A DNA stretch of 64,000 bases, from contig JAGAJO010000001.1 in assembly GCA_017626015.1 (NCBI GenBank), positions 362,721 through 426,720 of the forward strand, written 5' to 3'. Below the pieces are notes generated by a model. That model had not been told where the DNA came from and did no database searches. It was given only the letters and a program-made list of their open reading frames with translations. Of this stretch, positions 1 through 64,000 are shown piece by piece. Numbering within the stretch: the first letter of the stretch is position 1; each line of letters opens with the position of its first letter. The translations under genes and the position numbers were made by a program. This DNA comes from Ruminococcus sp. (GTDB lineage Bacteria; Bacillota; Clostridia; Oscillospirales; Ruminococcaceae).

Positions 1-441
1 ATACTGGGACTTATCTCCAACAGCATCTCTATTGCCGGAATGAAAAAGCTTATTGCCGACGGAGTGTGCTTTGACGACGGACTTTTCGAGGTCTGTCTGG
101 TGAAAACTCCCACCAACGTTCTGGAGCTTAACAATATGCTTACCGAAGCGGCTACAAACAAGCTCAGCTGTAAAAGCTTCGTGACCTTCAAAACTTCCAA
201 GCTGAAGATCACAGGAGCCGACGAGATACCATGGACGCTTGACGGAGAATCCGGAGGAAAGCACAGGTCGGTGGAAATTGAAAATATCAAGCAGGCAGTG
301 CGGCTGAAGATCAAATTCAGCGAGATCACCGCAGAGCAGGAGTTTCTGAGAAGCTCCGCCGTTGCCAATGCAAACGGTATACTCGATACCGGAGACGGTC
401 ACAGGGTAGTTATCGAGGATCAGTCTGATATAGAGATTTGA
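1..441 (+). CDS. Diacylglycerol/lipid kinase family protein, C-terminal part
   Basis: The reading frame is open to the left edge, so the gene starts outside the window; only the last 146 residues are seen. The stretch with DDGLFEVCLVKTP matches the C-terminal beta-sandwich of the DagK/YegS lipid kinase family, where an acidic DDGxF/L motif follows the substrate region. Members phosphorylate diacylglycerol or related lipids with ATP at the inner face of the membrane. The ATP-binding N-terminal domain cannot be inspected. The TGA stop overlaps the -35 box of the rnpB promoter. The family call is fairly secure; the exact lipid substrate is not known. Confidence 0.75.
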   Translation: MLGLISNSISIAGMKKLIADGVCFDDGLFEVCLVKTPTNVLELNNMLTEAATNKLSCKSFVTFKTSKLKITGADEIPWTLDGESGGKHRSVEIENIKQAVRLKIKFSEITAEQEFLRSSAVANANGILDTGDGHRVVIEDQSDIEI

Positions 442-466
442 CAAATCATAAGCGCTGTGTTATAAT
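438..466 (+). promoter_or_regulatory. rnpB promoter
   Basis: TTGACA at 438-443 and TATAAT at 461-466 are a perfect sigma-A consensus with a 17-bp spacer, placing the start near 473, at the 5' end of RNase P RNA. The -35 box includes the last two bases of the upstream stop codon. Confidence 0.88.
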
Positions 467-471
467 TTAAA

Positions 472-816
472 GCGTGAGCAGGCTGTGCGGTAGCGTGAAC
501 GTTCAGTTTATGAGGAAAGTCCGAGCATCACAGAGCAGGATAGCTGATAACGTCAGCCGAGGGCGACCTCCGAGCAAGTGCAGCAGAGATATACCGCCGG
601 GTCATCCCGGTAAGGGTGGAAAGGCGGGGTAAGAGCCCACCGGAGCGGCAGAGATGCCGCTGCCATGTAAACCTTATCCGATGCAACACCAATGGTAGCC
701 TCCAGATCAATGGCTGCTCGTCAGATCTGCGGCTATAGGTGGCTAGAGCCGTGCGGCGACGCACGGACCAGATAGATTACCGTACTCGACAAAACTCGGC
801 TTACAGGTCTGGTCAC
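472..816 (+). ncRNA. rnpB: RNase P RNA
   Basis: This is the catalytic RNA of RNase P, which removes 5' leaders from tRNA precursors. The conserved core blocks are in the expected order: GAGGAAAGTCC at about 511-521, AGTGCAGCAGAGA near 577, GGTAAGGGTGGAAAGG near 609 and the CGACAAAACTCGGCTTACAG block near 787. The 5' end (GTGAGCAGGCTGT) pairs with the 3' end (ACAGGTCTGGTCAC) to close the molecule. Length of about 345 nt and the helix order fit the ancestral type A architecture. The ends are placed from the promoter and the closing helix, within a few bases. It has its own promoter and terminator. Confidence 0.95.
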
Positions 817-819
817 ATA

Positions 820-847
820 CCCCCCGCTTTATGCGGGGGCTTTTTAT
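820..847 (+). terminator. rnpB terminator
   Basis: CCCCCGC (821-827) pairs with GCGGGGG (833-839) around a 5-nt loop and is followed by CTTTTTATTTT. A strong intrinsic terminator directly after RNase P RNA. Confidence 0.92.
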
Positions 848-947
848 TTTACCGAAAATATTTTACAGGTTAATACAGCGTTCATAAGAATACGGTATTA
901 TTTTCTTACGGGCACACGTCCCGAATAATATATGGGAGTGAATGTAA

Positions 948-1268
948 ATGACATTTAATGAGCTTTTGGAAAAGGTAAGACTTATGGCGGGCAGCTGCGA
1001 TGCTTCCGGCGTTGACTTTCTTGCCGTACAGGTGAATATAAAGGGCGAAAACGGCGGAGTTTTTTATATCGAGGTCAAAAACGGAAATATCAGCGTGGAG
1101 CCTTACGAGTATCACGACAGGAGCTGCGCTATCACAATGAATATGGATAATTTCAATAAGCTTATCGACGGTAAGCTTGACCCTGTGGCTGCGTTTACGC
1201 TGGGTAAGCTAAAGGTAGACGGAGATATCGGCAAGGCGCTGGAGTTTGCAAAGCTTGTAAAGAAATAA
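948..1268 (+). CDS. SCP2 sterol-binding domain protein
   Basis: A 106-residue protein made of one SCP2-type lipid-binding fold and nothing else. The region DRSCAITMNMDNFNKLIDGKLDPVAAFTLGKLKVDGDIGKALEFAKLV has the family's typical order: a beta strand, the helix with the L-x-G-K-LDP-x-x-A-F turn, and the closing GKLKVxGD strand and helix. SCP2 domains bind hydrophobic ligands in a tunnel; the ligand of bacterial stand-alone forms is mostly unknown. The start has a GGGAGTG Shine-Dalgarno seven bases upstream. The beta-mannosidase follows after 19 bp, so the two are probably co-transcribed, although no functional link is evident. Confidence 0.82.
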   Translation: MTFNELLEKVRLMAGSCDASGVDFLAVQVNIKGENGGVFYIEVKNGNISVEPYEYHDRSCAITMNMDNFNKLIDGKLDPVAAFTLGKLKVDGDIGKALEFAKLVKK

Positions 1269-1287
1269 CATACCGACGGAGGCTTTT

Positions 1288-3744
1288 ATGATTAAAAAGG
1301 ATCTTAACGGCGGCTGGCAGCTGCTGAGGGAGGATATTTCACAGCCGCTGGAATGCAGCGTTCCCTGCTCGGTCTACAGATCTCTGTACGAAAACGGGCT
1401 TATTCCCGACCCCTATTACCGTGAGAACGAATATTCCTCCACAGGCATATCCGATCTTGACAGCGTTTTCAGCAAAAGCTTCGACGTTGACGCAGAGCTT
1501 CTGAAATCGGATATGATATATCTGCGTTTTGAATGTATAGATACTCTGGGAGAGGTAAGCCTTAACGGCATACTTCTTGCGCAGACGGATAATATGCACC
1601 GTATATGGGAGTTTGACGTACGGGATATACTCAGGGAAAAGGATAATCTTCTGACCGTAAAAATAAAATCGCCTACGAAATACTGCGATGAAATGCAGAA
1701 AAAACGCCCCATATGGGGACAGGATATGACCTATGCGGGATATCCGTATCTGCGTAAGGCTCACTGTATGTTCGGCTGGGACTGGGGTCCCATTCTGCCG
1801 GATATGGGTCTGCTCAGGGACGTTTCCCTTAATTTTTACAGCGGCGGACGGATAAAGGACGTTTATTACACCCAGCGGCACGAAAAAAACAGCGTCAAGC
1901 TGAAGGCTCTTATACGTACCGAAAATATCCGCTGCGAAAGCGCTCTGCTGACAGTCACAGCTCCGAGCGGTGAGATAGTTTGCAGAAAGTCCGTAGATCT
2001 GCGTGACGGCAGCGGGCTTCACGAAACGGAGGTCACCGTTGAAGATCCCCGGCTCTGGTGGGTGAACGGCTTCGGAGAACAGCCGCTTTATACCTGTACT
2101 GTCAGCCTTGTCTGCGGCGGAGAAGCAGCAGACGTAAATTCTGTGCGCATAGGTCTGCGTACCCTTACTGTAAGCCGTGAAAAGGACAAGTGGGGAGAGG
2201 AATTCTGCTTTATAAACAACGGCGTTAAGATCTTTGCCATGGGCGGCAACTATATTCCGGAGGATCAGATCGTTTCCCGCTGCTCAAAGGAAAGGACTCT
2301 CAGGCTCCTTGACGACTGTAAGGCTGCGAATTTTAATTTTATAAGAGTGTGGGGCGGTGGATATTATCCCGACGGATATTTTTACGATTGGTGCGATGAA
2401 AACGGCATCATAGTCTGGCAGGATTTCATGTTCGCCTGTTCAGCCTATCTGCTTACCGACAGCTTCCGTTCTACCGTTGAGGCAGAGGTCAGGGACAATG
2501 TCATAAGGCTTAGAAACCACCCCTCGCTGGGACTGTGGTGCGGAAACAATGAGGTCGAGTCCGCATGGGAGTACTGGGGACTTCCCGACGATCCCGAGGC
2601 TAAAAGGGATTATCTGATCCTTTTCGAGGATATTATCCCGGGACTGCTGAAAAAGTACGATCCCGATACCTTCTATTGGCCCTCGTCGCCCTCCTCGGGG
2701 GGAGGATTTAAGGATGCGTCCTCAAATCATGCCGGTGATATGCATTACTGGGACGTCTGGCATAATTTCAAGCCTATTGAGGAGTTCAGAAAGTATCATT
2801 ACCGCTTCTGCTCCGAGTACGGCTTTGAAAGCCTTCCCGACATAAAGACCTGCCGTTATTTTGCGGACGGGGATAAGGGTGATCTTGACCTTTGCTCCAA
2901 CGTTATGCAGGCGCATCAGAAATGCACTCAGGGCAATGAAAAGATAATGTACTACTTGGCTCAGATGGTCAATTACCCTTACAGCTTTGAGCGACTTATC
3001 TATTGCTCTCAGCTTGTACAGGCGGACTGTATACGCTCCAATGTCGAGCATATGAGGAGAGCAAGGGGGAGATGCATGGGCTCTGCCTACTGGCAGATAA
3101 ACGACTCAAATCCCGTCATTTCATGGTCGTCCGTAGACTATTTCGGACGCTGGAAGGGTCTGCACTATGCGGCAAGGAAATTCTATGCGCCCATACTGCT
3201 TTCCTGCGACGATACCGATCCCGTAAGACCCGTACTCAACGTATCAAATGAAACCCCGGAGGATATAAACGTCGTTATCCGCTGCCGCCTGAGGAACAGC
3301 AGAGCGGAGATCCTTGCGGAAAGCGTCTGCGAGGGAAACGTCCCGGCGTGTACAGCCAAGGATATGCTTGTTATGGAGCTTGACGGACTGCTTGACAGCA
3401 GGGAGGACAGGCGTACAAGATATCTTGAATATTCTCTCGAAAAGAACGGAGAGACCGTAAGCAGTGGTACGACGCTGTTTGTCCGCCCCAAGGAGTTCAG
3501 GTTTGAAAAGCCGGGTATCCGCTGTACAGTTTCCGAAACGGAGGACGGATTTGTTCTTGAGCTTACTGCGGAAAACTATGCTAAAAGCGTTTGCCTTTCC
3601 CTTAAGGACAGCGACTGTGTGTTCTCTGATAACTGGTTCGATATTCACGGAGGAGAGCCGGTGAGGGTAACAGTTTCCGAGATCCGGACGGGTAAGCTTT
3701 CTTTGGACGATCTCCGAAAACAGCTTGAAATCATCAGCTACTGA
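1288..3744 (+). CDS. Beta-mannosidase, glycoside hydrolase family 2
   Basis: An 818-residue GH2 enzyme of the intracellular beta-mannosidase type, which cleaves terminal beta-1,4-mannose from mannan or N-glycan oligosaccharides. There is no signal peptide. The order is a sugar-binding sandwich domain (about 1-180, with FGWDWGP near 160), an immunoglobulin-like domain, then the TIM barrel. WCGNNE ends in the acid/base Glu422, and SEYGFES contains the nucleophile Glu510. C-terminal sandwich domains follow from about residue 640. A GGAGG ribosome site precedes the ATG. The length is typical for bacterial mannosidases of this group. It is convergent with the next gene across a shared terminator. 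No transporter or mannan operon is adjacent, so the import route is not visible. Confidence 0.92.
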   Translation: MIKKDLNGGWQLLREDISQPLECSVPCSVYRSLYENGLIPDPYYRENEYSSTGISDLDSVFSKSFDVDAELLKSDMIYLRFECIDTLGEVSLNGILLAQTDNMHRIWEFDVRDILREKDNLLTVKIKSPTKYCDEMQKKRPIWGQDMTYAGYPYLRKAHCMFGWDWGPILPDMGLLRDVSLNFYSGGRIKDVYYTQRHEKNSVKLKALIRTENIRCESALLTVTAPSGEIVCRKSVDLRDGSGLHETEVTVEDPRLWWVNGFGEQPLYTCTVSLVCGGEAADVNSVRIGLRTLTVSREKDKWGEEFCFINNGVKIFAMGGNYIPEDQIVSRCSKERTLRLLDDCKAANFNFIRVWGGGYYPDGYFYDWCDENGIIVWQDFMFACSAYLLTDSFRSTVEAEVRDNVIRLRNHPSLGLWCGNNEVESAWEYWGLPDDPEAKRDYLILFEDIIPGLLKKYDPDTFYWPSSPSSGGGFKDASSNHAGDMHYWDVWHNFKPIEEFRKYHYRFCSEYGFESLPDIKTCRYFADGDKGDLDLCSNVMQAHQKCTQGNEKIMYYLAQMVNYPYSFERLIYCSQLVQADCIRSNVEHMRRARGRCMGSAYWQINDSNPVISWSSVDYFGRWKGLHYAARKFYAPILLSCDDTDPVRPVLNVSNETPEDINVVIRCRLRNSRAEILAESVCEGNVPACTAKDMLVMELDGLLDSREDRRTRYLEYSLEKNGETVSSGTTLFVRPKEFRFEKPGIRCTVSETEDGFVLELTAENYAKSVCLSLKDSDCVFSDNWFDIHGGEPVRVTVSEIRTGKLSLDDLRKQLEIISY

Positions 3745-3762
3745 CAGCCTGTTCGCAGGCAG

Positions 3763-3806
3763 CAAAAAGACGTGCAGATTTGTATTTTTGTCTGCACGTC
3801 TTTATA
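3763..3806. terminator. Bidirectional terminator
   Basis: AAAGACGTGCAGA (3766-3778) pairs perfectly with TCTGCACGTCTTT (3791-3803). A runs upstream and T runs downstream let it work in both directions, for the beta-mannosidase (+) and the ECF protein gene (-). A small hairpin GCCTG-TTCG-CAGGC lies just before it at 3747-3760. Confidence 0.88.
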
Positions 3807-3859
3807 TTTCTTCTTGTTCTGCATGGGGAGCAGCATTTTCACATTACGTCTGCGCCGCA

Positions 3860-4405
3860 TTAAAGCGACAGCTTCTTTTTGACGTTGAGCCTGTCAAGCG
3901 CAATTCCGCAAACGATAAACAAAACCGTGCTGGCAAGCACCTGAACGCAGTATGCGGGGGTCTGACCGAACGCCGCCGCTATAGTTGCGGCAGAAAAATG
4001 CTTTGTCATAAAAATTCCCTCGTAAAGACTGTATCCGACTACGCAGAGTACCAGCGAGGGTATTATCCCCAGAATATTTCTCAGTGTAATTATTTTTTCG
4101 CTCTTGTTGGTGAAAAACAAAGCCGTCAAAGCCTTTATGGCTATCGTTCCCGGCATCCATATAAAAAAGCCTGAAAGTCCGTCTGCCAGTGCTCCTCCCA
4201 GCGCAGATGCGGCTACGGCGTAGGGTGTCGGAAGAATACATGCGGCAAGGTAGATAAGTCCGTCCCCTGCATGGGTATAACCCGCTCCCGTGGGAATGTG
4301 AAGATATGCGGTGAGAACGTATATCATCGCCGCAAACAGCCCCGACAGAGCCAGCAGCCTTGTTTTGTATGTCCCGTTTTTTTGTGTCTGTACAGCAGAT
4401 GCCAT
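3860..4405 (-). CDS. ECF transporter S-component-like membrane protein
   Basis: A 181-residue integral membrane protein with about five to six hydrophobic segments. The N-terminal part (LSGLFAAMIYVLTAYLHIP), the GDGLIYLAACILP turn and the ALGGALADGLSGF segment are typical of substrate-binding S components of energy-coupling factor vitamin transporters. S components bind one vitamin or metal and use a shared EcfA/A'/T motor encoded elsewhere. The ATG at 4405 was chosen because AGAGG lies seven bases before it; a longer frame back to 4468 has no ribosome site and would overlap the promoter. The substrate cannot be read from the sequence, and I recognise no riboswitch in its leader. Confidence 0.78.
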   Translation of the reverse strand: MASAVQTQKNGTYKTRLLALSGLFAAMIYVLTAYLHIPTGAGYTHAGDGLIYLAACILPTPYAVAASALGGALADGLSGFFIWMPGTIAIKALTALFFTNKSEKIITLRNILGIIPSLVLCVVGYSLYEGIFMTKHFSAATIAAAFGQTPAYCVQVLASTVLFIVCGIALDRLNVKKKLSL

Positions 4406-4439
4406 ATCGATTACCTCTTTCAATCTTATTTCTGTATAT

Positions 4440-4468
4440 ATTCTATATCCCTCCCCGGAAAATTGCAA
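4440..4468 (-). promoter_or_regulatory. Promoter of the ECF S-component gene
   Basis: On the minus strand TTGCAA (4468-4463) and TAGAAT (4445-4440) are separated by 17 bp. The start point would be about 30 bases before the ATG at 4405, leaving a short leader. Confidence 0.55.
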
Positions 4469-4569
4469 ATTTCCCTTTTCAGCCGAAGATCCGTTTCAAC
4501 TTGTGCAGTTTTAATAATTTATAGAAATTTCGGTCCCTGCATATTGTAAATAATGCCTGTAATTTTTAC

Positions 4570-4653
4570 ACAAAAAAGATCCGCAGAAATTTTCCCCTCG
4601 TCTTTATGCACAATTTAAACGTCTGTGCAGGAGAAAAATCCACGGATCTATAG
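4570..4653 (-). terminator. Terminator of the aldolase gene
   Basis: A long interrupted stem: AGATCCG (4577-4583) pairs with CGGATCT (4643-4649), with further pairing inside, including TGCACA/TGTGCA at the top. On the minus strand it is followed by TTTTTT (4577-4572). It lies about 20 bases past the aldolase stop codon. Confidence 0.72.
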
Positions 4654-4670
4654 AATTTAAAAATTTAAGC

Positions 4671-5645
4671 TCAGTCCAGAGCCACAACTTCCTTGTAGAA
4701 CTCTGTGTAGTCCTTTCTTCCTTCCTTGGTGAAAGCGATCGCCGTTCTCGGGTGCTGATTGAGCAGTCCTGTCATAAGGTATTGCAGATCGTATCCCCAT
4801 ACAACGCCGTCCTCACGAAGCTTCAGCATATGATCCTCGATAAACTTGATAACAGGGTAAACGTTGTATTTGGGATTTCTGAGAAATGCAAGCAGAAGCT
4901 CCATTGCGCAGTTTCCCGCACCTCTGCCCATTGCCGAGTAGGTTCCGTCCAGCCAGTCAACGCCGTCGCCTACCGCTTCAATTGTGTTTGCAAAAGCAAG
5001 CTGCTGATTGTTGTGGGCGTGAATGCCTACCTTTTTGTTGTATTTTGCGGCAAATTCAAGATATGTGTTCGCAATTCTTTGTATCTGCTCGGGATAAAGC
5101 GCTCCGTAGCTGTCTACAATGTAGAATACGTCAACAGGGGACTGTCCGAGAATATCTAGAGCCACCTTCAGCTCGCCCTCCTGAGCGTTGGAGATCGCCA
5201 TGATGTTGCAGCTTACCTCATAGCCCTTGTTCTTTGCGTCCTCTATCATATGAACAGCCGCAGGTATAGTGTTCAGGTAGGTAGCCACACGGATAAGATC
5301 TATGGGGCTTTCCTCACGGGGAGCGATGTCTTTTTTATAGTCGCATCTTCCTACGTCAGCCATGACAGCTATCTTAAGATCGGTGTTGTTTTCTCCCACG
5401 ATCGCCCTTATGTCGTCGTCGTTGCAGAATTTCCATTTGCCGAATTTGTTTACGTCGAACATTTCCTTTGAAGCCTTATAGCCGAATTCCATATAGTCTA
5501 CTCCCGCCTTAAGGTTTGCTATATACAGATCCTGTACAAACTTGTCGGAAAAATAAAAATCGTTCACAAGTCCTCCGTCACGGAGAGTTGCGTCCACTAC
5601 CTTTACGTCTGAACGGTAATTAATAAGATTTGATATTTCTTTCAT
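4671..5645 (-). CDS. HMGL-like (DmpG/isopropylmalate synthase superfamily) aldolase
   Basis: A 324-residue TIM-barrel protein of the DRE-TIM metallolyase superfamily. DATLRDGG near residue 18-25 holds the Arg-Asp pair used for catalysis and metal binding, and GIHAHNN near residue 210 gives the two metal-binding His. The closest familiar members are 4-hydroxy-2-oxovalerate aldolases, which cleave or form C-C bonds next to a ketoacid. The C-terminal helical domain by which DmpG contacts its acetaldehyde dehydrogenase partner seems shortened, and no such dehydrogenase is next to it, so the substrate is uncertain. The start has AAGGAG eight bases upstream. It is a single-gene unit with its own promoter and terminator. 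Confidence 0.75.
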   Translation of the reverse strand: MKEISNLINYRSDVKVVDATLRDGGLVNDFYFSDKFVQDLYIANLKAGVDYMEFGYKASKEMFDVNKFGKWKFCNDDDIRAIVGENNTDLKIAVMADVGRCDYKKDIAPREESPIDLIRVATYLNTIPAAVHMIEDAKNKGYEVSCNIMAISNAQEGELKVALDILGQSPVDVFYIVDSYGALYPEQIQRIANTYLEFAAKYNKKVGIHAHNNQQLAFANTIEAVGDGVDWLDGTYSAMGRGAGNCAMELLLAFLRNPKYNVYPVIKFIEDHMLKLREDGVVWGYDLQYLMTGLLNQHPRTAIAFTKEGRKDYTEFYKEVVALD

Positions 5646-5708
5646 AACAGTTACTCCTTGTCGCTTTAAATTGTTAAACTTTAAATCGCTAAACCAATGA
5701 CAGAAAAT

Positions 5709-5737
5709 ATTATATCACACAACTTTCAGGATTTCAA
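5709..5737 (-). promoter_or_regulatory. Promoter of the aldolase gene
   Basis: TTGAAA (5737-5732) and TATAAT (5714-5709) on the minus strand with a 17-bp spacer, about 60 bases before the ATG at 5645. Confidence 0.78.
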
Positions 5738-5798
5738 GCTTTTAGAAAAAAATTAATAATTACAATAAATTCAGTTAATAAATGGAGCGTATCTGAAA

Positions 5799-5875
5799 TT
5801 AAGGAAATGCTGATTAATGTATATCTGCGAGGCAGCGAATTTTAAACAGCGGTTTGATCAGTGCTTTCTTAAGGC
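5799..5875. repeat. Palindromic repeat family A, copy 1
   Basis: A 77-bp imperfect palindrome in the gap between the aldolase promoter and the flavoredoxin terminator. GGAAATGCTGAT near the left end is inverted as GATCAGTGCTTTC near the right end. The same ends occur at 13729-13827, and part of the element is found inverted at 45814-45872. No open reading frame is inside. The rest of the 5646-5959 gap holds only the aldolase promoter and the flavoredoxin terminator. Confidence 0.65.
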
Positions 5876-5883
5876 AATACCGC

Positions 5884-5922
5884 ATTGAAAACAAAAACGG
5901 ACAGCCTGAACTGCCCGTTTAA
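5884..5922 (-). terminator. Terminator of the flavin reductase-rubredoxin gene
   Basis: AAACGGACAG (5896-5905) pairs with CTGCCCGTTT (5911-5920) with one mismatch. On the minus strand the T-rich run TTTTTGTTTTC follows. Confidence 0.78.
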
Positions 5923-5959
5923 ACTTATCTCATATAAATTCCTATAAATTAACCGGTAC

Positions 5960-6568
5960 CTACTCAATCCTGGAAAAATCTCCGGCGCCGTGCTTGCATA
6001 TCGGACACACAAAATCCTCCGGCAGACTTCCTTCATAAACATAGCCGCAGATATTGCATACCCATTTCTCCGTTTTCACTGAGTCGTCGGCTTTTTCCGT
6101 CCTTACAGCAGGCTTAGGCTTGACGTTTGCATGGTAGAAAGCATATGTCATGGGGGCGCTGTCCGAAAGGGACACAGCGTCGGTAACGTCCGCAATGAAC
6201 ATTGTGTGCGTACCCAGATCCACAGTGCTTACTACCCGGCAGCTTATATATGCGCAGGTGCCGTCATTAACGTACGGTACGCCGTTTTCCGCCACCTCAC
6301 AGGTACGGCGGGAGAATTTGTTTTCCCATCTGCCGCTTGCGAAGCCGAAGCGTTCAAACAGCGAAAAATCCGCAGTCTCATCAATGACCGAAACGTTGAA
6401 AACTCCGCTTTGTCTTATCATATAATTTGTAAAGTTGGATTTGCTTACTGTAACGCTGACCCTGTTCGGCGAAACTGTCACCTGAGCGAGAGTATTTATG
6501 ATACAGCCGTTTGCAAAGCCGCAGTTTACTGCGGTAAGCACATAAAGACCATAGGAGATCTTATTCAT
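5960..6568 (-). CDS. High-molecular-weight rubredoxin (flavin reductase domain + rubredoxin)
   Basis: A 202-residue fusion. Residues 1-155 form an FMN-binding flavin reductase domain (ISYGLYVLTA, then NGCIINTLAQVT). Residues 168-202 form a short rubredoxin with iron ligands Cys171, Cys174, Cys188 and Cys191 (CNICGY and CPIC). Such proteins move electrons from NAD(P)H through FMN to the rubredoxin iron, feeding flavodiiron proteins or rubrerythrins that remove O2 or peroxide in anaerobes. The usual Trp before the second Cys pair is Phe (EDFVCPIC), as in rubrerythrin tails. The ATG lacks a close ribosome site: AAAAAGG is 25 bases away but only 10 from an in-frame CTG at 6583, which would add five residues that fit the family N-terminus. 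It follows the small gene upstream by 39 bp. Confidence 0.88.
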   Translation of the reverse strand: MNKISYGLYVLTAVNCGFANGCIINTLAQVTVSPNRVSVTVSKSNFTNYMIRQSGVFNVSVIDETADFSLFERFGFASGRWENKFSRRTCEVAENGVPYVNDGTCAYISCRVVSTVDLGTHTMFIADVTDAVSLSDSAPMTYAFYHANVKPKPAVRTEKADDSVKTEKWVCNICGYVYEGSLPEDFVCPICKHGAGDFSRIE

Positions 6569-6607
6569 TACATTCGTGTCCAGAAACTCACATCCTTTTT
6601 TATCGTA

Positions 6608-6808
6608 TTACATAACCTTTGAGATACGGGCGTCATCATCCTTTTCCAGCAGGAAATATTCGTCTCCGTCCTGGCAGACAAAATTTCCGATCCTCCAGCC
6701 GCTGTTAAGGAGCAGATTAAGCTTTTCTATCCTTTCAAACCTGTTTGTGGTGGGGATATGCTCATCGCCGTTAGCTCCGGTTTTCTGAATATAAAATACC
6801 TTTTGCAT
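6608..6808 (-). CDS. Small conserved-looking protein of unknown function
   Basis: A 66-residue soluble, mixed-charge protein that I do not assign to a family. Its pattern (KVFYIQKTGANGDEHIPT, then IEKLNLLLNSGWRIGNF, then EYFLLEKDD) looks like alternating beta strand-helix-strand-strand, as in small DUF4177-like folds where a GWR turn is common; that link is a guess. It has a promoter directly upstream and lies 39 bp ahead of the flavoredoxin gene on the same strand, so the two are probably co-transcribed. The ribosome site is weak (AAGAAGAGA). Regular codon use and the operon position argue that it is real. Confidence 0.62.
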   Translation of the reverse strand: MQKVFYIQKTGANGDEHIPTTNRFERIEKLNLLLNSGWRIGNFVCQDGDEYFLLEKDDDARISKVM

Positions 6809-6894
6809 ACTATCTCTTCTTTCTTCTCAGGGAGCCTTGAAATGTTATAGACGGTTCTTTCTGATATCAGGGCGTGTCAATACGTCCTGATTCT

Positions 6895-6923
6895 ATTATA
6901 CATCCGGCAAATTAAAAAAGCAA
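6895..6923 (-). promoter_or_regulatory. Promoter of the small protein/flavoredoxin operon
   Basis: TTGCTT (6923-6918) and TATAAT (6900-6895) with a 17-bp spacer on the minus strand. The leader begins with an ATCAGG...CCTGAT inverted repeat at 6866-6892, which could form a 5' hairpin. Confidence 0.7.
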
Positions 6924-7007
6924 GCAAACAAGCAAAAAATTAACTGTCTTGTAACAATTGTGTCCTAAAAATCGGACTGTCTCCGCCCCTGCGGACGGTC
7001 GGTGCGG

Positions 7008-7886
7008 TCATTTCTTTTTCTTTGCTACTAGAGCGATGACTACAATTACCACAACGACTCCTCCCGCAATGCATATGTATATCGTGTACGGGCTTCCCTT
7101 TTCCTCGACCTCTGCCTTTGAATCGTCGGAGTCGGATTTACTTTCCGTATCAGCAGTAGGCGTATCCGTGCCGGTATCTGCGTCCGCCTTGTCCGCAGCT
7201 GAAGAGCTGACTGTCTCTGCGGCTTCCGACGGAAGTGCGTCATCCTCGGCGGGATCGTTTTCTATCGAGCCGTTGCCGTAAGCGGTGACGATCTGCTCGT
7301 CGGGATTATCCGGGGTCTTATCCGTTTCCAGTCCCGAAACGGTAAATTTTATGCTTATCGGATCTGTGGTCGTCCATGGGTTTGCGTCCATTTCCGGAGT
7401 GGTCTTGGCATTTTCGCCGTATGCGTTTTTGACCTTCATGACCTTGCCCAGCTCTGATTCCTCAAGCGGAGGCTGCTCGTTAAAGGTGTATGTAACGCCG
7501 TCTATGGTGCATTCGTCAAGGGTGAGGGCGACAACGTCCTCATATTTGTCAAAATCCATTGCAAATTCAACGCCCAGAGTTCCCACTGCGGTAAAGGGGA
7601 TCTGATCCTCTACTACATGGTAGCCCTCCAGTATGACCTCATACTGACCGTTTCCGGTGATGTTTACGTCTGTATGAGTGCAGGAAATAACGTTGTTTTC
7701 AAGCTCGTCAAGGGGTTCTGACTCGACGGTATTGCGGTGATCCCAGTAGTCCTTGATCATCCAGACGATGCCGGCCTTTCCGTAGTTTGCAGTATCTCCT
7801 GTATCGGCTTCGGCGGCAGCAGGCAGTGCTATACAGCAAGCCGCAGCTGCGGCGCACATTCCGGCGATGAATTTTTTTATTATCAT
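7008..7886 (-). CDS. Secreted, membrane-anchored protein of unknown function
   Basis: A 292-residue protein with an N-terminal signal peptide (positive MIIKKF, then an Ala/Cys-rich core ending at about residue 26), an extracytoplasmic domain of about 170 residues, a low-complexity linker rich in Ser, Asp, Thr and Ala (about 210-262), one C-terminal membrane span (IYICIAGGVVVVIVVIALVA) and a KKKK tail. The tail resembles a sortase substrate, but I see no LPxTG motif. The folded part is beta-rich and not recognised; it could be a carbohydrate- or protein-binding module. The ATG at 7886 has GGAGG eight bases upstream, preferred over an in-frame TTG at 7901. A weak hairpin with a short T run lies past the stop. 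Confidence 0.7.
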   Translation of the reverse strand: MIIKKFIAGMCAAAAACCIALPAAAEADTGDTANYGKAGIVWMIKDYWDHRNTVESEPLDELENNVISCTHTDVNITGNGQYEVILEGYHVVEDQIPFTAVGTLGVEFAMDFDKYEDVVALTLDECTIDGVTYTFNEQPPLEESELGKVMKVKNAYGENAKTTPEMDANPWTTTDPISIKFTVSGLETDKTPDNPDEQIVTAYGNGSIENDPAEDDALPSEAAETVSSSAADKADADTGTDTPTADTESKSDSDDSKAEVEEKGSPYTIYICIAGGVVVVIVVIALVAKKKK

Positions 7887-7944
7887 AATCAAGTCCTCCA
7901 AGCAGCGCAGTTTTACGCATTGTTTTACGCATTATTATATAATA

Positions 7945-7973
7945 ATTATACACTCTTTTTACACTTTTAGCAA
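7945..7973 (-). promoter_or_regulatory. Promoter of the membrane-anchored protein gene
   Basis: TTGCTA (7973-7968) and TATAAT (7950-7945) on the minus strand, spacer 17 bp. A tandem repeat of GTTTTACGCATT lies in the leader at about 7909-7933. I see nothing coding between 7974 and 8136. Confidence 0.72.
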
Positions 7974-8136
7974 GTAACATTATATACAAATTCCCCCACA
8001 TGATTTATGACACCTTACACAATAATTTATAAACAATCGGCAAATTTATTGTATAAAACGATTGAAAACACAGGCGTTCTGCTTTGTTTTTTCTTTTTCG
8101 TGTTAAAATGCGCACCGATGCTTTTTATGCGCTTAC

Positions 8137-8294
8137 GAAAATCAATTTTCAGGATACCGAACAAAAACTTTGTATATATTTGTTGACCTTTCTCTGCCGT
8201 ACGGTGGGGAAAGGTCAACTCAGGCTTCGATACTCAGAGCAAAAGTACGATATTTTGTTATAATTAAAATGTTTGATCGTTAAAATTGATTTCC
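8137..8294 (+). repeat. Palindromic repeat family B, copy 1
   Basis: A 158-bp element bounded by the inverted pair GAAAATCAATTTT and AAAATTGATTTCC. Its centre (8182-8219) is a 38-nt hairpin in which every position still pairs if G-U is allowed. Right of the hairpin are CTCAGGCTTC and a TATAAT-containing stretch shared with the copies at 16869 and 54138. It ends 22 bp before the -35 box of the next gene. No coding capacity. Confidence 0.75.
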
Positions 8295-8315
8295 CTGTTA
8301 TGCGCTGTTTCGCAG

Positions 8316-8344
8316 TTGACAAAAAAATAAAAATGAGGTAAAAT
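8316..8344 (+). promoter_or_regulatory. Promoter of the purine nucleoside phosphorylase gene
   Basis: TTGACA (8316-8321) and TAAAAT (8339-8344), spacer 17 bp, about 40 bases before the ATG. Confidence 0.78.
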
Positions 8345-8386
8345 ATATACTGTATAATTGTATTCTCAAATGGAAGGAGACTTGAT

Positions 8387-9214
8387 ATGACAGCCTGTGA
8401 AAAGCTTGTCAGATGCTGCGAATGTATAAGAAGGTTTACTGATTTCAAGCCGAAGGTTACGCTTGTTCTCGGCTCGGGGCTGGGCGCCTTTGCGGACGAA
8501 ATAAAAGCCGAAGCAATTATAGACTACAGCGATATAGACGGCTTTCCCACATCTACCGTGGAGGGTCATAAAGGAAGGTTTGTTTTCGGATATATCGGAG
8601 CAGTCCCCGCCGTTATCATGCAGGGGAGAGTTCATTATTACGAGGGCTACGGTATAGAGGACGTGGTGCTTCCTGTAAGGCTCACTGCGATGCTTGGGTC
8701 GGAGATCCTTTTTCTCACCAATGCCTCGGGAGGTATAAATCCTGATTTTTCCGCCGGAGATTTCATGCTTATAAACGATCACATTTCAAGCTTTGCGCCC
8801 AATCCGCTGAGGGGAGAAAATATCGATATACTGGGAACAAGATTTCCGGATATGAGCGAGGTTTACAAAAAGGAACTAAGGGAGGTCATAAAAAGATCCG
8901 CCGCAGAGCTGAATATACCCCTTAAGGAGGGCGTTTATGTCCAGCTGATGGGTCCGTCCTTTGAAACTCCCGCAGAGATAAGAATGCTGAGGACTCTCGG
9001 CGCCGACGCTGTTGGAATGTCCACCGTGTGCGAAGCGATAGCCGCTAACCATGCTGGAATGAAGGTGTGCGGAATATCATGTATTGCAAACAAGGCTGCG
9101 GGCATGACTGATAATCCTCTTACTCATGCCGAGGTGCAGGAGTGTGCGGACAAAGCGGCTCCGCTGTTTAAAAAGCTGATAGAAAGATCGGTCTCGGCTA
9201 TGGGAGGACTGTAA
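8387..9214 (+). CDS. punA: Purine nucleoside phosphorylase (inosine/guanosine type)
   Basis: A 275-residue enzyme of the trimeric PNP family, which splits inosine and guanosine with phosphate into base and ribose 1-phosphate in purine salvage. LVLGSGLGAFADEI near the N-terminus is the phosphate loop; EGHKGR, HYYEGY and LTNASGGIN are family signatures; GPSFETPAE followed by LGADAVGMSTVCEA forms the purine and ribose pocket. The length is normal. GGAAGGAG precedes the ATG. It has its own promoter directly after a family B repeat. The substrate class (6-oxopurines rather than adenosine) is inferred from family membership. Confidence 0.93.
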   Translation: MTACEKLVRCCECIRRFTDFKPKVTLVLGSGLGAFADEIKAEAIIDYSDIDGFPTSTVEGHKGRFVFGYIGAVPAVIMQGRVHYYEGYGIEDVVLPVRLTAMLGSEILFLTNASGGINPDFSAGDFMLINDHISSFAPNPLRGENIDILGTRFPDMSEVYKKELREVIKRSAAELNIPLKEGVYVQLMGPSFETPAEIRMLRTLGADAVGMSTVCEAIAANHAGMKVCGISCIANKAAGMTDNPLTHAEVQECADKAAPLFKKLIERSVSAMGGL

Positions 9215-9251
9215 TTCCCCCAAGAGATCATGCGGGCGGATCGCTGTGAGG

Positions 9252-9276
9252 TTGTTGCATCAAAACGTGCAACAAT
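9252..9276. other. Inverted repeat, possible operator or weak terminator
   Basis: TTGTTGCA and TGCAACAA form a perfect 8-bp stem around an 8-nt spacer, in the gap between the PNP and fumarase genes. No T run follows, so a DNA-binding site is as likely as a terminator. Confidence 0.4.
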
Positions 9277-9425
9277 TACTGAAATGTGTCCGAATAAAAA
9301 AAATAAACTATATAACTGCGGACGGGCTGAGTATAGCGGCGTTATCCGGAAAACACCGCATAGGAAACGTCACTGATTTACGGTCCTGCCTGTAAAAAAT
9401 ATACTGTGAAAGACGGAGTATCATT

Positions 9426-10268
9426 ATGAGAGAAATAAACGTTTCGGAGGTCGAAAGCCTCGTAAGGGAGCTTTGCATAAAAGCCAACCTGTACCTCCCC
9501 GAGGATATGGAGGAGTGTATTAAATGCGGCAGGGAAAAGGAAAAGTCCCCTGTGGGAAAAAACGTGTTTGACGACATAATCGAAAATATAAGCGTTGCAA
9601 AAAAAGAGACCATACCCATTTGTCAGGATACGGGTATGGCGGTGATCTTTATGGAGATAGGTCAGGACGTGCATTTTACCGGAGGATCACTGAATGAAGC
9701 CGTAAACAGAGGAGTTGCCGCCGGATATCTTGACGGCAGACTGCGCTGTTCCATTGTTTCGGATCCGCTGGAGAGGGTAAATACCGGTGATAACACTCCC
9801 GCAGTGCTGCACCTTAAAATGACTGACGGCGAAAAGGTAAGGCTCACAGTCGCACCGAAGGGCTTCGGAAGCGAGAATATGTCCGCCCTTAAAATGATGA
9901 CGCCCTCCGTTACTCAGGACGAGATAGTGGACTGGGTGGCATCGGTGTGCGCAAAGGCAGGCTCCAATCCGTGTCCGCCTGTGGTCATAGGCGTAGGTAT
10001 AGGCGGGGATTTTGAAAAGTGCGCTTATCTTGCCAAGAAAGCTCTCTGCCGTCCCGTTTCTCAGAGAAATCCCAAGAAGCTTTACGCTGAGCTGGAGGAG
10101 CAAATGCTTGAGAAGATCAACAGGCTTGGAATAGGACCTCAGGGCTTCGGCGGAACGCAGACCTGCCTTGCGGTAAATATCGAACAGGCGCCCACTCACA
10201 TTGCGGGACTGCCTGTTTCAGTGAACGTCGGCTGTCACGTTACCCGTCACGCAAGCGGAGAAATCTAG
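9426..10268 (+). CDS. Class I fumarate hydratase / tartrate dehydratase alpha subunit
   Basis: A 280-residue protein matching the N-terminal half of oxygen-sensitive [4Fe-4S] fumarases, the enzymes that interconvert fumarate and malate. CQDTGMAV holds the first cluster ligand (Cys66), SNPCPPVVIGVGIGG carries a second cluster Cys, and GPQGFGG and CHVTRHA are conserved near the end. In two-subunit enzymes this alpha chain carries the cluster, while a beta chain of about 185 residues supplies the other half of the active site and usually follows directly. Here no beta gene follows: the stop codon runs into a palindromic element and the next gene is convergent. The C-terminus is complete, so this is not a truncated fusion. 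Confidence 0.88.
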   Translation: MREINVSEVESLVRELCIKANLYLPEDMEECIKCGREKEKSPVGKNVFDDIIENISVAKKETIPICQDTGMAVIFMEIGQDVHFTGGSLNEAVNRGVAAGYLDGRLRCSIVSDPLERVNTGDNTPAVLHLKMTDGEKVRLTVAPKGFGSENMSALKMMTPSVTQDEIVDWVASVCAKAGSNPCPPVVIGVGIGGDFEKCAYLAKKALCRPVSQRNPKKLYAELEEQMLEKINRLGIGPQGFGGTQTCLAVNIEQAPTHIAGLPVSVNVGCHVTRHASGEI

Positions 10269-10342
10269 GGTGCGTTGACACTATCCGAAATGCAGAAAAT
10301 ATGACCGCAAGACAGGCGTTGAGCGGTAGCGTCAACGCACCC
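10267..10342. repeat. Palindromic element F between convergent genes
   Basis: AGGGTGCGTTGAC (10267-10279) is perfectly inverted as GTCAACGCACCCT (10330-10342); after one mismatch the stem continues with CTATC/GGTAG. It overlaps the last two bases of the fumarase stop codon at one end and the last codons of the AGCS gene at the other. There is no clear T run, so it is more like an inserted element than a standard terminator. Confidence 0.6.
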
Positions 10343-11612
10343 TGGGCGGAAGTATCTCTTTTGAAAGAACAAGTACGCCGGTCATGTTGGGCAGAGCCAT
10401 AAGACCGTTGAAAATATCGCTTATCCCCCATACCAGCGACGGGTCGTATACCGAGCCGAAATATACGCACATTATGAATATTGCGGAGTATACAGTTCCT
10501 CCGCCGCCGAAAAGATAGCTCCATGCCTTTTCGCCTATGAAATACCAGCCTGCGACGGTTGCGAGGGCGAAAAGTATAAGGGATACGGATATGAAGGGTC
10601 TTCCTGCGGGAAGAGCCGCAGAATATCCTGTTACCGCACTGTCGGGAGTGAGCTTTACGCCGCTGATGATGATCACAAGGGCGGTGACGGTGCAGATCAC
10701 CATGGTATCTATGAATACCTCAGCCATGCCCATTATCCCCAGATCCTCCTCGGGGGAGCTTCCGCTTTTTTTGCATGACGAGTGTACAGACACGGAGGAG
10801 CCGAGACCTGCTTCGTGGGAAAACGCTCCCCGTTTTATACCTTCGATGCAGACAAAGCCTATACCTCCGCCTGCGGCTGCCTTAGGCGACATTGCGCACT
10901 GAACGATCTCCTTAAGCGCACCGGCGGCTTTAAGGGGAGATGACAGTATCACCGCAAGGCTTCCCAGCAGGAAGATCCCTGCCATGAAGGGCACGAGCCT
11001 TTCGCAAAGTTTAGCTGCGGAGCTTTTTCCGCTTACGGTAAAGGCGGTGAAGATCACAAGGATCAGAGCGGCGGCATATTTTGAAATGCCGAAGCCCTCC
11101 CTTGCGGCGGTGACGACGGAGCTTGCCTGTGCCATATTCCCCATGCCGAGGGAGGCAAGCACGGTAAAGGCTGCATACAGTACGGCAAGTATTTTCCCTC
11201 TGCCGACCCTTTCGAGATAGGACATTGCGCCGCATATACCTGTTTTTCCGGAGTATTTTACTCCCAGATAATTTTCGCAGTAGGATATGCCCATTCCGAT
11301 AGCTGCGGACACCCACATCCAGAAAACTGCGCCCTTTCCCCCTACTGCAAGGGCTGCCCCGACGCCTGTAACGGAGCCTGTTCCCACGGCTGCCGCCAGC
11401 GCTGTGGAAAAGCCCTGAAAGCATGATATGCCCTGCTTTTCATCGGCGTCCCCTTTAACGGTGCGGACGGTCCGTTTGAATATGCTTATGATACGCAGCT
11501 GTGAGAATCCTATTCTGAAGCTGAGTATTAACCCTCCCCCCAGCAGCAGGATAAGCACAGGGCAGCCCCACAGCGCTGAGCTTACTTTTTCGGTAAATTC
11601 GGTAAAATCCAT
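10332..11612 (-). CDS. Sodium:alanine/glycine symporter (AGCS family)
   Basis: A 426-residue membrane protein with about ten to eleven hydrophobic segments. ALAAAVGTGSVTGVGAAL and FWMWVSAAIGMGISY are the signature segments of AGCS carriers, which import alanine or glycine with Na+. GAFSHEAGLGSS is a second conserved family block. The ATG at 11612 has GGGAGG four bases before it; a further 12 in-frame codons upstream have no ribosome site. The last few residues (ILPPRVR) are encoded inside palindromic element F, so the extreme C-terminus may have been replaced when the element arrived. Substrate choice between alanine and glycine cannot be decided here. Confidence 0.9.
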   Translation of the reverse strand: MDFTEFTEKVSSALWGCPVLILLLGGGLILSFRIGFSQLRIISIFKRTVRTVKGDADEKQGISCFQGFSTALAAAVGTGSVTGVGAALAVGGKGAVFWMWVSAAIGMGISYCENYLGVKYSGKTGICGAMSYLERVGRGKILAVLYAAFTVLASLGMGNMAQASSVVTAAREGFGISKYAAALILVIFTAFTVSGKSSAAKLCERLVPFMAGIFLLGSLAVILSSPLKAAGALKEIVQCAMSPKAAAGGGIGFVCIEGIKRGAFSHEAGLGSSVSVHSSCKKSGSSPEEDLGIMGMAEVFIDTMVICTVTALVIIISGVKLTPDSAVTGYSAALPAGRPFISVSLILFALATVAGWYFIGEKAWSYLFGGGGTVYSAIFIMCVYFGSVYDPSLVWGISDIFNGLMALPNMTGVLVLSKEILPPRVR

Positions 11613-11630
11613 TGATCCTCCCCGCCTTTT

Positions 11631-11656
11631 CTGAGAACCTGTCTTCACATCGTTCT
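11631..11656. repeat. Short remnant of palindromic family E
   Basis: AGAACCTGTCTTCA (11634-11647) matches the right end (reverse complement) of the 111-bp element at 36951-37061, and the inverted GTTCT follows after a few bases. It looks like an internally deleted copy, just upstream of the AGCS start and downstream of no coding sequence. Confidence 0.45.
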
Positions 11657-11759
11657 CTCAGTTATAATGATATGTGGGGGCAGGACAAATAATGACCGCA
11701 GCGGCTGCTTTTTCAGCCGGGGCATTTCTTTACAGATCAGAAGTATACGGAGTTTGATA

Positions 11760-12212
11760 ATGAAACAGTACAAACCGTCAAAAAAGCCGCTTATTCTCAT
11801 TTACGGAATATTGCTGCTGATACTAATACTAATCAAATATGCGATAAATCTTGTGAGCCGCTTTCTGCCGTTTGCGGATTATTATATTCTGTTCCCTGTA
11901 TGGATAATCGCTGCGCTTGCGGCTGTTCTGGTGCTGCCCTTTTACTTTCACAAGGCTTATTTCACTGTCTCGTCCAAGGAGATCACCGTCAAGGGAGGGC
12001 TTATAATAACAAGCAGGCACTTTATGCTTACCGAATCGGTGAAATCGGTCACTGCCGTTACGACGCCGCTGGGTTCGCTGACGGGGCTTAATTTTGTTAT
12101 TCTCAACGCCCTCGGATCAAGGATAGTGCTGCCGTTTCTTTCGGCTAAGGATGCGGCAGAGGTCACGGCGTATATAAACAATTCCATACGAAGCAGGGGC
12201 AGACAGAGGTAG
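11760..12212 (+). CDS. PH domain membrane protein, YdbS-like
   Basis: A 150-residue protein with two N-terminal membrane spans (LILIYGILLLILILI and YYILFPVWIIAALAAVLVLPFYF) followed by a bacterial PH domain (bPH2), seen as AYFTVSSKEITVKGGLIITSRHFMLTESVKSV with the repeated strands of that fold. This is the architecture of YdbS, which in Bacillus is paired with YdbT. Their role is not settled; protection against some antimicrobial compounds has been reported for the Bacillus pair. The ATG at 11760 has CGGAG upstream and removes a non-conserved leader. The YdbT-like gene begins 4 bp after the stop, so the two are one unit. Confidence 0.78.
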   Translation: MKQYKPSKKPLILIYGILLLILILIKYAINLVSRFLPFADYYILFPVWIIAALAAVLVLPFYFHKAYFTVSSKEITVKGGLIITSRHFMLTESVKSVTAVTTPLGSLTGLNFVILNALGSRIVLPFLSAKDAAEVTAYINNSIRSRGRQR

Positions 12213-12216
12213 AGCT

Positions 12217-13728
12217 ATGACGAGATCGCAGAAAATAATAAAAAAGGGCGGCATGATAAAGAGCTTTTTTGGCCGCCGTCAGCACCCTGTAATAATTTTG
12301 TCGTATATTGCTAAATACCTGTGGCTGCTGCTTATCCCCCTTGCAAAATATCTTATTGCTACAAAGTTTAATTTTCAGAGCTGGATAAGGGCAAACTGGG
12401 TGGATATACTTACCCTTTCGGTGATAATAGGCTACGGATTTTTAAGGTGGGTATTTATTTATTTCGAGATCGAGGAGGACGGTATCGTTGCGCATACGGG
12501 ATATTTCGGCGTTGCCAAGACAAAGGTCTGCTTCAGCGAGATGTCCTCGATGTCACTTTGTCAGGGGTATTTTTTCCGTGCGGTGAGAGCCTGCTCGCTT
12601 TACATTGATACCGACGCAAAATCTATTCAGGAATCGGACATAAAGCTTGATCTGACTCAGAAGCAGGCGTTTAAAATATATGAGCTTGCTACTGCCAGAT
12701 GCAGGAACAAGCCAAAATATATTTTCAATTCGAGAAAGAAAAGCCTTGTTGTGTTTTCGCTTCTTTTTTCATCTACGCTGTCGGGGTGCATACTTGCGCT
12801 GACTTTTATATACGAGGCGTATAAAATAGTGGGCGGGGATGCCGAGGCGCAGTTTATAGAGCGTGTCAACAGCGAGCTTGACAAGCTTACGCTGTTTATT
12901 CCCAAATATCTTTTTGCTGTCGCCGCAGTGGTTGCGGGGGGGTGGCTCATATCCTTTACGGCGAACCTTATGCGTCACTGGAACTTTTCCTGCACAAGAT
13001 GCGCCGATATGCTTATAATCAAAAGCGGCAAGGGAACGAAGAGCCGTCACGTCATCATGCGTGACAGGATAAACTACATCGACTATCAGCAGTCGCTGCT
13101 TATGAAGATCTTCAATATCTGCTCGGTTTCCGTACAGTGTACGGGCTACGGGAAAAGGCGGCTGGAGATCTCCGCACTGATACCGATAACGACCAACAGC
13201 CAGGCGGAGACATCTATAAAAATGCTTATGCCGGGAGTTCCCTCGGCGAGGTACGATATACGGACGGGCAGCCGCAGCATAGGAAGGTTCATTGTTTTAC
13301 CCCTTGTTTTGTGCATTGCGCCGTGGGTGGGGTATCATGCGCTTTCACGGATCATACCGAGACTTGATTTTGTTGTTTCGGCGTTTCCCGACTGGCAGAG
13401 CGATCTGCGGAATCTGGCGTTTATAGCCGTTGTGCCGGCAGTGTGGCTGCTGATCGTCAAGATATGCGCAGCTTTTACGACGTCGGTGGGCTTTGACAGG
13501 GAACACTGCACGCTGTGCTACAGCAGATTTTACAGGTTTCACCGCACGGTGGTGAATCTTGACAGGATAAGCAGGATCACCGTTACCCAGAACCCTTTGC
13601 AGCAGATAGGGGGGACCTGCAATCTGCTGATATATACAAATTCCGAGAAGGTAAGCCGTCATAAGATAAAAGGACTGGATTACAGACGTCTGACGGGACT
13701 TCTTAAGCAAAACGGATATCCGTTTTAG
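12217..13728 (+). CDS. PH domain membrane protein, YdbT-like
   Basis: A 503-residue membrane protein with several bPH2 domains separated by pairs of membrane spans: spans near 25-75, a PH domain (EIEEDGIVAHTGYFGVAKTK), spans near 170-255, a second PH domain (CADMLIIKSGKGTKSRHVI), spans near 350-420 and a third PH domain (DREHCTLCYSRFYRFHRTVV). This repeated layout is that of YdbT. It directly follows the YdbS-like gene, and the pair probably forms one membrane complex. AGAGGTAGAG precedes the ATG. Element A copy 2 begins at the base after its TAG stop. Confidence 0.78.
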   Translation: MTRSQKIIKKGGMIKSFFGRRQHPVIILSYIAKYLWLLLIPLAKYLIATKFNFQSWIRANWVDILTLSVIIGYGFLRWVFIYFEIEEDGIVAHTGYFGVAKTKVCFSEMSSMSLCQGYFFRAVRACSLYIDTDAKSIQESDIKLDLTQKQAFKIYELATARCRNKPKYIFNSRKKSLVVFSLLFSSTLSGCILALTFIYEAYKIVGGDAEAQFIERVNSELDKLTLFIPKYLFAVAAVVAGGWLISFTANLMRHWNFSCTRCADMLIIKSGKGTKSRHVIMRDRINYIDYQQSLLMKIFNICSVSVQCTGYGKRRLEISALIPITTNSQAETSIKMLMPGVPSARYDIRTGSRSIGRFIVLPLVLCIAPWVGYHALSRIIPRLDFVVSAFPDWQSDLRNLAFIAVVPAVWLLIVKICAAFTTSVGFDREHCTLCYSRFYRFHRTVVNLDRISRITVTQNPLQQIGGTCNLLIYTNSEKVSRHKIKGLDYRRLTGLLKQNGYPF

Positions 13729-13827
13729 GGAAGTGCTGATCAATGTATCTCTCCCCGCCGAAAGCTGGGAAAGATACACCTAGATACGTTATCTTTTAAA
13801 ACAGCAATGCGATCGGTGTTGCCTTAA
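13729..13827. repeat. Palindromic repeat family A, copy 2
   Basis: A 99-bp element that starts at the base after the YdbT stop codon. GGAAGTGCTGATCAATGTAT matches copy 1 at 5803, and TTTTAAAACAGC...GATCGGTGTTGCC is its inverted end. The middle (two small hairpins) differs from copy 1. It sits just before the cheA ribosome site. Confidence 0.62.
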
Positions 13828-13858
13828 TTATCGCTGAATGTGCAAGGGAGGATTTAAA

Positions 13859-15892
13859 ATGTCAAAATTTGAAGCCGGTATGGAATCGATGCTGGATACC
13901 TTTGTGTTTGAAACGGGCGGACTCCTGGAGGCGCTTGACGAGATACTCATGCGCACCGAACAGGAGGAGCAGATAGAGACCGATGATATCAACGAGATCT
14001 TCCGTACCATGCACACAATAAAAGGCTCCGCCGCAATGATGGGGCTTCAGAATATGTCTCAGCTTGCGCATTCGGTGGAGGATCTGTTTTACATCATCAG
14101 AGAGGAAAAAAACGTAAGCTTTGACAAGGCGGCGCTTTACGAGCTGCTTTTTACAAGCTCCGACTGTCTTAAGACAGAGCTGGATAATTTATCCGACGAT
14201 GACATACCTCTTACGGATTTCAGCGGGCTTATGGATAAGATCCGTGCTATGGCGGCTCAGATGAAGGGCGGCGGTGATGACGGGAAGGCTGTCAAGGGCA
14301 GCGGAGGGTCGCTTCCCGATGGACTTTTCGCAGAGGACGAGCCTGAGGATATGCATACCTACAGGGTCATTTATGCCGAAAGCTGCGCAATGCCTTCCGC
14401 AAGGGCAATGGTAATGCTGAGAAAGCTGGGCAGAGTGGCGGAGGTGTGCCGCACTGTTCCGGAGGATATGGAGGCGGACGACGCCGACGATGTGATAAAG
14501 GCTTCGGGTCTTTACATAAAGCTTATCACCGACAGCCCCGCTGCGGCGGCTGAGATAATACGCACGGGAATAAACGTTGAAGGTCTGGAGGAGGTAAAGA
14601 AGGAGGAAAAATCCGTCCGGCAGGCGGAGCCGCAGAAGGCTGACGCTTTGCAGCAGAGTGCGGCGGTGCAGGAGAACAGACCGGCAAAAAAGACTGCCGA
14701 AAAGCATGAGCAGAGCATGATATCGGTAAAGCTGGAAAAGCTGGACAGACTGCTGGATCTGGTCTCGGAGATAGTAATTACCGAAAGCTCGGTCACAGCG
14801 TCTCCCGATCTGAGGGGCATATCGAAAAATCTTGACCGTTTCAACAAATCCTCGAGAGATCTGAAAAAGCTCACCGACGAGCTTCAGGACGTGGTAATGT
14901 CCATACGCATGGTGCCTGTTTCCACGGCGTTCCAGAAAATGAATCGTGTTGTGCGGGATATGAACAGCAAGCTGAAAAAGAACGTTACGCTGGTTTTCAA
15001 GGGGCAGGAGACAGAGGTGGACAAATCCATTATCGACATTCTGGGAGATCCGCTTATGCATATCGTGAGAAACGCAGTGGATCACGGCATAGAGGATCCC
15101 GCTGAAAGGCAGAGGCAGGGAAAGACCGAGCCGCCCACCGTTACGCTCAGCGCAGGCTACGATTCAAACGAGGTGGTGATATCCTGCACGGACAACGGCG
15201 CAGGAATGGATTCCGCAAGGATCCTGGCTAAAGCCAAGAAAAACGGTCTGCTTACCAAGCCGGAAAGCGAATATACCGAAAAGGAGATATTCAGCTTTGT
15301 TATTGCCGCAGGCTTTTCCACCAATGAAAAGGTAACAGAATACAGCGGCAGGGGCGTTGGAATGGACGTTGTAAAAAAGAACATAGAAAAGGTCGGCGGA
15401 AAGCTTACGGTGGATTCGGTTTTCGGAAAAGGCTCGACCTTTACAATAAGGATACCGCTGTCGCTGTCCATAGTGGACGTTCTCAGCCTGAGAGTGGGAG
15501 ACAGCAGTCTTTCAATACCAGCATCGTCGGTGAGAGAGGCTTTTTCCTGCAAACAGGGGGATCACATAAAGGATCCCGACGGAAACGAATTTGTATATCA
15601 CAGGGGGCGCTGTCTGCCGCTTATAAGGCTTGGCAGCGCATTGGAGATACCTGACGGAGAAACGGACATTGAGAAGGGCATATGCATTTACTGCCGTGAG
15701 GGCTACAGCGAGGCTGCGATATTTGCGGACTATATCATCTGCGATCAGCAGGTGGTGGTAAAGCCGTTTTCTCCTCTGCTCAATCATCTTAAGCTCAAGG
15801 AGGCGGGACTTGTAGGCTGCTCGATCCTCGGAGACGGCAGCATTACGCTGATACTTGACGCAAAACAGATCATGACGGAGGAGGGTATGTAA
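13859..15892 (+). CDS. cheA: Chemotaxis histidine kinase CheA
   Basis: A 677-residue CheA. Domains in order: HPt phosphotransfer domain (1-105) with the phosphorylated His52 in MHTIKGSAAMMG; a P2-like response-regulator binding domain (about 162-245); P3 dimerisation helices (from about 287); the ATP-binding domain with HIVRNAVDHGIEDP near 400; and a CheW-like receptor-coupling domain from about 539. The kinase passes phosphate to CheY to steer motility, or acts in an alternative output pathway. GGGAGG lies seven bases before the chosen ATG, seven codons inside the longest frame. CheW overlaps its end by one base. No CheY, CheB, CheR, receptor or flagellar gene is in the window. Confidence 0.95.
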   Translation: MSKFEAGMESMLDTFVFETGGLLEALDEILMRTEQEEQIETDDINEIFRTMHTIKGSAAMMGLQNMSQLAHSVEDLFYIIREEKNVSFDKAALYELLFTSSDCLKTELDNLSDDDIPLTDFSGLMDKIRAMAAQMKGGGDDGKAVKGSGGSLPDGLFAEDEPEDMHTYRVIYAESCAMPSARAMVMLRKLGRVAEVCRTVPEDMEADDADDVIKASGLYIKLITDSPAAAAEIIRTGINVEGLEEVKKEEKSVRQAEPQKADALQQSAAVQENRPAKKTAEKHEQSMISVKLEKLDRLLDLVSEIVITESSVTASPDLRGISKNLDRFNKSSRDLKKLTDELQDVVMSIRMVPVSTAFQKMNRVVRDMNSKLKKNVTLVFKGQETEVDKSIIDILGDPLMHIVRNAVDHGIEDPAERQRQGKTEPPTVTLSAGYDSNEVVISCTDNGAGMDSARILAKAKKNGLLTKPESEYTEKEIFSFVIAAGFSTNEKVTEYSGRGVGMDVVKKNIEKVGGKLTVDSVFGKGSTFTIRIPLSLSIVDVLSLRVGDSSLSIPASSVREAFSCKQGDHIKDPDGNEFVYHRGRCLPLIRLGSALEIPDGETDIEKGICIYCREGYSEAAIFADYIICDQQVVVKPFSPLLNHLKLKEAGLVGCSILGDGSITLILDAKQIMTEEGM

Positions 15893-16323
15893 TGGCTGAG
15901 GAAAGACGTTTTGAGGAGGAGGGCGGTCAGCTGATCGCTTTTACAGCCGGCGGGAACTATTATGCATTTGAGATACTTTCGGTAACGGATATAATGGAGG
16001 TACCCGAGATCACTCACATACCGAAAACGCCGCCGTATCTGCTGGGGATAACTAATCTCAGGGGAAAAGCCGTGCCTGTAATGGATCTCCGTCTCAGGCT
16101 GGGCCTGCCTGAGGGGAATTACGACCACAGGAGCTGCGTCATAGTGATAGAGCTTAACAGTCTTCAGTTCGGGATAAGGGTAGACAGGGTTGCAGATGTG
16201 GAAAGCTGTCTTCCGGAGCAGATAGTTCTTTCACCTGCGGAAAACGGCGTTGTAAAGGGCTTTGTAAACGTAGGCGACAGGAGGATATTTCTGATAAACG
16301 CCGACAGGCTCATAAGGGGGTAG
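15892..16323 (+). CDS. cheW: Chemotaxis coupling protein CheW
   Basis: A 143-residue single CheW domain that bridges chemoreceptors and CheA. The segment from IAFTAGGNYYAFEILSVTDI to TNLRGKAVPVMDLRLRLGLP carries the usual fold signature, including the NLRGxxxPVxDLR strand that contacts receptor and kinase. Start and stop overlap by one base with cheA (TAATG), so the two are translationally coupled. The gene has the usual length. Confidence 0.93.
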   Translation: MAEERRFEEEGGQLIAFTAGGNYYAFEILSVTDIMEVPEITHIPKTPPYLLGITNLRGKAVPVMDLRLRLGLPEGNYDHRSCVIVIELNSLQFGIRVDRVADVESCLPEQIVLSPAENGVVKGFVNVGDRRIFLINADRLIRG

Positions 16324-16389
16324 TCGGGTGACTTTAAGAGAGCATAACGGATCTGATCCGGCTGCGCAGTATGATGCGGGTGAAAAGCT

Positions 16390-16833
16390 ATGACCGGGAA
16401 GGGCATTGAAACTGTGAGAATGGACCCGGAGAATGTTTCCGACGTCATAAGGATCGCAGGGGAAAACCTCTCTGAGGCATGGAGCGGGGAGACCTACCGG
16501 CGGCAGCTTGAAAATCCTGCCGATCATACTTTTATAGCTTATCTGGACGGAGAGCCTGCGGGCTTTATAAGCGCTTGGTACGTCATTGACGAGATAGAGA
16601 TAAACGGTATTGCCGTAGCGGAAAAATTCCGTCGGAGGGGTATTGCCGGGGCGCTGCTGGAGCGGGTCTTTAAGGAGCTGCCGGATGCCTCAGCCTGCTT
16701 GCTGGAGGTAAGAGAATCCAACACAGCGGCGATCGCACTGTATAAGAAAACGGGCTTTGAAAAGGCAGGCATACGGAAAAATTTCTATAAGGATCCGACG
16801 GAAAACGGGATAATTATGATAAGGCGTAAGTAA
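16390..16833 (+). CDS. rimI: Ribosomal protein S18 alanine N-acetyltransferase (RimI-like)
   Basis: A 147-residue GNAT acetyltransferase. VAEKFRRRGIAGALLERVF is the acetyl-CoA pyrophosphate-binding loop, and LEVRESNTAAIALYKKTGF is the RimI signature in which the Asn and Tyr contact CoA and substrate. RimI acetylates the N-terminal alanine of S18; paralogues act on other proteins. The ATG at 16390 has GGGTGAAAAG upstream. It follows cheW by 66 bp on the same strand, so co-transcription is possible but not functionally obvious. The usual neighbours tsaB and tsaD are absent. Confidence 0.85.
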   Translation: MTGKGIETVRMDPENVSDVIRIAGENLSEAWSGETYRRQLENPADHTFIAYLDGEPAGFISAWYVIDEIEINGIAVAEKFRRRGIAGALLERVFKELPDASACLLEVRESNTAAIALYKKTGFEKAGIRKNFYKDPTENGIIMIRRK

Positions 16834-16868
16834 AGCATCGGGAAGCTTTTTCTTTAAAACAGGAACAC

Positions 16869-17005
16869 GGAAATCAATTTTTAAAACGACTGACAAAAGT
16901 TTTGTAAGTGTTTGTTGTCTTTTCCCCGCCGTACGGCGGGGAAAAGACAACTCAGGCTTCTGTACTCCGGACAAATAAAATATTTGATATTTAAAATTGA
17001 TTTCC
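16869..17005 (+). repeat. Palindromic repeat family B, copy 2
   Basis: A 137-bp element with ends GGAAATCAATTTTTAAA and TTTAAAATTGATTTCC. Its centre (16914-16951) is a perfect 38-bp palindrome with the GC core CCCCGCCG/CGGCGGGG. CTCAGGCTTCTGTACTCCGG follows as in the other copies, but about 20 bp of the right arm are missing. It ends 22 bp before the -35 box of the glyS promoter. Confidence 0.78.
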
Positions 17006-17027
17006 ATGAAAACAGAAAATTCACCTC

Positions 17028-17056
17028 TTGACATATCGGAGGAATTGTTATACAAT
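17028..17056 (+). promoter_or_regulatory. glyS promoter
   Basis: TTGACA (17028-17033) and TACAAT (17051-17056), spacer 17 bp. Only about 30 bases separate it from the start codon, so there is no room for a T-box leader. Confidence 0.8.
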
Positions 17057-17088
17057 TGTAGATATGAATATTTTTAAGGAGAATGATC

Positions 17089-18474
17089 ATGAACAATACC
17101 GAAAAGACAATGGACAAGATCGTTGCCCTTTGCAAAAGCAGAGGATTTGTATATGCGGGCAGCGAAATTTACGGCGGTCTTGCCAATACATGGGATTACG
17201 GTCCTTTGGGCGTTGAGCTTAAGACCAACATCAAAAACGCATGGAGAAAGAAGTTCATTCAGGAAAACAAGCTTAACGTAGGACTGGATTCTGCAATACT
17301 TATGAATCCCCAGACATGGGTGGCTTCGGGACACATCGGCGGATTTTCCGATCCCCTTATGGACTGCAAGGACTGCAAGACACGTCACAGAGCGGATAAT
17401 CTTATAGAGGATTTCGACGGTACCAACGTTGCCGGCTGGACAAATCAGCAGATGACGGACTACATCGAGGAAAAGAACATTCCCTGCCCTGCCTGCGGAA
17501 AGCACAATTTTACCGATATACGTCAGTTCAATCTTATGTTCAAGACATTTCAGGGCGTTACGGAGGACTCGAAGTCCGAGCTGTATCTGCGTCCCGAGAC
17601 GGCTCAGGGCATTTTCGTGAACTTTGCAAATATCCAGAGGACAAGCCGTAAAAAGGTTCCTTTCGGTGTGGCGCAGATAGGTAAATCATTCAGAAACGAG
17701 ATCACTCCCGGAAACTTTATTTTCAGAGTGAGAGAGTTCGAGCAGATGGAGCTTGAATTTTTCTGCAAGCCGGGTACGGATCTTGAATGGTTCGACTACT
17801 GGAGAAGCTTCTGCAGGGACTGGCTGCTGAGCCTTAACATCAAGGAGGAGAACCTAAGACTGAGAGATCATTCTCCCGAGGAGCTTTGCTTCTACTCGAA
17901 AGCGACAACAGACTTCGAGTACCTTTTCCCCTTTGGCTGGGGAGAGCTGTGGGGCGTTGCCGACAGAACGGATTACGACCTCAATCAGCACATAAAGACA
18001 AGCGGAAAAAGCCTTGACTATTTCGACCCCGAGACAAACGAAAGATATGTTCCTTACGTTATCGAGCCGTCTCTGGGTGTTGAAAGACTGTTCCTGTCCA
18101 TTGTTGTGGAGGCTTATGACGAGGAAAACATCGGCACAGAGGAAAAGCCTGATATCAGGACGGTAATGCACTTCCACCCTGCTCTTGCCCCATTCAAGGC
18201 GTGCGTGCTGCCTTTGTCCAAAAAGCTCAGCCAGCAGGCGGGAGAGCTGTACGATATGCTTTCAAAGAGCTTTAACGTTGATTACGATGAAGCAGGCTCT
18301 ATCGGCAAGAGATACCGCCGTCAGGACGAGATCGGAACGCCGTTCTGCATTACCTACGATTTCGATACACTTGAGGACGGCTGCGTAACTGTCCGTGACA
18401 GAGATACTATGGAGCAGGAGAGAGTCAGAATAGACGAGCTTACGGCTTATATCGCAAAGAAGATCGAATTCTGA
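17089..18474 (+). CDS. glyS: Glycyl-tRNA synthetase, single-chain class II type
   Basis: A 461-residue alpha2-type glycyl-tRNA synthetase, which charges tRNA-Gly in protein synthesis. The N-terminal [23 protein letters not shown] is the family hallmark. A zinc-binding insertion has the Cys pairs CKDC and CPAC. The class II motifs follow: RPETAQGIF, then [21 protein letters not shown] (motif 2), then [10 protein letters not shown] (motif 3). The anticodon-binding domain covers the last 110 residues. The second of two close ATGs was chosen because AAGGAG lies seven bases before it. Confidence 0.97.
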
Positions 18475-18570
18475 CAATATTGCGCCATAAAGTCGTTTGA
18501 ACAAATTCTCTAAAAAGAATTGACAAGGCAAGCGCGCGATTGTGACTTTTTCCAAAATCGCAAAAACGTC

Positions 18571-18599
18571 TTGACAAATCCAAACGGATGGTGTATACT
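18571..18599 (+). promoter_or_regulatory. glnN promoter
   Basis: TTGACA (18571-18576) and TATACT (18594-18599), spacer 17 bp. The start would be near 18606, giving a leader of about 77 bases that holds a terminator-like hairpin. Confidence 0.83.
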
Positions 18600-18609
18600 C
18601 ATACTTGTA

Positions 18610-18657
18610 AACAGCAAAGGCGCTGTGGACCTGACAAGGGGTTCACAGCGCTTTTTA
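18610..18657 (+). promoter_or_regulatory. Terminator/attenuator in the glnN leader
   Basis: GCGCTGTG (18620-18627) pairs with CACAGCGC (18644-18651), extended by ACC/GGT, and is followed by TTTTT. The ribosome site begins 14 bases later. An alternative small hairpin, CAGC-AAAGGC-GCTG (18612-18625), uses the same bases as the terminator's left arm and would prevent it. This is the layout of transcription attenuation. The hexanucleotide loop with A at position 1 and G at position 4 resembles ANTAR-protein targets, but only one such hairpin is present instead of two. Confidence 0.7.
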
Positions 18658-18682
18658 TTATAATTTATAGGAGGAATCAAAT

Positions 18683-20764
18683 ATGGAAAACGTACCCGCA
18701 TATTTCGGCTCGGACGTGTTCAATGAAGCGGTAATGAAGGAGAGACTTCCGAAGTCTACATACAAGGCTCTTAAAAAGACTATCGACAACGGAGATCCGC
18801 TTAATATCGATGTTGCAAACATTGTTGCAAACGCCATGAAGGACTGGGCTGTTGAAAAGGGCTGCACACATTACACCCACTGGTTCCAGCCGATGACCGG
18901 ACTTACTGCTGAAAAGCTCGACAGCTTTATCTCGCCTACCGAGGACGGTCACGTTATTATGGAGTTCTCCGGAAAGGAGCTTATAAAGGGCGAGCCTGAC
19001 GCTTCCTCGTTCCCTTCGGGCGGACTGAGGGCTACATTTGAGGCAAGAGGCTATACCGCATGGGATCCTACATCTTATGCGTTCATTAAAGAAAATACCC
19101 TTTGTATCCCTACGGCATTCTGCTCCTACAAGGGCGAGGCGCTGGATAAGAAAACACCGCTGCTGCGTTCTATGGAGGCTGTAAACAAGTCGGCGCTGAG
19201 AATACTCAAGCTGTTCGGCTCAGACGCTACAAGAGTAGTTGCAAACGTAGGTCCCGAGCAGGAATATTTCCTTGTTGACAGAGAAATGTATGCAAAGAGA
19301 AAGGATCTTATCTTTGCGGGAAGGACCCTTTTCGGCGCTCCCGCTCCCAAGGGTCAGGAGCTTGAGGATCATTATTTCGGAACTATCAAGACAAGAGTTG
19401 CGGCTTACATGAAGGATCTTGACCAGCAGCTGTGGAAGCTTGGTATCTATGCCAAGACAAAGCACAACGAGGTCGCTCCCGCACAGCATGAGCTTGCTCC
19501 TATCTACGGTACGACGAACATTGCTACGGATCACAACCAGCTTACTATGGAGATCATGAAGAGGACGGCAAGAAAGCACGGCTTCAAGTGCCTGCTTCAC
19601 GAGAAGCCCTTTGCGGGTATCAACGGCTCGGGTAAGCATAACAACTGGTCGATCTCCACAAATACGGGAGTCAACCTTCTTGAACCCGGAAAGACTCCTG
19701 CCGAGAACGCACAGTTCCTGCTTTTCCTGACTGCTGTCATCAAGGCTGTCAACGATTATCAGGATATCCTGAGAGCGTCGGTCGCTTCTGCGGGCAACGA
19801 TCACAGACTGGGCGCTAACGAGGCTCCTCCGGCTATTATCTCGATCTTCCTCGGCGACGAGCTTACAAGCGTTCTGGACGCTATCGTAAACGGTGTCAAG
19901 TACGAGGGCAAGGTAATGGAGATGGAGATCGGCGTTGACGTTCTGCCTCATTTCCCCAAGGACACTACCGACAGAAACAGGACCTCGCCTTTCGCATTCA
20001 CAGGAAACAAGTTTGAGTTCAGAATGCCCGGTTCAAAGCTTTCTGTTGCAGGACCAAATACCGTTCTCAATACCATTGTTGCGAAGGTACTGGACGATTT
20101 TGCGGATATTCTTGAAAAGGCTGACAACTTCCAGGATACGCTGGACGATCTTATCAAGAACACCATCAAGGAAAATCAGGCCATTATATTCAATGGCAAC
20201 GGATATTCCGCAGAGTGGCCGATAGAGGCTGAAAAGAGAGGACTGCTCAATCTCAAGTCCACTCCGGAGGCTATCCCGACATACCTTGCTCCCAAGAATG
20301 TTGAGGTTTTCACAAAGTACGGAGTTTATACCGAGACGGAGCTTAAGTCGAGAGTTGAGATACTTCTTGACGAATACTGCAAGACCCTCAATATCGAAGC
20401 TCTGACAATGGTGGATATGACCAAGAAGGACATTCTTCCCGCCGTTGCGACCTATATAAAGGAGCTGGCAAAGACCTCTGCGCTTGCTAAGGACTGCGGA
20501 GCGGACGCAAGCTTTGAGGACGACATGGTCAAGAGACTTTCTTCCCTTGCCGCACAGACCTACAAAAAGCTTGCGGCTCTCGAAGAGGCTGACGTAAAGG
20601 CGCATGAGATCGAGGACGTTGAGGAGCTGGCTAACTATTACCACGACACAGTATTCGTCGCAATGGGTGAGCTTCGTGCGGTAGCCGACGAGATCGAAAC
20701 GCTTGTGGGAGAGAAATACTGGCCTTATCCCACATACGGCGCACTGCTGTTTTATGTAAAGTAA
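18683..20764 (+). CDS. glnN: Glutamine synthetase type III
   Basis: A 693-residue GS-III, the long form found in Bacteroidetes, cyanobacteria and ruminococci, which makes glutamine from glutamate, ammonium and ATP. The N-terminal [19 protein letters not shown] and [11 protein letters not shown] are GS-III specific. Metal-binding residues lie in [10 protein letters not shown], and the [15 protein letters not shown] and [16 protein letters not shown] blocks carry the glutamate and ATP sites. GGAGG lies eight bases before the ATG. It is followed by an ammonium carrier fused to PII. A terminator-like leader precedes each of the two genes, so joint control by nitrogen status is likely. Confidence 0.97.
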
Positions 20765-20787
20765 GGAAAGACAATATAGATCTGACG

Positions 20788-20846
20788 CACAATGAAGTGT
20801 ATGACGGCGCAGGGAAACGTCCCTGCGCCGGCGTACGCTTTTTTAT
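20788..20846 (+). promoter_or_regulatory. Hairpin leader between glnN and amt (terminator/attenuator)
   Basis: CGGCGCAGGGA (20805-20815) pairs perfectly with TCCCTGCGCCG (20820-20830) over an AACG loop; GCGTACGC and then TTTTTTATTTT follow. The T run is eight bases from the stem, so termination may be partial. A small upstream hairpin CAC-AATGAA-GTG (20788-20799) again has a six-base loop with A1 and G4. No promoter is visible between the genes. Confidence 0.62.
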
Positions 20847-20863
20847 TTTAAGGAGGACATATT

Positions 20864-22663
20864 ATGACTAAGGAAATATTGGAGGCAGTTCAGGCGGCAG
20901 CGTCTGAAACGGGCTTCGGCATATGGTTTCTGATAGCCGTATCGCTGGTATTCTTTATGCAGGCAGGCTTTGCAATGGTGGAAACAGGATTCACCAGGGC
21001 GAAAAACGCCGGCAACATCATTATGAAAAACCTTATGGACTTCTGTATCGGTACGGTAATGTTCATATTTATAGGCTTCGGACTTCTCTGCGGAGAGGAC
21101 GCCGCAGGTCTTATCGGAAAGCCCGGATTCGATATATTCACAACATATGAGAATTTTGACTTTTCAAATTTCGTATTCAATCTGGTGTTCTGCGCAACGG
21201 CTGCTACCATCGTTTCGGGAGCTATGGCGGAAAGAACAAAGTTTATCTCATACTGCATCTATTCGGGAGTTATAAGCGCACTTATCTACCCGATCGAGGC
21301 GCACTGGATCTGGAGTGCTGACGGCTGGCTTTATCAGCTGGGATTCCACGACCTTTCAGGCTCCTGCGCTATCCACATGGTCGGCGGTATCTCGGCACTG
21401 GTAGGCGCAAAGATACTCGGACCCAGAATAGGCAAGTTCAGCAAGACCTCTGACGGAGAGATCAAGGTACACGCTATCCCCGGACATAACCTCACCATCG
21501 GCGCACTGGGAGTATTTATCCTCTGGTTCGGCTGGTACGGCTTCAACCCGGCGGCTGCAAAGTCGGTAGAAATGTTAGGCTCTATCTTCCTTACAACAAC
21601 TATCGCCCCCGCAGTTGCAACGGTAGTTTGTATGGTATTCACATGGGTAAAATACGGCAAGCCCGACGTTTCAATGTGTCTTAACGCTTCACTTGCAGGT
21701 CTTGTGGGTATCACCGCAGGCTGCGATGTAATGGACGCCTTCGGCGCAATAGCCGTAGGAGTTGTATCGGGACTTCTGGTATGCTTCGGCGTATGGTTCC
21801 TTGATTACAAGCTTCACATCGACGATCCTGTAGGAGCAGTTGCAGTACATATGATGAACGGTATATGGGGAACTGTTGCGGTAGGTCTTTTCGCTACGGA
21901 CACGGCTCCCGGATTTGCAGTGGCTCAGGACGGCGGCGCAAGCGGTATCAGCGGCAACGGTCTGTTTTACGGCGGCGGCGTTGAGCTTCTCGGAAAGCAG
22001 TGTGTCGGCGTTCTGGCAGTCGGCGCATGGACAGCTGTCACTATGACGCTCGTATTCCTGGCTATCAAGCACACTATCGGTCTGAGAGCCTCCGAGCAGG
22101 AGGAGATCATCGGACTGGACGTTACGGAGCACGGACTTGTTTCCTCTTATGCAGACTTTGCTCCTGCAATGGCTCAGGCTGCGCTTTCCTACACTAAGGA
22201 CGACGCTAAGAGCGTAACAAAGGTTGAAAGATCCGAGCCGGTTGTCCCTGTTGAAAAGGCTGTTCAGGTCGAATCCTACACAACGGACGCTCCCAACGCA
22301 GACGGCTCGCCTAAGATGACAAAGGTAGTTGTTATCTGCAAGCAGCAGAAGCTCAACGATCTTATTCAGACCTTCGAGGCTATTGACGTTACAGGTATCA
22401 CGGTAACGAACGTTCTCGGCTGCGGAATGCAGAAGGGCAAGACGGAGTATTACCGTGGAGCGGAGGTCGAAGCAAATCTGCTGCCTAAGGTAAAGGTCGA
22501 GGTAGTAGTCTGCAAGGTTCCTACGCGGGCTGTTATAGACGCTGCTAAGAACGTACTTTATACCGGTCACATCGGAGACGGAAAGATATTTGTTTACGGC
22601 ATAGATAATGTGGTAAAGGTCCGCACCGGTGAGGAAGGCTACGAAGCCCTCCAGGACGACTGA
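20864..22663 (+). CDS. amt: Ammonium transporter fused to a PII (GlnB) domain
   Basis: A 599-residue fusion. Residues 1-400 are an Amt channel with about eleven membrane spans; pore His residues lie in CAIHMVGG and VAVHMMNG. A cytoplasmic linker of about 80 residues leads to a complete PII domain from about residue 485 (MTKVVVICKQQKLNDLI), with its T-loop GKTEYYRG (Tyr530 equals the modified Tyr51 of GlnB) and the C-terminal HIGDGKIFVYG. PII domains bind ATP/ADP and 2-oxoglutarate and plug Amt pores when nitrogen is ample, so here sensor and channel are one chain. No separate glnK is next to it. GGAGG precedes the ATG. Confidence 0.95.
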   Translation: MTKEILEAVQAAASETGFGIWFLIAVSLVFFMQAGFAMVETGFTRAKNAGNIIMKNLMDFCIGTVMFIFIGFGLLCGEDAAGLIGKPGFDIFTTYENFDFSNFVFNLVFCATAATIVSGAMAERTKFISYCIYSGVISALIYPIEAHWIWSADGWLYQLGFHDLSGSCAIHMVGGISALVGAKILGPRIGKFSKTSDGEIKVHAIPGHNLTIGALGVFILWFGWYGFNPAAAKSVEMLGSIFLTTTIAPAVATVVCMVFTWVKYGKPDVSMCLNASLAGLVGITAGCDVMDAFGAIAVGVVSGLLVCFGVWFLDYKLHIDDPVGAVAVHMMNGIWGTVAVGLFATDTAPGFAVAQDGGASGISGNGLFYGGGVELLGKQCVGVLAVGAWTAVTMTLVFLAIKHTIGLRASEQEEIIGLDVTEHGLVSSYADFAPAMAQAALSYTKDDAKSVTKVERSEPVVPVEKAVQVESYTTDAPNADGSPKMTKVVVICKQQKLNDLIQTFEAIDVTGITVTNVLGCGMQKGKTEYYRGAEVEANLLPKVKVEVVVCKVPTRAVIDAAKNVLYTGHIGDGKIFVYGIDNVVKVRTGEEGYEALQDD

Positions 22664-22745
22664 TAAATGCTCATATCCCTATCCCACTTATAAATTATAG
22701 CGGAGGACCCGTGGCTGAAATATCGGCTGCGGGTCTCTCCGTCTC

Positions 22746-22774
22746 TTGACAACGGTAATAAAATGACGTATAAT
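22746..22774 (+). promoter_or_regulatory. Promoter of the zinc-ribbon gene
   Basis: Perfect TTGACA (22746-22751) and TATAAT (22769-22774), spacer 17 bp. Just before it, GGAGGACCCG/CGGGTCTCTCC (about 22702-22738) could be the amt terminator, although its T run is poor. Confidence 0.82.
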
Positions 22775-22868
22775 AAACCTGTTCGGTAATGTTATTTTAT
22801 GATATGTATTCCTAAGACTGCGGTTATCGGATATATCTTATGTACAAAATAAATTTAAGGAGAAAAAT

Positions 22869-23645
22869 ATGTCTAAGCTATGTAAATCCTGTGGTAATTA
22901 CTATGACGGCGATCACTGCGATAAATGCGGCTACGGAAAGGATTCGGGCACGTCCAAGGCGGCGGAAAAGTACAAAAAAGCCAGAAAGCCCAAACGCTTC
23001 AGGACGGCGGAGGACGACGCTGTTTATGCGAAGTGGGACAAGGAGAAGCAGCAGAATGTCCGGGTAAGGGATCCGAATGCCAACAGAAATTTCCTTATCG
23101 TTTGTGCGGTAGTGGTGATCGGTTTGATAGTTTTTGTGCTTTATCAGAGCGGAGCGTTTTTTAAAAACACAAGGGAAGATGTTGTGAAGCAATATTTCAC
23201 TGCGATACAGGAGGGAGATTACGACAGCTTCCTCAAATGCTTTCCCAAGGAGATAAAGGAAAGCTATGAGGACGAGCGCAAGTCTCTGGGGCTCTCCAAG
23301 GAAGAAGCCATGGAGGAAATGTACGGAAATTTTAAGGACGAATACGGCGACGGCTATAAGATCGAGGTGGAGATCGGGCGGCAGACGAAGCTTGACTCGG
23401 ACGATTATGACATGACGGAGTATTATCAGACCTACGGCGTGAAGCCAAGTCTTTCGGAGGTTTACGATATGTCGGTCAGCGTCAGGTTCTCGGGGGAAAG
23501 CTCCTCTGAGGAGGCTCAGCTGTATATAAACGTGGCAAAGGTTTCGGGCAGATGGCGTATTTTCGGACTTACGGAGAATGTCGGAACTGTCACTGAGGAC
23601 ACGGGGCTTGCCGTTCAGGGCGATGACGGCGGAAGCGAGGAATAA
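22869..23645 (+). CDS. Zinc-ribbon membrane protein with extracytoplasmic domain
   Basis: A 258-residue protein. The N-terminus is a zinc ribbon (Cys5, Cys8, Cys17, Cys20 in CKSC and CDKC), then a basic cytoplasmic stretch, one membrane span at about 74-93, and an outside domain of about 150 residues. The segment VVKQYFTAIQEGDYDSFLKCFPKE resembles the start of an NTF2/DUF4878-like fold, where a helix with YxxAxxxGDYxxF opens a cone-shaped domain; the remaining strands fit. The tail is acidic. AAGGAG precedes the ATG. It converges on another zinc-ribbon membrane protein of the same general design. The function is not known; a role in envelope homeostasis is only a guess. Confidence 0.72.
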   Translation: MSKLCKSCGNYYDGDHCDKCGYGKDSGTSKAAEKYKKARKPKRFRTAEDDAVYAKWDKEKQQNVRVRDPNANRNFLIVCAVVVIGLIVFVLYQSGAFFKNTREDVVKQYFTAIQEGDYDSFLKCFPKEIKESYEDERKSLGLSKEEAMEEMYGNFKDEYGDGYKIEVEIGRQTKLDSDDYDMTEYYQTYGVKPSLSEVYDMSVSVRFSGESSSEEAQLYINVAKVSGRWRIFGLTENVGTVTEDTGLAVQGDDGGSEE

Positions 23646-23670
23646 AGATACGCACACAGCGGAAAAAATA

Positions 23671-23706
23671 AGCTCAGGGAGATCACGAAGATCTCTCTGA
23701 GCTTTC
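23671..23706 (+). terminator. Terminator, copy 1 of a duplicated hairpin
   Basis: AGCTCAG (23671-23677) pairs with CTGAGCT (23697-23703), continuing with GAGATC/GATCTC. The 33-base hairpin is identical to the one at 23948-23980. It follows the plus-strand zinc-ribbon gene by 25 bases; its T run is short. Confidence 0.72.
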
Positions 23707-23947
23707 AATCTGTCGGGAAACTTCACACAGCGCAGGTAAGGGGCATCCCTCTATCGCAGGGCTTGCCCCTCTTTTCAAACAGTCCACCGGACTGTTTGAA
23801 AATTCACCCTATGCGGAGCTCCTGCGTAGGGGAGTTTCGCTCCTGCGGGAGCGACGAGGGGCTCTGCCCCCTCGACCCCTGCAAGCGCTCTAGCGCCGCG
23901 CTTGAGCCTGCGCTTTAATTTCCCAAAGGGGTTTTCTACAGAAAAAA
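23707..23947. repeat. Structured GC-rich insert between identical terminators
   Basis: A 240-bp non-coding stretch bracketed by two identical hairpins. It contains several palindromes: CAAACAGTCC/GGACTGTTTG near 23777-23800, GGAGTTTCGCTCCTGCGGGAGCG near 23840-23862, and GAGGGGC/GCCCCCTC near 23866-23884. The style is that of repeated intergenic GC-rich elements. No protein can be supported here. Confidence 0.6.
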
Positions 23948-23990
23948 AGCTCAGGGAGATCACGAAGATCTCTCTGAGCTTTTTGATTTT
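23948..23990 (-). terminator. Terminator, copy 2 of a duplicated hairpin
   Basis: The same 33-base hairpin as copy 1 (23948-23980), flanked by AAAAAAA on the left and TTTTGATTTT on the right, so it can end transcription in both directions. It lies just past the stop codon of the minus-strand zinc-ribbon gene. Confidence 0.82.
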
Positions 23991-23991
23991 C

Positions 23992-26037
23992 TTACGGTAC
24001 CTGCTCTGTTTCAGCAGTTGTAGCCTTTGTGGTCGTATCAGCTTTAGCGGTAGTTTCCGCCTTTGAATCGTCGGAAGCTTTTTCGTCGGGAGCGGTGGTC
24101 ACAGCCGAAGTCGTAGTCTCAGCCTTTGAAGAATCGTCAGGCTTTTCCTGCTGGCTTGCAGTATCTCCTCCGCACTTTGTTACCTTGTAACCCTCAGCGT
24201 CAAGGATCTCCTTTTTGAAGTCGTCGAGAGTTTCAAAATAATCATAGCCGAGGTCGCTGCCGGTAAACTCGCTGCCGGAGGCTACAACGTTTTCGCTGTA
24301 GATGATAGCGTAAAAGCTGTCCTTACCCTTGTCTCCGTCGGTGGATACATCGATCTTGTAGAGGTTGTAAACTCTGTTTACATAATCGGACCATGAGAAG
24401 CTGTCATAGTTTGTCTTGCTGTTGAAGGAAACGTAGGTGTCTACCTTTTCAAAGGACGTGATAGACTCAGCCTCTCCGTCAAGAACCATTCCGCCAATGT
24501 ATTTCGATCCCTTGATATCCTTTCTCAGATCTGTGATCTTGTCATCGACAGAAACCTTCATGAAGTCCATAGCGGCTTCGCCGTTTGAAGCTGTCACATA
24601 TGCGGGATAGCTGTCGTCAACGGTAAATTCCTTAGTGATATAGCCGTCAGCGTCGGGAGTACCCTTAAGCTTATAGCCGGCTTCCTCAAGGGAGTAGCTT
24701 CCGTAAGCCTTTACAGTGAATTTTCCGTTGACGTTGAGAGCGTCAGCGCTTTCAACATAGAAGTTTACATAGTCCTTTATGATATCGGAGCATCCGCTTG
24801 TATCGACTCTTGTAACTCTCAGGAAAGGAGTTCCTCTGTCATATTCAAATTTCAGTCCCTCGAAGGGGTCAAGCTCCTTAAGCTCGGTAAGTCCTGTTAC
24901 CTCGTATTCCTTGGTCTGTTCCTCAGAATCCATGATGTAGTATTTATCTTCATACTTGAACCAATACTGCTTGCCGGCTTTTTTCAGATCGCCGTAGCTA
25001 TATCTTGCAGTGACCTTGAATTTGTCTCCCAGCTTAAGGTCGAGGGAATAATCGTAGTTATAGCTTATGCAGTCAAGAGCTCCGTAGGTGTCTACGTTCG
25101 GCTCTCCTCTGCCGTCGGTTCCGCTGAAGGTAACTGTTATGTATTCAGGATCAAACAGGTCGATCTTCGTACCCTCTTCAAGTCCCTTTACCTTGATCTC
25201 AAACTCCGTATTCTTAAGCTTGATCTTGTTTTCCTTGAGATATTCCTCGTCATATACTACAGTGACCTTTACCTTGTCGCCGTTTTTAAGATTTTTGTCC
25301 TTGCTGTACTTGCACTTGAGGATATAGGTATCGGTTTTCTTATTCTTCCTGAGCAGCGCATTTCTCATTATCTTAGCTTCTGATTCATCGTCAGCCTTTG
25401 ACCATGCGTCCATGAAGGTGTCTTCGTTAAGGGAAAAATAAGGAGAAACGGTCTCCTTGCCGATATCTTCATCCAGATCGTCAAGATCCTCCAGATCATC
25501 AAGATCGTACTCCTCGAGAGCGTCGCTGAGAACGCCCATGGCGTCGGAGGACGAATAAACGTAATCGTCGTAGCAGTTAAGCTTTCCGCTTACTGTGCCG
25601 TAGGAATCGAGACCTTCAAATTCAAACTTGAAAAGCTCCTTCGCATCGATACGCTGATATTTTGTGACGTTCACGATTATAATGATCGCTGCGACAATAA
25701 GCACAACAGCCGCTCCGGCAATTGCAAGGATCATGGGATTTGCCTTCAGCTTCTGCAAAAGGTTTGAGAACGGATTGGGCTTGGGAGCTGCCGCTGCTCC
25801 TGCCATGCCGCCCTGCTGCTGATAGCCGCCGGGTATCTGGTTCTGCTGATAATCAGGAATATTTCCCTGCTGCATTGGCATGCCGTTATTCTGCATGGGC
25901 ATACCGTTGTTTTGCATAGGCATACCGTTTGGCACTGCGCCTACCGGCTGAGCGGGTGTTTCGACGGCAGATCCGCAGACTCCGCAGAATTTTACGCTGT
26001 CGTCAAGCTGCGCTCCGCACTTTGGACAGAATTTCAT
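23992..26037 (-). CDS. Large zinc-ribbon membrane protein
   Basis: A 681-residue protein. The N-terminal zinc ribbon has Cys4, Cys7, Cys18 and Cys21 (CPKC and CGVC). A Met/Gln/Asn/Pro-rich linker follows, with seven-residue GMPMQNN repeats at about 38-56. A membrane span lies at about 101-126 (MILAIAGAAVVLIVAAIIIIV). The outside part of about 550 residues is acidic and contains repeated beta-rich units with FEGLDSYGTVSG- and FKVTARYSYGDL-like strands. The tail (620-681) is Ser/Thr/Ala/Lys-rich. This domain order is common in clostridial zinc-ribbon proteins of unknown role. GGAGG precedes the ATG. Copies of such a plan on both sides of 23.8 kb suggest related envelope functions. Confidence 0.75.
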   Translation of the reverse strand: MKFCPKCGAQLDDSVKFCGVCGSAVETPAQPVGAVPNGMPMQNNGMPMQNNGMPMQQGNIPDYQQNQIPGGYQQQGGMAGAAAAPKPNPFSNLLQKLKANPMILAIAGAAVVLIVAAIIIIVNVTKYQRIDAKELFKFEFEGLDSYGTVSGKLNCYDDYVYSSSDAMGVLSDALEEYDLDDLEDLDDLDEDIGKETVSPYFSLNEDTFMDAWSKADDESEAKIMRNALLRKNKKTDTYILKCKYSKDKNLKNGDKVKVTVVYDEEYLKENKIKLKNTEFEIKVKGLEEGTKIDLFDPEYITVTFSGTDGRGEPNVDTYGALDCISYNYDYSLDLKLGDKFKVTARYSYGDLKKAGKQYWFKYEDKYYIMDSEEQTKEYEVTGLTELKELDPFEGLKFEYDRGTPFLRVTRVDTSGCSDIIKDYVNFYVESADALNVNGKFTVKAYGSYSLEEAGYKLKGTPDADGYITKEFTVDDSYPAYVTASNGEAAMDFMKVSVDDKITDLRKDIKGSKYIGGMVLDGEAESITSFEKVDTYVSFNSKTNYDSFSWSDYVNRVYNLYKIDVSTDGDKGKDSFYAIIYSENVVASGSEFTGSDLGYDYFETLDDFKKEILDAEGYKVTKCGGDTASQQEKPDDSSKAETTTSAVTTAPDEKASDDSKAETTAKADTTTKATTAETEQVP

Positions 26038-26095
26038 ATTTTTACCTCCATATTTGCTTTTTATGCGTTTGTGGAATACAAGACCGCATACAATA

Positions 26096-26124
26096 AGTAT
26101 ATAGTTAAAATATCATTTTGTCAA
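26096..26124 (-). promoter_or_regulatory. Promoter of the large zinc-ribbon gene
   Basis: TTGACA (26124-26119) and TATACT (26101-26096) on the minus strand with a 17-bp spacer. Confidence 0.82.
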
Positions 26125-26177
26125 GTATTTTAAACTATAATTAATTGACAAACGGAGGAAATTTTTTGATCTCCCTA

Positions 26178-26549
26178 TCAAAGCACAGAATACAGGTGTG
26201 GAAACTGGCTTCGGTAAAGCATTTTTGTCTGTCCGCAAATGCTTTCAAGCTCGGGGATAAATTCGTCGGAGTCTTCCTCCAGCAGGCGTTGGAGACGAAA
26301 CACGCCCGAGTAAACAGTGTTAAGGCTGTCCGACGCTGCAAAGTATGATACCCTGACGTAGTATTTTTCCCAGCAGTCGCAGAACTCCTTCAGCTCAGCC
26401 GAGGGATCTTCTCCCTTGCCGTATACATATTTGACCTCGGCTGCCAGGGAATAAAGCTGTTCGTTTCCGGATCTTATGACCCACAGTGAGGCTGCCGAGG
26501 ACAGGACTATCACGGTCATAATGGATATGCAGAGATAAAGTCTTTTCAC
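26178..26549 (-). CDS. DUF4363-like small membrane protein
   Basis: A 123-residue protein with one N-terminal membrane span (LYLCISIMTVIVLSSAASLWV) and a helical outside domain of about 95 residues with conserved-looking Trp and Tyr (FCDCWEKYYVRVSYF). This design and its place after a DUF421 gene match the DUF4363 family of spore formers; its function is unknown. The start is probably the GTG at 26549, with AAGGAG eight bases before it, inside the end of the DUF421 gene; the stop and start are two bases apart, so translation is coupled. An in-frame ATG at 26570 is possible but has no ribosome site. Confidence 0.72.
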   Translation of the reverse strand: MKRLYLCISIMTVIVLSSAASLWVIRSGNEQLYSLAAEVKYVYGKGEDPSAELKEFCDCWEKYYVRVSYFAASDSLNTVYSGVFRLQRLLEEDSDEFIPELESICGQTKMLYRSQFPHLYSVL

Positions 26550-26551
26550 GG

Positions 26552-27232
26552 TCACTGCTCCTTTCCGCATTTCCTGATAAGGGTGTATTTTCCTTCGGTG
26601 TCAGCAGTCATGATGAATATGTCCTCATCTCTTATACGCTCTTTTTTCAGGATACCGTCCAGCCATGCGGGGTCAAGTCCCAGAAATTTTAATGCGGCAG
26701 GAGATCTTTCGCCGTTATTTATCACCATAACGGGGGGATCAGACTCGCTGTGTTTTATGTCCATATCCTTACAGGTGACCGGCATAAACTCTTTTTTCTG
26801 GCAGACAGATATTTTCCCCGTAGTTTCAACGATCGCCAGCTGGACCTCGTTTATGTCGAAGATCTGCATACTCCGCAGCGATTCCATAAGATCGTCGGCT
26901 GTAAAGCGCAGATCCTTAAGGACCTTCTGGTCGATCCTTCCGTTTGATATTATTATCTTGGGAGAGCCGCTGAACGCCTTGCGAAGTCCTCTGAAATGCA
27001 TGGAGAGGTGGGAAAAGATAACGTCCAGACAAACAAGCGTGAAGATAGGCACTATGCCGATCAGCATGGGAATACTTATATCCTCTACCGGAAGCGTTGC
27101 GATGTTCGACATCAGTATTGTGATGACCAGCTCAGACGGCTGGAGCTCGCCTATCTGTCTTTTTCCCATAAGCCGAACAGAGAAAATAATTATAAAATAA
27201 AGTATTACCGCCCTGAAAAAAACAATAAACAT
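26552..27232 (-). CDS. DUF421 (YetF-like) membrane protein
   Basis: A 226-residue protein with three N-terminal membrane spans (AVILYFIIIFSVRLMGKRQIG, then ELVITILMSNIATLPV, then MLIGIVPIFTLVCLDVIFSHL) and the cytoplasmic DUF421 domain (GSPKIIISNGRIDQKVLKDLRFTADDLMESLR). In Bacillus, proteins of this family include YetF, YrbG and spore-associated SpoVAEa-neighbour proteins; the biochemical role is uncertain. The ATG at 27232 follows GAGGTGACGG; a longer frame to 27280 lacks a start signal. It is linked with the DUF4363-like gene. Confidence 0.85.
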   Translation of the reverse strand: MFIVFFRAVILYFIIIFSVRLMGKRQIGELQPSELVITILMSNIATLPVEDISIPMLIGIVPIFTLVCLDVIFSHLSMHFRGLRKAFSGSPKIIISNGRIDQKVLKDLRFTADDLMESLRSMQIFDINEVQLAIVETTGKISVCQKKEFMPVTCKDMDIKHSESDPPVMVINNGERSPAALKFLGLDPAWLDGILKKERIRDEDIFIMTADTEGKYTLIRKCGKEQ

Positions 27233-27280
27233 TTCCGTCACCTCTGTAAGAGTATTGACGTATTCCGGGGATCTAATCAC

Positions 27281-27310
27281 AAAAAAACAGACGGGTTTTT
27301 ATTCCGTCTG
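27281..27310 (-). terminator. aroE terminator
   Basis: CAGACGG (27288-27294) pairs with CCGTCTG (27304-27310); the minus-strand transcript then reads TTTTTTT (27287-27281). It separates aroE from the DUF421 gene. Confidence 0.85.
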
Positions 27311-27383
27311 TCTAAGGTGCAGTATTCTTGATCATATGCGTCAGCCTATATCCGTTCCGGCGATCTCGGGGTGGAGCAATAAA

Positions 27384-28238
27384 TTATTTGAAGTCTTTTT
27401 CCACAAGGATCTCCATTTCGTCGATTATGCCCTGAACCTCTTCGTCGGTGTATGTGTCGCCGTCCCATATCTCATGGGCGGAGACAGCCTGCCATACCAG
27501 CATTGCCATACCTCCCACGGCGGGTTTGCCCATTGCTTTTGCTTTTTTCATAAGCTTTGTTTCACGGGGATTATATATAACGTCAAACACCGCTTCGCTT
27601 GCAGCTATCACCTCGTCGGGAACCGGACAGCCGTCTACCTTGGGATACATTCCAACAGGGCAGGCGTTCATCAGCAGATCGTATTTGACTGACGTATTGA
27701 TCTTGGTATTCAGCACGATAGTCACCTTTGCATCGGACTTCATTGCCTTTATCTCCTTTTCCACCTGGACGGCAAGGGGCATATCGCTTTCGAGGACTGC
27801 GATATTAAGGTCTGCGCCTGCAAGAGCCGCTTCTATAGCCATCATTCTGCCTACTCCGCCGCAGCCTATAAGAAGTACACGTCCGCCGAAATTCACGTTC
27901 ATTGCACGGACAGTCCTCAGAAATCCGTCACAGTCGGTGTTGCAGCCTGTATGCTTTCCGTTCTTGTTATCCACACAGTTTACGGAATTGTATCTCCTGG
28001 CGGACTCCGCCAGCTCGTCACAGTACTTTATAATGCCTATCTTATGGGGAATTGTGATGTTAAAGCCGTTCAATGACTTGAGATAGTCCGCATTAGCTTC
28101 AAGCTCCTCGGGCTTTATTTCAAGTATATCATATTCAAATTCTCTGCCTTTCAGCTCAAAGAGCCTTTTATGAATGGGCGGAGACATGGTGTGTTTGAGC
28201 GATTCTCCCAGAATAGCGTATTTTCTTGAATTTGACAT
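27384..28238 (-). CDS. aroE: Shikimate dehydrogenase
   Basis: A 284-residue enzyme that reduces 3-dehydroshikimate to shikimate with NADPH in aromatic amino acid synthesis. YAILGESLKHTMSPPIHKRLF carries the substrate-binding Ser pair; GFNITIPHKIGII contains the catalytic Lys; NCVDNKNGKHTGCNTDCDGF is the shikimate-binding block; LLIGCGGVGRMMAIEA is the dinucleotide loop, with GCGGVG instead of the more usual GAGGAG. AGAGGT precedes the ATG. It lies 26 bp after the XRE regulator gene on the same strand and is followed by a terminator, so the two form a unit. No other shikimate pathway gene is near. Confidence 0.93.
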   Translation of the reverse strand: MSNSRKYAILGESLKHTMSPPIHKRLFELKGREFEYDILEIKPEELEANADYLKSLNGFNITIPHKIGIIKYCDELAESARRYNSVNCVDNKNGKHTGCNTDCDGFLRTVRAMNVNFGGRVLLIGCGGVGRMMAIEAALAGADLNIAVLESDMPLAVQVEKEIKAMKSDAKVTIVLNTKINTSVKYDLLMNACPVGMYPKVDGCPVPDEVIAASEAVFDVIYNPRETKLMKKAKAMGKPAVGGMAMLVWQAVSAHEIWDGDTYTDEEVQGIIDEMEILVEKDFK

Positions 28239-28264
28239 ATGGATTACCTCTTTGTTAAAATTTT

Positions 28265-29047
28265 TTATTTTACCGCATTGCAGAAAAGATCTGCGATGAT
28301 CTTCAGCGTTGCGGGAAATTCCCGCATTATGGTCTCTCTCAGCAGACTGACGTCATGCTCTGCCAGCTGCATTGAGTCCCTAAGCGTTCTGAAACAAAAT
28401 TCGCCGCTTGTGATGTCCCCCACAGCGATATGCGCCGAAGCGTAGCCTCCCAGAGCTATTTTTGCCGCAACTGCACAGCCGCCCACAGAATAGACTCCTG
28501 CGGCAAGTCCGCCGAATGCCAGGATGCCGAGGGCAAGACCTCCCACAGCAAGCAGACCTATGGCAAGTCCGCCCAGAGCCGCTCCGCCGAGAGCAATGCC
28601 GCCTATGGCTAGAAGTCCGATACTAATAAGTCCCCAGCTGAAAAGTCCCATGGAAACAAGACCGAGAGCTATTATCCCCCTTGCTGACGCTCCCACCGCC
28701 ACAATGCCTTTAGCCTTTCCGGAAGTATTGATGTGTACCAGCGGCAGACTGCCGATATGCGTTTTGCTTTCGTATTGGAAATTAAAAAATGACAGTCTGG
28801 ACGGTGTGTACAGATCCTCCGGCGGCTGAGCGCCGGCGTTGTACTCAGGCTCATATCTTCCCACAAGCTCGTCTATGGATATTTCAAAAATATTGCTCAG
28901 CTCGATAAGCTTTTCCATTTCGGGAGTGGTGGAGCCAAGCTCCCACTTTGATACCGTCTGGCGGGAAACATTTACGGCTTCTCCCAGCTGCTCCTGAGAC
29001 CAGCCCTTTGATTTTCTGAGCTGCATAAGATTTTCGTTGAATTTCAT
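28265..29047 (-). CDS. XRE-family protein with a glycine-rich repeat domain
   Basis: A 260-residue protein. Residues 1-65 form a helix-turn-helix (LRKSKGWSQEQLGEAVNVSRQTVSKWELG) of the phage repressor type. Residues of about 118-215 are a run of short units with the pattern [LIVA]-A-[LIVF]-G-G (LAIGLLAVGGLALGILAFGG), similar in spacing to pentapeptide-like right-handed beta helices. The hydrophobicity could also suit membrane insertion. A short polar C-terminal domain follows. The ATG at 29047 has AGGAAG upstream. An inverted repeat TGTACC/GGTACA brackets the likely -10 region, which would fit autoregulation. The role of the repeat region is unknown. Confidence 0.8.
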   Translation of the reverse strand: MKFNENLMQLRKSKGWSQEQLGEAVNVSRQTVSKWELGSTTPEMEKLIELSNIFEISIDELVGRYEPEYNAGAQPPEDLYTPSRLSFFNFQYESKTHIGSLPLVHINTSGKAKGIVAVGASARGIIALGLVSMGLFSWGLISIGLLAIGGIALGGAALGGLAIGLLAVGGLALGILAFGGLAAGVYSVGGCAVAAKIALGGYASAHIAVGDITSGEFCFRTLRDSMQLAEHDVSLLRETIMREFPATLKIIADLFCNAVK

Positions 29048-29064
29048 GCCAAGCACTTCCTTTC

Positions 29065-29092
29065 TGTACCAAGATCATAGCATAACGGTACA
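29065..29092 (-). promoter_or_regulatory. Possible operator of the XRE gene
   Basis: TGTACC (29065-29070) and GGTACA (29087-29092) form a perfect inverted repeat around 16 bp that include a TATGAT-like -10 box on the minus strand. Half-sites one and a half turns apart over a -10 box are what a dimeric repressor could use. Confidence 0.45.
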
Positions 29093-29167
29093 CAAAGGTC
29101 TACCAATCAGGCTTTGAAGTTTGTCAACTAAACTTAACATCGGCGTATTTACGGGCTTTCGGGGACG

Positions 29168-29647
29168 TTACAGTCTGATTGTTATCTCTCTGCCGGTGGG
29201 TATGTACTGACGAAGCTTTACTCCTGCAAGTCCGAACATTTTCATTGAAGCTTTTGTGGCGTCGGTGTCGGCGTATTTGTTCTCCCAGTATACCACCTCT
29301 TTTATCCCGCTCTGGATGATAGCCTTTGCACATTCGTTGCATGGAAAAAGAGAAACGTAGATCCTTGCGTTTTTAAGACTGCCGGAGGAACGGTTTAAAA
29401 TGGCGTTAAGCTCTGCGTGGCATACAAACGGGTATTTGGTGTCAAGGAACGCTCCGTCCCTGTCCCACGGCATATCGTCGTCCGCGCAGCCGGTGGGCAT
29501 TCCGTTATAGCCTACGGACAGTATTTTGTTTTCCTCAGAGACTATGCACGCCCCCACCTGGGTATTGGAGTCCTTGCTGCGCTGAGCCGAAAGCAGGGAT
29601 ATGCCCATAAAATATTCGTCCCATGATATGTAGTTCTGCCTTTTCAT
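29168..29647 (-). CDS. Deoxycytidylate (dCMP) deaminase family protein
   Basis: A 159-residue zinc deaminase. Catalytic residues are seen in CHAELNAIL (His77, Glu79) and PCNEC (Cys103, Cys106). GACIVSEENKILSVGYNGMPTGCADDD is the substrate-pocket block of dCMP deaminases, which convert dCMP to dUMP for thymidylate synthesis; the ComEB group has the same motifs. The ATG at 29647 has AAGGAGG seven bases before it; 52 further in-frame codons upstream lie in palindromic element C and are not conserved-looking. It follows homoserine dehydrogenase on the same strand after 232 bp. Confidence 0.9.
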   Translation of the reverse strand: MKRQNYISWDEYFMGISLLSAQRSKDSNTQVGACIVSEENKILSVGYNGMPTGCADDDMPWDRDGAFLDTKYPFVCHAELNAILNRSSGSLKNARIYVSLFPCNECAKAIIQSGIKEVVYWENKYADTDATKASMKMFGLAGVKLRQYIPTGREITIRL

Positions 29648-29663
29648 GACCATCCTCCTTATC

Positions 29664-29826
29664 AGACCTCCTCGGAAACTTCCGAAGCATCGTCTTCCTT
29701 GTCTCTTTTGCCCTGTGCTTTGAGCTGCTCTCTTGCAATACATACAGTATTTCTGCGGTCGCAGCTCTTTACACAAGACAAAATATCCTGCGGGATCCGG
29801 CACTTCTCCAGTTTCCGAGGAGGTCT
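29664..29826. repeat. Palindromic element C, copy 1
   Basis: A 163-bp element with a perfect 17-bp terminal inverted repeat: AGACCTCCTCGGAAACT (29664-29680) and AGTTTCCGAGGAGGTCT (29810-29826). It fills most of the gap between the homoserine dehydrogenase and dCMP deaminase genes and ends just before the deaminase ribosome site. A short form occurs at 46027-46072. On the minus strand, a Cys-containing frame of about 39 codons from a TTG near 29783 to a TGA at 29662-29660 crosses it; it lacks an ATG and I do not call it a gene. Confidence 0.7.
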
Positions 29827-29879
29827 ATTTAAACACTGTCCGCCGCCGGATCACGGCTGCGGACAGGACATGGTTATTT

Positions 29880-31121
29880 TCAGTATACTCTTATCTTGCT
29901 TGCGATCTCGGCGGAATGCGACAGGATCGCAAGATTGGCGTCGATATCGGACTCTTTCATATTGGGTGTGATAAATGCGATCTCGTTGTCGGGACGGTTC
30001 GCTCTTTCGATATACATAAGCTTGCCGAACATTTCCGAGATAGCCGCTTTGAGCGCTTCTGCGTCCTCTGCCTTTATGCGGACATACATGGACACGTCCG
30101 TCTCCTTATAATTTACCACGAATTTATCGTCTGCGGAGGAATCCTCCCAGCTGAGAGCCAGCACCTTGTGGTGGTGCTTGAGACAGTCGATGATATCTCC
30201 CACAACTGCGGAGGCTGTAGGCAGCTTTCCTGCGCCCTGTCCGTAGAACAGCACGTCGCCTACGCCGTCTCCTGTAACGCTGATAGCGTTGTAAACGTCG
30301 TCTACGCTTGCCAGAAGATTTGATCCTGCAACGAGTCTCGGGCAGACGATAGCGTTAAGCCTGCCGTCCTCCAGCTTTCTGACCGAGCCGATAAGCTTGA
30401 TGACGTAGCCTGCGTTTGCTGCGTACTCCACGTCGTCAAGTGTGATCCTTGTGATACCCGAGCAGTGTACCATTTCGGGGTAAATGTGTTTTCCGTATGC
30501 AAGAGAGCCTAAGATACAGATCTTTCTGCAGGCGTCCTCGCCTTCCACGTCGGCAGTGGGGTCAGCTTCGGCGTAGCCCAGCTGCTGAGCCATTTTCAGT
30601 GCGTCCTCAAATGACATCTGCTCCTTTATCATCTTGGTCAGTATAAAATTAGTTGTTCCGTTGAGAATGCCGGAGATCTGAAGTATCTCGTTACCCGCAA
30701 GGCACTTGTTGAGCGGTCTTATAATAGGTATACCTCCGCCGACGCTTGCTTCAAAGAGATAGTTGCACTGATGCTCCTTGGCGATCTTAAGAAGCTCCGC
30801 ACCCTTGGCTGCTACCAGCGCTTTGTTGGAGGTAACGACGCTTTTTCCTTTTTCAAGAAGTCTTTTGGTGTAGTCGTATGCAAAGGTTGTCCCGCCTACG
30901 ACCTCGGCTACCACCTCGATCTCGTCATCGTTAAGGATATCGTCAAAGCTCTTGGTCATTCTGTCCGCAAAGGGGGAATCGGGGAAATCCCTGAGATCAA
31001 GAATATATTTGATATCGCAGTCCATGCCCACCTTTTTTGATATAGATTCTCTGTTTTTCATAAAAAGCTCCACCGTACCGGAGCCAACCACGCCGTAACC
31101 TATTACCGCTACATTACCCAT
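29880..31121 (-). CDS. hom: Homoserine dehydrogenase with ACT domain
   Basis: A 413-residue enzyme that reduces aspartate semialdehyde to homoserine for threonine and methionine synthesis. VAVIGYGVVGSGTVELF is the NAD(P) loop. The central block (KALVAAKGAELLKIA, then EASVGGGIPIIRPL, then GILNGTTNFILTKM) and QQLGYAEADPTADVEGEDACRK form the substrate domain with the catalytic Lys. The C-terminal region of about 80 residues is an ACT domain, likely the site of threonine feedback. GAGGAC precedes the ATG. It follows the ACT protein gene by 94 bp on the same strand, an arrangement seen in other Firmicutes. Confidence 0.95.
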   Translation of the reverse strand: MGNVAVIGYGVVGSGTVELFMKNRESISKKVGMDCDIKYILDLRDFPDSPFADRMTKSFDDILNDDEIEVVAEVVGGTTFAYDYTKRLLEKGKSVVTSNKALVAAKGAELLKIAKEHQCNYLFEASVGGGIPIIRPLNKCLAGNEILQISGILNGTTNFILTKMIKEQMSFEDALKMAQQLGYAEADPTADVEGEDACRKICILGSLAYGKHIYPEMVHCSGITRITLDDVEYAANAGYVIKLIGSVRKLEDGRLNAIVCPRLVAGSNLLASVDDVYNAISVTGDGVGDVLFYGQGAGKLPTASAVVGDIIDCLKHHHKVLALSWEDSSADDKFVVNYKETDVSMYVRIKAEDAEALKAAISEMFGKLMYIERANRPDNEIAFITPNMKESDIDANLAILSHSAEIASKIRVY

Positions 31122-31215
31122 AAAAATGTCCTCATACTTTCTTTTTTATTTTAGGCAGTACGCACACGATGGTTGTGCGGTATCGCCGTTATATTTGAGA
31201 CCCGCAGTGCGGATC

Positions 31216-31662
31216 CTATTCGCCGGATATTATTTTTACGTCAACTACCCCCGATACCTTTGAAAGCTCCTCCGTCAGAGCGGCGGTGTTGAGGGTATCT
31301 CTGTCAAATCTTACCGAAAATGTCACCGTTGCCACAGAATCGATAGGAATGTTCTGGTTAATGGTGAGAATATTGGTGTTAAGCTCATAGAGCCTGGAGA
31401 TTATGGACGAAAGCACACCCTTTTCGTCCCGCAGTATGCAGTAGACCGAAACTATGTTGTTTGCAAGCTGCTCCTCATAATTGAATACAGAGTCCTTGTA
31501 CTTGTAATATGCGCTGCGGGAGATCCCTACAGCCCTGCACGCCTCCGATGAGGTAGAAACCTCGCCTCTTGCCTTCATTCGTTTTGCTGCCAGGACCTTC
31601 AGCACGATATCCGGCAGAACCTCTGCGCTGACCACTACCAGTCCCGAGTTTTTTTCGTTCAA
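31216..31662 (-). CDS. PheB/UPF0735-type ACT domain protein
   Basis: A 148-residue protein with an N-terminal helix-turn-helix-like region (ADVLPDIVLK-type start, then VSTSSEACRAVGISRSAYYKYKDSVF) and a C-terminal ACT domain (VYCILRDEKGVLSSIISRL). Proteins of this type often lie beside hom and may sense an amino acid. The start is a TTG at 31662, ten bases after GGAGG; no ATG is near, and the family length of about 147 residues agrees. The DNA-binding role is inferred from the helix pattern and is not proven for the family. Confidence 0.85.
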   Translation of the reverse strand: MNEKNSGLVVVSAEVLPDIVLKVLAAKRMKARGEVSTSSEACRAVGISRSAYYKYKDSVFNYEEQLANNIVSVYCILRDEKGVLSSIISRLYELNTNILTINQNIPIDSVATVTFSVRFDRDTLNTAALTEELSKVSGVVDVKIISGE

Positions 31663-31706
31663 GAGAAGTTCACCTCCGGCATACAGATGTATCTGAAACA
31701 AATACA

Positions 31707-31735
31707 ACTATACCACTTTTTTCATCCTTTGTCAA
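31707..31735 (-). promoter_or_regulatory. Promoter of the ACT protein-hom operon
   Basis: TTGACA (31735-31730) and TATAGT (31712-31707) on the minus strand, spacer 17 bp. The 353-bp divergent gap up to 32015 otherwise holds only the V-ATPase promoter and AT-rich sequence. Confidence 0.83.
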
Positions 31736-31890
31736 GTGGATATATAATGTTTTAACACTGCCGGAATAATAGTTTGCATATATTTTTGAAGAAATAACCG
31801 CAAGCACGCAGCTTCATTTGTTAAAATAGATAAAACCCGGACTTATTAAAGGTCTGTGATTGTTAAATTGACGAAAAATTATTCGTTTGC

Positions 31891-31919
31891 TTGCTTAATT
31901 GTGTGAAAAGGTGTAAAAT
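31891..31919 (+). promoter_or_regulatory. V-ATPase operon promoter
   Basis: TTGCTT (31891-31896) and TAAAAT (31914-31919), spacer 17 bp. The leader to the first gene is about 90 bases and includes the inverted repeat CACCGGAGATGTCCGGT near 31969-31985. Confidence 0.68.
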
Positions 31920-32015
31920 GAATATGGATTTTCAGATGTGATATGTGTATATTGTACATACCGTTACTGCACCGGAGATGTCCGGTCAAATTTATGAGAT
32001 CCGGGAAGTGATCAT

Positions 32016-32327
32016 ATGGATATTATCAGCGAGATACTTGAAACGGACAGACTTGCCGAGGAGCAGCTTGCCGCCGCAGATGAAAAGCGCAGAGAGCTGC
32101 TGGACGGCTGCGAAGCCGAGATCCAACGCATCAAGACGGAAACGGACGAAATACTTGACGAGTACAGAAGCAATAAGCGATCCCGTATCAAGGCTCAGAC
32201 GGATGACCGCACACGCCAGCTCAAGGAGGAAGAGAAAAAGAAGACCGATGCCTTTGAAAAGCTGTACAGGATAAATCACGAGACATGGGAGAACGAAATA
32301 TTTGACGCAATACTGGGACGCAGTTAA
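32016..32327 (+). CDS. ntpF: V-type ATPase subunit G/H (peripheral stalk)
   Basis: A 103-residue, highly charged, almost entirely helical protein (AEEQLAAADEKRRELLDGC and onward) typical of the coiled-coil G/H subunit that pairs with E to form the peripheral stalk of V/A-type ATPases. Assignment rests on coiled-coil character, size and its first position in the operon; sequence motifs are weak in this family. GGGAAGTGA precedes the ATG. The subunit C gene follows after 42 bp. Confidence 0.8.
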   Translation: MDIISEILETDRLAEEQLAAADEKRRELLDGCEAEIQRIKTETDEILDEYRSNKRSRIKAQTDDRTRQLKEEEKKKTDAFEKLYRINHETWENEIFDAILGRS

Positions 32328-32369
32328 GGCAATAATATCCTTATAATACCCGAGGAGGAGGCGGCACAA

Positions 32370-33404
32370 ATGCTTGAGGGCTGCAGCACCAACGCTGTTG
32401 TTGCAAAGATACACGCTATACGGGGGAAAATGTTCAAGGCTGAAAATTACCGGGAGCTTATGACCCGCAGAAGCGTTTCCGAGGCGGCGGAGTATCTTTC
32501 ACGTTCCGCACGATTCAGGGACGTTTTCGGCGAGGCGGATCCCAATACCGTCCACAGAGGCTTTCTGGAGGAGCTTCTTTACAGAGAAAATTTCAACACA
32601 TATATACGGCTTTGCAGGTTCCAGCAGCTGGAGGGGCAGCCGTTTTACGATTTCCCTGTGAGAAGGAAAGAGATACAGACCATTCTCACGGTAATAAACG
32701 ATATAAATTCACCTATGGACAGCTTATCGCTGAATGCTCTGCCGGGTTATATCATTGCTCATTCCCGTGTGAAGCTTATGGAGGTAAGCACAGCCAAAAC
32801 CTATGAGGAGCTGCTTAAGGCTCTTAAAGGAACGAGATACTTTAAAATACTGTCAAAGATACCTCCGAGAGAGGACGGATCGGCGGATTATACCGAATGC
32901 GAGCTGAGACTCAGGACAAACTACTATTCGGATATGCTCAGGCGTGTCAGGGAGGATCTCCCCGGAGATTCAAAGCATGAGCTGGAGGAGATGATCCTCA
33001 GGGACATAGACGGACGAAATATCATAAACGCTTACCGTATGAAGGCGTTTTTCGGCTTTTCTGCGGCTGAAATAAAAAGGCGTTCCCTTAATTTCAGCTG
33101 TATCGGAAAAAAGCGCATGGAAAAAATATACGAATGCGAAAGCGCTGAGGATATGCTGGAGATGATAGGCGGTACCGTTTACGGACGGGGGATAACAGGA
33201 AGCGGCAGCATAGAGACTGCGGTCTATTCCGAAAAATACAGGTATCTTTGTTCAAAGCTTGCGGGAGCAACGTCTGCACCGGTGGCGCTTTACGCTTTCG
33301 TGGAGCTTTGCGAAACGGACGTTTCAAATATAGTACACATTATAGAGGGCATAAGGTACGGCGCAAACCCTGCGGTCATAGAATCGCAGCTCATTATGCT
33401 CTGA
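32370..33404 (+). CDS. ntpC: V-type ATPase subunit C
   Basis: A 344-residue AC39/subunit d homologue, the funnel-like helical protein that joins the central rotor shaft to the membrane ring. NAVVAKIHAIRGKMFKAENYRELM at the start and RDIDGRNIINAYRMKAFFGFSAAEIK further on match the repeated helical units of this family. GGAGGAGG precedes the ATG. It comes before subunit I here, unlike the Enterococcus ntp order, where it follows K and E. Confidence 0.92.
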   Translation: MLEGCSTNAVVAKIHAIRGKMFKAENYRELMTRRSVSEAAEYLSRSARFRDVFGEADPNTVHRGFLEELLYRENFNTYIRLCRFQQLEGQPFYDFPVRRKEIQTILTVINDINSPMDSLSLNALPGYIIAHSRVKLMEVSTAKTYEELLKALKGTRYFKILSKIPPREDGSADYTECELRLRTNYYSDMLRRVREDLPGDSKHELEEMILRDIDGRNIINAYRMKAFFGFSAAEIKRRSLNFSCIGKKRMEKIYECESAEDMLEMIGGTVYGRGITGSGSIETAVYSEKYRYLCSKLAGATSAPVALYAFVELCETDVSNIVHIIEGIRYGANPAVIESQLIML

Positions 33405-33429
33405 ATGCTGTGAAGGGAGATGATAAAAA

Positions 33430-35379
33430 GTGGCAATAGAGAAAATGGCGCTGGTCAACATAGTCGGAATGAAAAACGAGCTTAACGAGGCGTTGGTCAA
33501 ATGCTGTGAAAGCGGCTGTTTTCATATAGAACCTGCGTTCAGGACCTCTAACGGATCGGTTGTGCATATGCTCAGCGAAAAAAATCCATATTCCTCGACG
33601 CTTAAGGAGTTTTCAAATCTGGCGTCAGCTCTGGGGATAGTTCTTAAGGAAACCGTAAGCGATAAATACGATGATTACGCTCCCGAGGATTTTGCGGAGC
33701 TTGCCGCACAGATAAATGCGGAGATAGACGATCTGAGCGTATTCAGGCAGGAAACGTCGAAAAGCATTTCCGAAATGGAAAATACGGTGGCGCAGGTCAA
33801 CCACCTGAAGGGCATGAACAGCGATTTTGACAGGATCTTTTCCTGCCGTCACACTGCTGTGAGAATAGGCAGGCTTCCGGTGGATAATCTTCAGAAGCTG
33901 GATTACTACGAGGAAATTTTCTTCTTTGTCCCTTTTGAAATGGGAAAGGATTTTTGCTGGGGAATGTATTTCTGTCCAAAAAGCGACAGTGAGCTGGTGG
34001 ATGACATTTTCAGCTCCATGTATTTTGAAAGGATACACATTCCAAGCTCGGTAAGGGGTAATCCCGACGAGGCGCTTGTCCGGCTGGGAGATATGATAAA
34101 GGAAAAAAAGCAGAGCCTTGAAGAGTGCGAAAAGAGTATAAAAAATCTTTCCGACAAGTATGAGGAACAGATACAGCAGGTCTTTACAAAGCTCAAGGAG
34201 CTTAACGATATATTCGATCTCAGGCGCAACGCAGGGGAGATCAAGGGAAAGTTCTATTTAAAGGGCTTTATCCCCGAGAAGGACGCTGACAGGTTTGAAA
34301 AGCTTTTTGCCGGACTTAAAACGGTATCGGTGGTTCGTATGCCGCCTGACGCAGACGCTTCCTGCACTCCGCCTACGATGCTTAAGAACAGCTGGCTCGC
34401 ACGTCCCTTCGGTATGCTGGTGGAGATGTACGGTCTGCCGAAGTACGGCGGCTTTAACCCCACTGCGTTCGTGGCGCTGACATATACTCTGCTTTTCGGA
34501 ATAATGTTCGGCGATCTGGGTCAGGGACTTCTGCTGTTCCTCGGCGGACTGTTCGTCGGAAAAAAGGTCAGCAGGCAGGCGGGAGGAATGGTCTCCCGTG
34601 TGGGACTTTCAAGCATGATCTTCGGAACGCTGTACGGCTCGGTATTCGGATATGAGGAACTGCTGGATCCTGTATTTGAGAGCGTGGGGATAGATTTCCT
34701 GCCGCTTAAGGTATTCAAGCAGTCGAATTTCATACTTATAACCGCCGTGGCGATAGGCGTGGTACTGATTTTCATGTCTATGCTGATAAATATTTACATA
34801 GGCTTTAAGGAGAAAAATTACGAAAAGGCTGTCTTTGGAAACAACGGCATAGCGGGACTTATTTTTTACGGATCCGTATGCGCAGGAGTTGTGGGAACGG
34901 TCATGCTGGATATGGAGATCATGTCGCCGCCCTTTGTTATCTTTATGATAGTTATCCCTGCGCTGTGCGTTTTCTGCCGAGTGCCGCTGGCGGCTGCGGT
35001 GAAGTTCAGGGAGTGGAGGCTTTCTGAGGACGGAGAAAAGATGACGGTGGGCAATTTTATCGTCGAAAATTTCTTCGAGATGTTCGAGTATGTGCTGAGC
35101 TACGTTTCAAATACCATGTCGTTCCTCCGTGTGGGCGGATTTGTTCTTTCACATGCTGGAATGATGCTGGTGGTAATGACCCTTATGGATATGTGTTCGG
35201 CGGCTGCCCAGCCCTTTGTGCTTGTCCTTGGAAATCTTTTCGTTATGGCTATCGAGGGCATGATCGTTGCGATACAGATAATCCGTCTGGAATTTTACGA
35301 GATATTCTCTCGTTTCTACGAAGGCGACGGAAAGGCGTTTGAGCCGGTCTCCGTAAGCTTTTCATCACAGACTGACTAA
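33430..35379 (+). CDS. ntpI: V-type ATPase subunit I
   Basis: A 649-residue subunit a homologue. The first 300 residues are a cytoplasmic coiled-coil arm; the rest has about seven to eight membrane spans, beginning at FNPTAFVALTYTLLFGIMFGD, that guide ions to the ring. The block FRVGGFVLSHA-like sequence at SFLRVGGFVLSHAGM, together with EGMIVAIQIIRLEFYEIFSRF, is the conserved C-terminal region; the Arg in QIIRLEFYE is the stator arginine. The start is GTG at 33430 with AAGGGAG upstream. Its TAA stop is one base from palindromic element D. Confidence 0.93.
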   Translation: MAIEKMALVNIVGMKNELNEALVKCCESGCFHIEPAFRTSNGSVVHMLSEKNPYSSTLKEFSNLASALGIVLKETVSDKYDDYAPEDFAELAAQINAEIDDLSVFRQETSKSISEMENTVAQVNHLKGMNSDFDRIFSCRHTAVRIGRLPVDNLQKLDYYEEIFFFVPFEMGKDFCWGMYFCPKSDSELVDDIFSSMYFERIHIPSSVRGNPDEALVRLGDMIKEKKQSLEECEKSIKNLSDKYEEQIQQVFTKLKELNDIFDLRRNAGEIKGKFYLKGFIPEKDADRFEKLFAGLKTVSVVRMPPDADASCTPPTMLKNSWLARPFGMLVEMYGLPKYGGFNPTAFVALTYTLLFGIMFGDLGQGLLLFLGGLFVGKKVSRQAGGMVSRVGLSSMIFGTLYGSVFGYEELLDPVFESVGIDFLPLKVFKQSNFILITAVAIGVVLIFMSMLINIYIGFKEKNYEKAVFGNNGIAGLIFYGSVCAGVVGTVMLDMEIMSPPFVIFMIVIPALCVFCRVPLAAAVKFREWRLSEDGEKMTVGNFIVENFFEMFEYVLSYVSNTMSFLRVGGFVLSHAGMMLVVMTLMDMCSAAAQPFVLVLGNLFVMAIEGMIVAIQIIRLEFYEIFSRFYEGDGKAFEPVSVSFSSQTD

Positions 35380-35380
35380 T

Positions 35381-35540
35381 GGTCACATCTAAAAACCTCT
35401 GCCGCTTGTCTGCGGCACATCTTAAGCCGTCATATTGCACAAAATTTTCTTGTAATACGCCAGTATGACTGCAAAAATTTTATGCAATCTGCCGACTAAA
35501 TCTGCACCACATCCAAACAATACAGGTTTTAGATGTGACC
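35381..35540. repeat. Palindromic element D inside the V-ATPase operon
   Basis: A 160-bp insert between the I and K genes. GGTCACATCTAAAAACCT (35381-35398) is inverted as AGGTTTTAGATGTGACC (35524-35540). Aligning one arm with the reverse complement of the other shows similarity along the whole length, for example ATTGCACAAAATTTT against AAAATTTTATGCAAT. It begins one base after the ntpI stop. No gene is inside; transcripts crossing it would fold into a long hairpin. Confidence 0.78.
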
Positions 35541-35575
35541 TGATATATTTTATATTTTTACTGGAGGAATTTACT

Positions 35576-36013
35576 ATGCTGAAATTATTCTTACTTCCGC
35601 TGCTGGCAGTCGCTCTGCTGCTTGTTCCCTTTGCTTTTACGGCAAAGAAAATAAAGACAGGAAAATCTCCCAGAGGTGCGTTTATAGGAAACCTCTGCAC
35701 CTTTGCGGGGATCATGCTTACGGCGATCATCGTACCTATGGGAAACTTCGTTTCTGCGGCTTCTGAGGAGGGCGCAGCTGCGGCTCTTTCCACGGGCGCA
35801 GGACTGGGATATCTTGCGGCGGCTCTTGCGGTAGGACTTTCATGTATCGGATCGGGTATTGCCGTTGCCGCAGGCGCACCGGCTGCTATCGGAGCTACCT
35901 CGGAGGATCCCAAGAATTTTGTAAAGGCTCTTATCTTTGTCGTACTCGGAGAAGGTATCGCGCTCTACGGACTGCTTATCTCTATCCTTATTATTTCAGG
36001 TATCGGCGCATAG
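35576..36013 (+). CDS. ntpK: V-type ATPase subunit K (rotor ring)
   Basis: A 145-residue proteolipid with four membrane spans that forms the rotating ring. The ion-binding carboxylate is Glu126 in LGEGIALYG of the last span. In Na+-type NtpK a Gln in the third span (GSGISQG) helps bind the ion; here the matching sequence is GSGIAVA with Val97, and the Thr after the Glu is Gly. This suggests H+ or non-standard Na+ coordination. The first hairpin has lost obvious duplication with the second. The ATG at 35576 follows GGAGG; the longer frame back to 35465 would run into palindromic element D. Confidence 0.9.
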   Translation: MLKLFLLPLLAVALLLVPFAFTAKKIKTGKSPRGAFIGNLCTFAGIMLTAIIVPMGNFVSAASEEGAAAALSTGAGLGYLAAALAVGLSCIGSGIAVAAGAPAAIGATSEDPKNFVKALIFVVLGEGIALYGLLISILIISGIGA

Positions 36014-36039
36014 GAATAGCCTGAACGGGAGCTGTTATA

Positions 36040-36348
36040 ATGAAATTCTATTTGATCAGCGATAATATCGATACGCAGATGGGAATGAGACTGTCGGGCA
36101 TCGAGGGAGTTGTCGTGCATACGCCTGAGGAGGTATCTTCGGCTCTTGACAGGGCAATGGAAATGGAGGACGTGGGCATAGTGCTTATGACCGAGCTTGC
36201 TATAAACCAGTGCCGTGAAAAGGTGTACGACTATAAGCTGAACCGTAAAACTCCCCTGATAGTGGAGATACCCGACAGACACGCCACAGCGAAGATATCG
36301 GATACTATTTCAAAGTATCTTGCCGAAGCTGTGGGTATTAAGCTTTGA
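36040..36348 (+). CDS. ntpG: V-type ATPase subunit F
   Basis: A 102-residue CheY-like small subunit of the central shaft. The fold is seen as FYLISDNIDTQMGMRLSGIEG, then GIVLMTELAINQC, then TPLIVEIPDRHA, the alternating beta strands and helices usual for subunit F. It binds subunit D and influences coupling. It lies between K and E, while in many operons F follows C. Ends 15 bp before the subunit E gene. Confidence 0.9.
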   Translation: MKFYLISDNIDTQMGMRLSGIEGVVVHTPEEVSSALDRAMEMEDVGIVLMTELAINQCREKVYDYKLNRKTPLIVEIPDRHATAKISDTISKYLAEAVGIKL

Positions 36349-36363
36349 TTTGGAGATGGCATT

Positions 36364-36951
36364 ATGAAAAACGAGACCGAAAAGCTGGAAAGATTTAAAA
36401 AAGCTATTTTCGACGAGTCTGCGGCAAAAGCGGAGGAGATCGTTTCCGCCGCCCGCACTGAGTGCGGAGAAAGAGTCAGCCGGGCACGGCACGAGGCGGA
36501 CGGGTATGTAAAAAGCGTTACCGAACAGATAAATAAGGAGTGCGAGGCGGACGCAGTGAGAGAGCTTTCTTCCGGAAGCCTCAGTTCAAAGAGAAATATT
36601 CTTCTCAGCAGAGAAAGCGTTATCGACAGGGTCTTCGGCAATGTACGCAGCCGTCTCGAGGAGTTTATGAAAACTCCTGAGTATGAAAAGCTGCTGGTAA
36701 AAAGGCTTGAGGAGTGTGCAGCGGCTTATCCCGGCGAGAAGGGCTGTGTTTATATTTCTCAGAAGGACGCCGGGTTGGCAGACAGACTTTCTATGGGCGG
36801 ACGCTTTGAGGTAAAGGCAGGCGGCTCTATCGGGATCGGCGGTATAATGGTGGTTTTTGATGAAAGCAGCATTGCCGTTGACTGTACCTTTGACTCGGCT
36901 CTTGAAGAACAGCGGGAAAGCTTTGCGGTCAGAGCGGGGCTGAGCCTTTAA
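36364..36951 (+). CDS. ntpE: V-type ATPase subunit E
   Basis: A 195-residue peripheral stalk subunit: a charged N-terminal coiled coil (about 1-95; AAKAEEIVSAARTECGERVS) and a globular C-terminal domain (SLSSKRNILLSRESVIDRVF and GIGGIMVVFDESSIAVDCTFDSAL) that contacts the A3B3 head. The C-terminal motif GGxxV...VD.TFD is family typical. GGAGATGGC precedes the ATG. The last base of its TAA stop is the first base of palindromic element E. Confidence 0.92.
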   Translation: MKNETEKLERFKKAIFDESAAKAEEIVSAARTECGERVSRARHEADGYVKSVTEQINKECEADAVRELSSGSLSSKRNILLSRESVIDRVFGNVRSRLEEFMKTPEYEKLLVKRLEECAAAYPGEKGCVYISQKDAGLADRLSMGGRFEVKAGGSIGIGGIMVVFDESSIAVDCTFDSALEEQRESFAVRAGLSL

Positions 36952-37061
36952 GAACCTTTCTTCACAAGATATTGCGCGCGTCTTTTCGGCAAATTTTGTC
37001 GGGGGTTGCGATGCAAAATTTGCTTGAAAATCCGTACACAAATCTTATGAAGACAGGTTCT
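36951..37061. repeat. Palindromic element E inside the V-ATPase operon
   Basis: A 111-bp insert between the E and A genes. AGAACCTTTCTTCACAAGAT (36951-36970) is inverted as ATCTTATGAAGACAGGTTCT (37042-37061), with GCAAATTTTGT/ATGCAAAATTTGC pairing inside. It begins within the subunit E stop codon. A deleted relative lies at 11631-11656. Confidence 0.72.
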
Positions 37062-37096
37062 GAGTCTTGACAGCGAGGAGTGAATATAAATAATTT

Positions 37097-38851
37097 ATGG
37101 ATAAGATTTTTTCAATAAACGGACCTGTGGTCACGGCGGCGGACACCAAGAGCTTCTCTATGCAGGAAATGGTATATGTAGGCGAAAAGAGACTTATAGG
37201 AGAGGTAATAAGAGTGACCTCAGGATCCACGACCATTCAGGTCTACGAGGGAACTACCGGACTTAAGCCCGGTGAGCCGATCGAGTCTACCGGAGCGCCT
37301 ATGTCGGCTGTTCTGGGACCGGGTATAATAAGCAATATTTTCGACGGTATAGAAAGACCTCTTAAAAAGCTGGAGGAGGTCGGCGGGGCTTTTATTTCCG
37401 ACGGCGCAAACGTTACGCCGCTGGACGGCGAAGCAAGGTATCCCGTGACCATGACGGTGAAGATCGGAGACGTTATCAAGGCGGGCGATATTTACTGCAC
37501 CTGCCCCGAAACTCCCATAATCACACACAAATGTATGCTTTCGCCCCTTTCAAAGGGCGGCGAGGTGATATGGACGGCGGTATCGGGAAAATACCGTGTG
37601 AACGACGTGGTATGCAAGATCAAGAATCCTTCGGGCACGGTGGAGGAGCTTACGCTTTGCCAGAGATGGCCTATAAGAACTCCCCGTCCGTGCAGGGAGA
37701 GAAAGCCGATAACGAAACCGCTTATTACCGGACAGAGGATAGTGGACACCATTCTGCCTATTGCAAAGGGCGGAACAGCCGCCATTCCGGGAGGCTTCGG
37801 AACGGGAAAGACCATGACCCAGCATCAGCTTGCAAAGTGGTGCGACGCAGATATCATCGTATATATAGGCTGCGGAGAAAGAGGAAACGAAATGACTCAG
37901 GTGCTTGAGGAATTTTCCGAGCTTATCGACCCCAAGACCCAGAGACCTCTGACGGACAGAACGGTGCTTATCGCAAACACCTCCAATATGCCTGTTGCGG
38001 CAAGAGAGGCGTCCATTTACACGGGGATAACCCTTGCGGAGTATTACCGTGACATGGGCTATCACATTGCGATCATGGCGGATTCTACCTCAAGATGGGC
38101 GGAGGCGCTGAGAGAGATCTCGGGACGTCTGGAGGAAATGCCTGCCGAGGAGGGCTTTCCGGCATATCTTCCGTCAAGGATCTCGGAATTTTACGAGAGA
38201 GCGGGATATGTTGAAACGCTGGGAGGAAATGAAGGCTCCGTTACCATTATAGGAGCAGTTTCGCCCCAGGGCGCAGATTTCTCCGAGCCTGTTACCCAGA
38301 ATACAAAGCGTTTTGTCCGCTGCTTCTGGGCGCTTGACAAGTCCCTTGCGTATGCAAGACACTATCCTGCAATAAACTGGAACACCAGTTATTCCGAGTA
38401 TGCGGAGGATCTGGCGGATTACTACAATAACAATGTCGCTAAGGATTTCATGGAGGTGCGCCAGGAAATATCAAATATCCTGGTGGAGGAAAATACTCTT
38501 ATGGAGATCGTAAAGCTTATGGGTACCGACGTTCTGCCGGACGATCAGAAGCTTCTAATTGAAACGGCAAGGATAGTAAGAGTGGGATTTTTGCAGCAGA
38601 ACGCTTACCACAAGGACGATACCTATGTTCCTCTTGGCAAGCAGTATCTGATGATGAAGACGATACTTTCCTTTTATACTCAGGCAAAGAAGGCGCTTGC
38701 GGACGGTATGGCGGTGGACAGGATCGTTTCCGGCGGCTGGGTCGAAAGGCTTGTGAAGATGAAATACGACATACCCAATGACAAGCCTGAAATGTTTGAC
38801 GGCTATCTGCGGGATATGGAGCAGTGGTTCAAAGGTGCGGAGGTGTGCTGA
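37097..38851 (+). CDS. ntpA: V-type ATPase catalytic subunit A
   Basis: A 584-residue catalytic subunit. Walker A is GGFGTGKT at residues 232-239, with the family-specific long insertion before it (about 115-190). YIGCGERGNEMTQVLEEF carries the catalytic Glu of GER, and MADSTSRWAEALREISGRLEEMPAEEG is the conserved Walker B/nucleotide block. The ring of A and B subunits couples ATP hydrolysis or synthesis to ion flow. The ATG has GCGAGGAGTG some 20 bases upstream, a long distance, and the intervening sequence AATATAAATAATTT has no alternative start in frame. The subunit B start overlaps the region of its stop. Confidence 0.97.
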   Translation: MDKIFSINGPVVTAADTKSFSMQEMVYVGEKRLIGEVIRVTSGSTTIQVYEGTTGLKPGEPIESTGAPMSAVLGPGIISNIFDGIERPLKKLEEVGGAFISDGANVTPLDGEARYPVTMTVKIGDVIKAGDIYCTCPETPIITHKCMLSPLSKGGEVIWTAVSGKYRVNDVVCKIKNPSGTVEELTLCQRWPIRTPRPCRERKPITKPLITGQRIVDTILPIAKGGTAAIPGGFGTGKTMTQHQLAKWCDADIIVYIGCGERGNEMTQVLEEFSELIDPKTQRPLTDRTVLIANTSNMPVAAREASIYTGITLAEYYRDMGYHIAIMADSTSRWAEALREISGRLEEMPAEEGFPAYLPSRISEFYERAGYVETLGGNEGSVTIIGAVSPQGADFSEPVTQNTKRFVRCFWALDKSLAYARHYPAINWNTSYSEYAEDLADYYNNNVAKDFMEVRQEISNILVEENTLMEIVKLMGTDVLPDDQKLLIETARIVRVGFLQQNAYHKDDTYVPLGKQYLMMKTILSFYTQAKKALADGMAVDRIVSGGWVERLVKMKYDIPNDKPEMFDGYLRDMEQWFKGAEVC

Positions 38852-40258
38852 GTGAATATCAAATATATAGGATTGAGTCAGATAAACGGTCCTCTTGTGA
38901 CGCTTGAAAAGTGCAGAAACGTATCCTACGACGAAATGGCGGAAATAAGACTGGACGACGGTACCCGAAGGCTTGCGAGGGTCGTGGAGGTCTCGGGGGA
39001 TAAGGCGGTGCTTCAGGTCTTTGAGGGCACCAAGGGGCTTTCCCTCACGAACACCAATATAAAATTCGAGGGCAGACCTATGGAACTGGCGCTGTCGGGT
39101 GAAATGCTTGGAAGAGTGTTCAACGGCGCAGGCAGACCTATCGACGGGCTGGGGGATATTGTCGCCGAAAAGAGCAGGGACATAAACGGAAGTCCTCTTA
39201 ACCCGGTATCGAGAGTTTATCCGAGAAACTATATCAGGACGGGGATCTCGTCCATTGATGCGCTTATGACGCTTATCAGGGGTCAGAAGCTGCCTATTTT
39301 CTCAGGCTCGGGACTTTCCCACAACAAGCTTGCCGTACAGATAGTAAGGCAGGCGCAGATCGCTGACGAGAGCGGACAGGGCTTTGCGATAGTATTCGGC
39401 GCTATGGGTGTAAAAAACGATGTTGCCGACTACTTCAAGCGCTGCTTTGAGGAGACGGGTGTTATGGAAAGAGTTGCAATGTTCCTCAATCTTTCCAACG
39501 ATCCTATTATCGAGAGGATACTTACCCCCAAGTGTGCGCTTACCTGTGCGGAATATCTGGCATTTGAGAAGAATATGCATATCCTTGTTATACTTACGGA
39601 TATGACCTCCTATGCGGAGGCGCTGCGTGAGTTCTCCTCGTCGAAGGGGGAGATACCCGGAAGAAAGGGATATCCCGGTTATCTGTACTCGGATCTGGCT
39701 TCTATTTACGAGAGAGCGGGTATCGTAAAGGGTTCGACCGGTTCGGTCACGCAGATACCGATACTCACCATGCCCAACGACGATATCACTCACCCGGTAC
39801 CCGATCTTACGGGATATATCACCGAGGGACAGATAGTCCTTGACCGTAACCTTGACCAGACGGGAGTTTATCCTGCGGTATCGATCCTGCCCAGCCTTTC
39901 AAGGCTTATGAAGGACGGTATAGGAGAGGGCTATACCAGAGAGGATCATCAGATGTGCGCCAATCAGCTTTTTGCGGCGTATGCAAAGGTTCAGGACGCA
40001 CGTTCGCTGGCTTCGGTCATCGGCGAGGAGGAGCTTACGCCCATAGACAAGGCGTATATAAAGTTCGGCGTGCTTTTTGAAAAGTATTTTATAAATCAGG
40101 GCTTTGATGTCAACAGGACCATCGAGGAGACGCTTGACCTGGGCTGGGAGCTGCTTTCAACGCTGCCAAAGTCCGAGCTTGACAGGGTAGACGAGGAGCA
40201 TCTCGAAAAGTATTACAGTGCGGAAAATGCCCGTGCGAAATTTTCCGCCGCCGTTTAA
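38852..40258 (+). CDS. ntpB: V-type ATPase subunit B
   Basis: A 468-residue regulatory (non-catalytic) subunit. It shares the fold of A, but its nucleotide loop is [18 protein letters not shown] and not a Walker A. The blocks [19 protein letters not shown] and [21 protein letters not shown] are typical of subunit B. The start is GTG at 38852 immediately after the subunit A stop, with GGAGG eight bases upstream, so the two are translationally coupled. A 22-bp gap leads to D. Confidence 0.97.
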
Positions 40259-40280
40259 GCGTGAAAGGGAGTGAGAAGAT

Positions 40281-40913
40281 TTGGCTGAACAGCAGGTATT
40301 CCCCACCAAGGGAAATCTTATCCTTGCAAAAAAAGCGCTGCAGCTTGCCGCACTGGGATATGAGCTGCTGGACAGAAAGCGCAATATCCTTATAAGGGAG
40401 ATCATGAGTCTTGTGGAAAAGGCGGAGGAGCTGAGAAGCACCATAGAGGATACCTATAAGGAGGCTTACAGCGCTCTTCAGTTCGCTAACATTTCTCTGG
40501 GAGTTATCACTCCCTTTGCAAACTGTATGCCCATAGAGAGGGGAGTAAGGCTTTCATCTAAAAGCGTCATGGGGGTAGAGCTGCCCGAGGTCACGCTGGA
40601 GGAAAGACCGCCTGAGATCCATTACGGTTTTTCTCAGACCAATTCGGAGCTTGATATAGCATATCTTGCCTTTGAAAAGGTAAAGCGCACCACCGTCATG
40701 CTGGCGGAGGTGGAAAACAGTATTTACAGGCTGTCTGTTGCGATAAAAAAGACGCAGAGGAGAGCCAACGCTCTCAGGAACATAATTATTCCCAGAAATG
40801 AAAATACGGTAAAATATATTACCAATTCGCTGGAGGAAAAAGAGCGTGAGGAATTTTCACGAATGAAGGTAATAAAGGCGGTAAAGCTAAAGGCAGGCTC
40901 TGTGCTTAAATAA
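40281..40913 (+). CDS. ntpD: V-type ATPase subunit D
   Basis: A 210-residue central shaft subunit made of two long antiparallel helices. PTKGNLILAKKALQLAALGYELLDRKR at the N-terminus is the family signature, and RRANALRNIIIPRNENTVKYI in the second helix is the conserved C-terminal block. The start is TTG at 40281 (AGGGAG upstream), with no ATG or GTG in frame nearby. It is the last ATPase gene; a DUF308 gene follows after 26 bp. Confidence 0.95.
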   Translation: MAEQQVFPTKGNLILAKKALQLAALGYELLDRKRNILIREIMSLVEKAEELRSTIEDTYKEAYSALQFANISLGVITPFANCMPIERGVRLSSKSVMGVELPEVTLEERPPEIHYGFSQTNSELDIAYLAFEKVKRTTVMLAEVENSIYRLSVAIKKTQRRANALRNIIIPRNENTVKYITNSLEEKEREEFSRMKVIKAVKLKAGSVLK

Positions 40914-40939
40914 GCGGCGGGGCGGAAAGGATACCGGAT

Positions 40940-41554
40940 ATGTTGGAATATATAAAGAAAGCGTTCAGAAATTACTGGATCCTGTCGGTTTTCTGCGTAG
41001 TATTGGGAACTGCGCTGATAATCGATCCTCATTTTTTTACCAACGCCATAGGCTATGTAGTCGGAGGACTTCTTTTGGGCTACGGAGTGGTGGAGCTGGT
41101 AAAGTATTTTACAAAGACCAAAGAGAATCCTCTTTACGCTACGGGACTTGTTATCGGAATAACGCTTTGTGCTGCGGGGATATTCATTATTGTCAGACCC
41201 GACTTCATACCAAAGGTCATCGCTGTTATCTTCGGTCTGTATATGCTTATAAGCGGTATCTGCAATTTGCAGGATGCGATCAATATAAGGCGTGCCGGAC
41301 TTGACTCGTGGAAGGTAAGCGGGATACCTGCGATCATTACCACGGTGGTGGGGCTTGTGCTGCTGTTTAATCCTCTTGCGCCGATAAACGCCGCACTTAT
41401 CGTTCTGGGCATTGCGCTGCTTGTTTCGGGGCTTTCAAATATCATCGGCTGCTTCTCTGCCGGCAGAGAGCTTCGTAAAATGTCAAAAGGCATAAAAAGA
41501 TCCGGCAGGAGAAAAGGCGAAGAGACGGAATTTATAGATATAGACATAAAATAG
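40940..41554 (+). CDS. DUF308 (HdeD-like) membrane protein
   Basis: A 204-residue protein with six membrane spans in three similar pairs (YWILSVFCVVLGTALII, then AIGYVVGGLLLGYGVVEL, then TGLVIGITLCAAGIFIIV and so on) and a basic, charged tail. Repeated Gly-rich span pairs with a P/D between them are typical of the DUF308/HdeD family. HdeD is linked to acid resistance in E. coli, but the function here is unknown. It lies 26 bp after the D subunit gene and is probably the last gene of the ATPase transcript, which is then ended by a terminator. Confidence 0.8.
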   Translation: MLEYIKKAFRNYWILSVFCVVLGTALIIDPHFFTNAIGYVVGGLLLGYGVVELVKYFTKTKENPLYATGLVIGITLCAAGIFIIVRPDFIPKVIAVIFGLYMLISGICNLQDAINIRRAGLDSWKVSGIPAIITTVVGLVLLFNPLAPINAALIVLGIALLVSGLSNIIGCFSAGRELRKMSKGIKRSGRRKGEETEFIDIDIK

Positions 41555-41579
41555 CATAACGGTCATAGAAACGTAAAAC

Positions 41580-41622
41580 AAACAACGGACGGCTTTTGTA
41601 AGGTCGTCCGTTGTGTTTTTTA
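41580..41622. terminator. Bidirectional terminator between DUF308 and YfhO genes
   Basis: ACAACGGACG (41582-41591) pairs with CGTCCGTTGT (41605-41614); GTTTTTT follows on the plus strand and TTGTTTGTTTT on the minus strand. Confidence 0.85.
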
Positions 41623-44307
41623 CTGCTGCATATTAGCCTTGATGTTCACAATCAGAGGCATGATATAAATTACCGTAAGGACTGCGGCTCCTGCCGTTAT
41701 AAGCAGGGCGGAGCATATTTTACATACGATCCCCTCCGGTTCCAGCATCTTTTTCAGCAGACTGTAGACTATGCACAGCACGATCCCCAGTACCGTCATT
41801 GCTATTCCTATACCCAGACCTTTTGGGAATGAGGTAACGGTTATCTTGTTTTCTCCCTCTTCAAGCGGGAATGTGACCAGATCTCCGAAGGCTTTGCTGT
41901 ATTCGACCTTTTTTCCGTTTATCCTGATCGTAAGCTCGTCGGTATACGGCACGGAGAGCAGACAGCTTTCGCCCTTCTTTGCAGTATAGCTTCCTGTGAG
42001 AACGCCCCTGCTTTCGGTGAAGTTCACCGATCTTGACTTCTCCAACGAATTCTGAAGCATATCCAGATCCAGTCCGAAAACTCCGTAGGACGAGCAGGTG
42101 CAGTCCTCCAGCAGGCGGACGGTTATCATTACCTGTTCGTTTTCAAATTCTCCCATACTGACAAGGCCGTTGCTTGCCTGAGACGGATATTTGCTTTCGA
42201 CGTAGCGTCCGTTTACCTGAACGCTGAAGCTGTTGTTGATCTCCTCGTTAAGGTTGTTGGAGGGTTTATCGAAGCAGTCGAAATACAGGCTTTGTCTGCC
42301 CTTGACGTCCACTGTATAGATATATATTTTTTCAGTTGTTTCGCTTCCGGCGAAAACGTATTTTCCCTTAGCGCCCTGAGTTATAAGCTCAGGCTCGTCG
42401 CATTCGTAGAAGGTGATAAGCTTTTCTCCCTTGCTGCCTACGGTGTTTTCGTATAGCTGCTGCTGGATCTCGCCTCTTGTAGTCTCCGGCAGCTCTTTGA
42501 ATTCCGAAAGCTCCCCGGAGGTTACGAGACCGGAGGGAATATAGTATTCCGACGGGTCGATAGTGTAAGATTTGTTGGCGTATACAGAGTTTTCTGTTTC
42601 CGGATTTTTGGATATCGTATATTTTATGTTCATAAGTGCGTTTGTAAGCTCAGTTCCGCCGTAGGAGCCTACCTCCATCCAATAGGACGAGTACCCAAGG
42701 CGTTTCATCATGAACATATAGTCCCTGTCCGTAAGGGATGTGTAGTGGCTTATGGAGTTATATCCCATAGAGCCCAGCAGGTTCACGTCGAACAGCTTTT
42801 TGGAGGTATTTACTCTGTAAAATCCGCTGTCGTCCTGTATTCTGTCGGACAGATCCAGGACCTCCTGCTGATTTTTAGCCCGGGGCGGATAATTGTCATA
42901 GGGGGAGGTAACGTAGACCGTTACGTTTGCATAGGCTTCAAGCACTACCATAACACATAAAAACACTGACAGCAGCTTTTTGGACATAAGACCCTTGCGG
43001 TATATGAAGTAAAAAATCCCGTAGACAAGTCCCGCCACTATAGCGAATTTTATTATAAGGTGCAGTGAGATGTCGTTTCCCCACAAGCCTCTTGTATATG
43101 CGGAGAAATCATGCTTGTTCAGTTGGACAAAGTCGAATGAGAACAGTGCGAAAATATATATCAGCGCCGCACAGACGATCAGTACCAGGATATTGTCGCA
43201 GTATTTTTTCTCTGTGACAAGTCTTTCATTGTCGCCGTCCGAAAGAAAATATCCTGCGCAGGCAGTCAACAGGAAAACGGTTATAAATCCGTAGCGGCTT
43301 GGGAAAGACATATAGCTTCCGGTATGCCACATAGTATTGATAGGCTCAATATAAAGGGGAATAAGCATAAGCAGCAGCATTATCAGATAGGTGCCCAGCT
43401 TTTTTGAACGCTTTTTTCCGTCGGCAATGCAGATCGCTGTGATCGTCAGTACCGAGACGGTTGACAGCACCGTCGGGAATGTAGTCTGATAACGTGCAAA
43501 AAGTCCGCAGCCTTGTATTTTTTCGATAAAGCTTTCGGTCCTTCCGCTGGAAAGGTACTGTGCAAAGCTGGGCAGCCACACGGCGGCAGAGAGAAAAGCC
43601 GCAAGCGCAGAGCCTATAATGAAATAAAAGGGAGCCTGTGCGTATTTTTCGTCTTTGCGGTAACGCAGACAAAAAACTCCCATAAACAGAAGGATAAAGA
43701 CTACGATCATGTAGCTGATGTAGTAGTTTACCACCATCATGCCGGTGAGGACAGCCGTATACGGGAGTATTTTCTTTTCCTCAAACAGCTTTTTGAACGA
43801 TACCATAAGCAGAGGGAAAAGGTACATCATGTCAAGCCATATGATATTCTGATAGTACAGCATTCCGTAGCCGCAGAAGGCGTAGGCAATACTGAACGTC
43901 ATTGCAAGGAGTGCGGGAAGATTTTTCTGACAGCATCTGAAATAGACCATAGAAGTCACCGAGCAGGTCATCAGCTTAAGGATAAGGAGTATATTCACAA
44001 AGTGAATGATCTCGGTTTTTTCCACAAGAGCCACAAGAAGAGAGAAGGGACTTGCCAGAAAGAAGAATATAACTCCCCACATATTCATTCCGCCGGCGTT
44101 CTGGAAGTTCATAAATATACCAGACTTGCCGGCAAGCATATCCTTGAGATCCGCCATAAGGGGTATGACCTGCTGGGTCATGTCGCACCACGCTATAGTA
44201 CCCTCGCCGAACGGGTAGAGACCGCTGCGGTAATAGCTTACAAGAAGTATAAGCATAACTGCCAGCGGCGGCAGAATAAATGGCAGAGCCTTTTTGATAT
44301 TTTTCAT
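41620..44307 (-). CDS. YfhO family membrane glycosyltransferase-like protein
   Basis: An 895-residue membrane protein with about twelve to fourteen spans in its first 480 residues (from LPFILPPLAVMLILLVSYY), a large extracytoplasmic part and a last span at about 862-885. LYPFGEGTIAWCDMTQQVIP and LPALLAMTFSIAYAFCGYG are typical of the YfhO family, GT-C-like membrane proteins; in Bacillus and Listeria YfhO members take part in glycosylation of lipoteichoic acid. The start with ribosome site AAAGG 10 bases upstream (44307) is preferred to an ATG three codons earlier. It is a single-gene unit with its own promoter. Confidence 0.88.
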   Translation of the reverse strand: MKNIKKALPFILPPLAVMLILLVSYYRSGLYPFGEGTIAWCDMTQQVIPLMADLKDMLAGKSGIFMNFQNAGGMNMWGVIFFFLASPFSLLVALVEKTEIIHFVNILLILKLMTCSVTSMVYFRCCQKNLPALLAMTFSIAYAFCGYGMLYYQNIIWLDMMYLFPLLMVSFKKLFEEKKILPYTAVLTGMMVVNYYISYMIVVFILLFMGVFCLRYRKDEKYAQAPFYFIIGSALAAFLSAAVWLPSFAQYLSSGRTESFIEKIQGCGLFARYQTTFPTVLSTVSVLTITAICIADGKKRSKKLGTYLIMLLLMLIPLYIEPINTMWHTGSYMSFPSRYGFITVFLLTACAGYFLSDGDNERLVTEKKYCDNILVLIVCAALIYIFALFSFDFVQLNKHDFSAYTRGLWGNDISLHLIIKFAIVAGLVYGIFYFIYRKGLMSKKLLSVFLCVMVVLEAYANVTVYVTSPYDNYPPRAKNQQEVLDLSDRIQDDSGFYRVNTSKKLFDVNLLGSMGYNSISHYTSLTDRDYMFMMKRLGYSSYWMEVGSYGGTELTNALMNIKYTISKNPETENSVYANKSYTIDPSEYYIPSGLVTSGELSEFKELPETTRGEIQQQLYENTVGSKGEKLITFYECDEPELITQGAKGKYVFAGSETTEKIYIYTVDVKGRQSLYFDCFDKPSNNLNEEINNSFSVQVNGRYVESKYPSQASNGLVSMGEFENEQVMITVRLLEDCTCSSYGVFGLDLDMLQNSLEKSRSVNFTESRGVLTGSYTAKKGESCLLSVPYTDELTIRINGKKVEYSKAFGDLVTFPLEEGENKITVTSFPKGLGIGIAMTVLGIVLCIVYSLLKKMLEPEGIVCKICSALLITAGAAVLTVIYIMPLIVNIKANMQQ

Positions 44308-44420
44308 TTTAGTCATTCCTTTTATTTTGTATATATATATCTTTATTTTTTTACAGATCTGATCGATAAGCTCGACGGAGCTGTTTTACTTGTACGTTTA
44401 TTGTTTTTGCAGCATTAAAT

Positions 44421-44449
44421 ATTATACTCCCATAGTTACCGGTTGTCAA
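44421..44449 (-). promoter_or_regulatory. YfhO gene promoter
   Basis: TTGACA (44449-44444) and TATAAT (44426-44421) on the minus strand, spacer 17 bp; perfect consensus. About 110 bases of leader precede the ATG at 44307. Confidence 0.85.
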
Positions 44450-44498
44450 TAATTTGCCTTTGTAAAAATGAAATTTCAGTGAAATATACAGCTTTGAG

Positions 44499-44527
44499 TT
44501 GATTTTTACCTGCGGGAATGATATAAT
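44499..44527 (+). promoter_or_regulatory. Promoter of the cyclophilin lipoprotein gene
   Basis: TTGATT (44499-44504) and TATAAT (44522-44527), spacer 17 bp. The leader folds into a hairpin from AACAAT...GCAG (about 44543-44555) to CTGC...ATTGTT (about 44576-44588), without a T run. Confidence 0.72.
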
Positions 44528-44616
44528 TATTAGGTCGAGAAAAACAATGCGCAGTAGGACAGGCGGCTCCTGCCGCTGCGTTATTGTTAAAAGATCTTTC
44601 AGAAAGGATAATAAAT

Positions 44617-45816
44617 ATGAAACTGAAAAAATTGCTTAAAGCGGCAGCTTTGGGCACGGCAGCGGCTCTTGCCTGCACAGTGATGGGAGCCTGCGGAAAT
44701 GTTGATGATTCTTCATCGAAGAGTGAAAAAAAGGACAATGCAAAGGTTGATGAGTCAAAGAGCTTTGTTATAACGCTTTATGACGAGTATGCTCCCGAGA
44801 CCTGCGAGAATTTTGAAAAGCTGGTAAGCGAGGGGTTCTATGACGGACTCACCTTCCACCGTGTGGTAGATGATTTCATGGCGCAGGGCGGAGATCCCAA
44901 CGGTGACGGTTCAGGCGGCAGCGGCAAGACTATAAAGGGAGAATTCAGCGGAAACGGCGTGGAGAGCAATACTCTCAGTCACACAAGGGGAATAGTTTCC
45001 ATGGCGAGAAGTCAGGATCCCGACAGCGCCTCCAGCCAGTTCTTTATATGCTATTCGGACAACGATACCTTCCTTGACGGACAGTATGCGGCGTTCGGAG
45101 AGGTTACAGAGGGAATGGAGGTCGTAGACGAGTTCCTCAATGTAGAGAGGGTGGAGGGCGCCGACAAGGCGATCTCATTGCCGGTAACGCCTATCACCAT
45201 TGTAAAGGCGGAAATGATAGATAAGGATCAGGACGGTCACAGCCGTGCGAAATTCTACATGGATTTCACCTATGAGGAGCCCGAGCCGAGGGAGACCGTG
45301 ACCGGAGAGTTCACTATATCCCTTTACGCAGACATGGCTCCCGAGACCTGCGAGAATTTTGAAAAGCTGGTAAGCGAGGGGTTCTATGACGGGCTTACAT
45401 TCCACCGTGTGGTAGAGGATTTCATGGCGCAGGGCGGAGATCCCAACGGAGACGGCACAGGCGGCAGCGGCAAGACTATAAAGGGAGAATTCAGCGGAAA
45501 CGGCGTGGAGAACAATACTCTCAGTCACACAAGGGGAATAGTTTCCATGGCGAGAAGTCAGGATCCCGATAGCGCTTCCAGCCAGTTCTTTATATGCTAC
45601 TCTGACGATGATACCTTCCTTGACGGGCAGTATGCGGCGTTCGGAGAAGTTACAGAGGGTATGGAGGTCGTGGACGGATTTCTTGACGTGCCCAGGACCA
45701 TGGGTTCGGACAAAGCGCTGTCCTCACCTAAAACTCCTATAAAGATCACCAAGGCGGAAATGATCGAAGATGACGAAAACGGCAATCACAGAGCAAGGTT
45801 TTCAGTGGAATACTAA
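44617..45816 (+). CDS. Lipoprotein with two tandem cyclophilin-type peptidyl-prolyl isomerase domains
   Basis: A 399-residue lipoprotein: a signal peptide with lipobox VMGAC (Cys26), a Ser/Lys-rich linker, and two cyclophilin domains. Each has FHRVV.DFMAQGGDPNGDG, with the catalytic Arg, and SSQFFICYSD, so both look active in proline isomerisation of exported proteins. The two units repeat with a spacing of 546 bp and are almost identical in DNA over long stretches (for example from 44792 and 45338), which indicates a young duplication or ongoing conversion. The ATG at 44617 has AAAGGA upstream. It is the only gene of its unit. Confidence 0.92.
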   Translation: MKLKKLLKAAALGTAAALACTVMGACGNVDDSSSKSEKKDNAKVDESKSFVITLYDEYAPETCENFEKLVSEGFYDGLTFHRVVDDFMAQGGDPNGDGSGGSGKTIKGEFSGNGVESNTLSHTRGIVSMARSQDPDSASSQFFICYSDNDTFLDGQYAAFGEVTEGMEVVDEFLNVERVEGADKAISLPVTPITIVKAEMIDKDQDGHSRAKFYMDFTYEEPEPRETVTGEFTISLYADMAPETCENFEKLVSEGFYDGLTFHRVVEDFMAQGGDPNGDGTGGSGKTIKGEFSGNGVENNTLSHTRGIVSMARSQDPDSASSQFFICYSDDDTFLDGQYAAFGEVTEGMEVVDGFLDVPRTMGSDKALSSPKTPIKITKAEMIEDDENGNHRARFSVEY

Positions 45817-45872
45817 GGAAGCACGGATCGGATCGTTGTTTTAAAATTCACTGCCTTGCAGATAATGTATTT
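45814..45872. repeat. Palindromic repeat family A, partial copy 3
   Basis: About 59 bp matching the reverse complement of the copy at 5799-5875: GAAGCAC.GATC, then GTTTTAAAATTC.CTGCCT.GCAGATA. It begins within the stop codon of the cyclophilin gene. The other end is missing. Confidence 0.55.
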
Positions 45873-45910
45873 AGGCGGTACCCGTTCAACCAACCCCACT
45901 CAGAAAAGCA

Positions 45911-45945
45911 AAGTCCCGGTTCGTATGAGCCGGGCGTTTTATTTT
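45911..45945 (+). terminator. Terminator after the cyclophilin gene
   Basis: CCCGG (45915-45919) pairs with CCGGG (45930-45934), followed by CGTTTTATTTT. The T run is good and the stem is short but GC-rich. Confidence 0.65.
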
Positions 45946-46026
45946 CCGGGCGGAGCATTAAGGATATGCCAAAAACGCTGTCTGACACCTAGAGTATCAG
46001 ATGACGAAAACTGCATTTTTAGTAAT

Positions 46027-46072
46027 AGACCTCCTCGGAAACTTCTGAAGTGACGGATTCCGCAGGAGGTCT
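46027..46072. repeat. Palindromic element C, short copy
   Basis: A 46-bp form bounded by AGACCTCCT and AGGAGGTCT. The inner GGAAACTTCTGAAGTGACGGATTCCGCAGGA matches one arm of the 163-bp copy at 29664-29826 read from its right end. It lies 17 bases beyond the AraC gene's stop codon. Confidence 0.6.
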
Positions 46073-46089
46073 AATCTGTAGGCTAAAAA

Positions 46090-47013
46090 TTATTTCAGCT
46101 TAATTGGTCTGAGAATTTCATACCCAATAACCTCGGGATAGTGACGCTGGTAGCACTGACAGTCATCTTCGTTCCATAGATATTTTCCGCCGCACTCTTT
46201 TTCAAGGTCATAATTCCACGCAAGATCCTGGACACGCCCCATGACCTCGCCGTTATCCTTCAAAAAATCATATGTCGGATGAAAAAATACCAAATAGTAG
46301 CTTGCAGGAACTGTTCTGATCTCAAAGCCTTTTGGAATTTCGCCCTCGTAATCCGCAGGAACGCCTGTGCCGTAGAAATATCCTCTCTTACCGTTTGCAT
46401 TGATCCAACCCGCAGTGTGACCTGTAACAACGGGGTCGCTGACATTGCTCAGACTGTTAATGATCCCGCAAATGTAGTCGCAGTCATGTTTTGCAAAGAA
46501 ATCGCAGTAGTTATTTGCCTCACTGTCCCAGATCCCAATGTACTTATGCTCCGGAATAAATTCAACTCTTACATTCGCTTCAGTTAAAACAGTGTTGTTC
46601 ATGTTAATTCCTCCTTGATGCAATTCGTGATAATGCTCGGGAAAATAAACGTTTTTGCGTATAGGAAGCGGTATTGGCACGGATTTTTTTCTGTACTGCG
46701 CAGGTGTGCACCCAAGCGCTGCCGAGAAAGCTCTCGTCAGAGCCTCCTGTGATGAAAACCCATATTTTACGGCAATGTCAATAATTCGATCATCAGTATC
46801 TCGAATATCTATCGCTGCACGAGCCAGTCGTCTGCCCGCTACATAGCTTTTGATCGTCATTCCTGTCAACCGATGAAATTGAACTGAACAGTAATTAGGA
46901 GAGTATCCTATTTGTGACGACATTTCAAGCAAAGTAATTTTTTCGCACAGATTAGCCTCGATCCAGTCGATCATTTTCTGTATTGACTCATTCCATTCGT
47001 ACAAGACGCTCAT
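46090..47013 (-). CDS. AraC family regulator with GyrI-like effector domain
   Basis: A 307-residue regulator. Residues of about 10-110 hold two helix-turn-helix motifs (ITLLEMSSQIGYSPNYCSVQFHRLTG and IIDIAVKYGFSSQEALTRAF). Residues of about 150-307 form a GyrI/SbmC-like small-molecule-binding domain (VRVEFIPEHKYIGIW to GYEILRPIKL), as in Rob and BmrR-type drug sensors. It probably responds to an amphipathic compound. AAGGGAG touches the ATG at 47013 with no spacer; a TTG three codons in (47004) has a nine-base spacer and may be the real start. The DNA is more AT-rich than its neighbours, a mild hint of transfer. Confidence 0.88.
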   Translation of the reverse strand: MSVLYEWNESIQKMIDWIEANLCEKITLLEMSSQIGYSPNYCSVQFHRLTGMTIKSYVAGRRLARAAIDIRDTDDRIIDIAVKYGFSSQEALTRAFSAALGCTPAQYRKKSVPIPLPIRKNVYFPEHYHELHQGGINMNNTVLTEANVRVEFIPEHKYIGIWDSEANNYCDFFAKHDCDYICGIINSLSNVSDPVVTGHTAGWINANGKRGYFYGTGVPADYEGEIPKGFEIRTVPASYYLVFFHPTYDFLKDNGEVMGRVQDLAWNYDLEKECGGKYLWNEDDCQCYQRHYPEVIGYEILRPIKLK

Positions 47014-47202
47014 CTCCCTTACATTAATATAATAACACGATCGCCGAAAAAAATCTTGATATGAATTTCAAAGTTTTTTCGTCTCAATAAGGTGGCGGTC
47101 ATAATCAGCCCGAAACTATAATAACCGAAATATCATCATAATAATTCTGCTCTGACAAAGTGCACTCTTTATCAATTTAGCAAAGCCTATGGCGTCCCAC
47201 CT

Positions 47203-47239
47203 ATCAAAGAAAGAGCCCGGCTTTCATACAGCCAGGCTC
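47203..47239 (-). terminator. Terminator of the SGNH lipoprotein gene
   Basis: GAGCCCGGCT (47213-47222) pairs with AGCCAGGCTC (47230-47239) with one mismatch; the minus-strand transcript then reads TTTCTTTGAT. Confidence 0.72.
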
Positions 47240-47257
47240 CATTTGCTCAAATCTTTA

Positions 47258-47353
47258 CATTCCAAGGCAGTAACTGAGAAACCTCGCAGCCGGATAAAGC
47301 CTACACTTTTACAGTTGACTTTTTTCGGCTGCGGTTTTGCCTGAAATGTAAAA
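47258..47353. repeat. Palindromic element G
   Basis: A roughly 96-bp imperfect palindrome: TTTACATTCCAAGGC at the left is inverted as GCCTGAAATGTAAA at the right, with GCAGCCG/CGGCTGC nested inside. It lies between the stop codon of the SGNH gene and that gene's terminator. In the rest of the 361-bp gap (47014-47374) I see only AT-rich sequence where the AraC promoter should be, with no clear -35/-10 pair. Confidence 0.5.
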
Positions 47354-47374
47354 ATTCTATGAATATATAAGAGG

Positions 47375-48631
47375 CTATTCAGTGTACCCGAAGCCGAGTA
47401 TCGCAGCGTATGTTTCCTCATCGCCTTCTGCCATGGAAATTTCCACATGATATTTGGTGGTGGAGGGCATCATAGCAATATTCTGCACCTGAGCGTTTCC
47501 CCAGCCGCTTGGACTTAGCACCTCATAGTCGCACTCGTCGTAATCCTCTCCGTCGGCTGTCACTTTTACATGGAGCTTGCCGTAATTTCCGGTTTTGGCT
47601 TCCTTGTATATCATGTAAAGGAAGCTGGCGTCCATTTCAAATACTATAGGTTCGTTTCCTGCATCGGGGGAGTGATGCCAGCCCTTATCGAAGCTTGCAA
47701 CGTCCGTACCTTCCGTCCAGCTGCCAAGACTTATGGGAGTGATACCGTCATTTTCCACCATATGGGCGTTTACTTCTCTGGGGGAGTAGACGTTTTCAGG
47801 GGGCAGAATATAGTCGCCCATAGGCTCCTGATCCATAACGGTGTCAAAGTAGTAGTTGATCATAGACGCTACCAGCTTGTGTCCCTCTTTATTTGGATGC
47901 GACTGGTCGTCGGAAAACTCTTCCCATGTAAGCCTGTTGTTTTCAAAAAGGTATCTCAGCGCATCGCAGTAGGATATCATAGGGAGGTTATAAGCCGCAC
48001 CGATCTCCTTCATATAATCCTGAGCGGAGTAGTCCTCAGCGGTAACGGAGAACAGCAGCACGACGGCAATATTCTTTTTCAGCAGCGTCTGCACGATTGA
48101 TTCATAGGCGTTCTGGTGATCCGGGTCGTTGCCGTCGTTTACAGCAAATTCTATAAACACCACATCGGGGTCTGAGGAAAGAACGTCTCTGTCAAGGCGG
48201 AGTATTCCCAGCTTTGAGGGTGTTCCGCTCAGACCTGCGTTGCAGAATTTTACGTTGTCTCCGGTGCCGAAGGTCTCGGCAAAGTGATCATAGGAAAGCT
48301 TTGCATAGCAGTCGTCCGGACCTGCGGAAATTCCCTCGGTAATAGAGCCGCCCAGATACGCAAGAGTTACCTCCTCCCCGGACTGCGCTTTTTTTATAAC
48401 GTTTTGCATCATAGAGGTATTTCCGTAGGAGACCATTGCTTTTTTCAGCATTGCATCGTTCCATTCCTCGTCTGTTTCTGGGATCTTTTCAGGCTCGGAG
48501 GAGCTTTCCGCTGATGATACGGCAGAGGCTCCTGACTCTGAGCTGTCCTTGTCCGATCCGTCTGAGCAGCCTGCAAGGGAGGCAAGCATTGTACATACAA
48601 GTATGGCTGCAAGCATTTTTTTTATGTTCAT
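47375..48631 (-). CDS. SGNH/GDSL hydrolase lipoprotein
   Basis: A 418-residue lipoprotein: signal peptide with lipobox SLAGC (Cys22), a Ser/Glu-rich linker to about residue 50, then an SGNH hydrolase. Block I is YLGGSITEG with nucleophile Ser96; GLSGT and FAVND give the oxyanion-hole Gly and Asn; DQSHPN supplies Asp242 and His245. The C-terminal 130 residues look like a separate beta-sandwich. Such enzymes are mostly carbohydrate esterases (acetylxylan or similar) in gut bacteria; the exact ester is unknown. AAAGGAAA precedes the ATG. It is a single-gene unit. Confidence 0.85.
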   Translation of the reverse strand: MNIKKMLAAILVCTMLASLAGCSDGSDKDSSESGASAVSSAESSSEPEKIPETDEEWNDAMLKKAMVSYGNTSMMQNVIKKAQSGEEVTLAYLGGSITEGISAGPDDCYAKLSYDHFAETFGTGDNVKFCNAGLSGTPSKLGILRLDRDVLSSDPDVVFIEFAVNDGNDPDHQNAYESIVQTLLKKNIAVVLLFSVTAEDYSAQDYMKEIGAAYNLPMISYCDALRYLFENNRLTWEEFSDDQSHPNKEGHKLVASMINYYFDTVMDQEPMGDYILPPENVYSPREVNAHMVENDGITPISLGSWTEGTDVASFDKGWHHSPDAGNEPIVFEMDASFLYMIYKEAKTGNYGKLHVKVTADGEDYDECDYEVLSPSGWGNAQVQNIAMMPSTTKYHVEISMAEGDEETYAAILGFGYTE

Positions 48632-48679
48632 TAGTATTTTCCTTTCTGCACGAAAACGGTTTCAGTTTCTTTAAAATAC

Positions 48680-48710
48680 AAAAAGTACGGCGTAAACCGT
48701 ACTTTTTGAT
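48680..48710. terminator. Bidirectional-looking terminator after msmX
   Basis: AAAAAGTACGG and CCGTACTTTTT form a near-perfect hairpin at 48680-48708. The minus-strand transcript ends in TTTTTGTATTTT past the msmX stop at 48729. Confidence 0.88.
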
Positions 48711-48728
48711 TTATGAAATGTCTGATTA

Positions 48729-49871
48729 TCAGTTGACAACGGATTTCTCTGTTTCCTTGTCGAAGATGTGGATCCTGTTAGGATCGAGAGCAACCTGGAT
48801 ATCGTCCTGAGGACGAGCTGTGGATCTGGGTGAAACCCTTGCTGTGAGCGGAATACCCTCGCATGTAAGATACAGATATGTTTCAGCACCCATCATTTCA
48901 GTTACTTCAACAGTCGCATTGATAACGCCAGTCTTAGCAGCGGAGATGAACATTTCCTCATCGTGGATGCACTCAGGACGAACACCGAGAACAACTTCCT
49001 GATCTACCAGCGGCTCAAGAGCCTCGGGATCAGCCTTTGCTTCGGGAACTTCTACCTGATACTTAACGCCTCTGGAGGTCTTTGTATCCTCAGAACCAAA
49101 TTCAACAACGTATTTGCCGTCGATCTTGAGCAGCTTAGCGTCGATGAAGTTCATCTGAGGAGATCCGATGAATCCTGCAACGAACTGGTTAACAGGGTTC
49201 TGATAAAGGTTTGTAGGAGTATCGATCTGCTGGATGTAGCCGTCCTTCATAACAACGATACGGTCGCCCATCGTCATAGCTTCTGTCTGGTCATGGGTTA
49301 CATAGATGAATGTTGTACCCAGCTTCTTATGGAGCTTGGAGATCTCGGTTCTCATCTGTGCTCTCAGCTTAGCGTCGAGGTTTGACAGAGGCTCGTCGAG
49401 GAGGAATACCTGAGGCTCACGTACGATAGCTCTTCCCAGAGCAACACGCTGTCTCTGACCGCCGGAGAGAGCCTTCGGCTTTCTGTCGAGAAGGTGAGCG
49501 ATGTCGAGGATCCTTGCAGCTTCCTCAACCTTTCTTGCGATCTCGTCCTTGGGGACCTTTCTCAGCTTAAGACCGAATGCCATATTCTCAAATACAGTCA
49601 TATGAGGATACAGAGCGTAGTTCTGGAATACCATTGCGATATCTCTGTCCTTAGGAGCAATGTCGTTAACAAGTCTGTCTCCGATATAAAGCTCGCCTTC
49701 GCTGATCTCCTCAAGTCCCGCGATCATTCTCAGGGTCGTGGACTTTCCGCATCCGGAAGGACCAACGAGGATAATGAATTCCTTATCCTTGATCTCGATG
49801 TTGAAGTCTGAAACGGCGATTACGCCGCCGGCATACTTCTTATAAATTTCTCTTAATGATACACTTGCCAT
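48729..49871 (-). CDS. msmX: Sugar ABC transporter ATPase (MsmX/UgpC type)
   Basis: A 380-residue ATPase that powers carbohydrate ABC importers. Walker A is GPSGCGKS (37-44), followed by the Q-loop [12 protein letters not shown], signature LSGGQRQR and Walker [17 protein letters not shown]. The C-terminal 140 residues form the regulatory OB-fold domain of the MalK/UgpC group. No permease or binding-protein gene is adjacent, which fits the shared ATPase described for MsmX in Bacillus and streptococci that serves several importers. GGGAGG lies nine bases before the ATG. It has its own promoter and terminator. Confidence 0.95.
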
Positions 49872-49940
49872 TAAAAAGAACCTCCCTATTGAAATTTTCT
49901 AATATTACTAATATATAATATCCACATTAGCTACAATAAT

Positions 49941-49969
49941 ATAATAGCAAATTTTTAAACAACCCGCAA
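49941..49969 (-). promoter_or_regulatory. msmX promoter
   Basis: TTGCGG (49969-49964) and TATTAT (49946-49941) on the minus strand, spacer 17 bp. Confidence 0.7.
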
Positions 49970-50047
49970 GAGTTTTTTTTACTAAACTTTCCTATATCTA
50001 CTTATGTATAATGACGAAAAATCACAAATTGATGACATATATTTACA

Positions 50048-50785
50048 TTAAAACGATTTGCGTGTCAATAAACTTTCAACATCTTTGTGCATAATTTCCA
50101 AACACTCTCCGGGAGCAAGATCTTCGTCGAGGGGGAGATCTCCTATAGCGGTACGTCTTAGAAATATCACTTTGTTGCCCAGTTCTCCAAACATTCTTTT
50201 GACCTGATGAAATTTTCCCTCGTGCAGCACAAGCGTACATTCGCAGGGATCCTCCGCTGAGCCGGTGAACTCGGCGGGCAGACATTTTTCTTTTCCGTTG
50301 TCGCCGCTTATGGTCATTCCCTCCGCCATTATCCGCTTATAGCCTTCCTGCCACGGCTTTTCAAGTCGGACAAAATAGGTCTTGGGGACATGGCTTTTAG
50401 GGGACAGCATACTGTGTGAAAGCTCTCCGTCGTCGGTGAGAAGCACAAAGCCCTCGGTGTCCTTGTCAAGTCTGCCTGCGGGGAAAAGACCGCTCCGCAT
50501 AAGCTCCGGCGGAACAAGCTCCAGAACCGTTCTTGACTGTCCGTCCTTAGTGGAGCATACGAATCCCTGCGGCTTGTTGAGCATTATATAAATGTATTTT
50601 TTATAGACGATCCTTTTGCCGTCCGCATAGATCTCGTCGTCGGTATCGACCTTAATATCGGAGCGGGCGATAAGTCTGCCGTTAACCGATATTTTCTTTT
50701 TCAGGCAGAGCTTTTTTACATCTGCACGTGATACGCCGTAAAGCTGCGACGCAACCAGCCTGTCAAGACGCATTTTTTCGCCCAT
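50048..50785 (-). CDS. rsuA: RsuA-family 16S rRNA pseudouridine synthase
   Basis: A 245-residue enzyme with an N-terminal S4 RNA-binding domain (MRLDRLVASQLYGVSRADVKKL) and a catalytic domain; GRLDKDTEGFVLLTDDG carries the catalytic Asp of the RsuA/RluB family, and LNKPQGFVCSTKD precedes it. It isomerises one uridine in rRNA, most likely U516 of 16S. GGAGG in the end of the MATE gene lies eight bases before its ATG, and the gap is only 3 bp, so the pair is one unit. Confidence 0.93.
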   Translation of the reverse strand: MGEKMRLDRLVASQLYGVSRADVKKLCLKKKISVNGRLIARSDIKVDTDDEIYADGKRIVYKKYIYIMLNKPQGFVCSTKDGQSRTVLELVPPELMRSGLFPAGRLDKDTEGFVLLTDDGELSHSMLSPKSHVPKTYFVRLEKPWQEGYKRIMAEGMTISGDNGKEKCLPAEFTGSAEDPCECTLVLHEGKFHQVKRMFGELGNKVIFLRRTAIGDLPLDEDLAPGECLEIMHKDVESLLTRKSF

Positions 50786-50788
50786 AGT

Positions 50789-52147
50789 TCAGTCCTCCAT
50801 AACGTCGATCTGATTCCTTTTGACCTTTGAGAAGCTTATATAGCCTATAAGCACCGAGAAAAACTCCGCAATAAGGAATGACCACCAGACGTAACCGAGT
50901 CCGCCTATCTTTGAGAGAATGAACGCCGCCGGCAGAAGCACCACGAGCTGTCTTGTAAAGGACATTATCATAGCGTAAATGCCGTGCCCCAGCGCCTGGA
51001 GCGAGGAAGAAAGGATAATTCCGAATGCAGCCACCATAAAATGCAGGCTTATTATCCTCAGCGCAGGTATGCCGATCTTCAGCATTTTGTCGCTTGCTTC
51101 AAAAAATCCCAGAAGCTGTGCAGGGAAAAGCTGCATGATGACTGTTCCGAGCATCATTATGGAAACGGCATAAATAAAAGCGTATTTCATTGTTGCTAGA
51201 ATGCGGCTTTTCTTTTTGGCGCCGAAGTTGTATGCCATTATCGGTATAAGACCGTTGTTGAGTCCGAAAACGGGCATGAATATAAAGCTCTGGAGCTTGA
51301 AGTACACACCGAATACTGCAACGGCTGTTTTTGAAAAGCCTATAAGTATTTTATTGAAGCCGAAGGTCATGACAGAGCCTATGGACTGCATTATAATAGA
51401 AGGAAGTCCCACGGCGTATATCTTTTTTATGATGGATATTTTAGGACTATATTGCTTTGGGTTTATCGTTATTTCACCGTTGTATCTGACGTTCAGGAAG
51501 AGCCCCAGCAAGGCTGCGGAAAACTGTCCTATCACCGTTGCTACGGCAGCGCCGGTAACGCCCATTTTCGGGAAAAAGCCCAGTCCGAAGATAAAGCAGG
51601 GATCGAGGATTATGTTGATTATTGCTCCGAGGCCCTGGGTGTACATTGACAATACAGTCTTTCCGGTGGCCTGCAAAAGCTTTTCAAAGGTCATCTGCGA
51701 AAAAAGTCCAAGACCGAAAACGGTTATTACCGACATATACTGTCTGCCGTATTCTATGATCGCTGCGTCCTTTGTCTGAGCACGGTAGAAAATGCCGGTA
51801 AAGAAGATACCGAACAGCAAAAACAGCAGAAACGACGGTATTATCAGAAAGATCCCGTTGTTTGCAGCTTCGTTGGCACGCTTGAAATTCTTTTCTCCAA
51901 GGGACCTGGAGAGCAGAGCATTGATTCCCACTCCGGTTCCCGCACCTATGGCGATCATGAGGTTCTGGACCGGGAAAGCCAGGGAAACCGCCGTCAGGGC
52001 GTCCTCGCTTATTTTCGCTACGAAAATACTGTCTACAATATTATACAGAGCCTGTACCAGCATGGAGATCATTATAGGCAGCGACATAGAGATCAGCAGC
52101 TTGCTTATCGGCTGAGTACCCATTTTGTTTTCTTTGATACTATCCAT
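50789..52147 (-). CDS. MATE family efflux transporter
   Basis: A 452-residue membrane protein with twelve spans in two similar halves, the MATE layout. The first half holds MGTQPISKLLISMSLPIMISMLVQALYNIVDSIFVAKIS with the typical P-x-x-x-x-x-x-x-x-x-Y-N-x-x-D motif. Transporters of this family export drugs or metabolites in exchange for Na+ or H+; the substrate is not predictable. AAGGAAG precedes the ATG. The pseudouridine synthase follows directly. Upstream, a weak TATAAT is present at about 52190 on the minus strand without a good -35 box. Confidence 0.93.
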   Translation of the reverse strand: MDSIKENKMGTQPISKLLISMSLPIMISMLVQALYNIVDSIFVAKISEDALTAVSLAFPVQNLMIAIGAGTGVGINALLSRSLGEKNFKRANEAANNGIFLIIPSFLLFLLFGIFFTGIFYRAQTKDAAIIEYGRQYMSVITVFGLGLFSQMTFEKLLQATGKTVLSMYTQGLGAIINIILDPCFIFGLGFFPKMGVTGAAVATVIGQFSAALLGLFLNVRYNGEITINPKQYSPKISIIKKIYAVGLPSIIMQSIGSVMTFGFNKILIGFSKTAVAVFGVYFKLQSFIFMPVFGLNNGLIPIMAYNFGAKKKSRILATMKYAFIYAVSIMMLGTVIMQLFPAQLLGFFEASDKMLKIGIPALRIISLHFMVAAFGIILSSSLQALGHGIYAMIMSFTRQLVVLLPAAFILSKIGGLGYVWWSFLIAEFFSVLIGYISFSKVKRNQIDVMED

Positions 52148-52345
52148 TTTTTATACTTCCTTGCTATAAGATTAACCACTTAATTATAGCATATAGTTAC
52201 AAAAAATGTGTTGAAATTTTGTGAACGGTGACGAAATCAGGGCCTGTGCGTAATGTCGGAACGATACATGAAAAGCGTAAACCGGATATAGATGAACGGC
52301 AAAATCCTTATAGGCGCTCACCTGCGGGAAGATATGCCAAAACTG

Positions 52346-52374
52346 TTGACTTGACGGATAAAAAGTGATATAAT
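52346..52374 (+). promoter_or_regulatory. Promoter of the Fe-S assembly operon
   Basis: TTGACT (52346-52351) and TATAAT (52369-52374), spacer 17 bp. The leader of about 110 bases contains a hairpin GCATAATA...TATTATGC (about 52405-52443). The remaining 52148-52345 stretch is AT-rich and shows no gene. Confidence 0.78.
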
Positions 52375-52489
52375 ACAATAATAGTATATTTTACAGCGTT
52401 TAACGCATAATAATACGAACGTATAAAATACCGGCGTATTATGCTGAAAATATATAATATTATAAAAATTACAGACGGGAATGAAAAAA

Positions 52490-53203
52490 ATGCTCAGACT
52501 GGAAAATATAAAATGGAGCCTGGAGGACGGGCGGAGGATATTAAACGATATCTCGCTGGAGATACCCGAGGGAAAGCTCGTGGTTGTAACAGGTCCAAAC
52601 GGCGGGGGAAAAACGACTCTTGCCAAGGTAGTTGCGGGACTTGTCAAGCCGGACGGCGGCAGGATAATTTTTGACGGAGAGGACATTACGGAGCTTGATA
52701 TCACCGAAAGAGCGAAAAAAGGTATAAGCTATGCCTTTCAGCAGCCGGTAAGGTTCAAGGGACTTACCGTCAGGGATCTTCTTGAGCTGGCGGCGGGCGG
52801 CAGCGTCAGGGAAAGCGACGTTTGCTCGCTTCTGGGCAAGGTAGGGCTTTGCACCCACGACTACATCGACAGAGAGGTAAATGCATCCCTTTCCGGAGGA
52901 GAGATAAAGCGTATCGAGATAGCCACCGTTCTGGCAAGGAACACAAAGCTGTCTCTTTTCGACGAGCCGGAGGCAGGTATAGATCTGTGGAGCTTTTCGG
53001 GGCTGGTGGATGTTTTCAAGGAAATGAAGGAAAAAATAAACGGTACGTTGATGATAATTTCACATCAGGAAAGAATACTTGAGATCGCAGACGAGATCGT
53101 GGTCGTTGCCGACGGAGCAGTGAGGACCAGAGGCGCCGCCGAAGATGTTCTCCCGCAGCTTCTGGCAGGAGAGATCACAAGAAACTGCGGAAGGAGATGC
53201 TGA
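52490..53203 (+). CDS. sufC: SufC-like Fe-S cluster assembly ATPase
   Basis: A 237-residue ABC-type ATPase. Walker A is GPNGGGKT (35-42), the signature is LSGGEIKRIEIATVLARN, and Walker B with its following turn reads LSLFDEPEAGID. SufC hydrolyses ATP to open the SufB/D scaffold during Fe-S cluster assembly. The ATG at 52490 is preferred because its spacing to GGGA is better than for the ATG three codons before. The two-gene layout with a single SufB/D-like partner and no SufS, SufU or SufE fits the reduced SMS (SmsC-SmsB) type described for archaea and clostridia; that subtype is an inference. Confidence 0.88.
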   Translation: MLRLENIKWSLEDGRRILNDISLEIPEGKLVVVTGPNGGGKTTLAKVVAGLVKPDGGRIIFDGEDITELDITERAKKGISYAFQQPVRFKGLTVRDLLELAAGGSVRESDVCSLLGKVGLCTHDYIDREVNASLSGGEIKRIEIATVLARNTKLSLFDEPEAGIDLWSFSGLVDVFKEMKEKINGTLMIISHQERILEIADEIVVVADGAVRTRGAAEDVLPQLLAGEITRNCGRRC

Positions 53204-53205
53204 GC

Positions 53206-54126
53206 ATGAACAGTGTGACAGAAGAGCTGCTGAAGATAATTTCCGATTACGACGGAGAAGGCTTCAAGGGCGCATACAATATCCGCGAGGACGGTCAGTG
53301 CGCAGGAAGAATGTCCTCCGAAAACATAAAGATCGAATCCAAGCAGGACGCTCCCGGGCTGGTCATTACGATCAAGCCGCATACTGTGGGCGAGAGGGTG
53401 TTTATCCCTGCCTGCGTAACGCACAGCGGTGTGGACGATCTTGTTTACAACGATTTCTATGTAGGCGAGGGCGCAGACGTTACGATAGTGGCGGGCTGCG
53501 GAGTTCACAATACCGGCGAGGAGGAAGCAAGGCACAACGGTATTCACAGATTTTTTATTGAAGAGGGTGCAAGCGTTGTTTACGAGGAAAAGCACATAGG
53601 CACGGGCGAAAGCAGCGGTCCACGCAAGATCGATCCCGTGACGGATGTCACTCTTGCGGATAACGCTAAGCTGACAATGGATACTGTACAGCTGGGAGGA
53701 GTGGACTTTACCTCAAGGGTCACAAGAGGTGTTCTTGGTAAAAATGCCAGACTGATAATCCGTGAGAGGCTTATGACCGACGGAACGGAGCAGGCAAAGA
53801 CCGATTTCGAGGTGGTTTTAAAGGGCGAGGACAGCGGCGTTGATCTTATGTCCCGTTCGGTGGCAAAGGGAAATTCCTATCAGGAGTACCGCTCGGTCAT
53901 AAAGGGTGAAAACCGCTGCACCGGACATTCCGAATGCGATGCGATACTTGTGGGAAACGGCAAGGTGTCGGCAGCTCCCGAGCTGGTGGCTTCACACTGC
54001 GACGCCGCTCTTATTCATGAGGCTGCGATCGGAAAGATCGCAGGAGAGCAGATACTGAAGCTCAGAACCCTCGGACTTACGGAGGAGGAAGCTGAGCAGA
54101 AGATCATTTCGGGATTTTTGAAATGA
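53206..54126 (+). CDS. SufB/SufD-like Fe-S scaffold protein (short form)
   Basis: A 306-residue protein of the SufBD fold. From about residue 85 a repeated beta-helix is seen (DVTIVAGCGVHNTGEEEARHNG, then GASVVYEEKHIG), and the C-terminal block SRSVAKGNSYQEYRSVIKGENRCTGHSECDAILVG is the conserved core, ending in EAAIGKIAGEQILKLRTLGLTEEEAEQKIISGF, the SufC-binding helices. It is about 100-150 residues shorter than SufB because the N-terminal region is absent. Cys at HSECDA and HC near 54000 could be cluster ligands. The AAGGAG site lies in the end of sufC, and the start is 2 bp after its stop, so the two are coupled. Confidence 0.88.
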   Translation: MNSVTEELLKIISDYDGEGFKGAYNIREDGQCAGRMSSENIKIESKQDAPGLVITIKPHTVGERVFIPACVTHSGVDDLVYNDFYVGEGADVTIVAGCGVHNTGEEEARHNGIHRFFIEEGASVVYEEKHIGTGESSGPRKIDPVTDVTLADNAKLTMDTVQLGGVDFTSRVTRGVLGKNARLIIRERLMTDGTEQAKTDFEVVLKGEDSGVDLMSRSVAKGNSYQEYRSVIKGENRCTGHSECDAILVGNGKVSAAPELVASHCDAALIHEAAIGKIAGEQILKLRTLGLTEEEAEQKIISGFLK

Positions 54127-54137
54127 CCGCTTTTTAA

Positions 54138-54219
54138 GGGACAACTAGGGCTTCTGTATTCCGGACAAGGTACGATGCTTTGCTATAATCAAAATGTTTT
54201 ACAGATAAAATTGATTTCC
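54138..54219 (+). repeat. Palindromic repeat family B, partial copy 3
   Basis: An 82-bp right half of family B: GACAACTAGGGCTTCTGTATTCCGGAC, a TATAAT-containing stretch nearly identical to copy 1, and the end AAAATTGATTTCC. The left arm and most of the hairpin are missing. It lies 12 bases past the SufB-like stop and 21 bp before the -35 box of the next promoter, in the same orientation as copies 1 and 2. Confidence 0.7.
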
Positions 54220-54240
54220 GTGACAGCGGTGAAAAAAATC

Positions 54241-54269
54241 TTGCAAAAAGGAATAAAGTATGGTATAAT
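54241..54269 (+). promoter_or_regulatory. Promoter of the lipoprotein-two-component operon
   Basis: TTGCAA (54241-54246) and TATAAT (54264-54269), spacer 17 bp. Confidence 0.78.
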
Positions 54270-54301
54270 AGGATCGGGTATATATACCCGATCCTATTTT
54301 T
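54268..54301 (+). promoter_or_regulatory. Perfect 30-bp palindrome and T run at the start site
   Basis: ATAGGATCGGGTATA and its exact reverse complement lie at 54268-54297, followed by TTTTT. It overlaps the last bases of the -10 box and the expected start site. It could be an operator for a dimeric regulator, or, once transcribed, a terminator-like attenuator placed within the first 30 bases of the RNA. Confidence 0.6.
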
Positions 54302-54322
54302 GCATTTGAATGGAGTGATCTG

Positions 54323-55666
54323 TTGAAGGGACTGAAAATGACTGCGGCGTGCTTTCTGACGGCGGGACTCTGTGCCGTTATGAGCGGCTGCTCGGCTGTC
54401 AGCTTCACGGTCGACGGGCTTCTCAACGCCCCTAAGCTCACCGAGGAGCAGAGCGAGATACATCAGGCGCTGATCGCAGCGGTCGGAAGCAATATCACTC
54501 TTAAATATCCGAAAAACGGTGAAAACCGTTCAGCCTACGTCATTGCCGATATAGACGGCGAGGAGGGGGACGAGGCTATCGTCTTTTACGAGTACGGCTC
54601 GGGCGGAAACGGCGACGGACTCAGGGTAAATCTTCTGGACAAGGACGATAAGGGCAAGTGGTACTCGGTCAAGGAGCTTGCGGGCGCCGGCACCGATGTG
54701 GACAGAGTTATTATCTCTCCCATGGGAGATTACAACCGCACCTCCGTACTGGTGGGATATCAGACAATAACCAGCGAAGACAAAACGCTGGAGGTATACA
54801 GTTACAGCGAGGGAGATTTCAAGCGTGTGGGTCTCAATACCTACTCGGTGCTCGAAACGCTGGATATAAATTCGGACAGATACAACGAGCTTATAGCTAT
54901 AGAAAGAACCACCAATACCGAGACCGGCGCAGTGAGCGCTGCGGCGTCCATGCTGGATATGAAGGACGGCGAGCTTGTAAAGGGCGATGCTATAGAAATG
55001 TGTACGGGAGTGGTCTCCTACGAGGCTTCCCTTACGGGACTGCTGAATCCGGAGCATGAGGCTATCTTTATAGACGGTATGAATGCGGAGGGAATGATGC
55101 AGACCGAGGTGGTGTACTACCGCTATTCGGGCTTGCAGAACCCTATGCAGCAGAGTCCCGAAAAGCTTCTTCCGCTATGCACCAGACCGGCGGGCTATTT
55201 CAGCGCCGACATGGACGGAGACGGGGTAGTTGAGATACCGGGAACTCAGGCAATGACGGGATATGAAAACGCCGTTGCCGAGGAAATGGTCTATATGACC
55301 ACATGGAACGTTTACGAGGATTTTTTTAACCTTGCGGAAAAGTACAGAGGGTATTATTCCATTTCGGACGGATATTTTTTTGCGTTCCCCAACCGCTGGA
55401 AGGACAAGGTGACGGTAAAGAGAGATCCCGATACGGACGAGCTGGTGTTCTATAAATACGACGGAGACATCAACAGCTCCATGGGGGAGATAATGCGTAT
55501 TGCGGTATCGGCAAAAAGCAAGTCGGGAGCGTTTTCCGACGACGGCTATTCCCTTATAGACAGCAAGGGTCAGCTGGATTATCTTGTAAAGCTTCCTGCG
55601 GACAGGCGGGAACAGCTGATACTTACCATCGACGAGGTCAAGAACAATTTTTATATAATCGATTAG
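54323..55666 (+). CDS. Lipoprotein of unknown function next to a two-component system
   Basis: A 447-residue lipoprotein with lipobox VMSGC (Cys23). The body has Asp/Gly-rich turns of the VCBS/FG-GAP kind (VIADIDGEEGDEAIVFYEYG, then DINSDRYNELIAIE, then FSADMDGDGVVEIPG), which in such proteins form beta-propeller blades that bind Ca2+. So it is likely an extracytoplasmic beta-propeller. The start is TTG at 54323 with GGAG seven bases upstream. The response regulator begins 17 bp after its stop; a role as a partner of the sensor kinase, or in the process it controls, is suggested only by position. Confidence 0.75.
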   Translation: MKGLKMTAACFLTAGLCAVMSGCSAVSFTVDGLLNAPKLTEEQSEIHQALIAAVGSNITLKYPKNGENRSAYVIADIDGEEGDEAIVFYEYGSGGNGDGLRVNLLDKDDKGKWYSVKELAGAGTDVDRVIISPMGDYNRTSVLVGYQTITSEDKTLEVYSYSEGDFKRVGLNTYSVLETLDINSDRYNELIAIERTTNTETGAVSAAASMLDMKDGELVKGDAIEMCTGVVSYEASLTGLLNPEHEAIFIDGMNAEGMMQTEVVYYRYSGLQNPMQQSPEKLLPLCTRPAGYFSADMDGDGVVEIPGTQAMTGYENAVAEEMVYMTTWNVYEDFFNLAEKYRGYYSISDGYFFAFPNRWKDKVTVKRDPDTDELVFYKYDGDINSSMGEIMRIAVSAKSKSGAFSDDGYSLIDSKGQLDYLVKLPADRREQLILTIDEVKNNFYIID

Positions 55667-55683
55667 AGGAGAGGAGAGCTATT

Positions 55684-56388
55684 ATGAAAAAGGTGCTTGT
55701 TTGCGAGGACGAGGATTCCATAAGAGAGTTTGTGGTGATAAATCTTGTAAGAAGCGGCTACGAAGTGGTGGACGTTAACTGCGGCGAGGAGGCGCTCAAG
55801 GCTTACGATGAAAACGAGGGAGCCTTCGATGTGGCTCTTCTGGATATTATGATGCCCGGTATTGACGGAATGCAGGTATGCAAGAAAATAAGGGAGAAAA
55901 ACGATTCCGTTGGGATCATCATGCTTTCTGCCAAGAGTCAGGAGATGGACAAGATCTCGTGTCTTATGAGCGGAGCGGATGATTATATCACAAAGCCGTT
56001 TTCCATTTCGGAGCTTATAGCCCGTGTCGATGCGGTTTGCAGGAGGGTGAGCCGCAGCGGCGTAAAGCCTGAGGAGGCTTCCACCATAACCTCGGGGCCC
56101 TTTACCCTTAATCTGAAAAGCAGGACTGTTTTCAAGAACGGTTCGCAGATAGATCTTACTCAGGTAGAATACCAGATCATGGAGTATTTTTTCAAGAACC
56201 AGAATACGGCTCTTGACCGCTCCAGCATACTTAACCATATATGGGGCGAGAGCTATTACGGCGACGACAAGATCGTGGACGTAAATATACGGAGAATAAG
56301 GATGAAGATAGAGGACGAGCCGTCCAATCCCAAGTATATACTGACTATATGGGGCTTCGGCTATAAATGGTCGGGAGGAAACGGCTGA
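55684..56388 (+). CDS. OmpR-family response regulator
   Basis: A 234-residue response regulator. The receiver domain (1-120) has the acidic pair ED at 9-10, phospho-acceptor Asp54 in LLDIMMPG and Lys104 in YITKPF. The winged-helix DNA-binding domain is at 135-234 (VEYQIMEYFFKNQNTALDRSSILNHIWG, then VDVNIRRIRMKIEDE, then ILTIWGFGYKW). GGAGAGGAG precedes the ATG. It is followed by its histidine kinase after 40 bp. The target genes are not known; control of its own operon through the palindrome at 54268 is possible. Confidence 0.95.
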   Translation: MKKVLVCEDEDSIREFVVINLVRSGYEVVDVNCGEEALKAYDENEGAFDVALLDIMMPGIDGMQVCKKIREKNDSVGIIMLSAKSQEMDKISCLMSGADDYITKPFSISELIARVDAVCRRVSRSGVKPEEASTITSGPFTLNLKSRTVFKNGSQIDLTQVEYQIMEYFFKNQNTALDRSSILNHIWGESYYGDDKIVDVNIRRIRMKIEDEPSNPKYILTIWGFGYKWSGGNG

Positions 56389-56428
56389 TAACGCATCATT
56401 TTTACTACAGACGATTGGAGAATAGAGC

Positions 56429-57991
56429 TTGAGCAGTTCGGGAAGAAAAAACCGCTGGGGAAGCCGCAGCATAACTCAGCACTGGCTGAGGAACAGTCTG
56501 GGCGTTGTTGCGCTGATACTGGTGATAATAGAGGTATTGCTGATCTTTATTGTCAGGACCTATTATTACAGCTCGGCAAGACAGTATGTGACCTCAAGAA
56601 TGAATATCTGCACCGCTGCGGTAATGAATGCCTCGGGGGATACGACAAACTATAATGCACAGATACGCAGTATGGTGGAGGGCTATGCGGACAAGGACAA
56701 AATAGAGCTTATGGCTATCACTGCCGACGGCGGAGTTGACGTTACCTCCTCGGGATTTTCACCGCCCGAGGGCGACGATATGAGCGATTACAGGGAGGCT
56801 AAGAAGTCCTCCACGGGTACGGCGGCTCAGGTCTATACCCTGTCTACCGGAGAAAAGGTTGTTGCGGTAACGTCGGTGATATCTCCGAAGGGCTGCGAGT
56901 ACGAGGCGCTGAGAATGCTGTCCTCAATGAAAAACGTGGATAATCAGATATGGATAATTTCCATGATAATTACGGGTATAGTGGCGGCAATACTTATACT
57001 GGTGCTGTTTTCCGGAATATTCTTTATGAAATCCATTGTCATACCTGTCAGAAAAATTGCGGATATCACTCACAATTATGCGAAGGGGAATTTTTCCGAG
57101 CGTATAGAAAAGCAGTCGGAGGACGAGCTTGGAGAGCTTTGCGACTCCATAAACAATATGGCTGAGGAGCTTTCAAATACGGAGCAGATGAAAAATGAGT
57201 TCATATCCTCGGTATCCCATGAGCTGAGGACTCCGCTGACTGCGATAAAGGGCTGGACGGAGACGGTGGCTTCCATGTACGGCGATGTGGAGACCTTTAA
57301 AAAGGGTATGAGGGTGATAAACAGCGAAACGGAAAGACTTTCCCAGATGGTGGAGGAGCTTCTTGACTTCTCCAGGATACAGGATAACAGGCTAACGCTT
57401 ATTATGGACACCATAGATATTCTGGCGGAGCTTGGGGAAACGGTACTGATATATCAGGAGCGTGCAAGGGTGTTGGGCATAACGCTTAACTATTTTGAGC
57501 CTCAGATGCTGCCGTTCGTTTACGGCGACAAGAACAGGCTCCGTCAGGTATTTATAAATGTAGTGGACAACGCTATAAAGTATTCCGATAAGGGCGATAC
57601 CGTTTCGGTCGAGGCTTACGAGGAGGACGGCGAGATATGTATTTCCGTTTCTGATACGGGTATAGGTATCTCAAAGGAGGACCTGCCTAAGATCAAGCAG
57701 AAATTCTTCAAGGCTAACCATACCAGACGAGGCTCGGGAATAGGGCTGGCTGTGGCTGACGAGATCATTCAGCGTCACGGAGGAACCCTTACCATAGACA
57801 GCGAGGAAAATGTGGGAACAACGGTAATGATCGTTCTGCCGTGTATAAAGCAGAATGATGATCATAATGAAAATGCGGAAAATCAGTCTACGGTGGACGT
57901 TGAGCTTATCTCTACGGATCCGGAGCTGCAAAGCGGAGAAATTGACGGCGGTGCCGCAGAAAATGAAAGGAAAGACGCTAATGAGCAGTAA
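56429..57991 (+). CDS. Sensor histidine kinase
   Basis: A 520-residue membrane kinase. Span 1 lies at about 23-46 (LGVVALILVIIEVLLIFIV), an outside sensor loop of about 125 residues follows, span 2 is at about 174-200 (WIISMIITGIVAAILILVL), then a HAMP linker, the dimerisation domain with phosphorylated His264 in SSVSHELRTPLTAIKGW, and the ATPase domain (NVVDNAIKYSDKGD, then VSDTGIGISKEDLPKI, then RRGSGIGLAVADEI). An acidic tail of about 50 residues is unusual. The start is TTG at 56429 (GGAG eight bases upstream). The DUF1385 gene overlaps its last 11 bases. Confidence 0.95.
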   Translation: MSSSGRKNRWGSRSITQHWLRNSLGVVALILVIIEVLLIFIVRTYYYSSARQYVTSRMNICTAAVMNASGDTTNYNAQIRSMVEGYADKDKIELMAITADGGVDVTSSGFSPPEGDDMSDYREAKKSSTGTAAQVYTLSTGEKVVAVTSVISPKGCEYEALRMLSSMKNVDNQIWIISMIITGIVAAILILVLFSGIFFMKSIVIPVRKIADITHNYAKGNFSERIEKQSEDELGELCDSINNMAEELSNTEQMKNEFISSVSHELRTPLTAIKGWTETVASMYGDVETFKKGMRVINSETERLSQMVEELLDFSRIQDNRLTLIMDTIDILAELGETVLIYQERARVLGITLNYFEPQMLPFVYGDKNRLRQVFINVVDNAIKYSDKGDTVSVEAYEEDGEICISVSDTGIGISKEDLPKIKQKFFKANHTRRGSGIGLAVADEIIQRHGGTLTIDSEENVGTTVMIVLPCIKQNDDHNENAENQSTVDVELISTDPELQSGEIDGGAAENERKDANEQ

Positions 57992-58961
57992 TTTGCGCTC
58001 CGACGGAGCGGTCTCGGGGGAAAAATTCAAGTCAAAGATCGGCGGACAGGCTGTTATCGAGGGCGTTATGATGAGAGGTATCGACAAGGCGTCAATGGCA
58101 AACAGAATGCCCGACGGAACGATCGATCTGGAGGAGTGGGAGATCAAGGGAGGAAAAAATCTCCCGTGGTACAGGAAAACGCCTTTTATAAGGGGGATAT
58201 TCAGCTTTGTTACGTCAATGATAGACGGCTATAAGTGCATTTCACGGTCTGCGGACAAGCAGATGACGGAGGATGACGACGAGGAGATGACAAGGTTTGA
58301 AATATGGCTGAACGACAAGCTCGGCGATAAGCTTATGCCGGTTATATCGGGGATCGCTATGATATTGGGAGTCGTTCTTGCTATGCTGCTGTTTATGTGG
58401 GCGCCCTCCGCTTTGATAAAGCTTATAGATACATATATAATCTCCATTGATCCGATCGTGAAGAATATCGTGGAGGGATTGCTTAAAATAGCCATTTTTA
58501 TCGGGTATACAGCTGCGACGGCGCTTATGAACGATATGAAAAGGCTTTACGAGTATCACGGAGCCGAGCATAAGACTATTGCCTGCTACGAGCATGAGGA
58601 GGAGCTTACTCCCGAAAATGTGAAGAGGTTCACACGCTTTCACCCGAGATGCGGCACAAGCTTTATTTTCCTTGTGCTTTTTATAAGTATTTTTATCAAT
58701 ACGATCTTCAGGGTCTCGTGGGAAAGCGTTTTGCTGCGTGTGCTTGTCAAGGTGGCTCTGCTGCCCGTTGTTACGGGTATAGCCTACGAGCTTATCCGCC
58801 TTGCGGGACGATATGACAATATTGCCACAAGGATAATTTCAGCGCCAGGACTGTGGATACAGAGGATAACTACCAGAGAGCCTGCGGAGGACGAGATAGA
58901 GTGCGCTATCGCAGCTCTTAAAGCGGTGATCCCCGAAAATAAGGAAGACGATCAATGGTGA
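57981..58961 (+). CDS. DUF1385 family membrane protein
   Basis: A 326-residue protein. KIGGQAVIEGVMMRGID near the N-terminus is the DUF1385 hallmark; ALMNDMKRLYEYHGAEHKTIACYEHEEELTPENVKRFTRFHPRCGTSFIF is its central conserved region, with several His and Cys that could bind a metal. There are about four membrane spans. The function is unknown, but the gene is regularly found just before prmC and prfA in clostridia, as it is here before prmC. The ATG at 57981 lies inside the kinase gene with AAGGAAAG upstream. Confidence 0.9.
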   Translation: MSSNLRSDGAVSGEKFKSKIGGQAVIEGVMMRGIDKASMANRMPDGTIDLEEWEIKGGKNLPWYRKTPFIRGIFSFVTSMIDGYKCISRSADKQMTEDDDEEMTRFEIWLNDKLGDKLMPVISGIAMILGVVLAMLLFMWAPSALIKLIDTYIISIDPIVKNIVEGLLKIAIFIGYTAATALMNDMKRLYEYHGAEHKTIACYEHEEELTPENVKRFTRFHPRCGTSFIFLVLFISIFINTIFRVSWESVLLRVLVKVALLPVVTGIAYELIRLAGRYDNIATRIISAPGLWIQRITTREPAEDEIECAIAALKAVIPENKEDDQW

Positions 58962-59812
58962 CAAGGAAAGAATTGTATGATAAATGCGTTGAGATCCTGA
59001 AGGAAAGCGGCTTTGCCGAGGACTGTTCCATGGAGGTAACGTGGATATTTCAGGACGTACTGGGCGAAAAAAATATAAGATCATCCCCGGACGAAATGCT
59101 TACGACGGAGCAGGAGCGGAAGATCACCGAAACGGTTGTGCGGCGTTCGCAGGGGTATCCGCTCCAGTACCTGCTTGGCGAATGGGAGTTTTACGGTCTG
59201 CCGTTCAAGGTGGGAGAGGGAGTGCTTATTCCCAGACAGGATACCGAGACGCTGGTGGATATCGCTGCGGGAAAGTACAAAAAAACGGACTCTCCGACGG
59301 TCATAGATCTGTGCGCAGGTTCAGGCTGCATAGGCATAGCTCTGGAAAGACAGCTTAGCAGTCCAAAAATATACGCAGTTGAAAAATACCCCGAGGCGGC
59401 GGGATATCTTGCGGAAAACATAAGGCTGAACGGTTCCCGCATTGAGATGACGGTGGGAGACGTGCTGGATATCCGGACTGCCAGCAGTTTGCCCAAGGCT
59501 GATCTGATAGTCTGCAATCCTCCCTATCTTACGTCTGAGGATATGGAAAATTTACAGCGGGAGGTCTCATTTGAGCCTGAATGCGCTCTTTTCGGCGGAG
59601 AGGACGGACTTGACTTCTACCGTGCAGTAACGAGGATCTGGAAGAAAAATCTGAAAAGCGGCGGAATGCTGATGTTTGAGATCGGTGCAGGACAGGAGGA
59701 CGAAGTCATGCAGATAATGATACAGCACGGCTTCAGAAACGTCCGCTGCCGCAAGGACCTTTGCGGTGTTGTGAGGTGCGTTTTCGGCACTATGGAGGTC
59801 AGCTGTCCATAA
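58955..59812 (+). CDS. prmC: Release factor glutamine methyltransferase
   Basis: A 285-residue enzyme that methylates the GGQ glutamine of release factors RF1 and RF2. An N-terminal helical domain (1-75) contacts the release factor; GEWEFYGLPFKVGEGVLIPRQDTETLVD is the family block; VIDLCAGSGCIGIALE binds S-adenosylmethionine; NPPY (188-191) is the catalytic motif. Its start overlaps the DUF1385 stop by 7 bp. The usual follower prfA is not present; recA comes next. Confidence 0.95.
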   Translation: MVTRKELYDKCVEILKESGFAEDCSMEVTWIFQDVLGEKNIRSSPDEMLTTEQERKITETVVRRSQGYPLQYLLGEWEFYGLPFKVGEGVLIPRQDTETLVDIAAGKYKKTDSPTVIDLCAGSGCIGIALERQLSSPKIYAVEKYPEAAGYLAENIRLNGSRIEMTVGDVLDIRTASSLPKADLIVCNPPYLTSEDMENLQREVSFEPECALFGGEDGLDFYRAVTRIWKKNLKSGGMLMFEIGAGQEDEVMQIMIQHGFRNVRCRKDLCGVVRCVFGTMEVSCP

Positions 59813-59929
59813 AAACGTACATAAACCCATAATGTGAAGAAAAAAGGTCATTAGTCCAGACAAATGGACAGTTCATGCGATATAATAGTAATGTAGGAAA
59901 AACCACTTTTACATGAAAGGAAAATGGAA

Positions 59930-61171
59930 ATGGCTATCGATAATAAGAAGAAAAAAAATTCTGTAAAACCTGTGGTCAGGATCACAGACGCCGATGAGAG
60001 GAAAAAAGCCCTTGAGACCGCTATCGCATATATTGAAAAGCAGTTCGGAAAGGGTGCGATAATGAAGCTGGGAGAAGCCAAGGCTATGGATATCGAGGCT
60101 ATCCCCACAGGTTCGCTGACCCTTGATCTGGCGCTGGGTATAGGAGGAGTTCCGAGGGGAAGGATCGTTGAGATCTTCGGACCTGAGTCCTCCGGTAAAA
60201 CAACGGTCGCATTGCATATAATCGCAGAGACGCAGAAGCTTGGCGGCGAGGTGGCGTTTATAGATGTCGAGCATGCCCTCGATCCGGTATACGCAAAAAA
60301 ACTGGGAGTGGATATAGACAATATGCTGGTATCTCAGCCCGACAGCGGAGAGCAGGCTCTTGAGATCGCCGAAGCGCTTGCACGTTCAGGAGCGGTGGAC
60401 TGCATCGTTATAGACTCGGTCGCCGCAATGGTCACCAAGGCGGAGATCGACGGCGAAATGGGGGATACCCATGTAGGTCAGCTGGCAAGACTTATGTCCC
60501 AGGCGATGAGAAAGCTGACAAGCGTTATTGCAAAATCCAACTGCACGGCGGTATTCATAAATCAGATCAGAGAGAAGATCGGCGTAATGTACGGCAGCCC
60601 CGAGACTACTCCGGGAGGACGTGCCCTTAAGTTCTACGCATCGGTAAGAATAGACGTAAGAAAGAGCGAGCAGATAAAAAGCGGCTCCGACTTTATAGGA
60701 AACAGGACCAGATGCAAGGTCGTAAAGAACAAGGTCGCACCTCCTTTCAAGGAGTGCGAGTTCGATATCATGTACGGTCAGGGCATTTCCAGGGTCGGCG
60801 AGGTGCTTGACATTGCCGTTGATCTGAATATCGTGAAAAAGGGCGGAGCATGGTTCAGCTACGGCGACAACAAGCTTGGTCAGGGCAGGGACAATGCAAA
60901 GAAGTTCCTGCTGGAGCATAAGGATATTATGGATGAGATAGAGGGAAAGATCAAGGAAAAGGGCGCTGACGCCGCACTTGCTCCCGCAAAGGAGTCGAAG
61001 AAGAAATCCAAACTCGCACAGAAAGCCAACGAAAGCGCCGGAATGGATACGGAGGAGGAGTATTCCGACGACGAGCAGATCACTCTTGCATCGGGCGATA
61101 TCCCGGTAATAGATCCTGAGGAGGACTTCGAGGAATTTGCTCCGGTGGATATAGAAGCTCTGGGTGACTGA
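59930..61171 (+). CDS. recA: Recombinase RecA
   Basis: A 413-residue Rec[27 protein letters not shown], Walker A GPESSGKT (84-91), [17 protein letters not shown], and loops L1 and L2 ([16 protein letters not shown]; the [31 protein letters not shown] region) are all present. The C-terminal tail from about 345 is long and acidic with a Lys/Ala-rich stretch. The second ATG (59930) is chosen, as its distance of nine bases from AAAGG is better than for the one two codons before. A TATAAT at 59880-59885 has only a poor -35 (CAGACA, 18 bp). I find no clostridial LexA box in front of it. Confidence 0.98.
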
Positions 61172-61174
61172 TAA

Positions 61175-61798
61175 ATGCTTAAGATCACCAATGTCTCCAA
61201 ATACAAGGGCATGACCTATATGGTCGAGTTTGAGGGCAGGGAACCGGAATTTATAAATCAGCGTATAGCTGCGATGTTCAACCTTAAGGCGGGGATCAGC
61301 CTGCCCGAGACTGCGTGGGAGCAGGTAAAGGCGGAGGAGGAATACCGCAAGGCAAGGGAGCGTGCGCTCTATCTGCTTGACTACAGGGATTATTCCTATG
61401 TGGAGCTTTTTCAGAAGCTGGAGAAGAATTACAGCGAGGATACCTGCTACCGGGTCATGGATAAAATGGTGGAGATAGGCTCCATAAACGACAGACGCTA
61501 TGCCGAACAGCTGGCAAGGCGTTATGTCGAGGTCAAGAAATTCGGCAGGTACAGGGCTTTCCGTGAAATGCGGGGAAAGGGATTGACTGCCGAGGTCATA
61601 GAGCGTGTTCTGGAGGATTATGAGGACAGCTATTACGAGAGGCTGTATGAACTGGTCGAGAGGAAGTATCTCAGATATCTTGACGATGAAAAGGGTGTGA
61701 AAAAAGTAAAAAACGCTCTGGCAAGGTACGGATACAGCTATGATCTGATAAAAGAGGTGCTGAGGGATATCGAAGAACAGTACCGGCAGGAGGAATAA
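61175..61798 (+). CDS. recX: Regulatory protein RecX
   Basis: A 207-residue helical protein that binds and limits RecA filaments. It has three repeats of the RecX three-helix unit, seen as ALYLLDYRDYSYVELFQKLEKNY, then INDRRYAEQLARRYVEVKKFGRYRAFREMRGKG, then VKKVKNALARYGYSYDLIKEVL. The start is 3 bp after the recA stop, with only a weak ribosome site, so it is translated by coupling with recA. This recA-recX order is common. Confidence 0.93.
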   Translation: MLKITNVSKYKGMTYMVEFEGREPEFINQRIAAMFNLKAGISLPETAWEQVKAEEEYRKARERALYLLDYRDYSYVELFQKLEKNYSEDTCYRVMDKMVEIGSINDRRYAEQLARRYVEVKKFGRYRAFREMRGKGLTAEVIERVLEDYEDSYYERLYELVERKYLRYLDDEKGVKKVKNALARYGYSYDLIKEVLRDIEEQYRQEE

Positions 61799-61865
61799 AG
61801 TTGTAAATATTCTGTAAATTTTTATTTGTGCAACCTTGGGTTGACAGAAATATAATGAAAATCGG

Positions 61866-61894
61866 TTGAACAAAAACATAGAAAGTGCTATAAT
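61866..61894 (+). promoter_or_regulatory. Promoter of the small XRE regulator gene
   Basis: TTGAAC (61866-61871) and TATAAT (61889-61894), spacer 17 bp. Confidence 0.75.
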
Positions 61895-61917
61895 GTTTAC
61901 GGAAAGGGGGCAATGCA

Positions 61918-62358
61918 ATGGCTTTTTCGGATAAACTCAGGTTTAAAAGAAATGAGCTGCGGATCTCTCAGGATGAGCTTGCAGGCAGGCTTGGCGTAAG
62001 CAGACAGAGTATTTCAAAGTGGGAGTCCGGAGCGGCTTATCCGGAAATAGATAAGCTGATAAGTATAAGCAATTTTTTTGACGTTTCTATTGATTATCTT
62101 CTGAAGGATAATTATTTTCCGGAGAACATAGGCGATGAAAACATGGATCGTGCCGTGATAAGGTTTCTGGTTTCTTCAAACGATATGGAGCAGATATCGC
62201 AGAAGCTCATATCCATTGCCAAGGACGGGAGAATCGACGATGAAGAGATTCCGGAAATGGAAATGATAATTGCAAAGCTGGATACGGTAAAAGAAAATAT
62301 CAATAAGGTGCAGTCTCTTATCGGTAAGGAGCAGCATCATGCAGATAACCAAAAGTGA
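61918..62358 (+). CDS. XRE-family transcriptional regulator
   Basis: A 146-residue protein with an N-terminal helix-turn-helix (LRFKRNELRISQDELAGRLGVSRQSISKWESG) and a Met/Ile-rich helical C-terminus (from about 80) that likely dimerises or binds an unknown ligand. It is typical of clostridial stand-alone regulators. AAAGGGGG precedes the ATG. It shares no operon with recX, having its own promoter. The pilin-like gene follows on the same strand after 59 bp. Confidence 0.85.
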   Translation: MAFSDKLRFKRNELRISQDELAGRLGVSRQSISKWESGAAYPEIDKLISISNFFDVSIDYLLKDNYFPENIGDENMDRAVIRFLVSSNDMEQISQKLISIAKDGRIDDEEIPEMEMIIAKLDTVKENINKVQSLIGKEQHHADNQK

Positions 62359-62417
62359 GTATAACAGGGAAACATCCGGTAAACGGATATAATAAATTAT
62401 GAAAAAAGGGAATTGGT

Positions 62418-62924
62418 GTGAGAGAAAATATGAAAAACAGAAAGGGATTCACATTGGTTGAGCTGGTGGTCGTAATTGCGATCATCGGCATACTTGCGGC
62501 GATCCTTGTGCCGTCTATGATGGGTTATGTGAGAAAGTCACGTTTGCAGACGGCGAACGGAAACGCAAAGACCGCCTATAATGCGGCTAAGACTTATATT
62601 GTTGAACAGGTGTCTAATGGTGTATCGGAGGATTCACTTTTCGGTATGAGCGGAAAATTTAATGCGGGAAACGTCAAAGCACGCCCGTCGGCTCTCAACG
62701 AGGGAGATCAGCAGGTCGCCAACGCTTTACTTCAGAACGGTGACGAAGCAGGATATTTCTGTATATTCCAACATACTAAGCCTGCCGGTGATAAAATGGT
62801 CGTTGCTCATTGGAGAAGCGCTCTTACGGACAAAGCGATAGGACAGTACCCTGACGCAGTTGACTTCGACAACTGGGAAGACAATTACGAAAGCTTTGCG
62901 ATGGGAGCCTATATCCAGCCGTAA
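62418..62924 (+). CDS. Type IV pilin-like (pseudopilin) protein
   Basis: A 168-residue protein with a class III signal: KNRKG, cleaved before FTLVELVVVIAIIGILAAILVPSM, the canonical hydrophobic N-terminal helix with Glu5. After cleavage the body is about 155 residues. This type of protein assembles into type IV pili or DNA-uptake or secretion pseudopili. No prepilin peptidase, ATPase or other pilus gene is in the window. The start could be GTG at 62418 (AAGGG seven bases upstream) or ATG at 62430, which lacks a good site; the GTG is chosen. Confidence 0.85.
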   Translation: MRENMKNRKGFTLVELVVVIAIIGILAAILVPSMMGYVRKSRLQTANGNAKTAYNAAKTYIVEQVSNGVSEDSLFGMSGKFNAGNVKARPSALNEGDQQVANALLQNGDEAGYFCIFQHTKPAGDKMVVAHWRSALTDKAIGQYPDAVDFDNWEDNYESFAMGAYIQP

Positions 62925-62948
62925 ATTTCATGATCAACTAGGCAGTAT

Positions 62949-62988
62949 AAAGCCCGTTCCTTTGTTCAGGAGCGGGCTTTTTATTTTT
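62949..62988. terminator. Bidirectional terminator between pilin and SleB genes
   Basis: AAGCCCGTTCCT (62950-62961) pairs with AGGAGCGGGCTT (62968-62979) with one G-U pair; TTTTTATTTTT follows on the plus strand. Confidence 0.88.
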
Positions 62989-63664
62989 ACTTGCAGAAAC
63001 GGTGGCTTCCGATAACGGTGAGAGTAGGCTTTGAGTGCATATATGCATTGGAGGTTTTGGCGGGGTTATAGTAGTATATACAGCCTCCGGTGGGATCCCA
63101 GCCGTTAAGGGCGTCTCTGGCTGCATTGTAGGCGGAGTCGGAGACAGGCTCGTTGAACTGACCGTCAACGATCGCCGTAAATGCGCCGTTCTGATAAATT
63201 ACGCCGGAAAGGCTGTCCGGGAACGAGGGATGCTCTATTCTGTTGAGAATGACCGCTCCCACGGCGACCTGCCCCACATAAGGTTCGCCTCTTGCTTCGG
63301 CGGAGATTATCCTTGCCAGCAGATTGACGTTAGCTTGCGTTGCCGACGGCGGAGAGCCTATAGAAATTCCCAGAGCCTTGAGAGTAATGGGTCCTGCGGT
63401 GCCTGTCTGAGAAATTCCCTGCTGTTTCTGAAAGGCAAGTACGGCTTTCTGGGTTGCCTCGCCGTAGTAGCCTGTCACATTGGCGTGGAAAAGTCCGCGT
63501 TCCTTGAGTCTTTCCTGAATAGCCCGTACTTCCTTGCCGCTTGAACCAAGCTGCGAGACCGCTGAGGTGCTTGCAGGGGCGGCGATCGAAGCAAAGACGG
63601 ATACTATTACAAAGACGCAGACTATGCAGGCGATCTTAAAAAAATATACTGACTGTTTTTTCAC
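62987..63664 (-). CDS. SleB-type spore cortex-lytic enzyme
   Basis: A 225-residue secreted cell wall hydrolase: a signal peptide (1-33), a peptidoglycan-binding domain (about 38-98; VRAIQERLKERGLFHANVTGYYGEATQKAVLAFQ), and a SleB/Hydrolase_2 domain (about 110-225) with the catalytic Glu in ISAEARGEPYVGQVAVGAVILNR. SleB cuts cortex peptidoglycan in germinating spores; related enzymes act in vegetative cells. The start is GTG at 63664 with AAGGAGG seven bases upstream. It is a single-gene unit. Its presence fits a spore-forming ancestor or species. Confidence 0.9.
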   Translation of the reverse strand: MKKQSVYFFKIACIVCVFVIVSVFASIAAPASTSAVSQLGSSGKEVRAIQERLKERGLFHANVTGYYGEATQKAVLAFQKQQGISQTGTAGPITLKALGISIGSPPSATQANVNLLARIISAEARGEPYVGQVAVGAVILNRIEHPSFPDSLSGVIYQNGAFTAIVDGQFNEPVSDSAYNAARDALNGWDPTGGCIYYYNPAKTSNAYMHSKPTLTVIGSHRFCK

Positions 63665-63810
63665 AATGCTTCCTCCTTGAGTTTTGTCTTTAATAGCATT
63701 TGCGTAAAAATACGAAATATTCGTGCTTTATGCAAAAATAACAAAAAGTTTTTGAGATGAGCCGGAATAATAAAAAATTCTACAAATCTGAAATTTTTGT
63801 CATAAAACCA

Positions 63811-63839
63811 TTGACAAACATATAAAGAAGTGATATAAT
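63811..63839 (+). promoter_or_regulatory. Upstream promoter P1, probable rRNA operon
   Basis: Perfect TTGACA (63811-63816) and TATAAT (63834-63839), spacer 17 bp, in AT-rich sequence after the SleB gene's start. No gene lies between 63665 and the window end. Confidence 0.85.
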
Positions 63840-63904
63840 AAATAAGCTGTTTCGAGAGGGGCAGCGAAGTAGAGACATTCTGAAAAAAAGTTGAGAAAAA
63901 GTAC

Positions 63905-63933
63905 TTGACAAAAGGAGCAGGATGTGGTATACT
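63905..63933 (+). promoter_or_regulatory. Downstream promoter P2, probable rRNA operon
   Basis: TTGACA (63905-63910) and TATACT (63928-63933), spacer 17 bp. It is followed by CTTGAAAATTGAACAG at about 63972, a sequence style common just upstream of 16S rRNA genes in Firmicutes. Two tandem strong promoters with a long untranslated leader fit an rrn operon that starts beyond the window. Confidence 0.78.
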
Positions 63934-64000
63934 GAACAAGTCGCCCGTGAGAGCGGGAGAGCAAAGGCATCTTGAAAATTGAACAGCAAAGAAAACGAAA

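Follow-up and report, generated by a model that had tools for sequence, protein, structure and literature searches.

In the window analysed here (the whole 64-kb stretch), the three palindromic elements are MITEs, short non-autonomous transposons. Sequence comparison makes it very probable that an ISAs1-type transposase inserts such MITEs, and insertion sequences (ISs) alike, so that the element's right end points at a pre-existing sigma-A promoter and lies a fixed distance before its -35 box. Bacterial MITEs as a class are short and non-coding, bounded by terminal inverted repeats (TIRs) and flanked by duplicated targets. The elements here have 16-bp TIRs (CACGGAAATCAATTTT), target-site duplications and multiple copies, and at a length of up to ~164 bp (131–164 bp in 19 aligned copies) they have no space for a transposase gene. 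They differ from bacterial MITEs in general (e.g. MITEAba12) in that their placement is oriented and fixed relative to a promoter and in that a palindrome core is common to three congeneric species.

All three copies proposed in the sequence-only reading of this DNA are present (Table 1), but its ends were 3 bp short; for this reason it gave a distance of 21–22 bp to the -35 box, where the distance from the true ends is 18, 19 and 18 bp. Copy 1 scores 185 bits against a covariance model of which it is itself a part. The alignment shows an internal deletion in copy 2 between the palindrome and the right end, and copy 3 is truncated on the left, lacking both the left TIR and the hairpin. Copies 1 and 3 do share the TATAAT ascribed to them. 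The punA- and glyS-type products predicted downstream of copies 1 and 2 were borne out by NCBIfam (purine nucleoside phosphorylase and glycine--tRNA ligase, respectively), whereas no NCBIfam model matches the protein downstream of copy 3 at E <= 0.001.

Table 1. Elements, palindromes and predicted target promoters in the window
Feature	Position	Strand	Details
Copy 1 MITE, full length, 164 bp	8134..8297	+	TIR matches 8134-8149 and 8282-8297; BLAST family
Copy 1 target-site duplication, perfect 9 bp	8125..8133 and 8298..8306	+	ttatgcgct; two sides identical
Copy 1 central 38-nt palindrome	8182..8219	+	One compensated pair, three G-U pairs
Predicted target promoter, purine nucleoside phosphorylase gene	8316..8344	+	TTGACA 8316-8321, 17 bp, TAAAAT 8339-8344; offset 18; consensus scan
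Copy 2 MITE, 143 bp	16866..17008	+	TIR matches 16866-16881 and 16993-17008; alignment
Copy 2 perfect 38-nt palindrome	16914..16951	+	
Predicted target promoter of glyS	17028..17056	+	TTGACA 17028-17033, 17 bp, TACAAT 17051-17056; offset 19
Copy 3 MITE, right-hand fragment	~54138..54222	+	Right TIR 54207-54222 exact; BLAST
Predicted target promoter downstream of copy 3 (L034)	54241..54269	+	TTGCAA 54241-54246, 17 bp, TATAAT 54264-54269; offset 18

The covariance model, applied to 150 of 1197 first-look candidates, places the family at 36 distinct sites in its own 2.42-Mb genome, two of them doubtful (C4:48132, a palindrome without clear inverted repeats, and C1:36133, at E = 0.0097). BLAST returns 38 rows; a few of these split a single copy into two, and one is a self-match of the palindrome. 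TIR-like sites number 5 in the window against 0.86 expected. The target duplication is 9 bp long (a first estimate of 7 bp was dropped). At least 7 of 9 bases match at 15 of the 26 MITEs and at 8 of the 13 ISs, versus 15 of 1482 between-locus pairs; the other 11 MITEs match, in register, at fewer than 7 positions.

The placement is sharply asymmetric. Predicted sigma-A-like promoters with the -35 box at offset 16–20 (mode 18) lie beyond 27 of 33 MITE right ends, 19 of them exactly at 18, versus 5 of 28 left ends (binomial p = 0.04); among the ISs, such a promoter follows 23 of 27 right ends (in 20 cases at precisely 18) and none of 13 left ends. The corresponding frequencies in mononucleotide shuffles are 0.069 and 0.073, and the binomial probabilities 3e-26 (MITE) and 9e-23 (IS). 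The scan applies weights of our own to a sigma-A consensus, and all promoters are predictions rather than mapped sites. The count leaves aside L005 and L033, which have no right end, as well as ends with more than 5 TIR mismatches or less than 60 nt of flank; the IS set covers 27 of 42 loci, the other 15 being 4 distant outgroups and 11 that had no usable right end or were unexamined further. No top promoter falls at 16–20 for 6 of 33 MITE and 4 of 27 IS right ends. L107, despite its perfect duplication, has no promoter at this distance, and neither has L103, a member of the transposase tree group described below. A further element found later and kept outside the counts (L238) has a right end with 3 mismatches and a promoter at 18. 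In the congeners G003 and G020, MITEs with the same ends have a promoter at 18–19 in 7 of 9 loci with an intact right end (17 loci in total). The non-random orientation and position before promoters, asserted for the window, thus extend genome-wide, and the random arrangement named beforehand as contrary evidence is not what the genome search showed. The promoter can also stand alone: at 12 of 25 glyS loci in congeners, the pattern adopted finds the promoter where there is no element (a stricter first version gave 6 of 25).

Such a distribution could in principle arise by survivorship, in which insertion is random and elements persist only upstream of promoters. An open reading frame (ORF) of at least 90 aa, called mechanically, does begin 30–400 bp beyond the right end in 30 of 33 cases, as this would predict. 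We nevertheless consider it very unlikely, because purifying selection is not expected to set a distance to ~1 bp or to impose a single orientation, and 20 of 28 left ends also have an outward ORF (again mechanical) but without a fixed promoter offset.

Relatives outside the genome point to the probable mover. Copy 1, compared as DNA with 60 relatives, gave one weak match beyond its own genome, confined to the hairpin, and this suggested an element private to the species; that view was overturned by a search with the exact TIR pattern and the palindrome core, which revealed relatives with other interiors. Of 119 genomes from the taxonomic family, 7 contain the exact TIR, the genome of the window included (reversed-pattern control, 0), and the core occurs in 3 of 29 genus genomes. 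In Ruminococcus and relatives the same inverted repeats also bound a 1.2-kb ISAs1-family IS. At L068:2-1231 both TIRs are exact and a 384-aa ORF scores 287 bits to the ISAs1 model NF033564 (cut-off 70); the only Pfam matches of the IS transposase (P0001) at E <= 0.001 are PF01609 and PF13808. A 1230-bp IS on plasmid pRUMAL01 of Ruminococcus albus 7 has a perfect 9-bp duplication and TTGACA at 18. The best PDB match of the predicted transposase structure is Tn5 transposase (E 1.2e-4, TM 0.43; mean pLDDT 71.6), and with modest confidence the model supports a Tn5-like fold only. The 13 transposases of this Clostridia branch form one tree group (values of 100/100 in the group table and 99/98 at its fork), in a tree where, by the program's own warning, two long branches meet, those of the IS4-like pair and of the Clostridia branch. 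The genome of the window itself yields no match to an ISAs1 transposase and no autonomous copy beside the MITEs (control genomes match in 3 of 14), so that mobilization of its MITEs by such an enzyme is inferred from the identical ends in relatives.

The ISs with these ends share with the ISAs1 family at large the transposase family, an IS size of ~1.2 kb, a single ORF and ends that start with CA. The Clostridia branch, however, is marked by CACGGAAATCAATTTT-type ends, by duplications of 9 bp and by its placement at promoters, whereas 8 of 9 outgroup loci with ends found start with CAGGG and have 10-bp duplications, and none of the 9 has its top promoter-like site at 16–20 bp. This contrast is suggestive only: 15 ISAs1 loci were tried and ends found in 10 (R. 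albus and 9 outgroups), each representing one insertion, and the outgroups include two pairs of near-identical ISs and some high-G+C hosts. One outgroup (L189) has a runner-up promoter-like site at offset 19. Among 18 further class-level loci, ends appear in 5 rows, two of which are one insertion and one of which (L133) looks like a chance pair; no ends were found for the three best Clostridia ISAs1 outgroups (L130–L132). In a large survey, ISAs1 is listed among families over-represented between convergent genes (PMC9208149), which argues that the family as a whole has no promoter preference. Our literature search found no earlier report of such promoter aiming for the ISAs1 transposase family.

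The central hairpin invites a different explanation, that it acts in plus-strand RNA and that selection retains the elements before promoters in one orientation as regulators. The hairpin is indeed constrained, as had been supposed. The copy 2 palindrome is perfect, as described; in copy 1, one of the 19 pairs is compensated, three are G-U and the others are all matched, in keeping with the claim that its changes preserve pairing. Over the family, paired substitutions occur in 7 of 18 pairs, with 12 cells changed on both sides, a level reached in 0 of 500 shuffles, and only 2–3 pairs covary when the alignment is slid. In G003 and G020, the letters of the outer stem differ yet remain complementary around an identical core, CCCCGCCGTACGGCGGGG. 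(Twelve stretches were also folded, without a shuffle control; one of them, L073, is not a single element.)

The argument from G-U changes to selection on the plus-strand RNA, by contrast, found no support: 13 G-U and 11 A-C cells are found over 19 copies (p = 0.84), or 8 and 7 distinct events, a count repeated on the 19-copy alignment because an earlier one took in L005 and L007, whose indels put them out of register. Given these numbers, the bias in copy 1 probably arose by chance. Both the target promoter and a weak internal -10 lie downstream of the hairpin, so that transcription from either would miss it. A terminator-like signal (a G+C-rich stem followed by a T run) is absent at 8100–8420 around copy 1, the sole copy scanned, and at gathering threshold Rfam recognizes nothing in the window but RNase P RNA. 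Moreover, none of 5 ISs checked with the same ends has the palindrome core; because they share the oriented placement at 18 bp, that placement needs no regulatory selection. A role as regulatory RNA therefore seems very unlikely. The elements are mobile-element copies in whose palindrome neither strand is favored; its symmetry is kept up either by selection or by template-switch correction. Since ISs with the same ends show the same placement and 9-bp duplications, position and orientation reflect target choice by a transposase and not recruitment as RNA regulators.

By this insertion mechanism, the transposase would act on ISs and MITEs with ends CACGGAAATCAATTTT...AAAATTGATTTCCGTG and would take as its target the 9 bp that begin 18 bp and end 10 bp ahead of the -35 hexamer. 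By promoter geometry, the duplicated 9 bp would fall at the binding region of the alpha C-terminal domain. The fixed offset suggests that the site may be found through the -35 DNA or through promoter-bound RNA polymerase/sigma-A. Orientation could come from unequal recognition of the two element ends, and the host would presumably be spared, since the gene retains its core promoter.

The closest known parallel is that of ISLre2/TnGBS (p-MULT 3), described as inserting in one orientation, right end toward the promoter, 15–17 bp upstream of the -35 box (peak 16) of sigma-A promoters, with 8–9-bp duplications and a terminal C, a target choice called unusual there among prokaryotic transposases (Guerillot et al. 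2014, PMC3942029). Orientation, duplication length and the terminal C are shared by the elements here, which thus behave much as ISLre2 does, only a little farther from the -35 box (mode 18 rather than 15–17 bp). ISLre2 is nevertheless unrelated, having a Mutator-superfamily transposase where the ISs here encode an ISAs1 (DDE_Tnp_1) enzyme. So nearly identical is the published specificity (PMC3942029) that a transposase of the ISLre2/TnGBS type might itself be proposed to mobilize the MITEs. This is extremely improbable, as the transposase encoded by the IS that has exactly these ends is an ISAs1 DDE_Tnp_1 enzyme and the genome of the window has no match to PF06782, PF00872 or NF033529 (models that between them cover ISLre2, UPF0236 and IS256/Mutator), an absence that is unproven in that PF06782 and NF033529 matched no control genome either. 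Over 61 genomes PF06782 gave one match, just above the cut-off, at a locus with a 490-aa ORF that by eye we take to be ISL3-like.

Another transposase superfamily that targets promoters to almost the base pair, and has left many natural insertions, offers a comparative system in which to ask how a transposase finds a promoter, by docking on RNA polymerase/sigma or by reading the -35 DNA. In organisms where few promoters have been mapped, each insertion also flags a likely sigma-A promoter at 18 bp, and the element might serve to place insertions upstream of genes in a defined orientation. More broadly, we lean slightly toward the view that promoter-directed, oriented transposition has at least one origin, and perhaps two, within DDE_Tnp_1 (the IS4 superfamily), separate from that in the Mutator-superfamily ISLre2/TnGBS/ISKra4, namely in the Clostridia ISAs1 branch (offset 18) and in a distant, unassigned IS4-like group (offset 17), with transposases that probably dock on promoter-bound RNA polymerase or -35 DNA and a MITE palindrome core that may be functional. 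A plasmid search for the IS4-like group returned 5 weak records and no named example. In the group itself, the element lies 17–18 bp upstream of promoter-like sites at 7 of 10 right ends and 1 of 10 left ends.

The palindromic elements of the window and their larger relatives are of an ordinary kind: MITEs, short non-autonomous transposons with terminal inverted repeats (TIRs), and an insertion sequence (IS) with the same ends. It is their choice of target that is unusual, and very precise. In the 2.42-Mb assembly, of which the window is part, BLAST gave 38 rows for the MITE family, and a covariance model built on 19 copies found 50 matches at E ≤ 0.01; these collapse to 36 distinct places (2 of them doubtful) because the palindrome also matches the opposite strand. 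The 19-copy consensus contains two complementary TIRs, the first being CACGGAAATCAATTTT, and between them a palindrome built around CCCCGCCGTACGGCGGGG and a promoter-like stretch that points outward and includes TATAAT. The core CCCCGCCGTACGGCGGGG is also found at G000:C4:48184 of the same genome (locus L239, about 670–710), inside a longer perfect palindrome that shows no clear inverted repeats of the MITE type.

Elements of the window and related elements elsewhere (G, genome; L, locus; offset, distance from element end to −35 hexamer)
Feature	Location	Details
RNase P RNA gene, bacterial class A	window 475–819	253 bits
MITE copy 1	window 8134–8297	both inverted repeats present
MITE copy 2	window 16866–17008	both inverted repeats present
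MITE copy 3	window about 54138–54222	right-hand fragment, without hairpin
ISAs1-family IS	G071, L068:2-1231	1230 bp, bounded by exact TIR
Named IS example	Ruminococcus albus 7 plasmid pRUMAL01	duplication gtaaatgta; TTGACA at offset 18
ISAs1-like IS	G244, L208:1315-2509	CACGGAAATCAAT ends
Distant IS4-like IS	G287 and G353 (two Clostridia genomes), L198–L207	ends CAGAAGTTTAGCACTT
Apparent composite transposon	G141, L072:998-3182	162-bp MITE and two frames

The sequence-only reading had proposed that the elements stand before promoters in one orientation, and the whole genome bears this out. When the best promoter-like site per end was taken (score at least 6), a sigma-A-like promoter lay at a −35 offset of 16–20 from 27 of 33 right ends, 19 of them exactly at 18 with a 17-bp spacer, versus 5 of 28 left ends and a rate of 0.069 in shuffled right flanks; the exceptions are L010, L012, L015, L021, L022, and L027. 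An ORF of 90 or more amino acids begins on the same strand 30–400 bp past 30/33 right ends. Left ends are often gene-proximal too (such an outward ORF at 20/28), and thus gene proximity alone is insufficient to account for the promoter pattern.

When the element bounds are set at CACGG and CCGTG, the 9-bp flanks are duplicated at all nine bases in 5/26 MITEs and 7/13 ISs, and at seven or more in 15/26 and 8/13, compared with 15 of 1482 between-locus control pairs. Copy 1 has a perfect duplication; that of copy 2 is imperfect, with a 1-bp slip that agrees with its offset of 19. Copy 2 precedes glyS, which has the promoter TTGACA-17-TACAAT. Of 25 congener loci, 12 carry an equivalent promoter about as far from the start codon, and the other 13 have none of that form at that place; no TIR lies within 160 bp upstream in any of the 25.

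Within the same family, 7 of the 119 genomes searched contain the exact TIR, our own included (reversed TIR, 0/119). In G071 it bounds an IS whose 384-residue ORF encodes a transposase of the ISAs1 family (287 bits against a cut-off of 70; Pfam PF01609 and PF13808). A scan of public genomes yielded 42 loci with relatives, largely in Ruminococcus and other Clostridia MAGs, with one contig binned as Treponema and four distant, proteobacterial loci. The 27 usable right ends have a promoter at offset 16–20 in 23 cases, 20 exactly at 18 (exceptions L103, L106, L107, and L120), versus 0/13 left ends. The ends of the pRUMAL01 copy are complementary at 18/18 bases. When further TIR ends, almost all of them in other genera, are pooled regardless of side, 30/47 have a promoter at 17–19. 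A profile search of our own genome gave no ISAs1 transposase match, and its MITEs therefore look orphaned. In G244, which belongs to a different family within the class, an ISAs1-like IS with its transposase in two frames has TTGATA at offset 18 and a 9-bp duplication, attgccccc, which broadens the range of the promoter-placed branch.

Promoter targeting is termed an unusual property by Guerillot et al. (2014, PMC3942029), who describe fixed-orientation insertion 15–17 bp upstream of the −35 for TnGBS and ISLre2, and promoter targeting in some ISKra4 elements, all of the Mutator superfamily. Our elements work like ISLre2 but differ in transposase family and in their offset of 18, which together rule out membership of it. 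For the ISAs1 transposase family we found no such target choice described: the best-ranked open-access listings, together with passages of papers on IS4 (PMC2266710) and Paracoccus (PMC3281130), contained no report of promoter-directed insertion by ISAs1 or Ruminococcus MITEs. In the tree, all 13 transposases of the Clostridia branch group together on a long branch (100/100 in the group table, 99/98 at the fork); they include L103, with no promoter at its own site. Of the nine outgroup ISAs1 loci whose ends could be identified, eight have 10-bp duplications and none has a top promoter at 16–20, and a large survey counts ISAs1 as one of the families found in excess between convergent genes (PMC9208149). 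Thus, judged from these comparisons, promoter placement seems to belong to the Clostridia branch and not to ISAs1 as a whole.

The outgroup search also supplied the IS4-like group, about 1612 bp long (one copy 1750 bp), whose DDE_Tnp_1 transposase reaches no NCBIfam cut-off (IS4_1 scores best, at 49 of 115 bits). Its duplications are perfect, 8 or 9 bp, in 10/10 copies. The top promoter lies at 17–18 from 7/10 right ends and 1/10 left ends (2/10 at 16–20), in genomes that look A+T-rich, where promoter-like sites would be commoner by chance.

The hairpins had also been read as plus-strand RNA under selection, with G-U pairs conserved, and of this the pairing stands but the strand bias does not. 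Among the 18 pairs of the alignment of 19 copies, 7 have changed on both sides (12 cells), a level attained by 0 of 500 shuffles, and a sliding control gives only 2–3 pairs; by this measure the palindrome is maintained. G-U and A-C cells are nearly equal (13 versus 11, p = 0.84), and so there is no sign of selection on plus-strand RNA. DNA-level explanations fit better: the palindrome may act as a cruciform or single strand during transposition or, alternatively, template-switch correction could keep it. An RNA function need not be invoked. The core was found in none of five ISs checked.

G033, G162, and G141 contain short elements whose TIRs are the same but whose interiors differ; these give long stems in RNAfold (without a shuffle control). 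In MITEs of congeners G003 and G020 the palindrome core is identical, and the outer stems differ yet remain complementary; 9 of these 17 loci retain an intact right end, seven with a promoter at 18–19. Seven G003 copies (L266, L268, L269, L270, L273, L274, and L276) keep the left end and palindrome and stop at or near one common internal point, after AGAAACA or AGAAACAAG, past which some run into apparent coding sequence. Finally, in G141, a MITE, a TetR-like regulator frame (named by eye, as was its neighbor), and a 405-residue frame lie between outer inverted repeats whose flanks nearly match, with a one-base slip; the arrangement resembles a composite transposon that uses the same ends.
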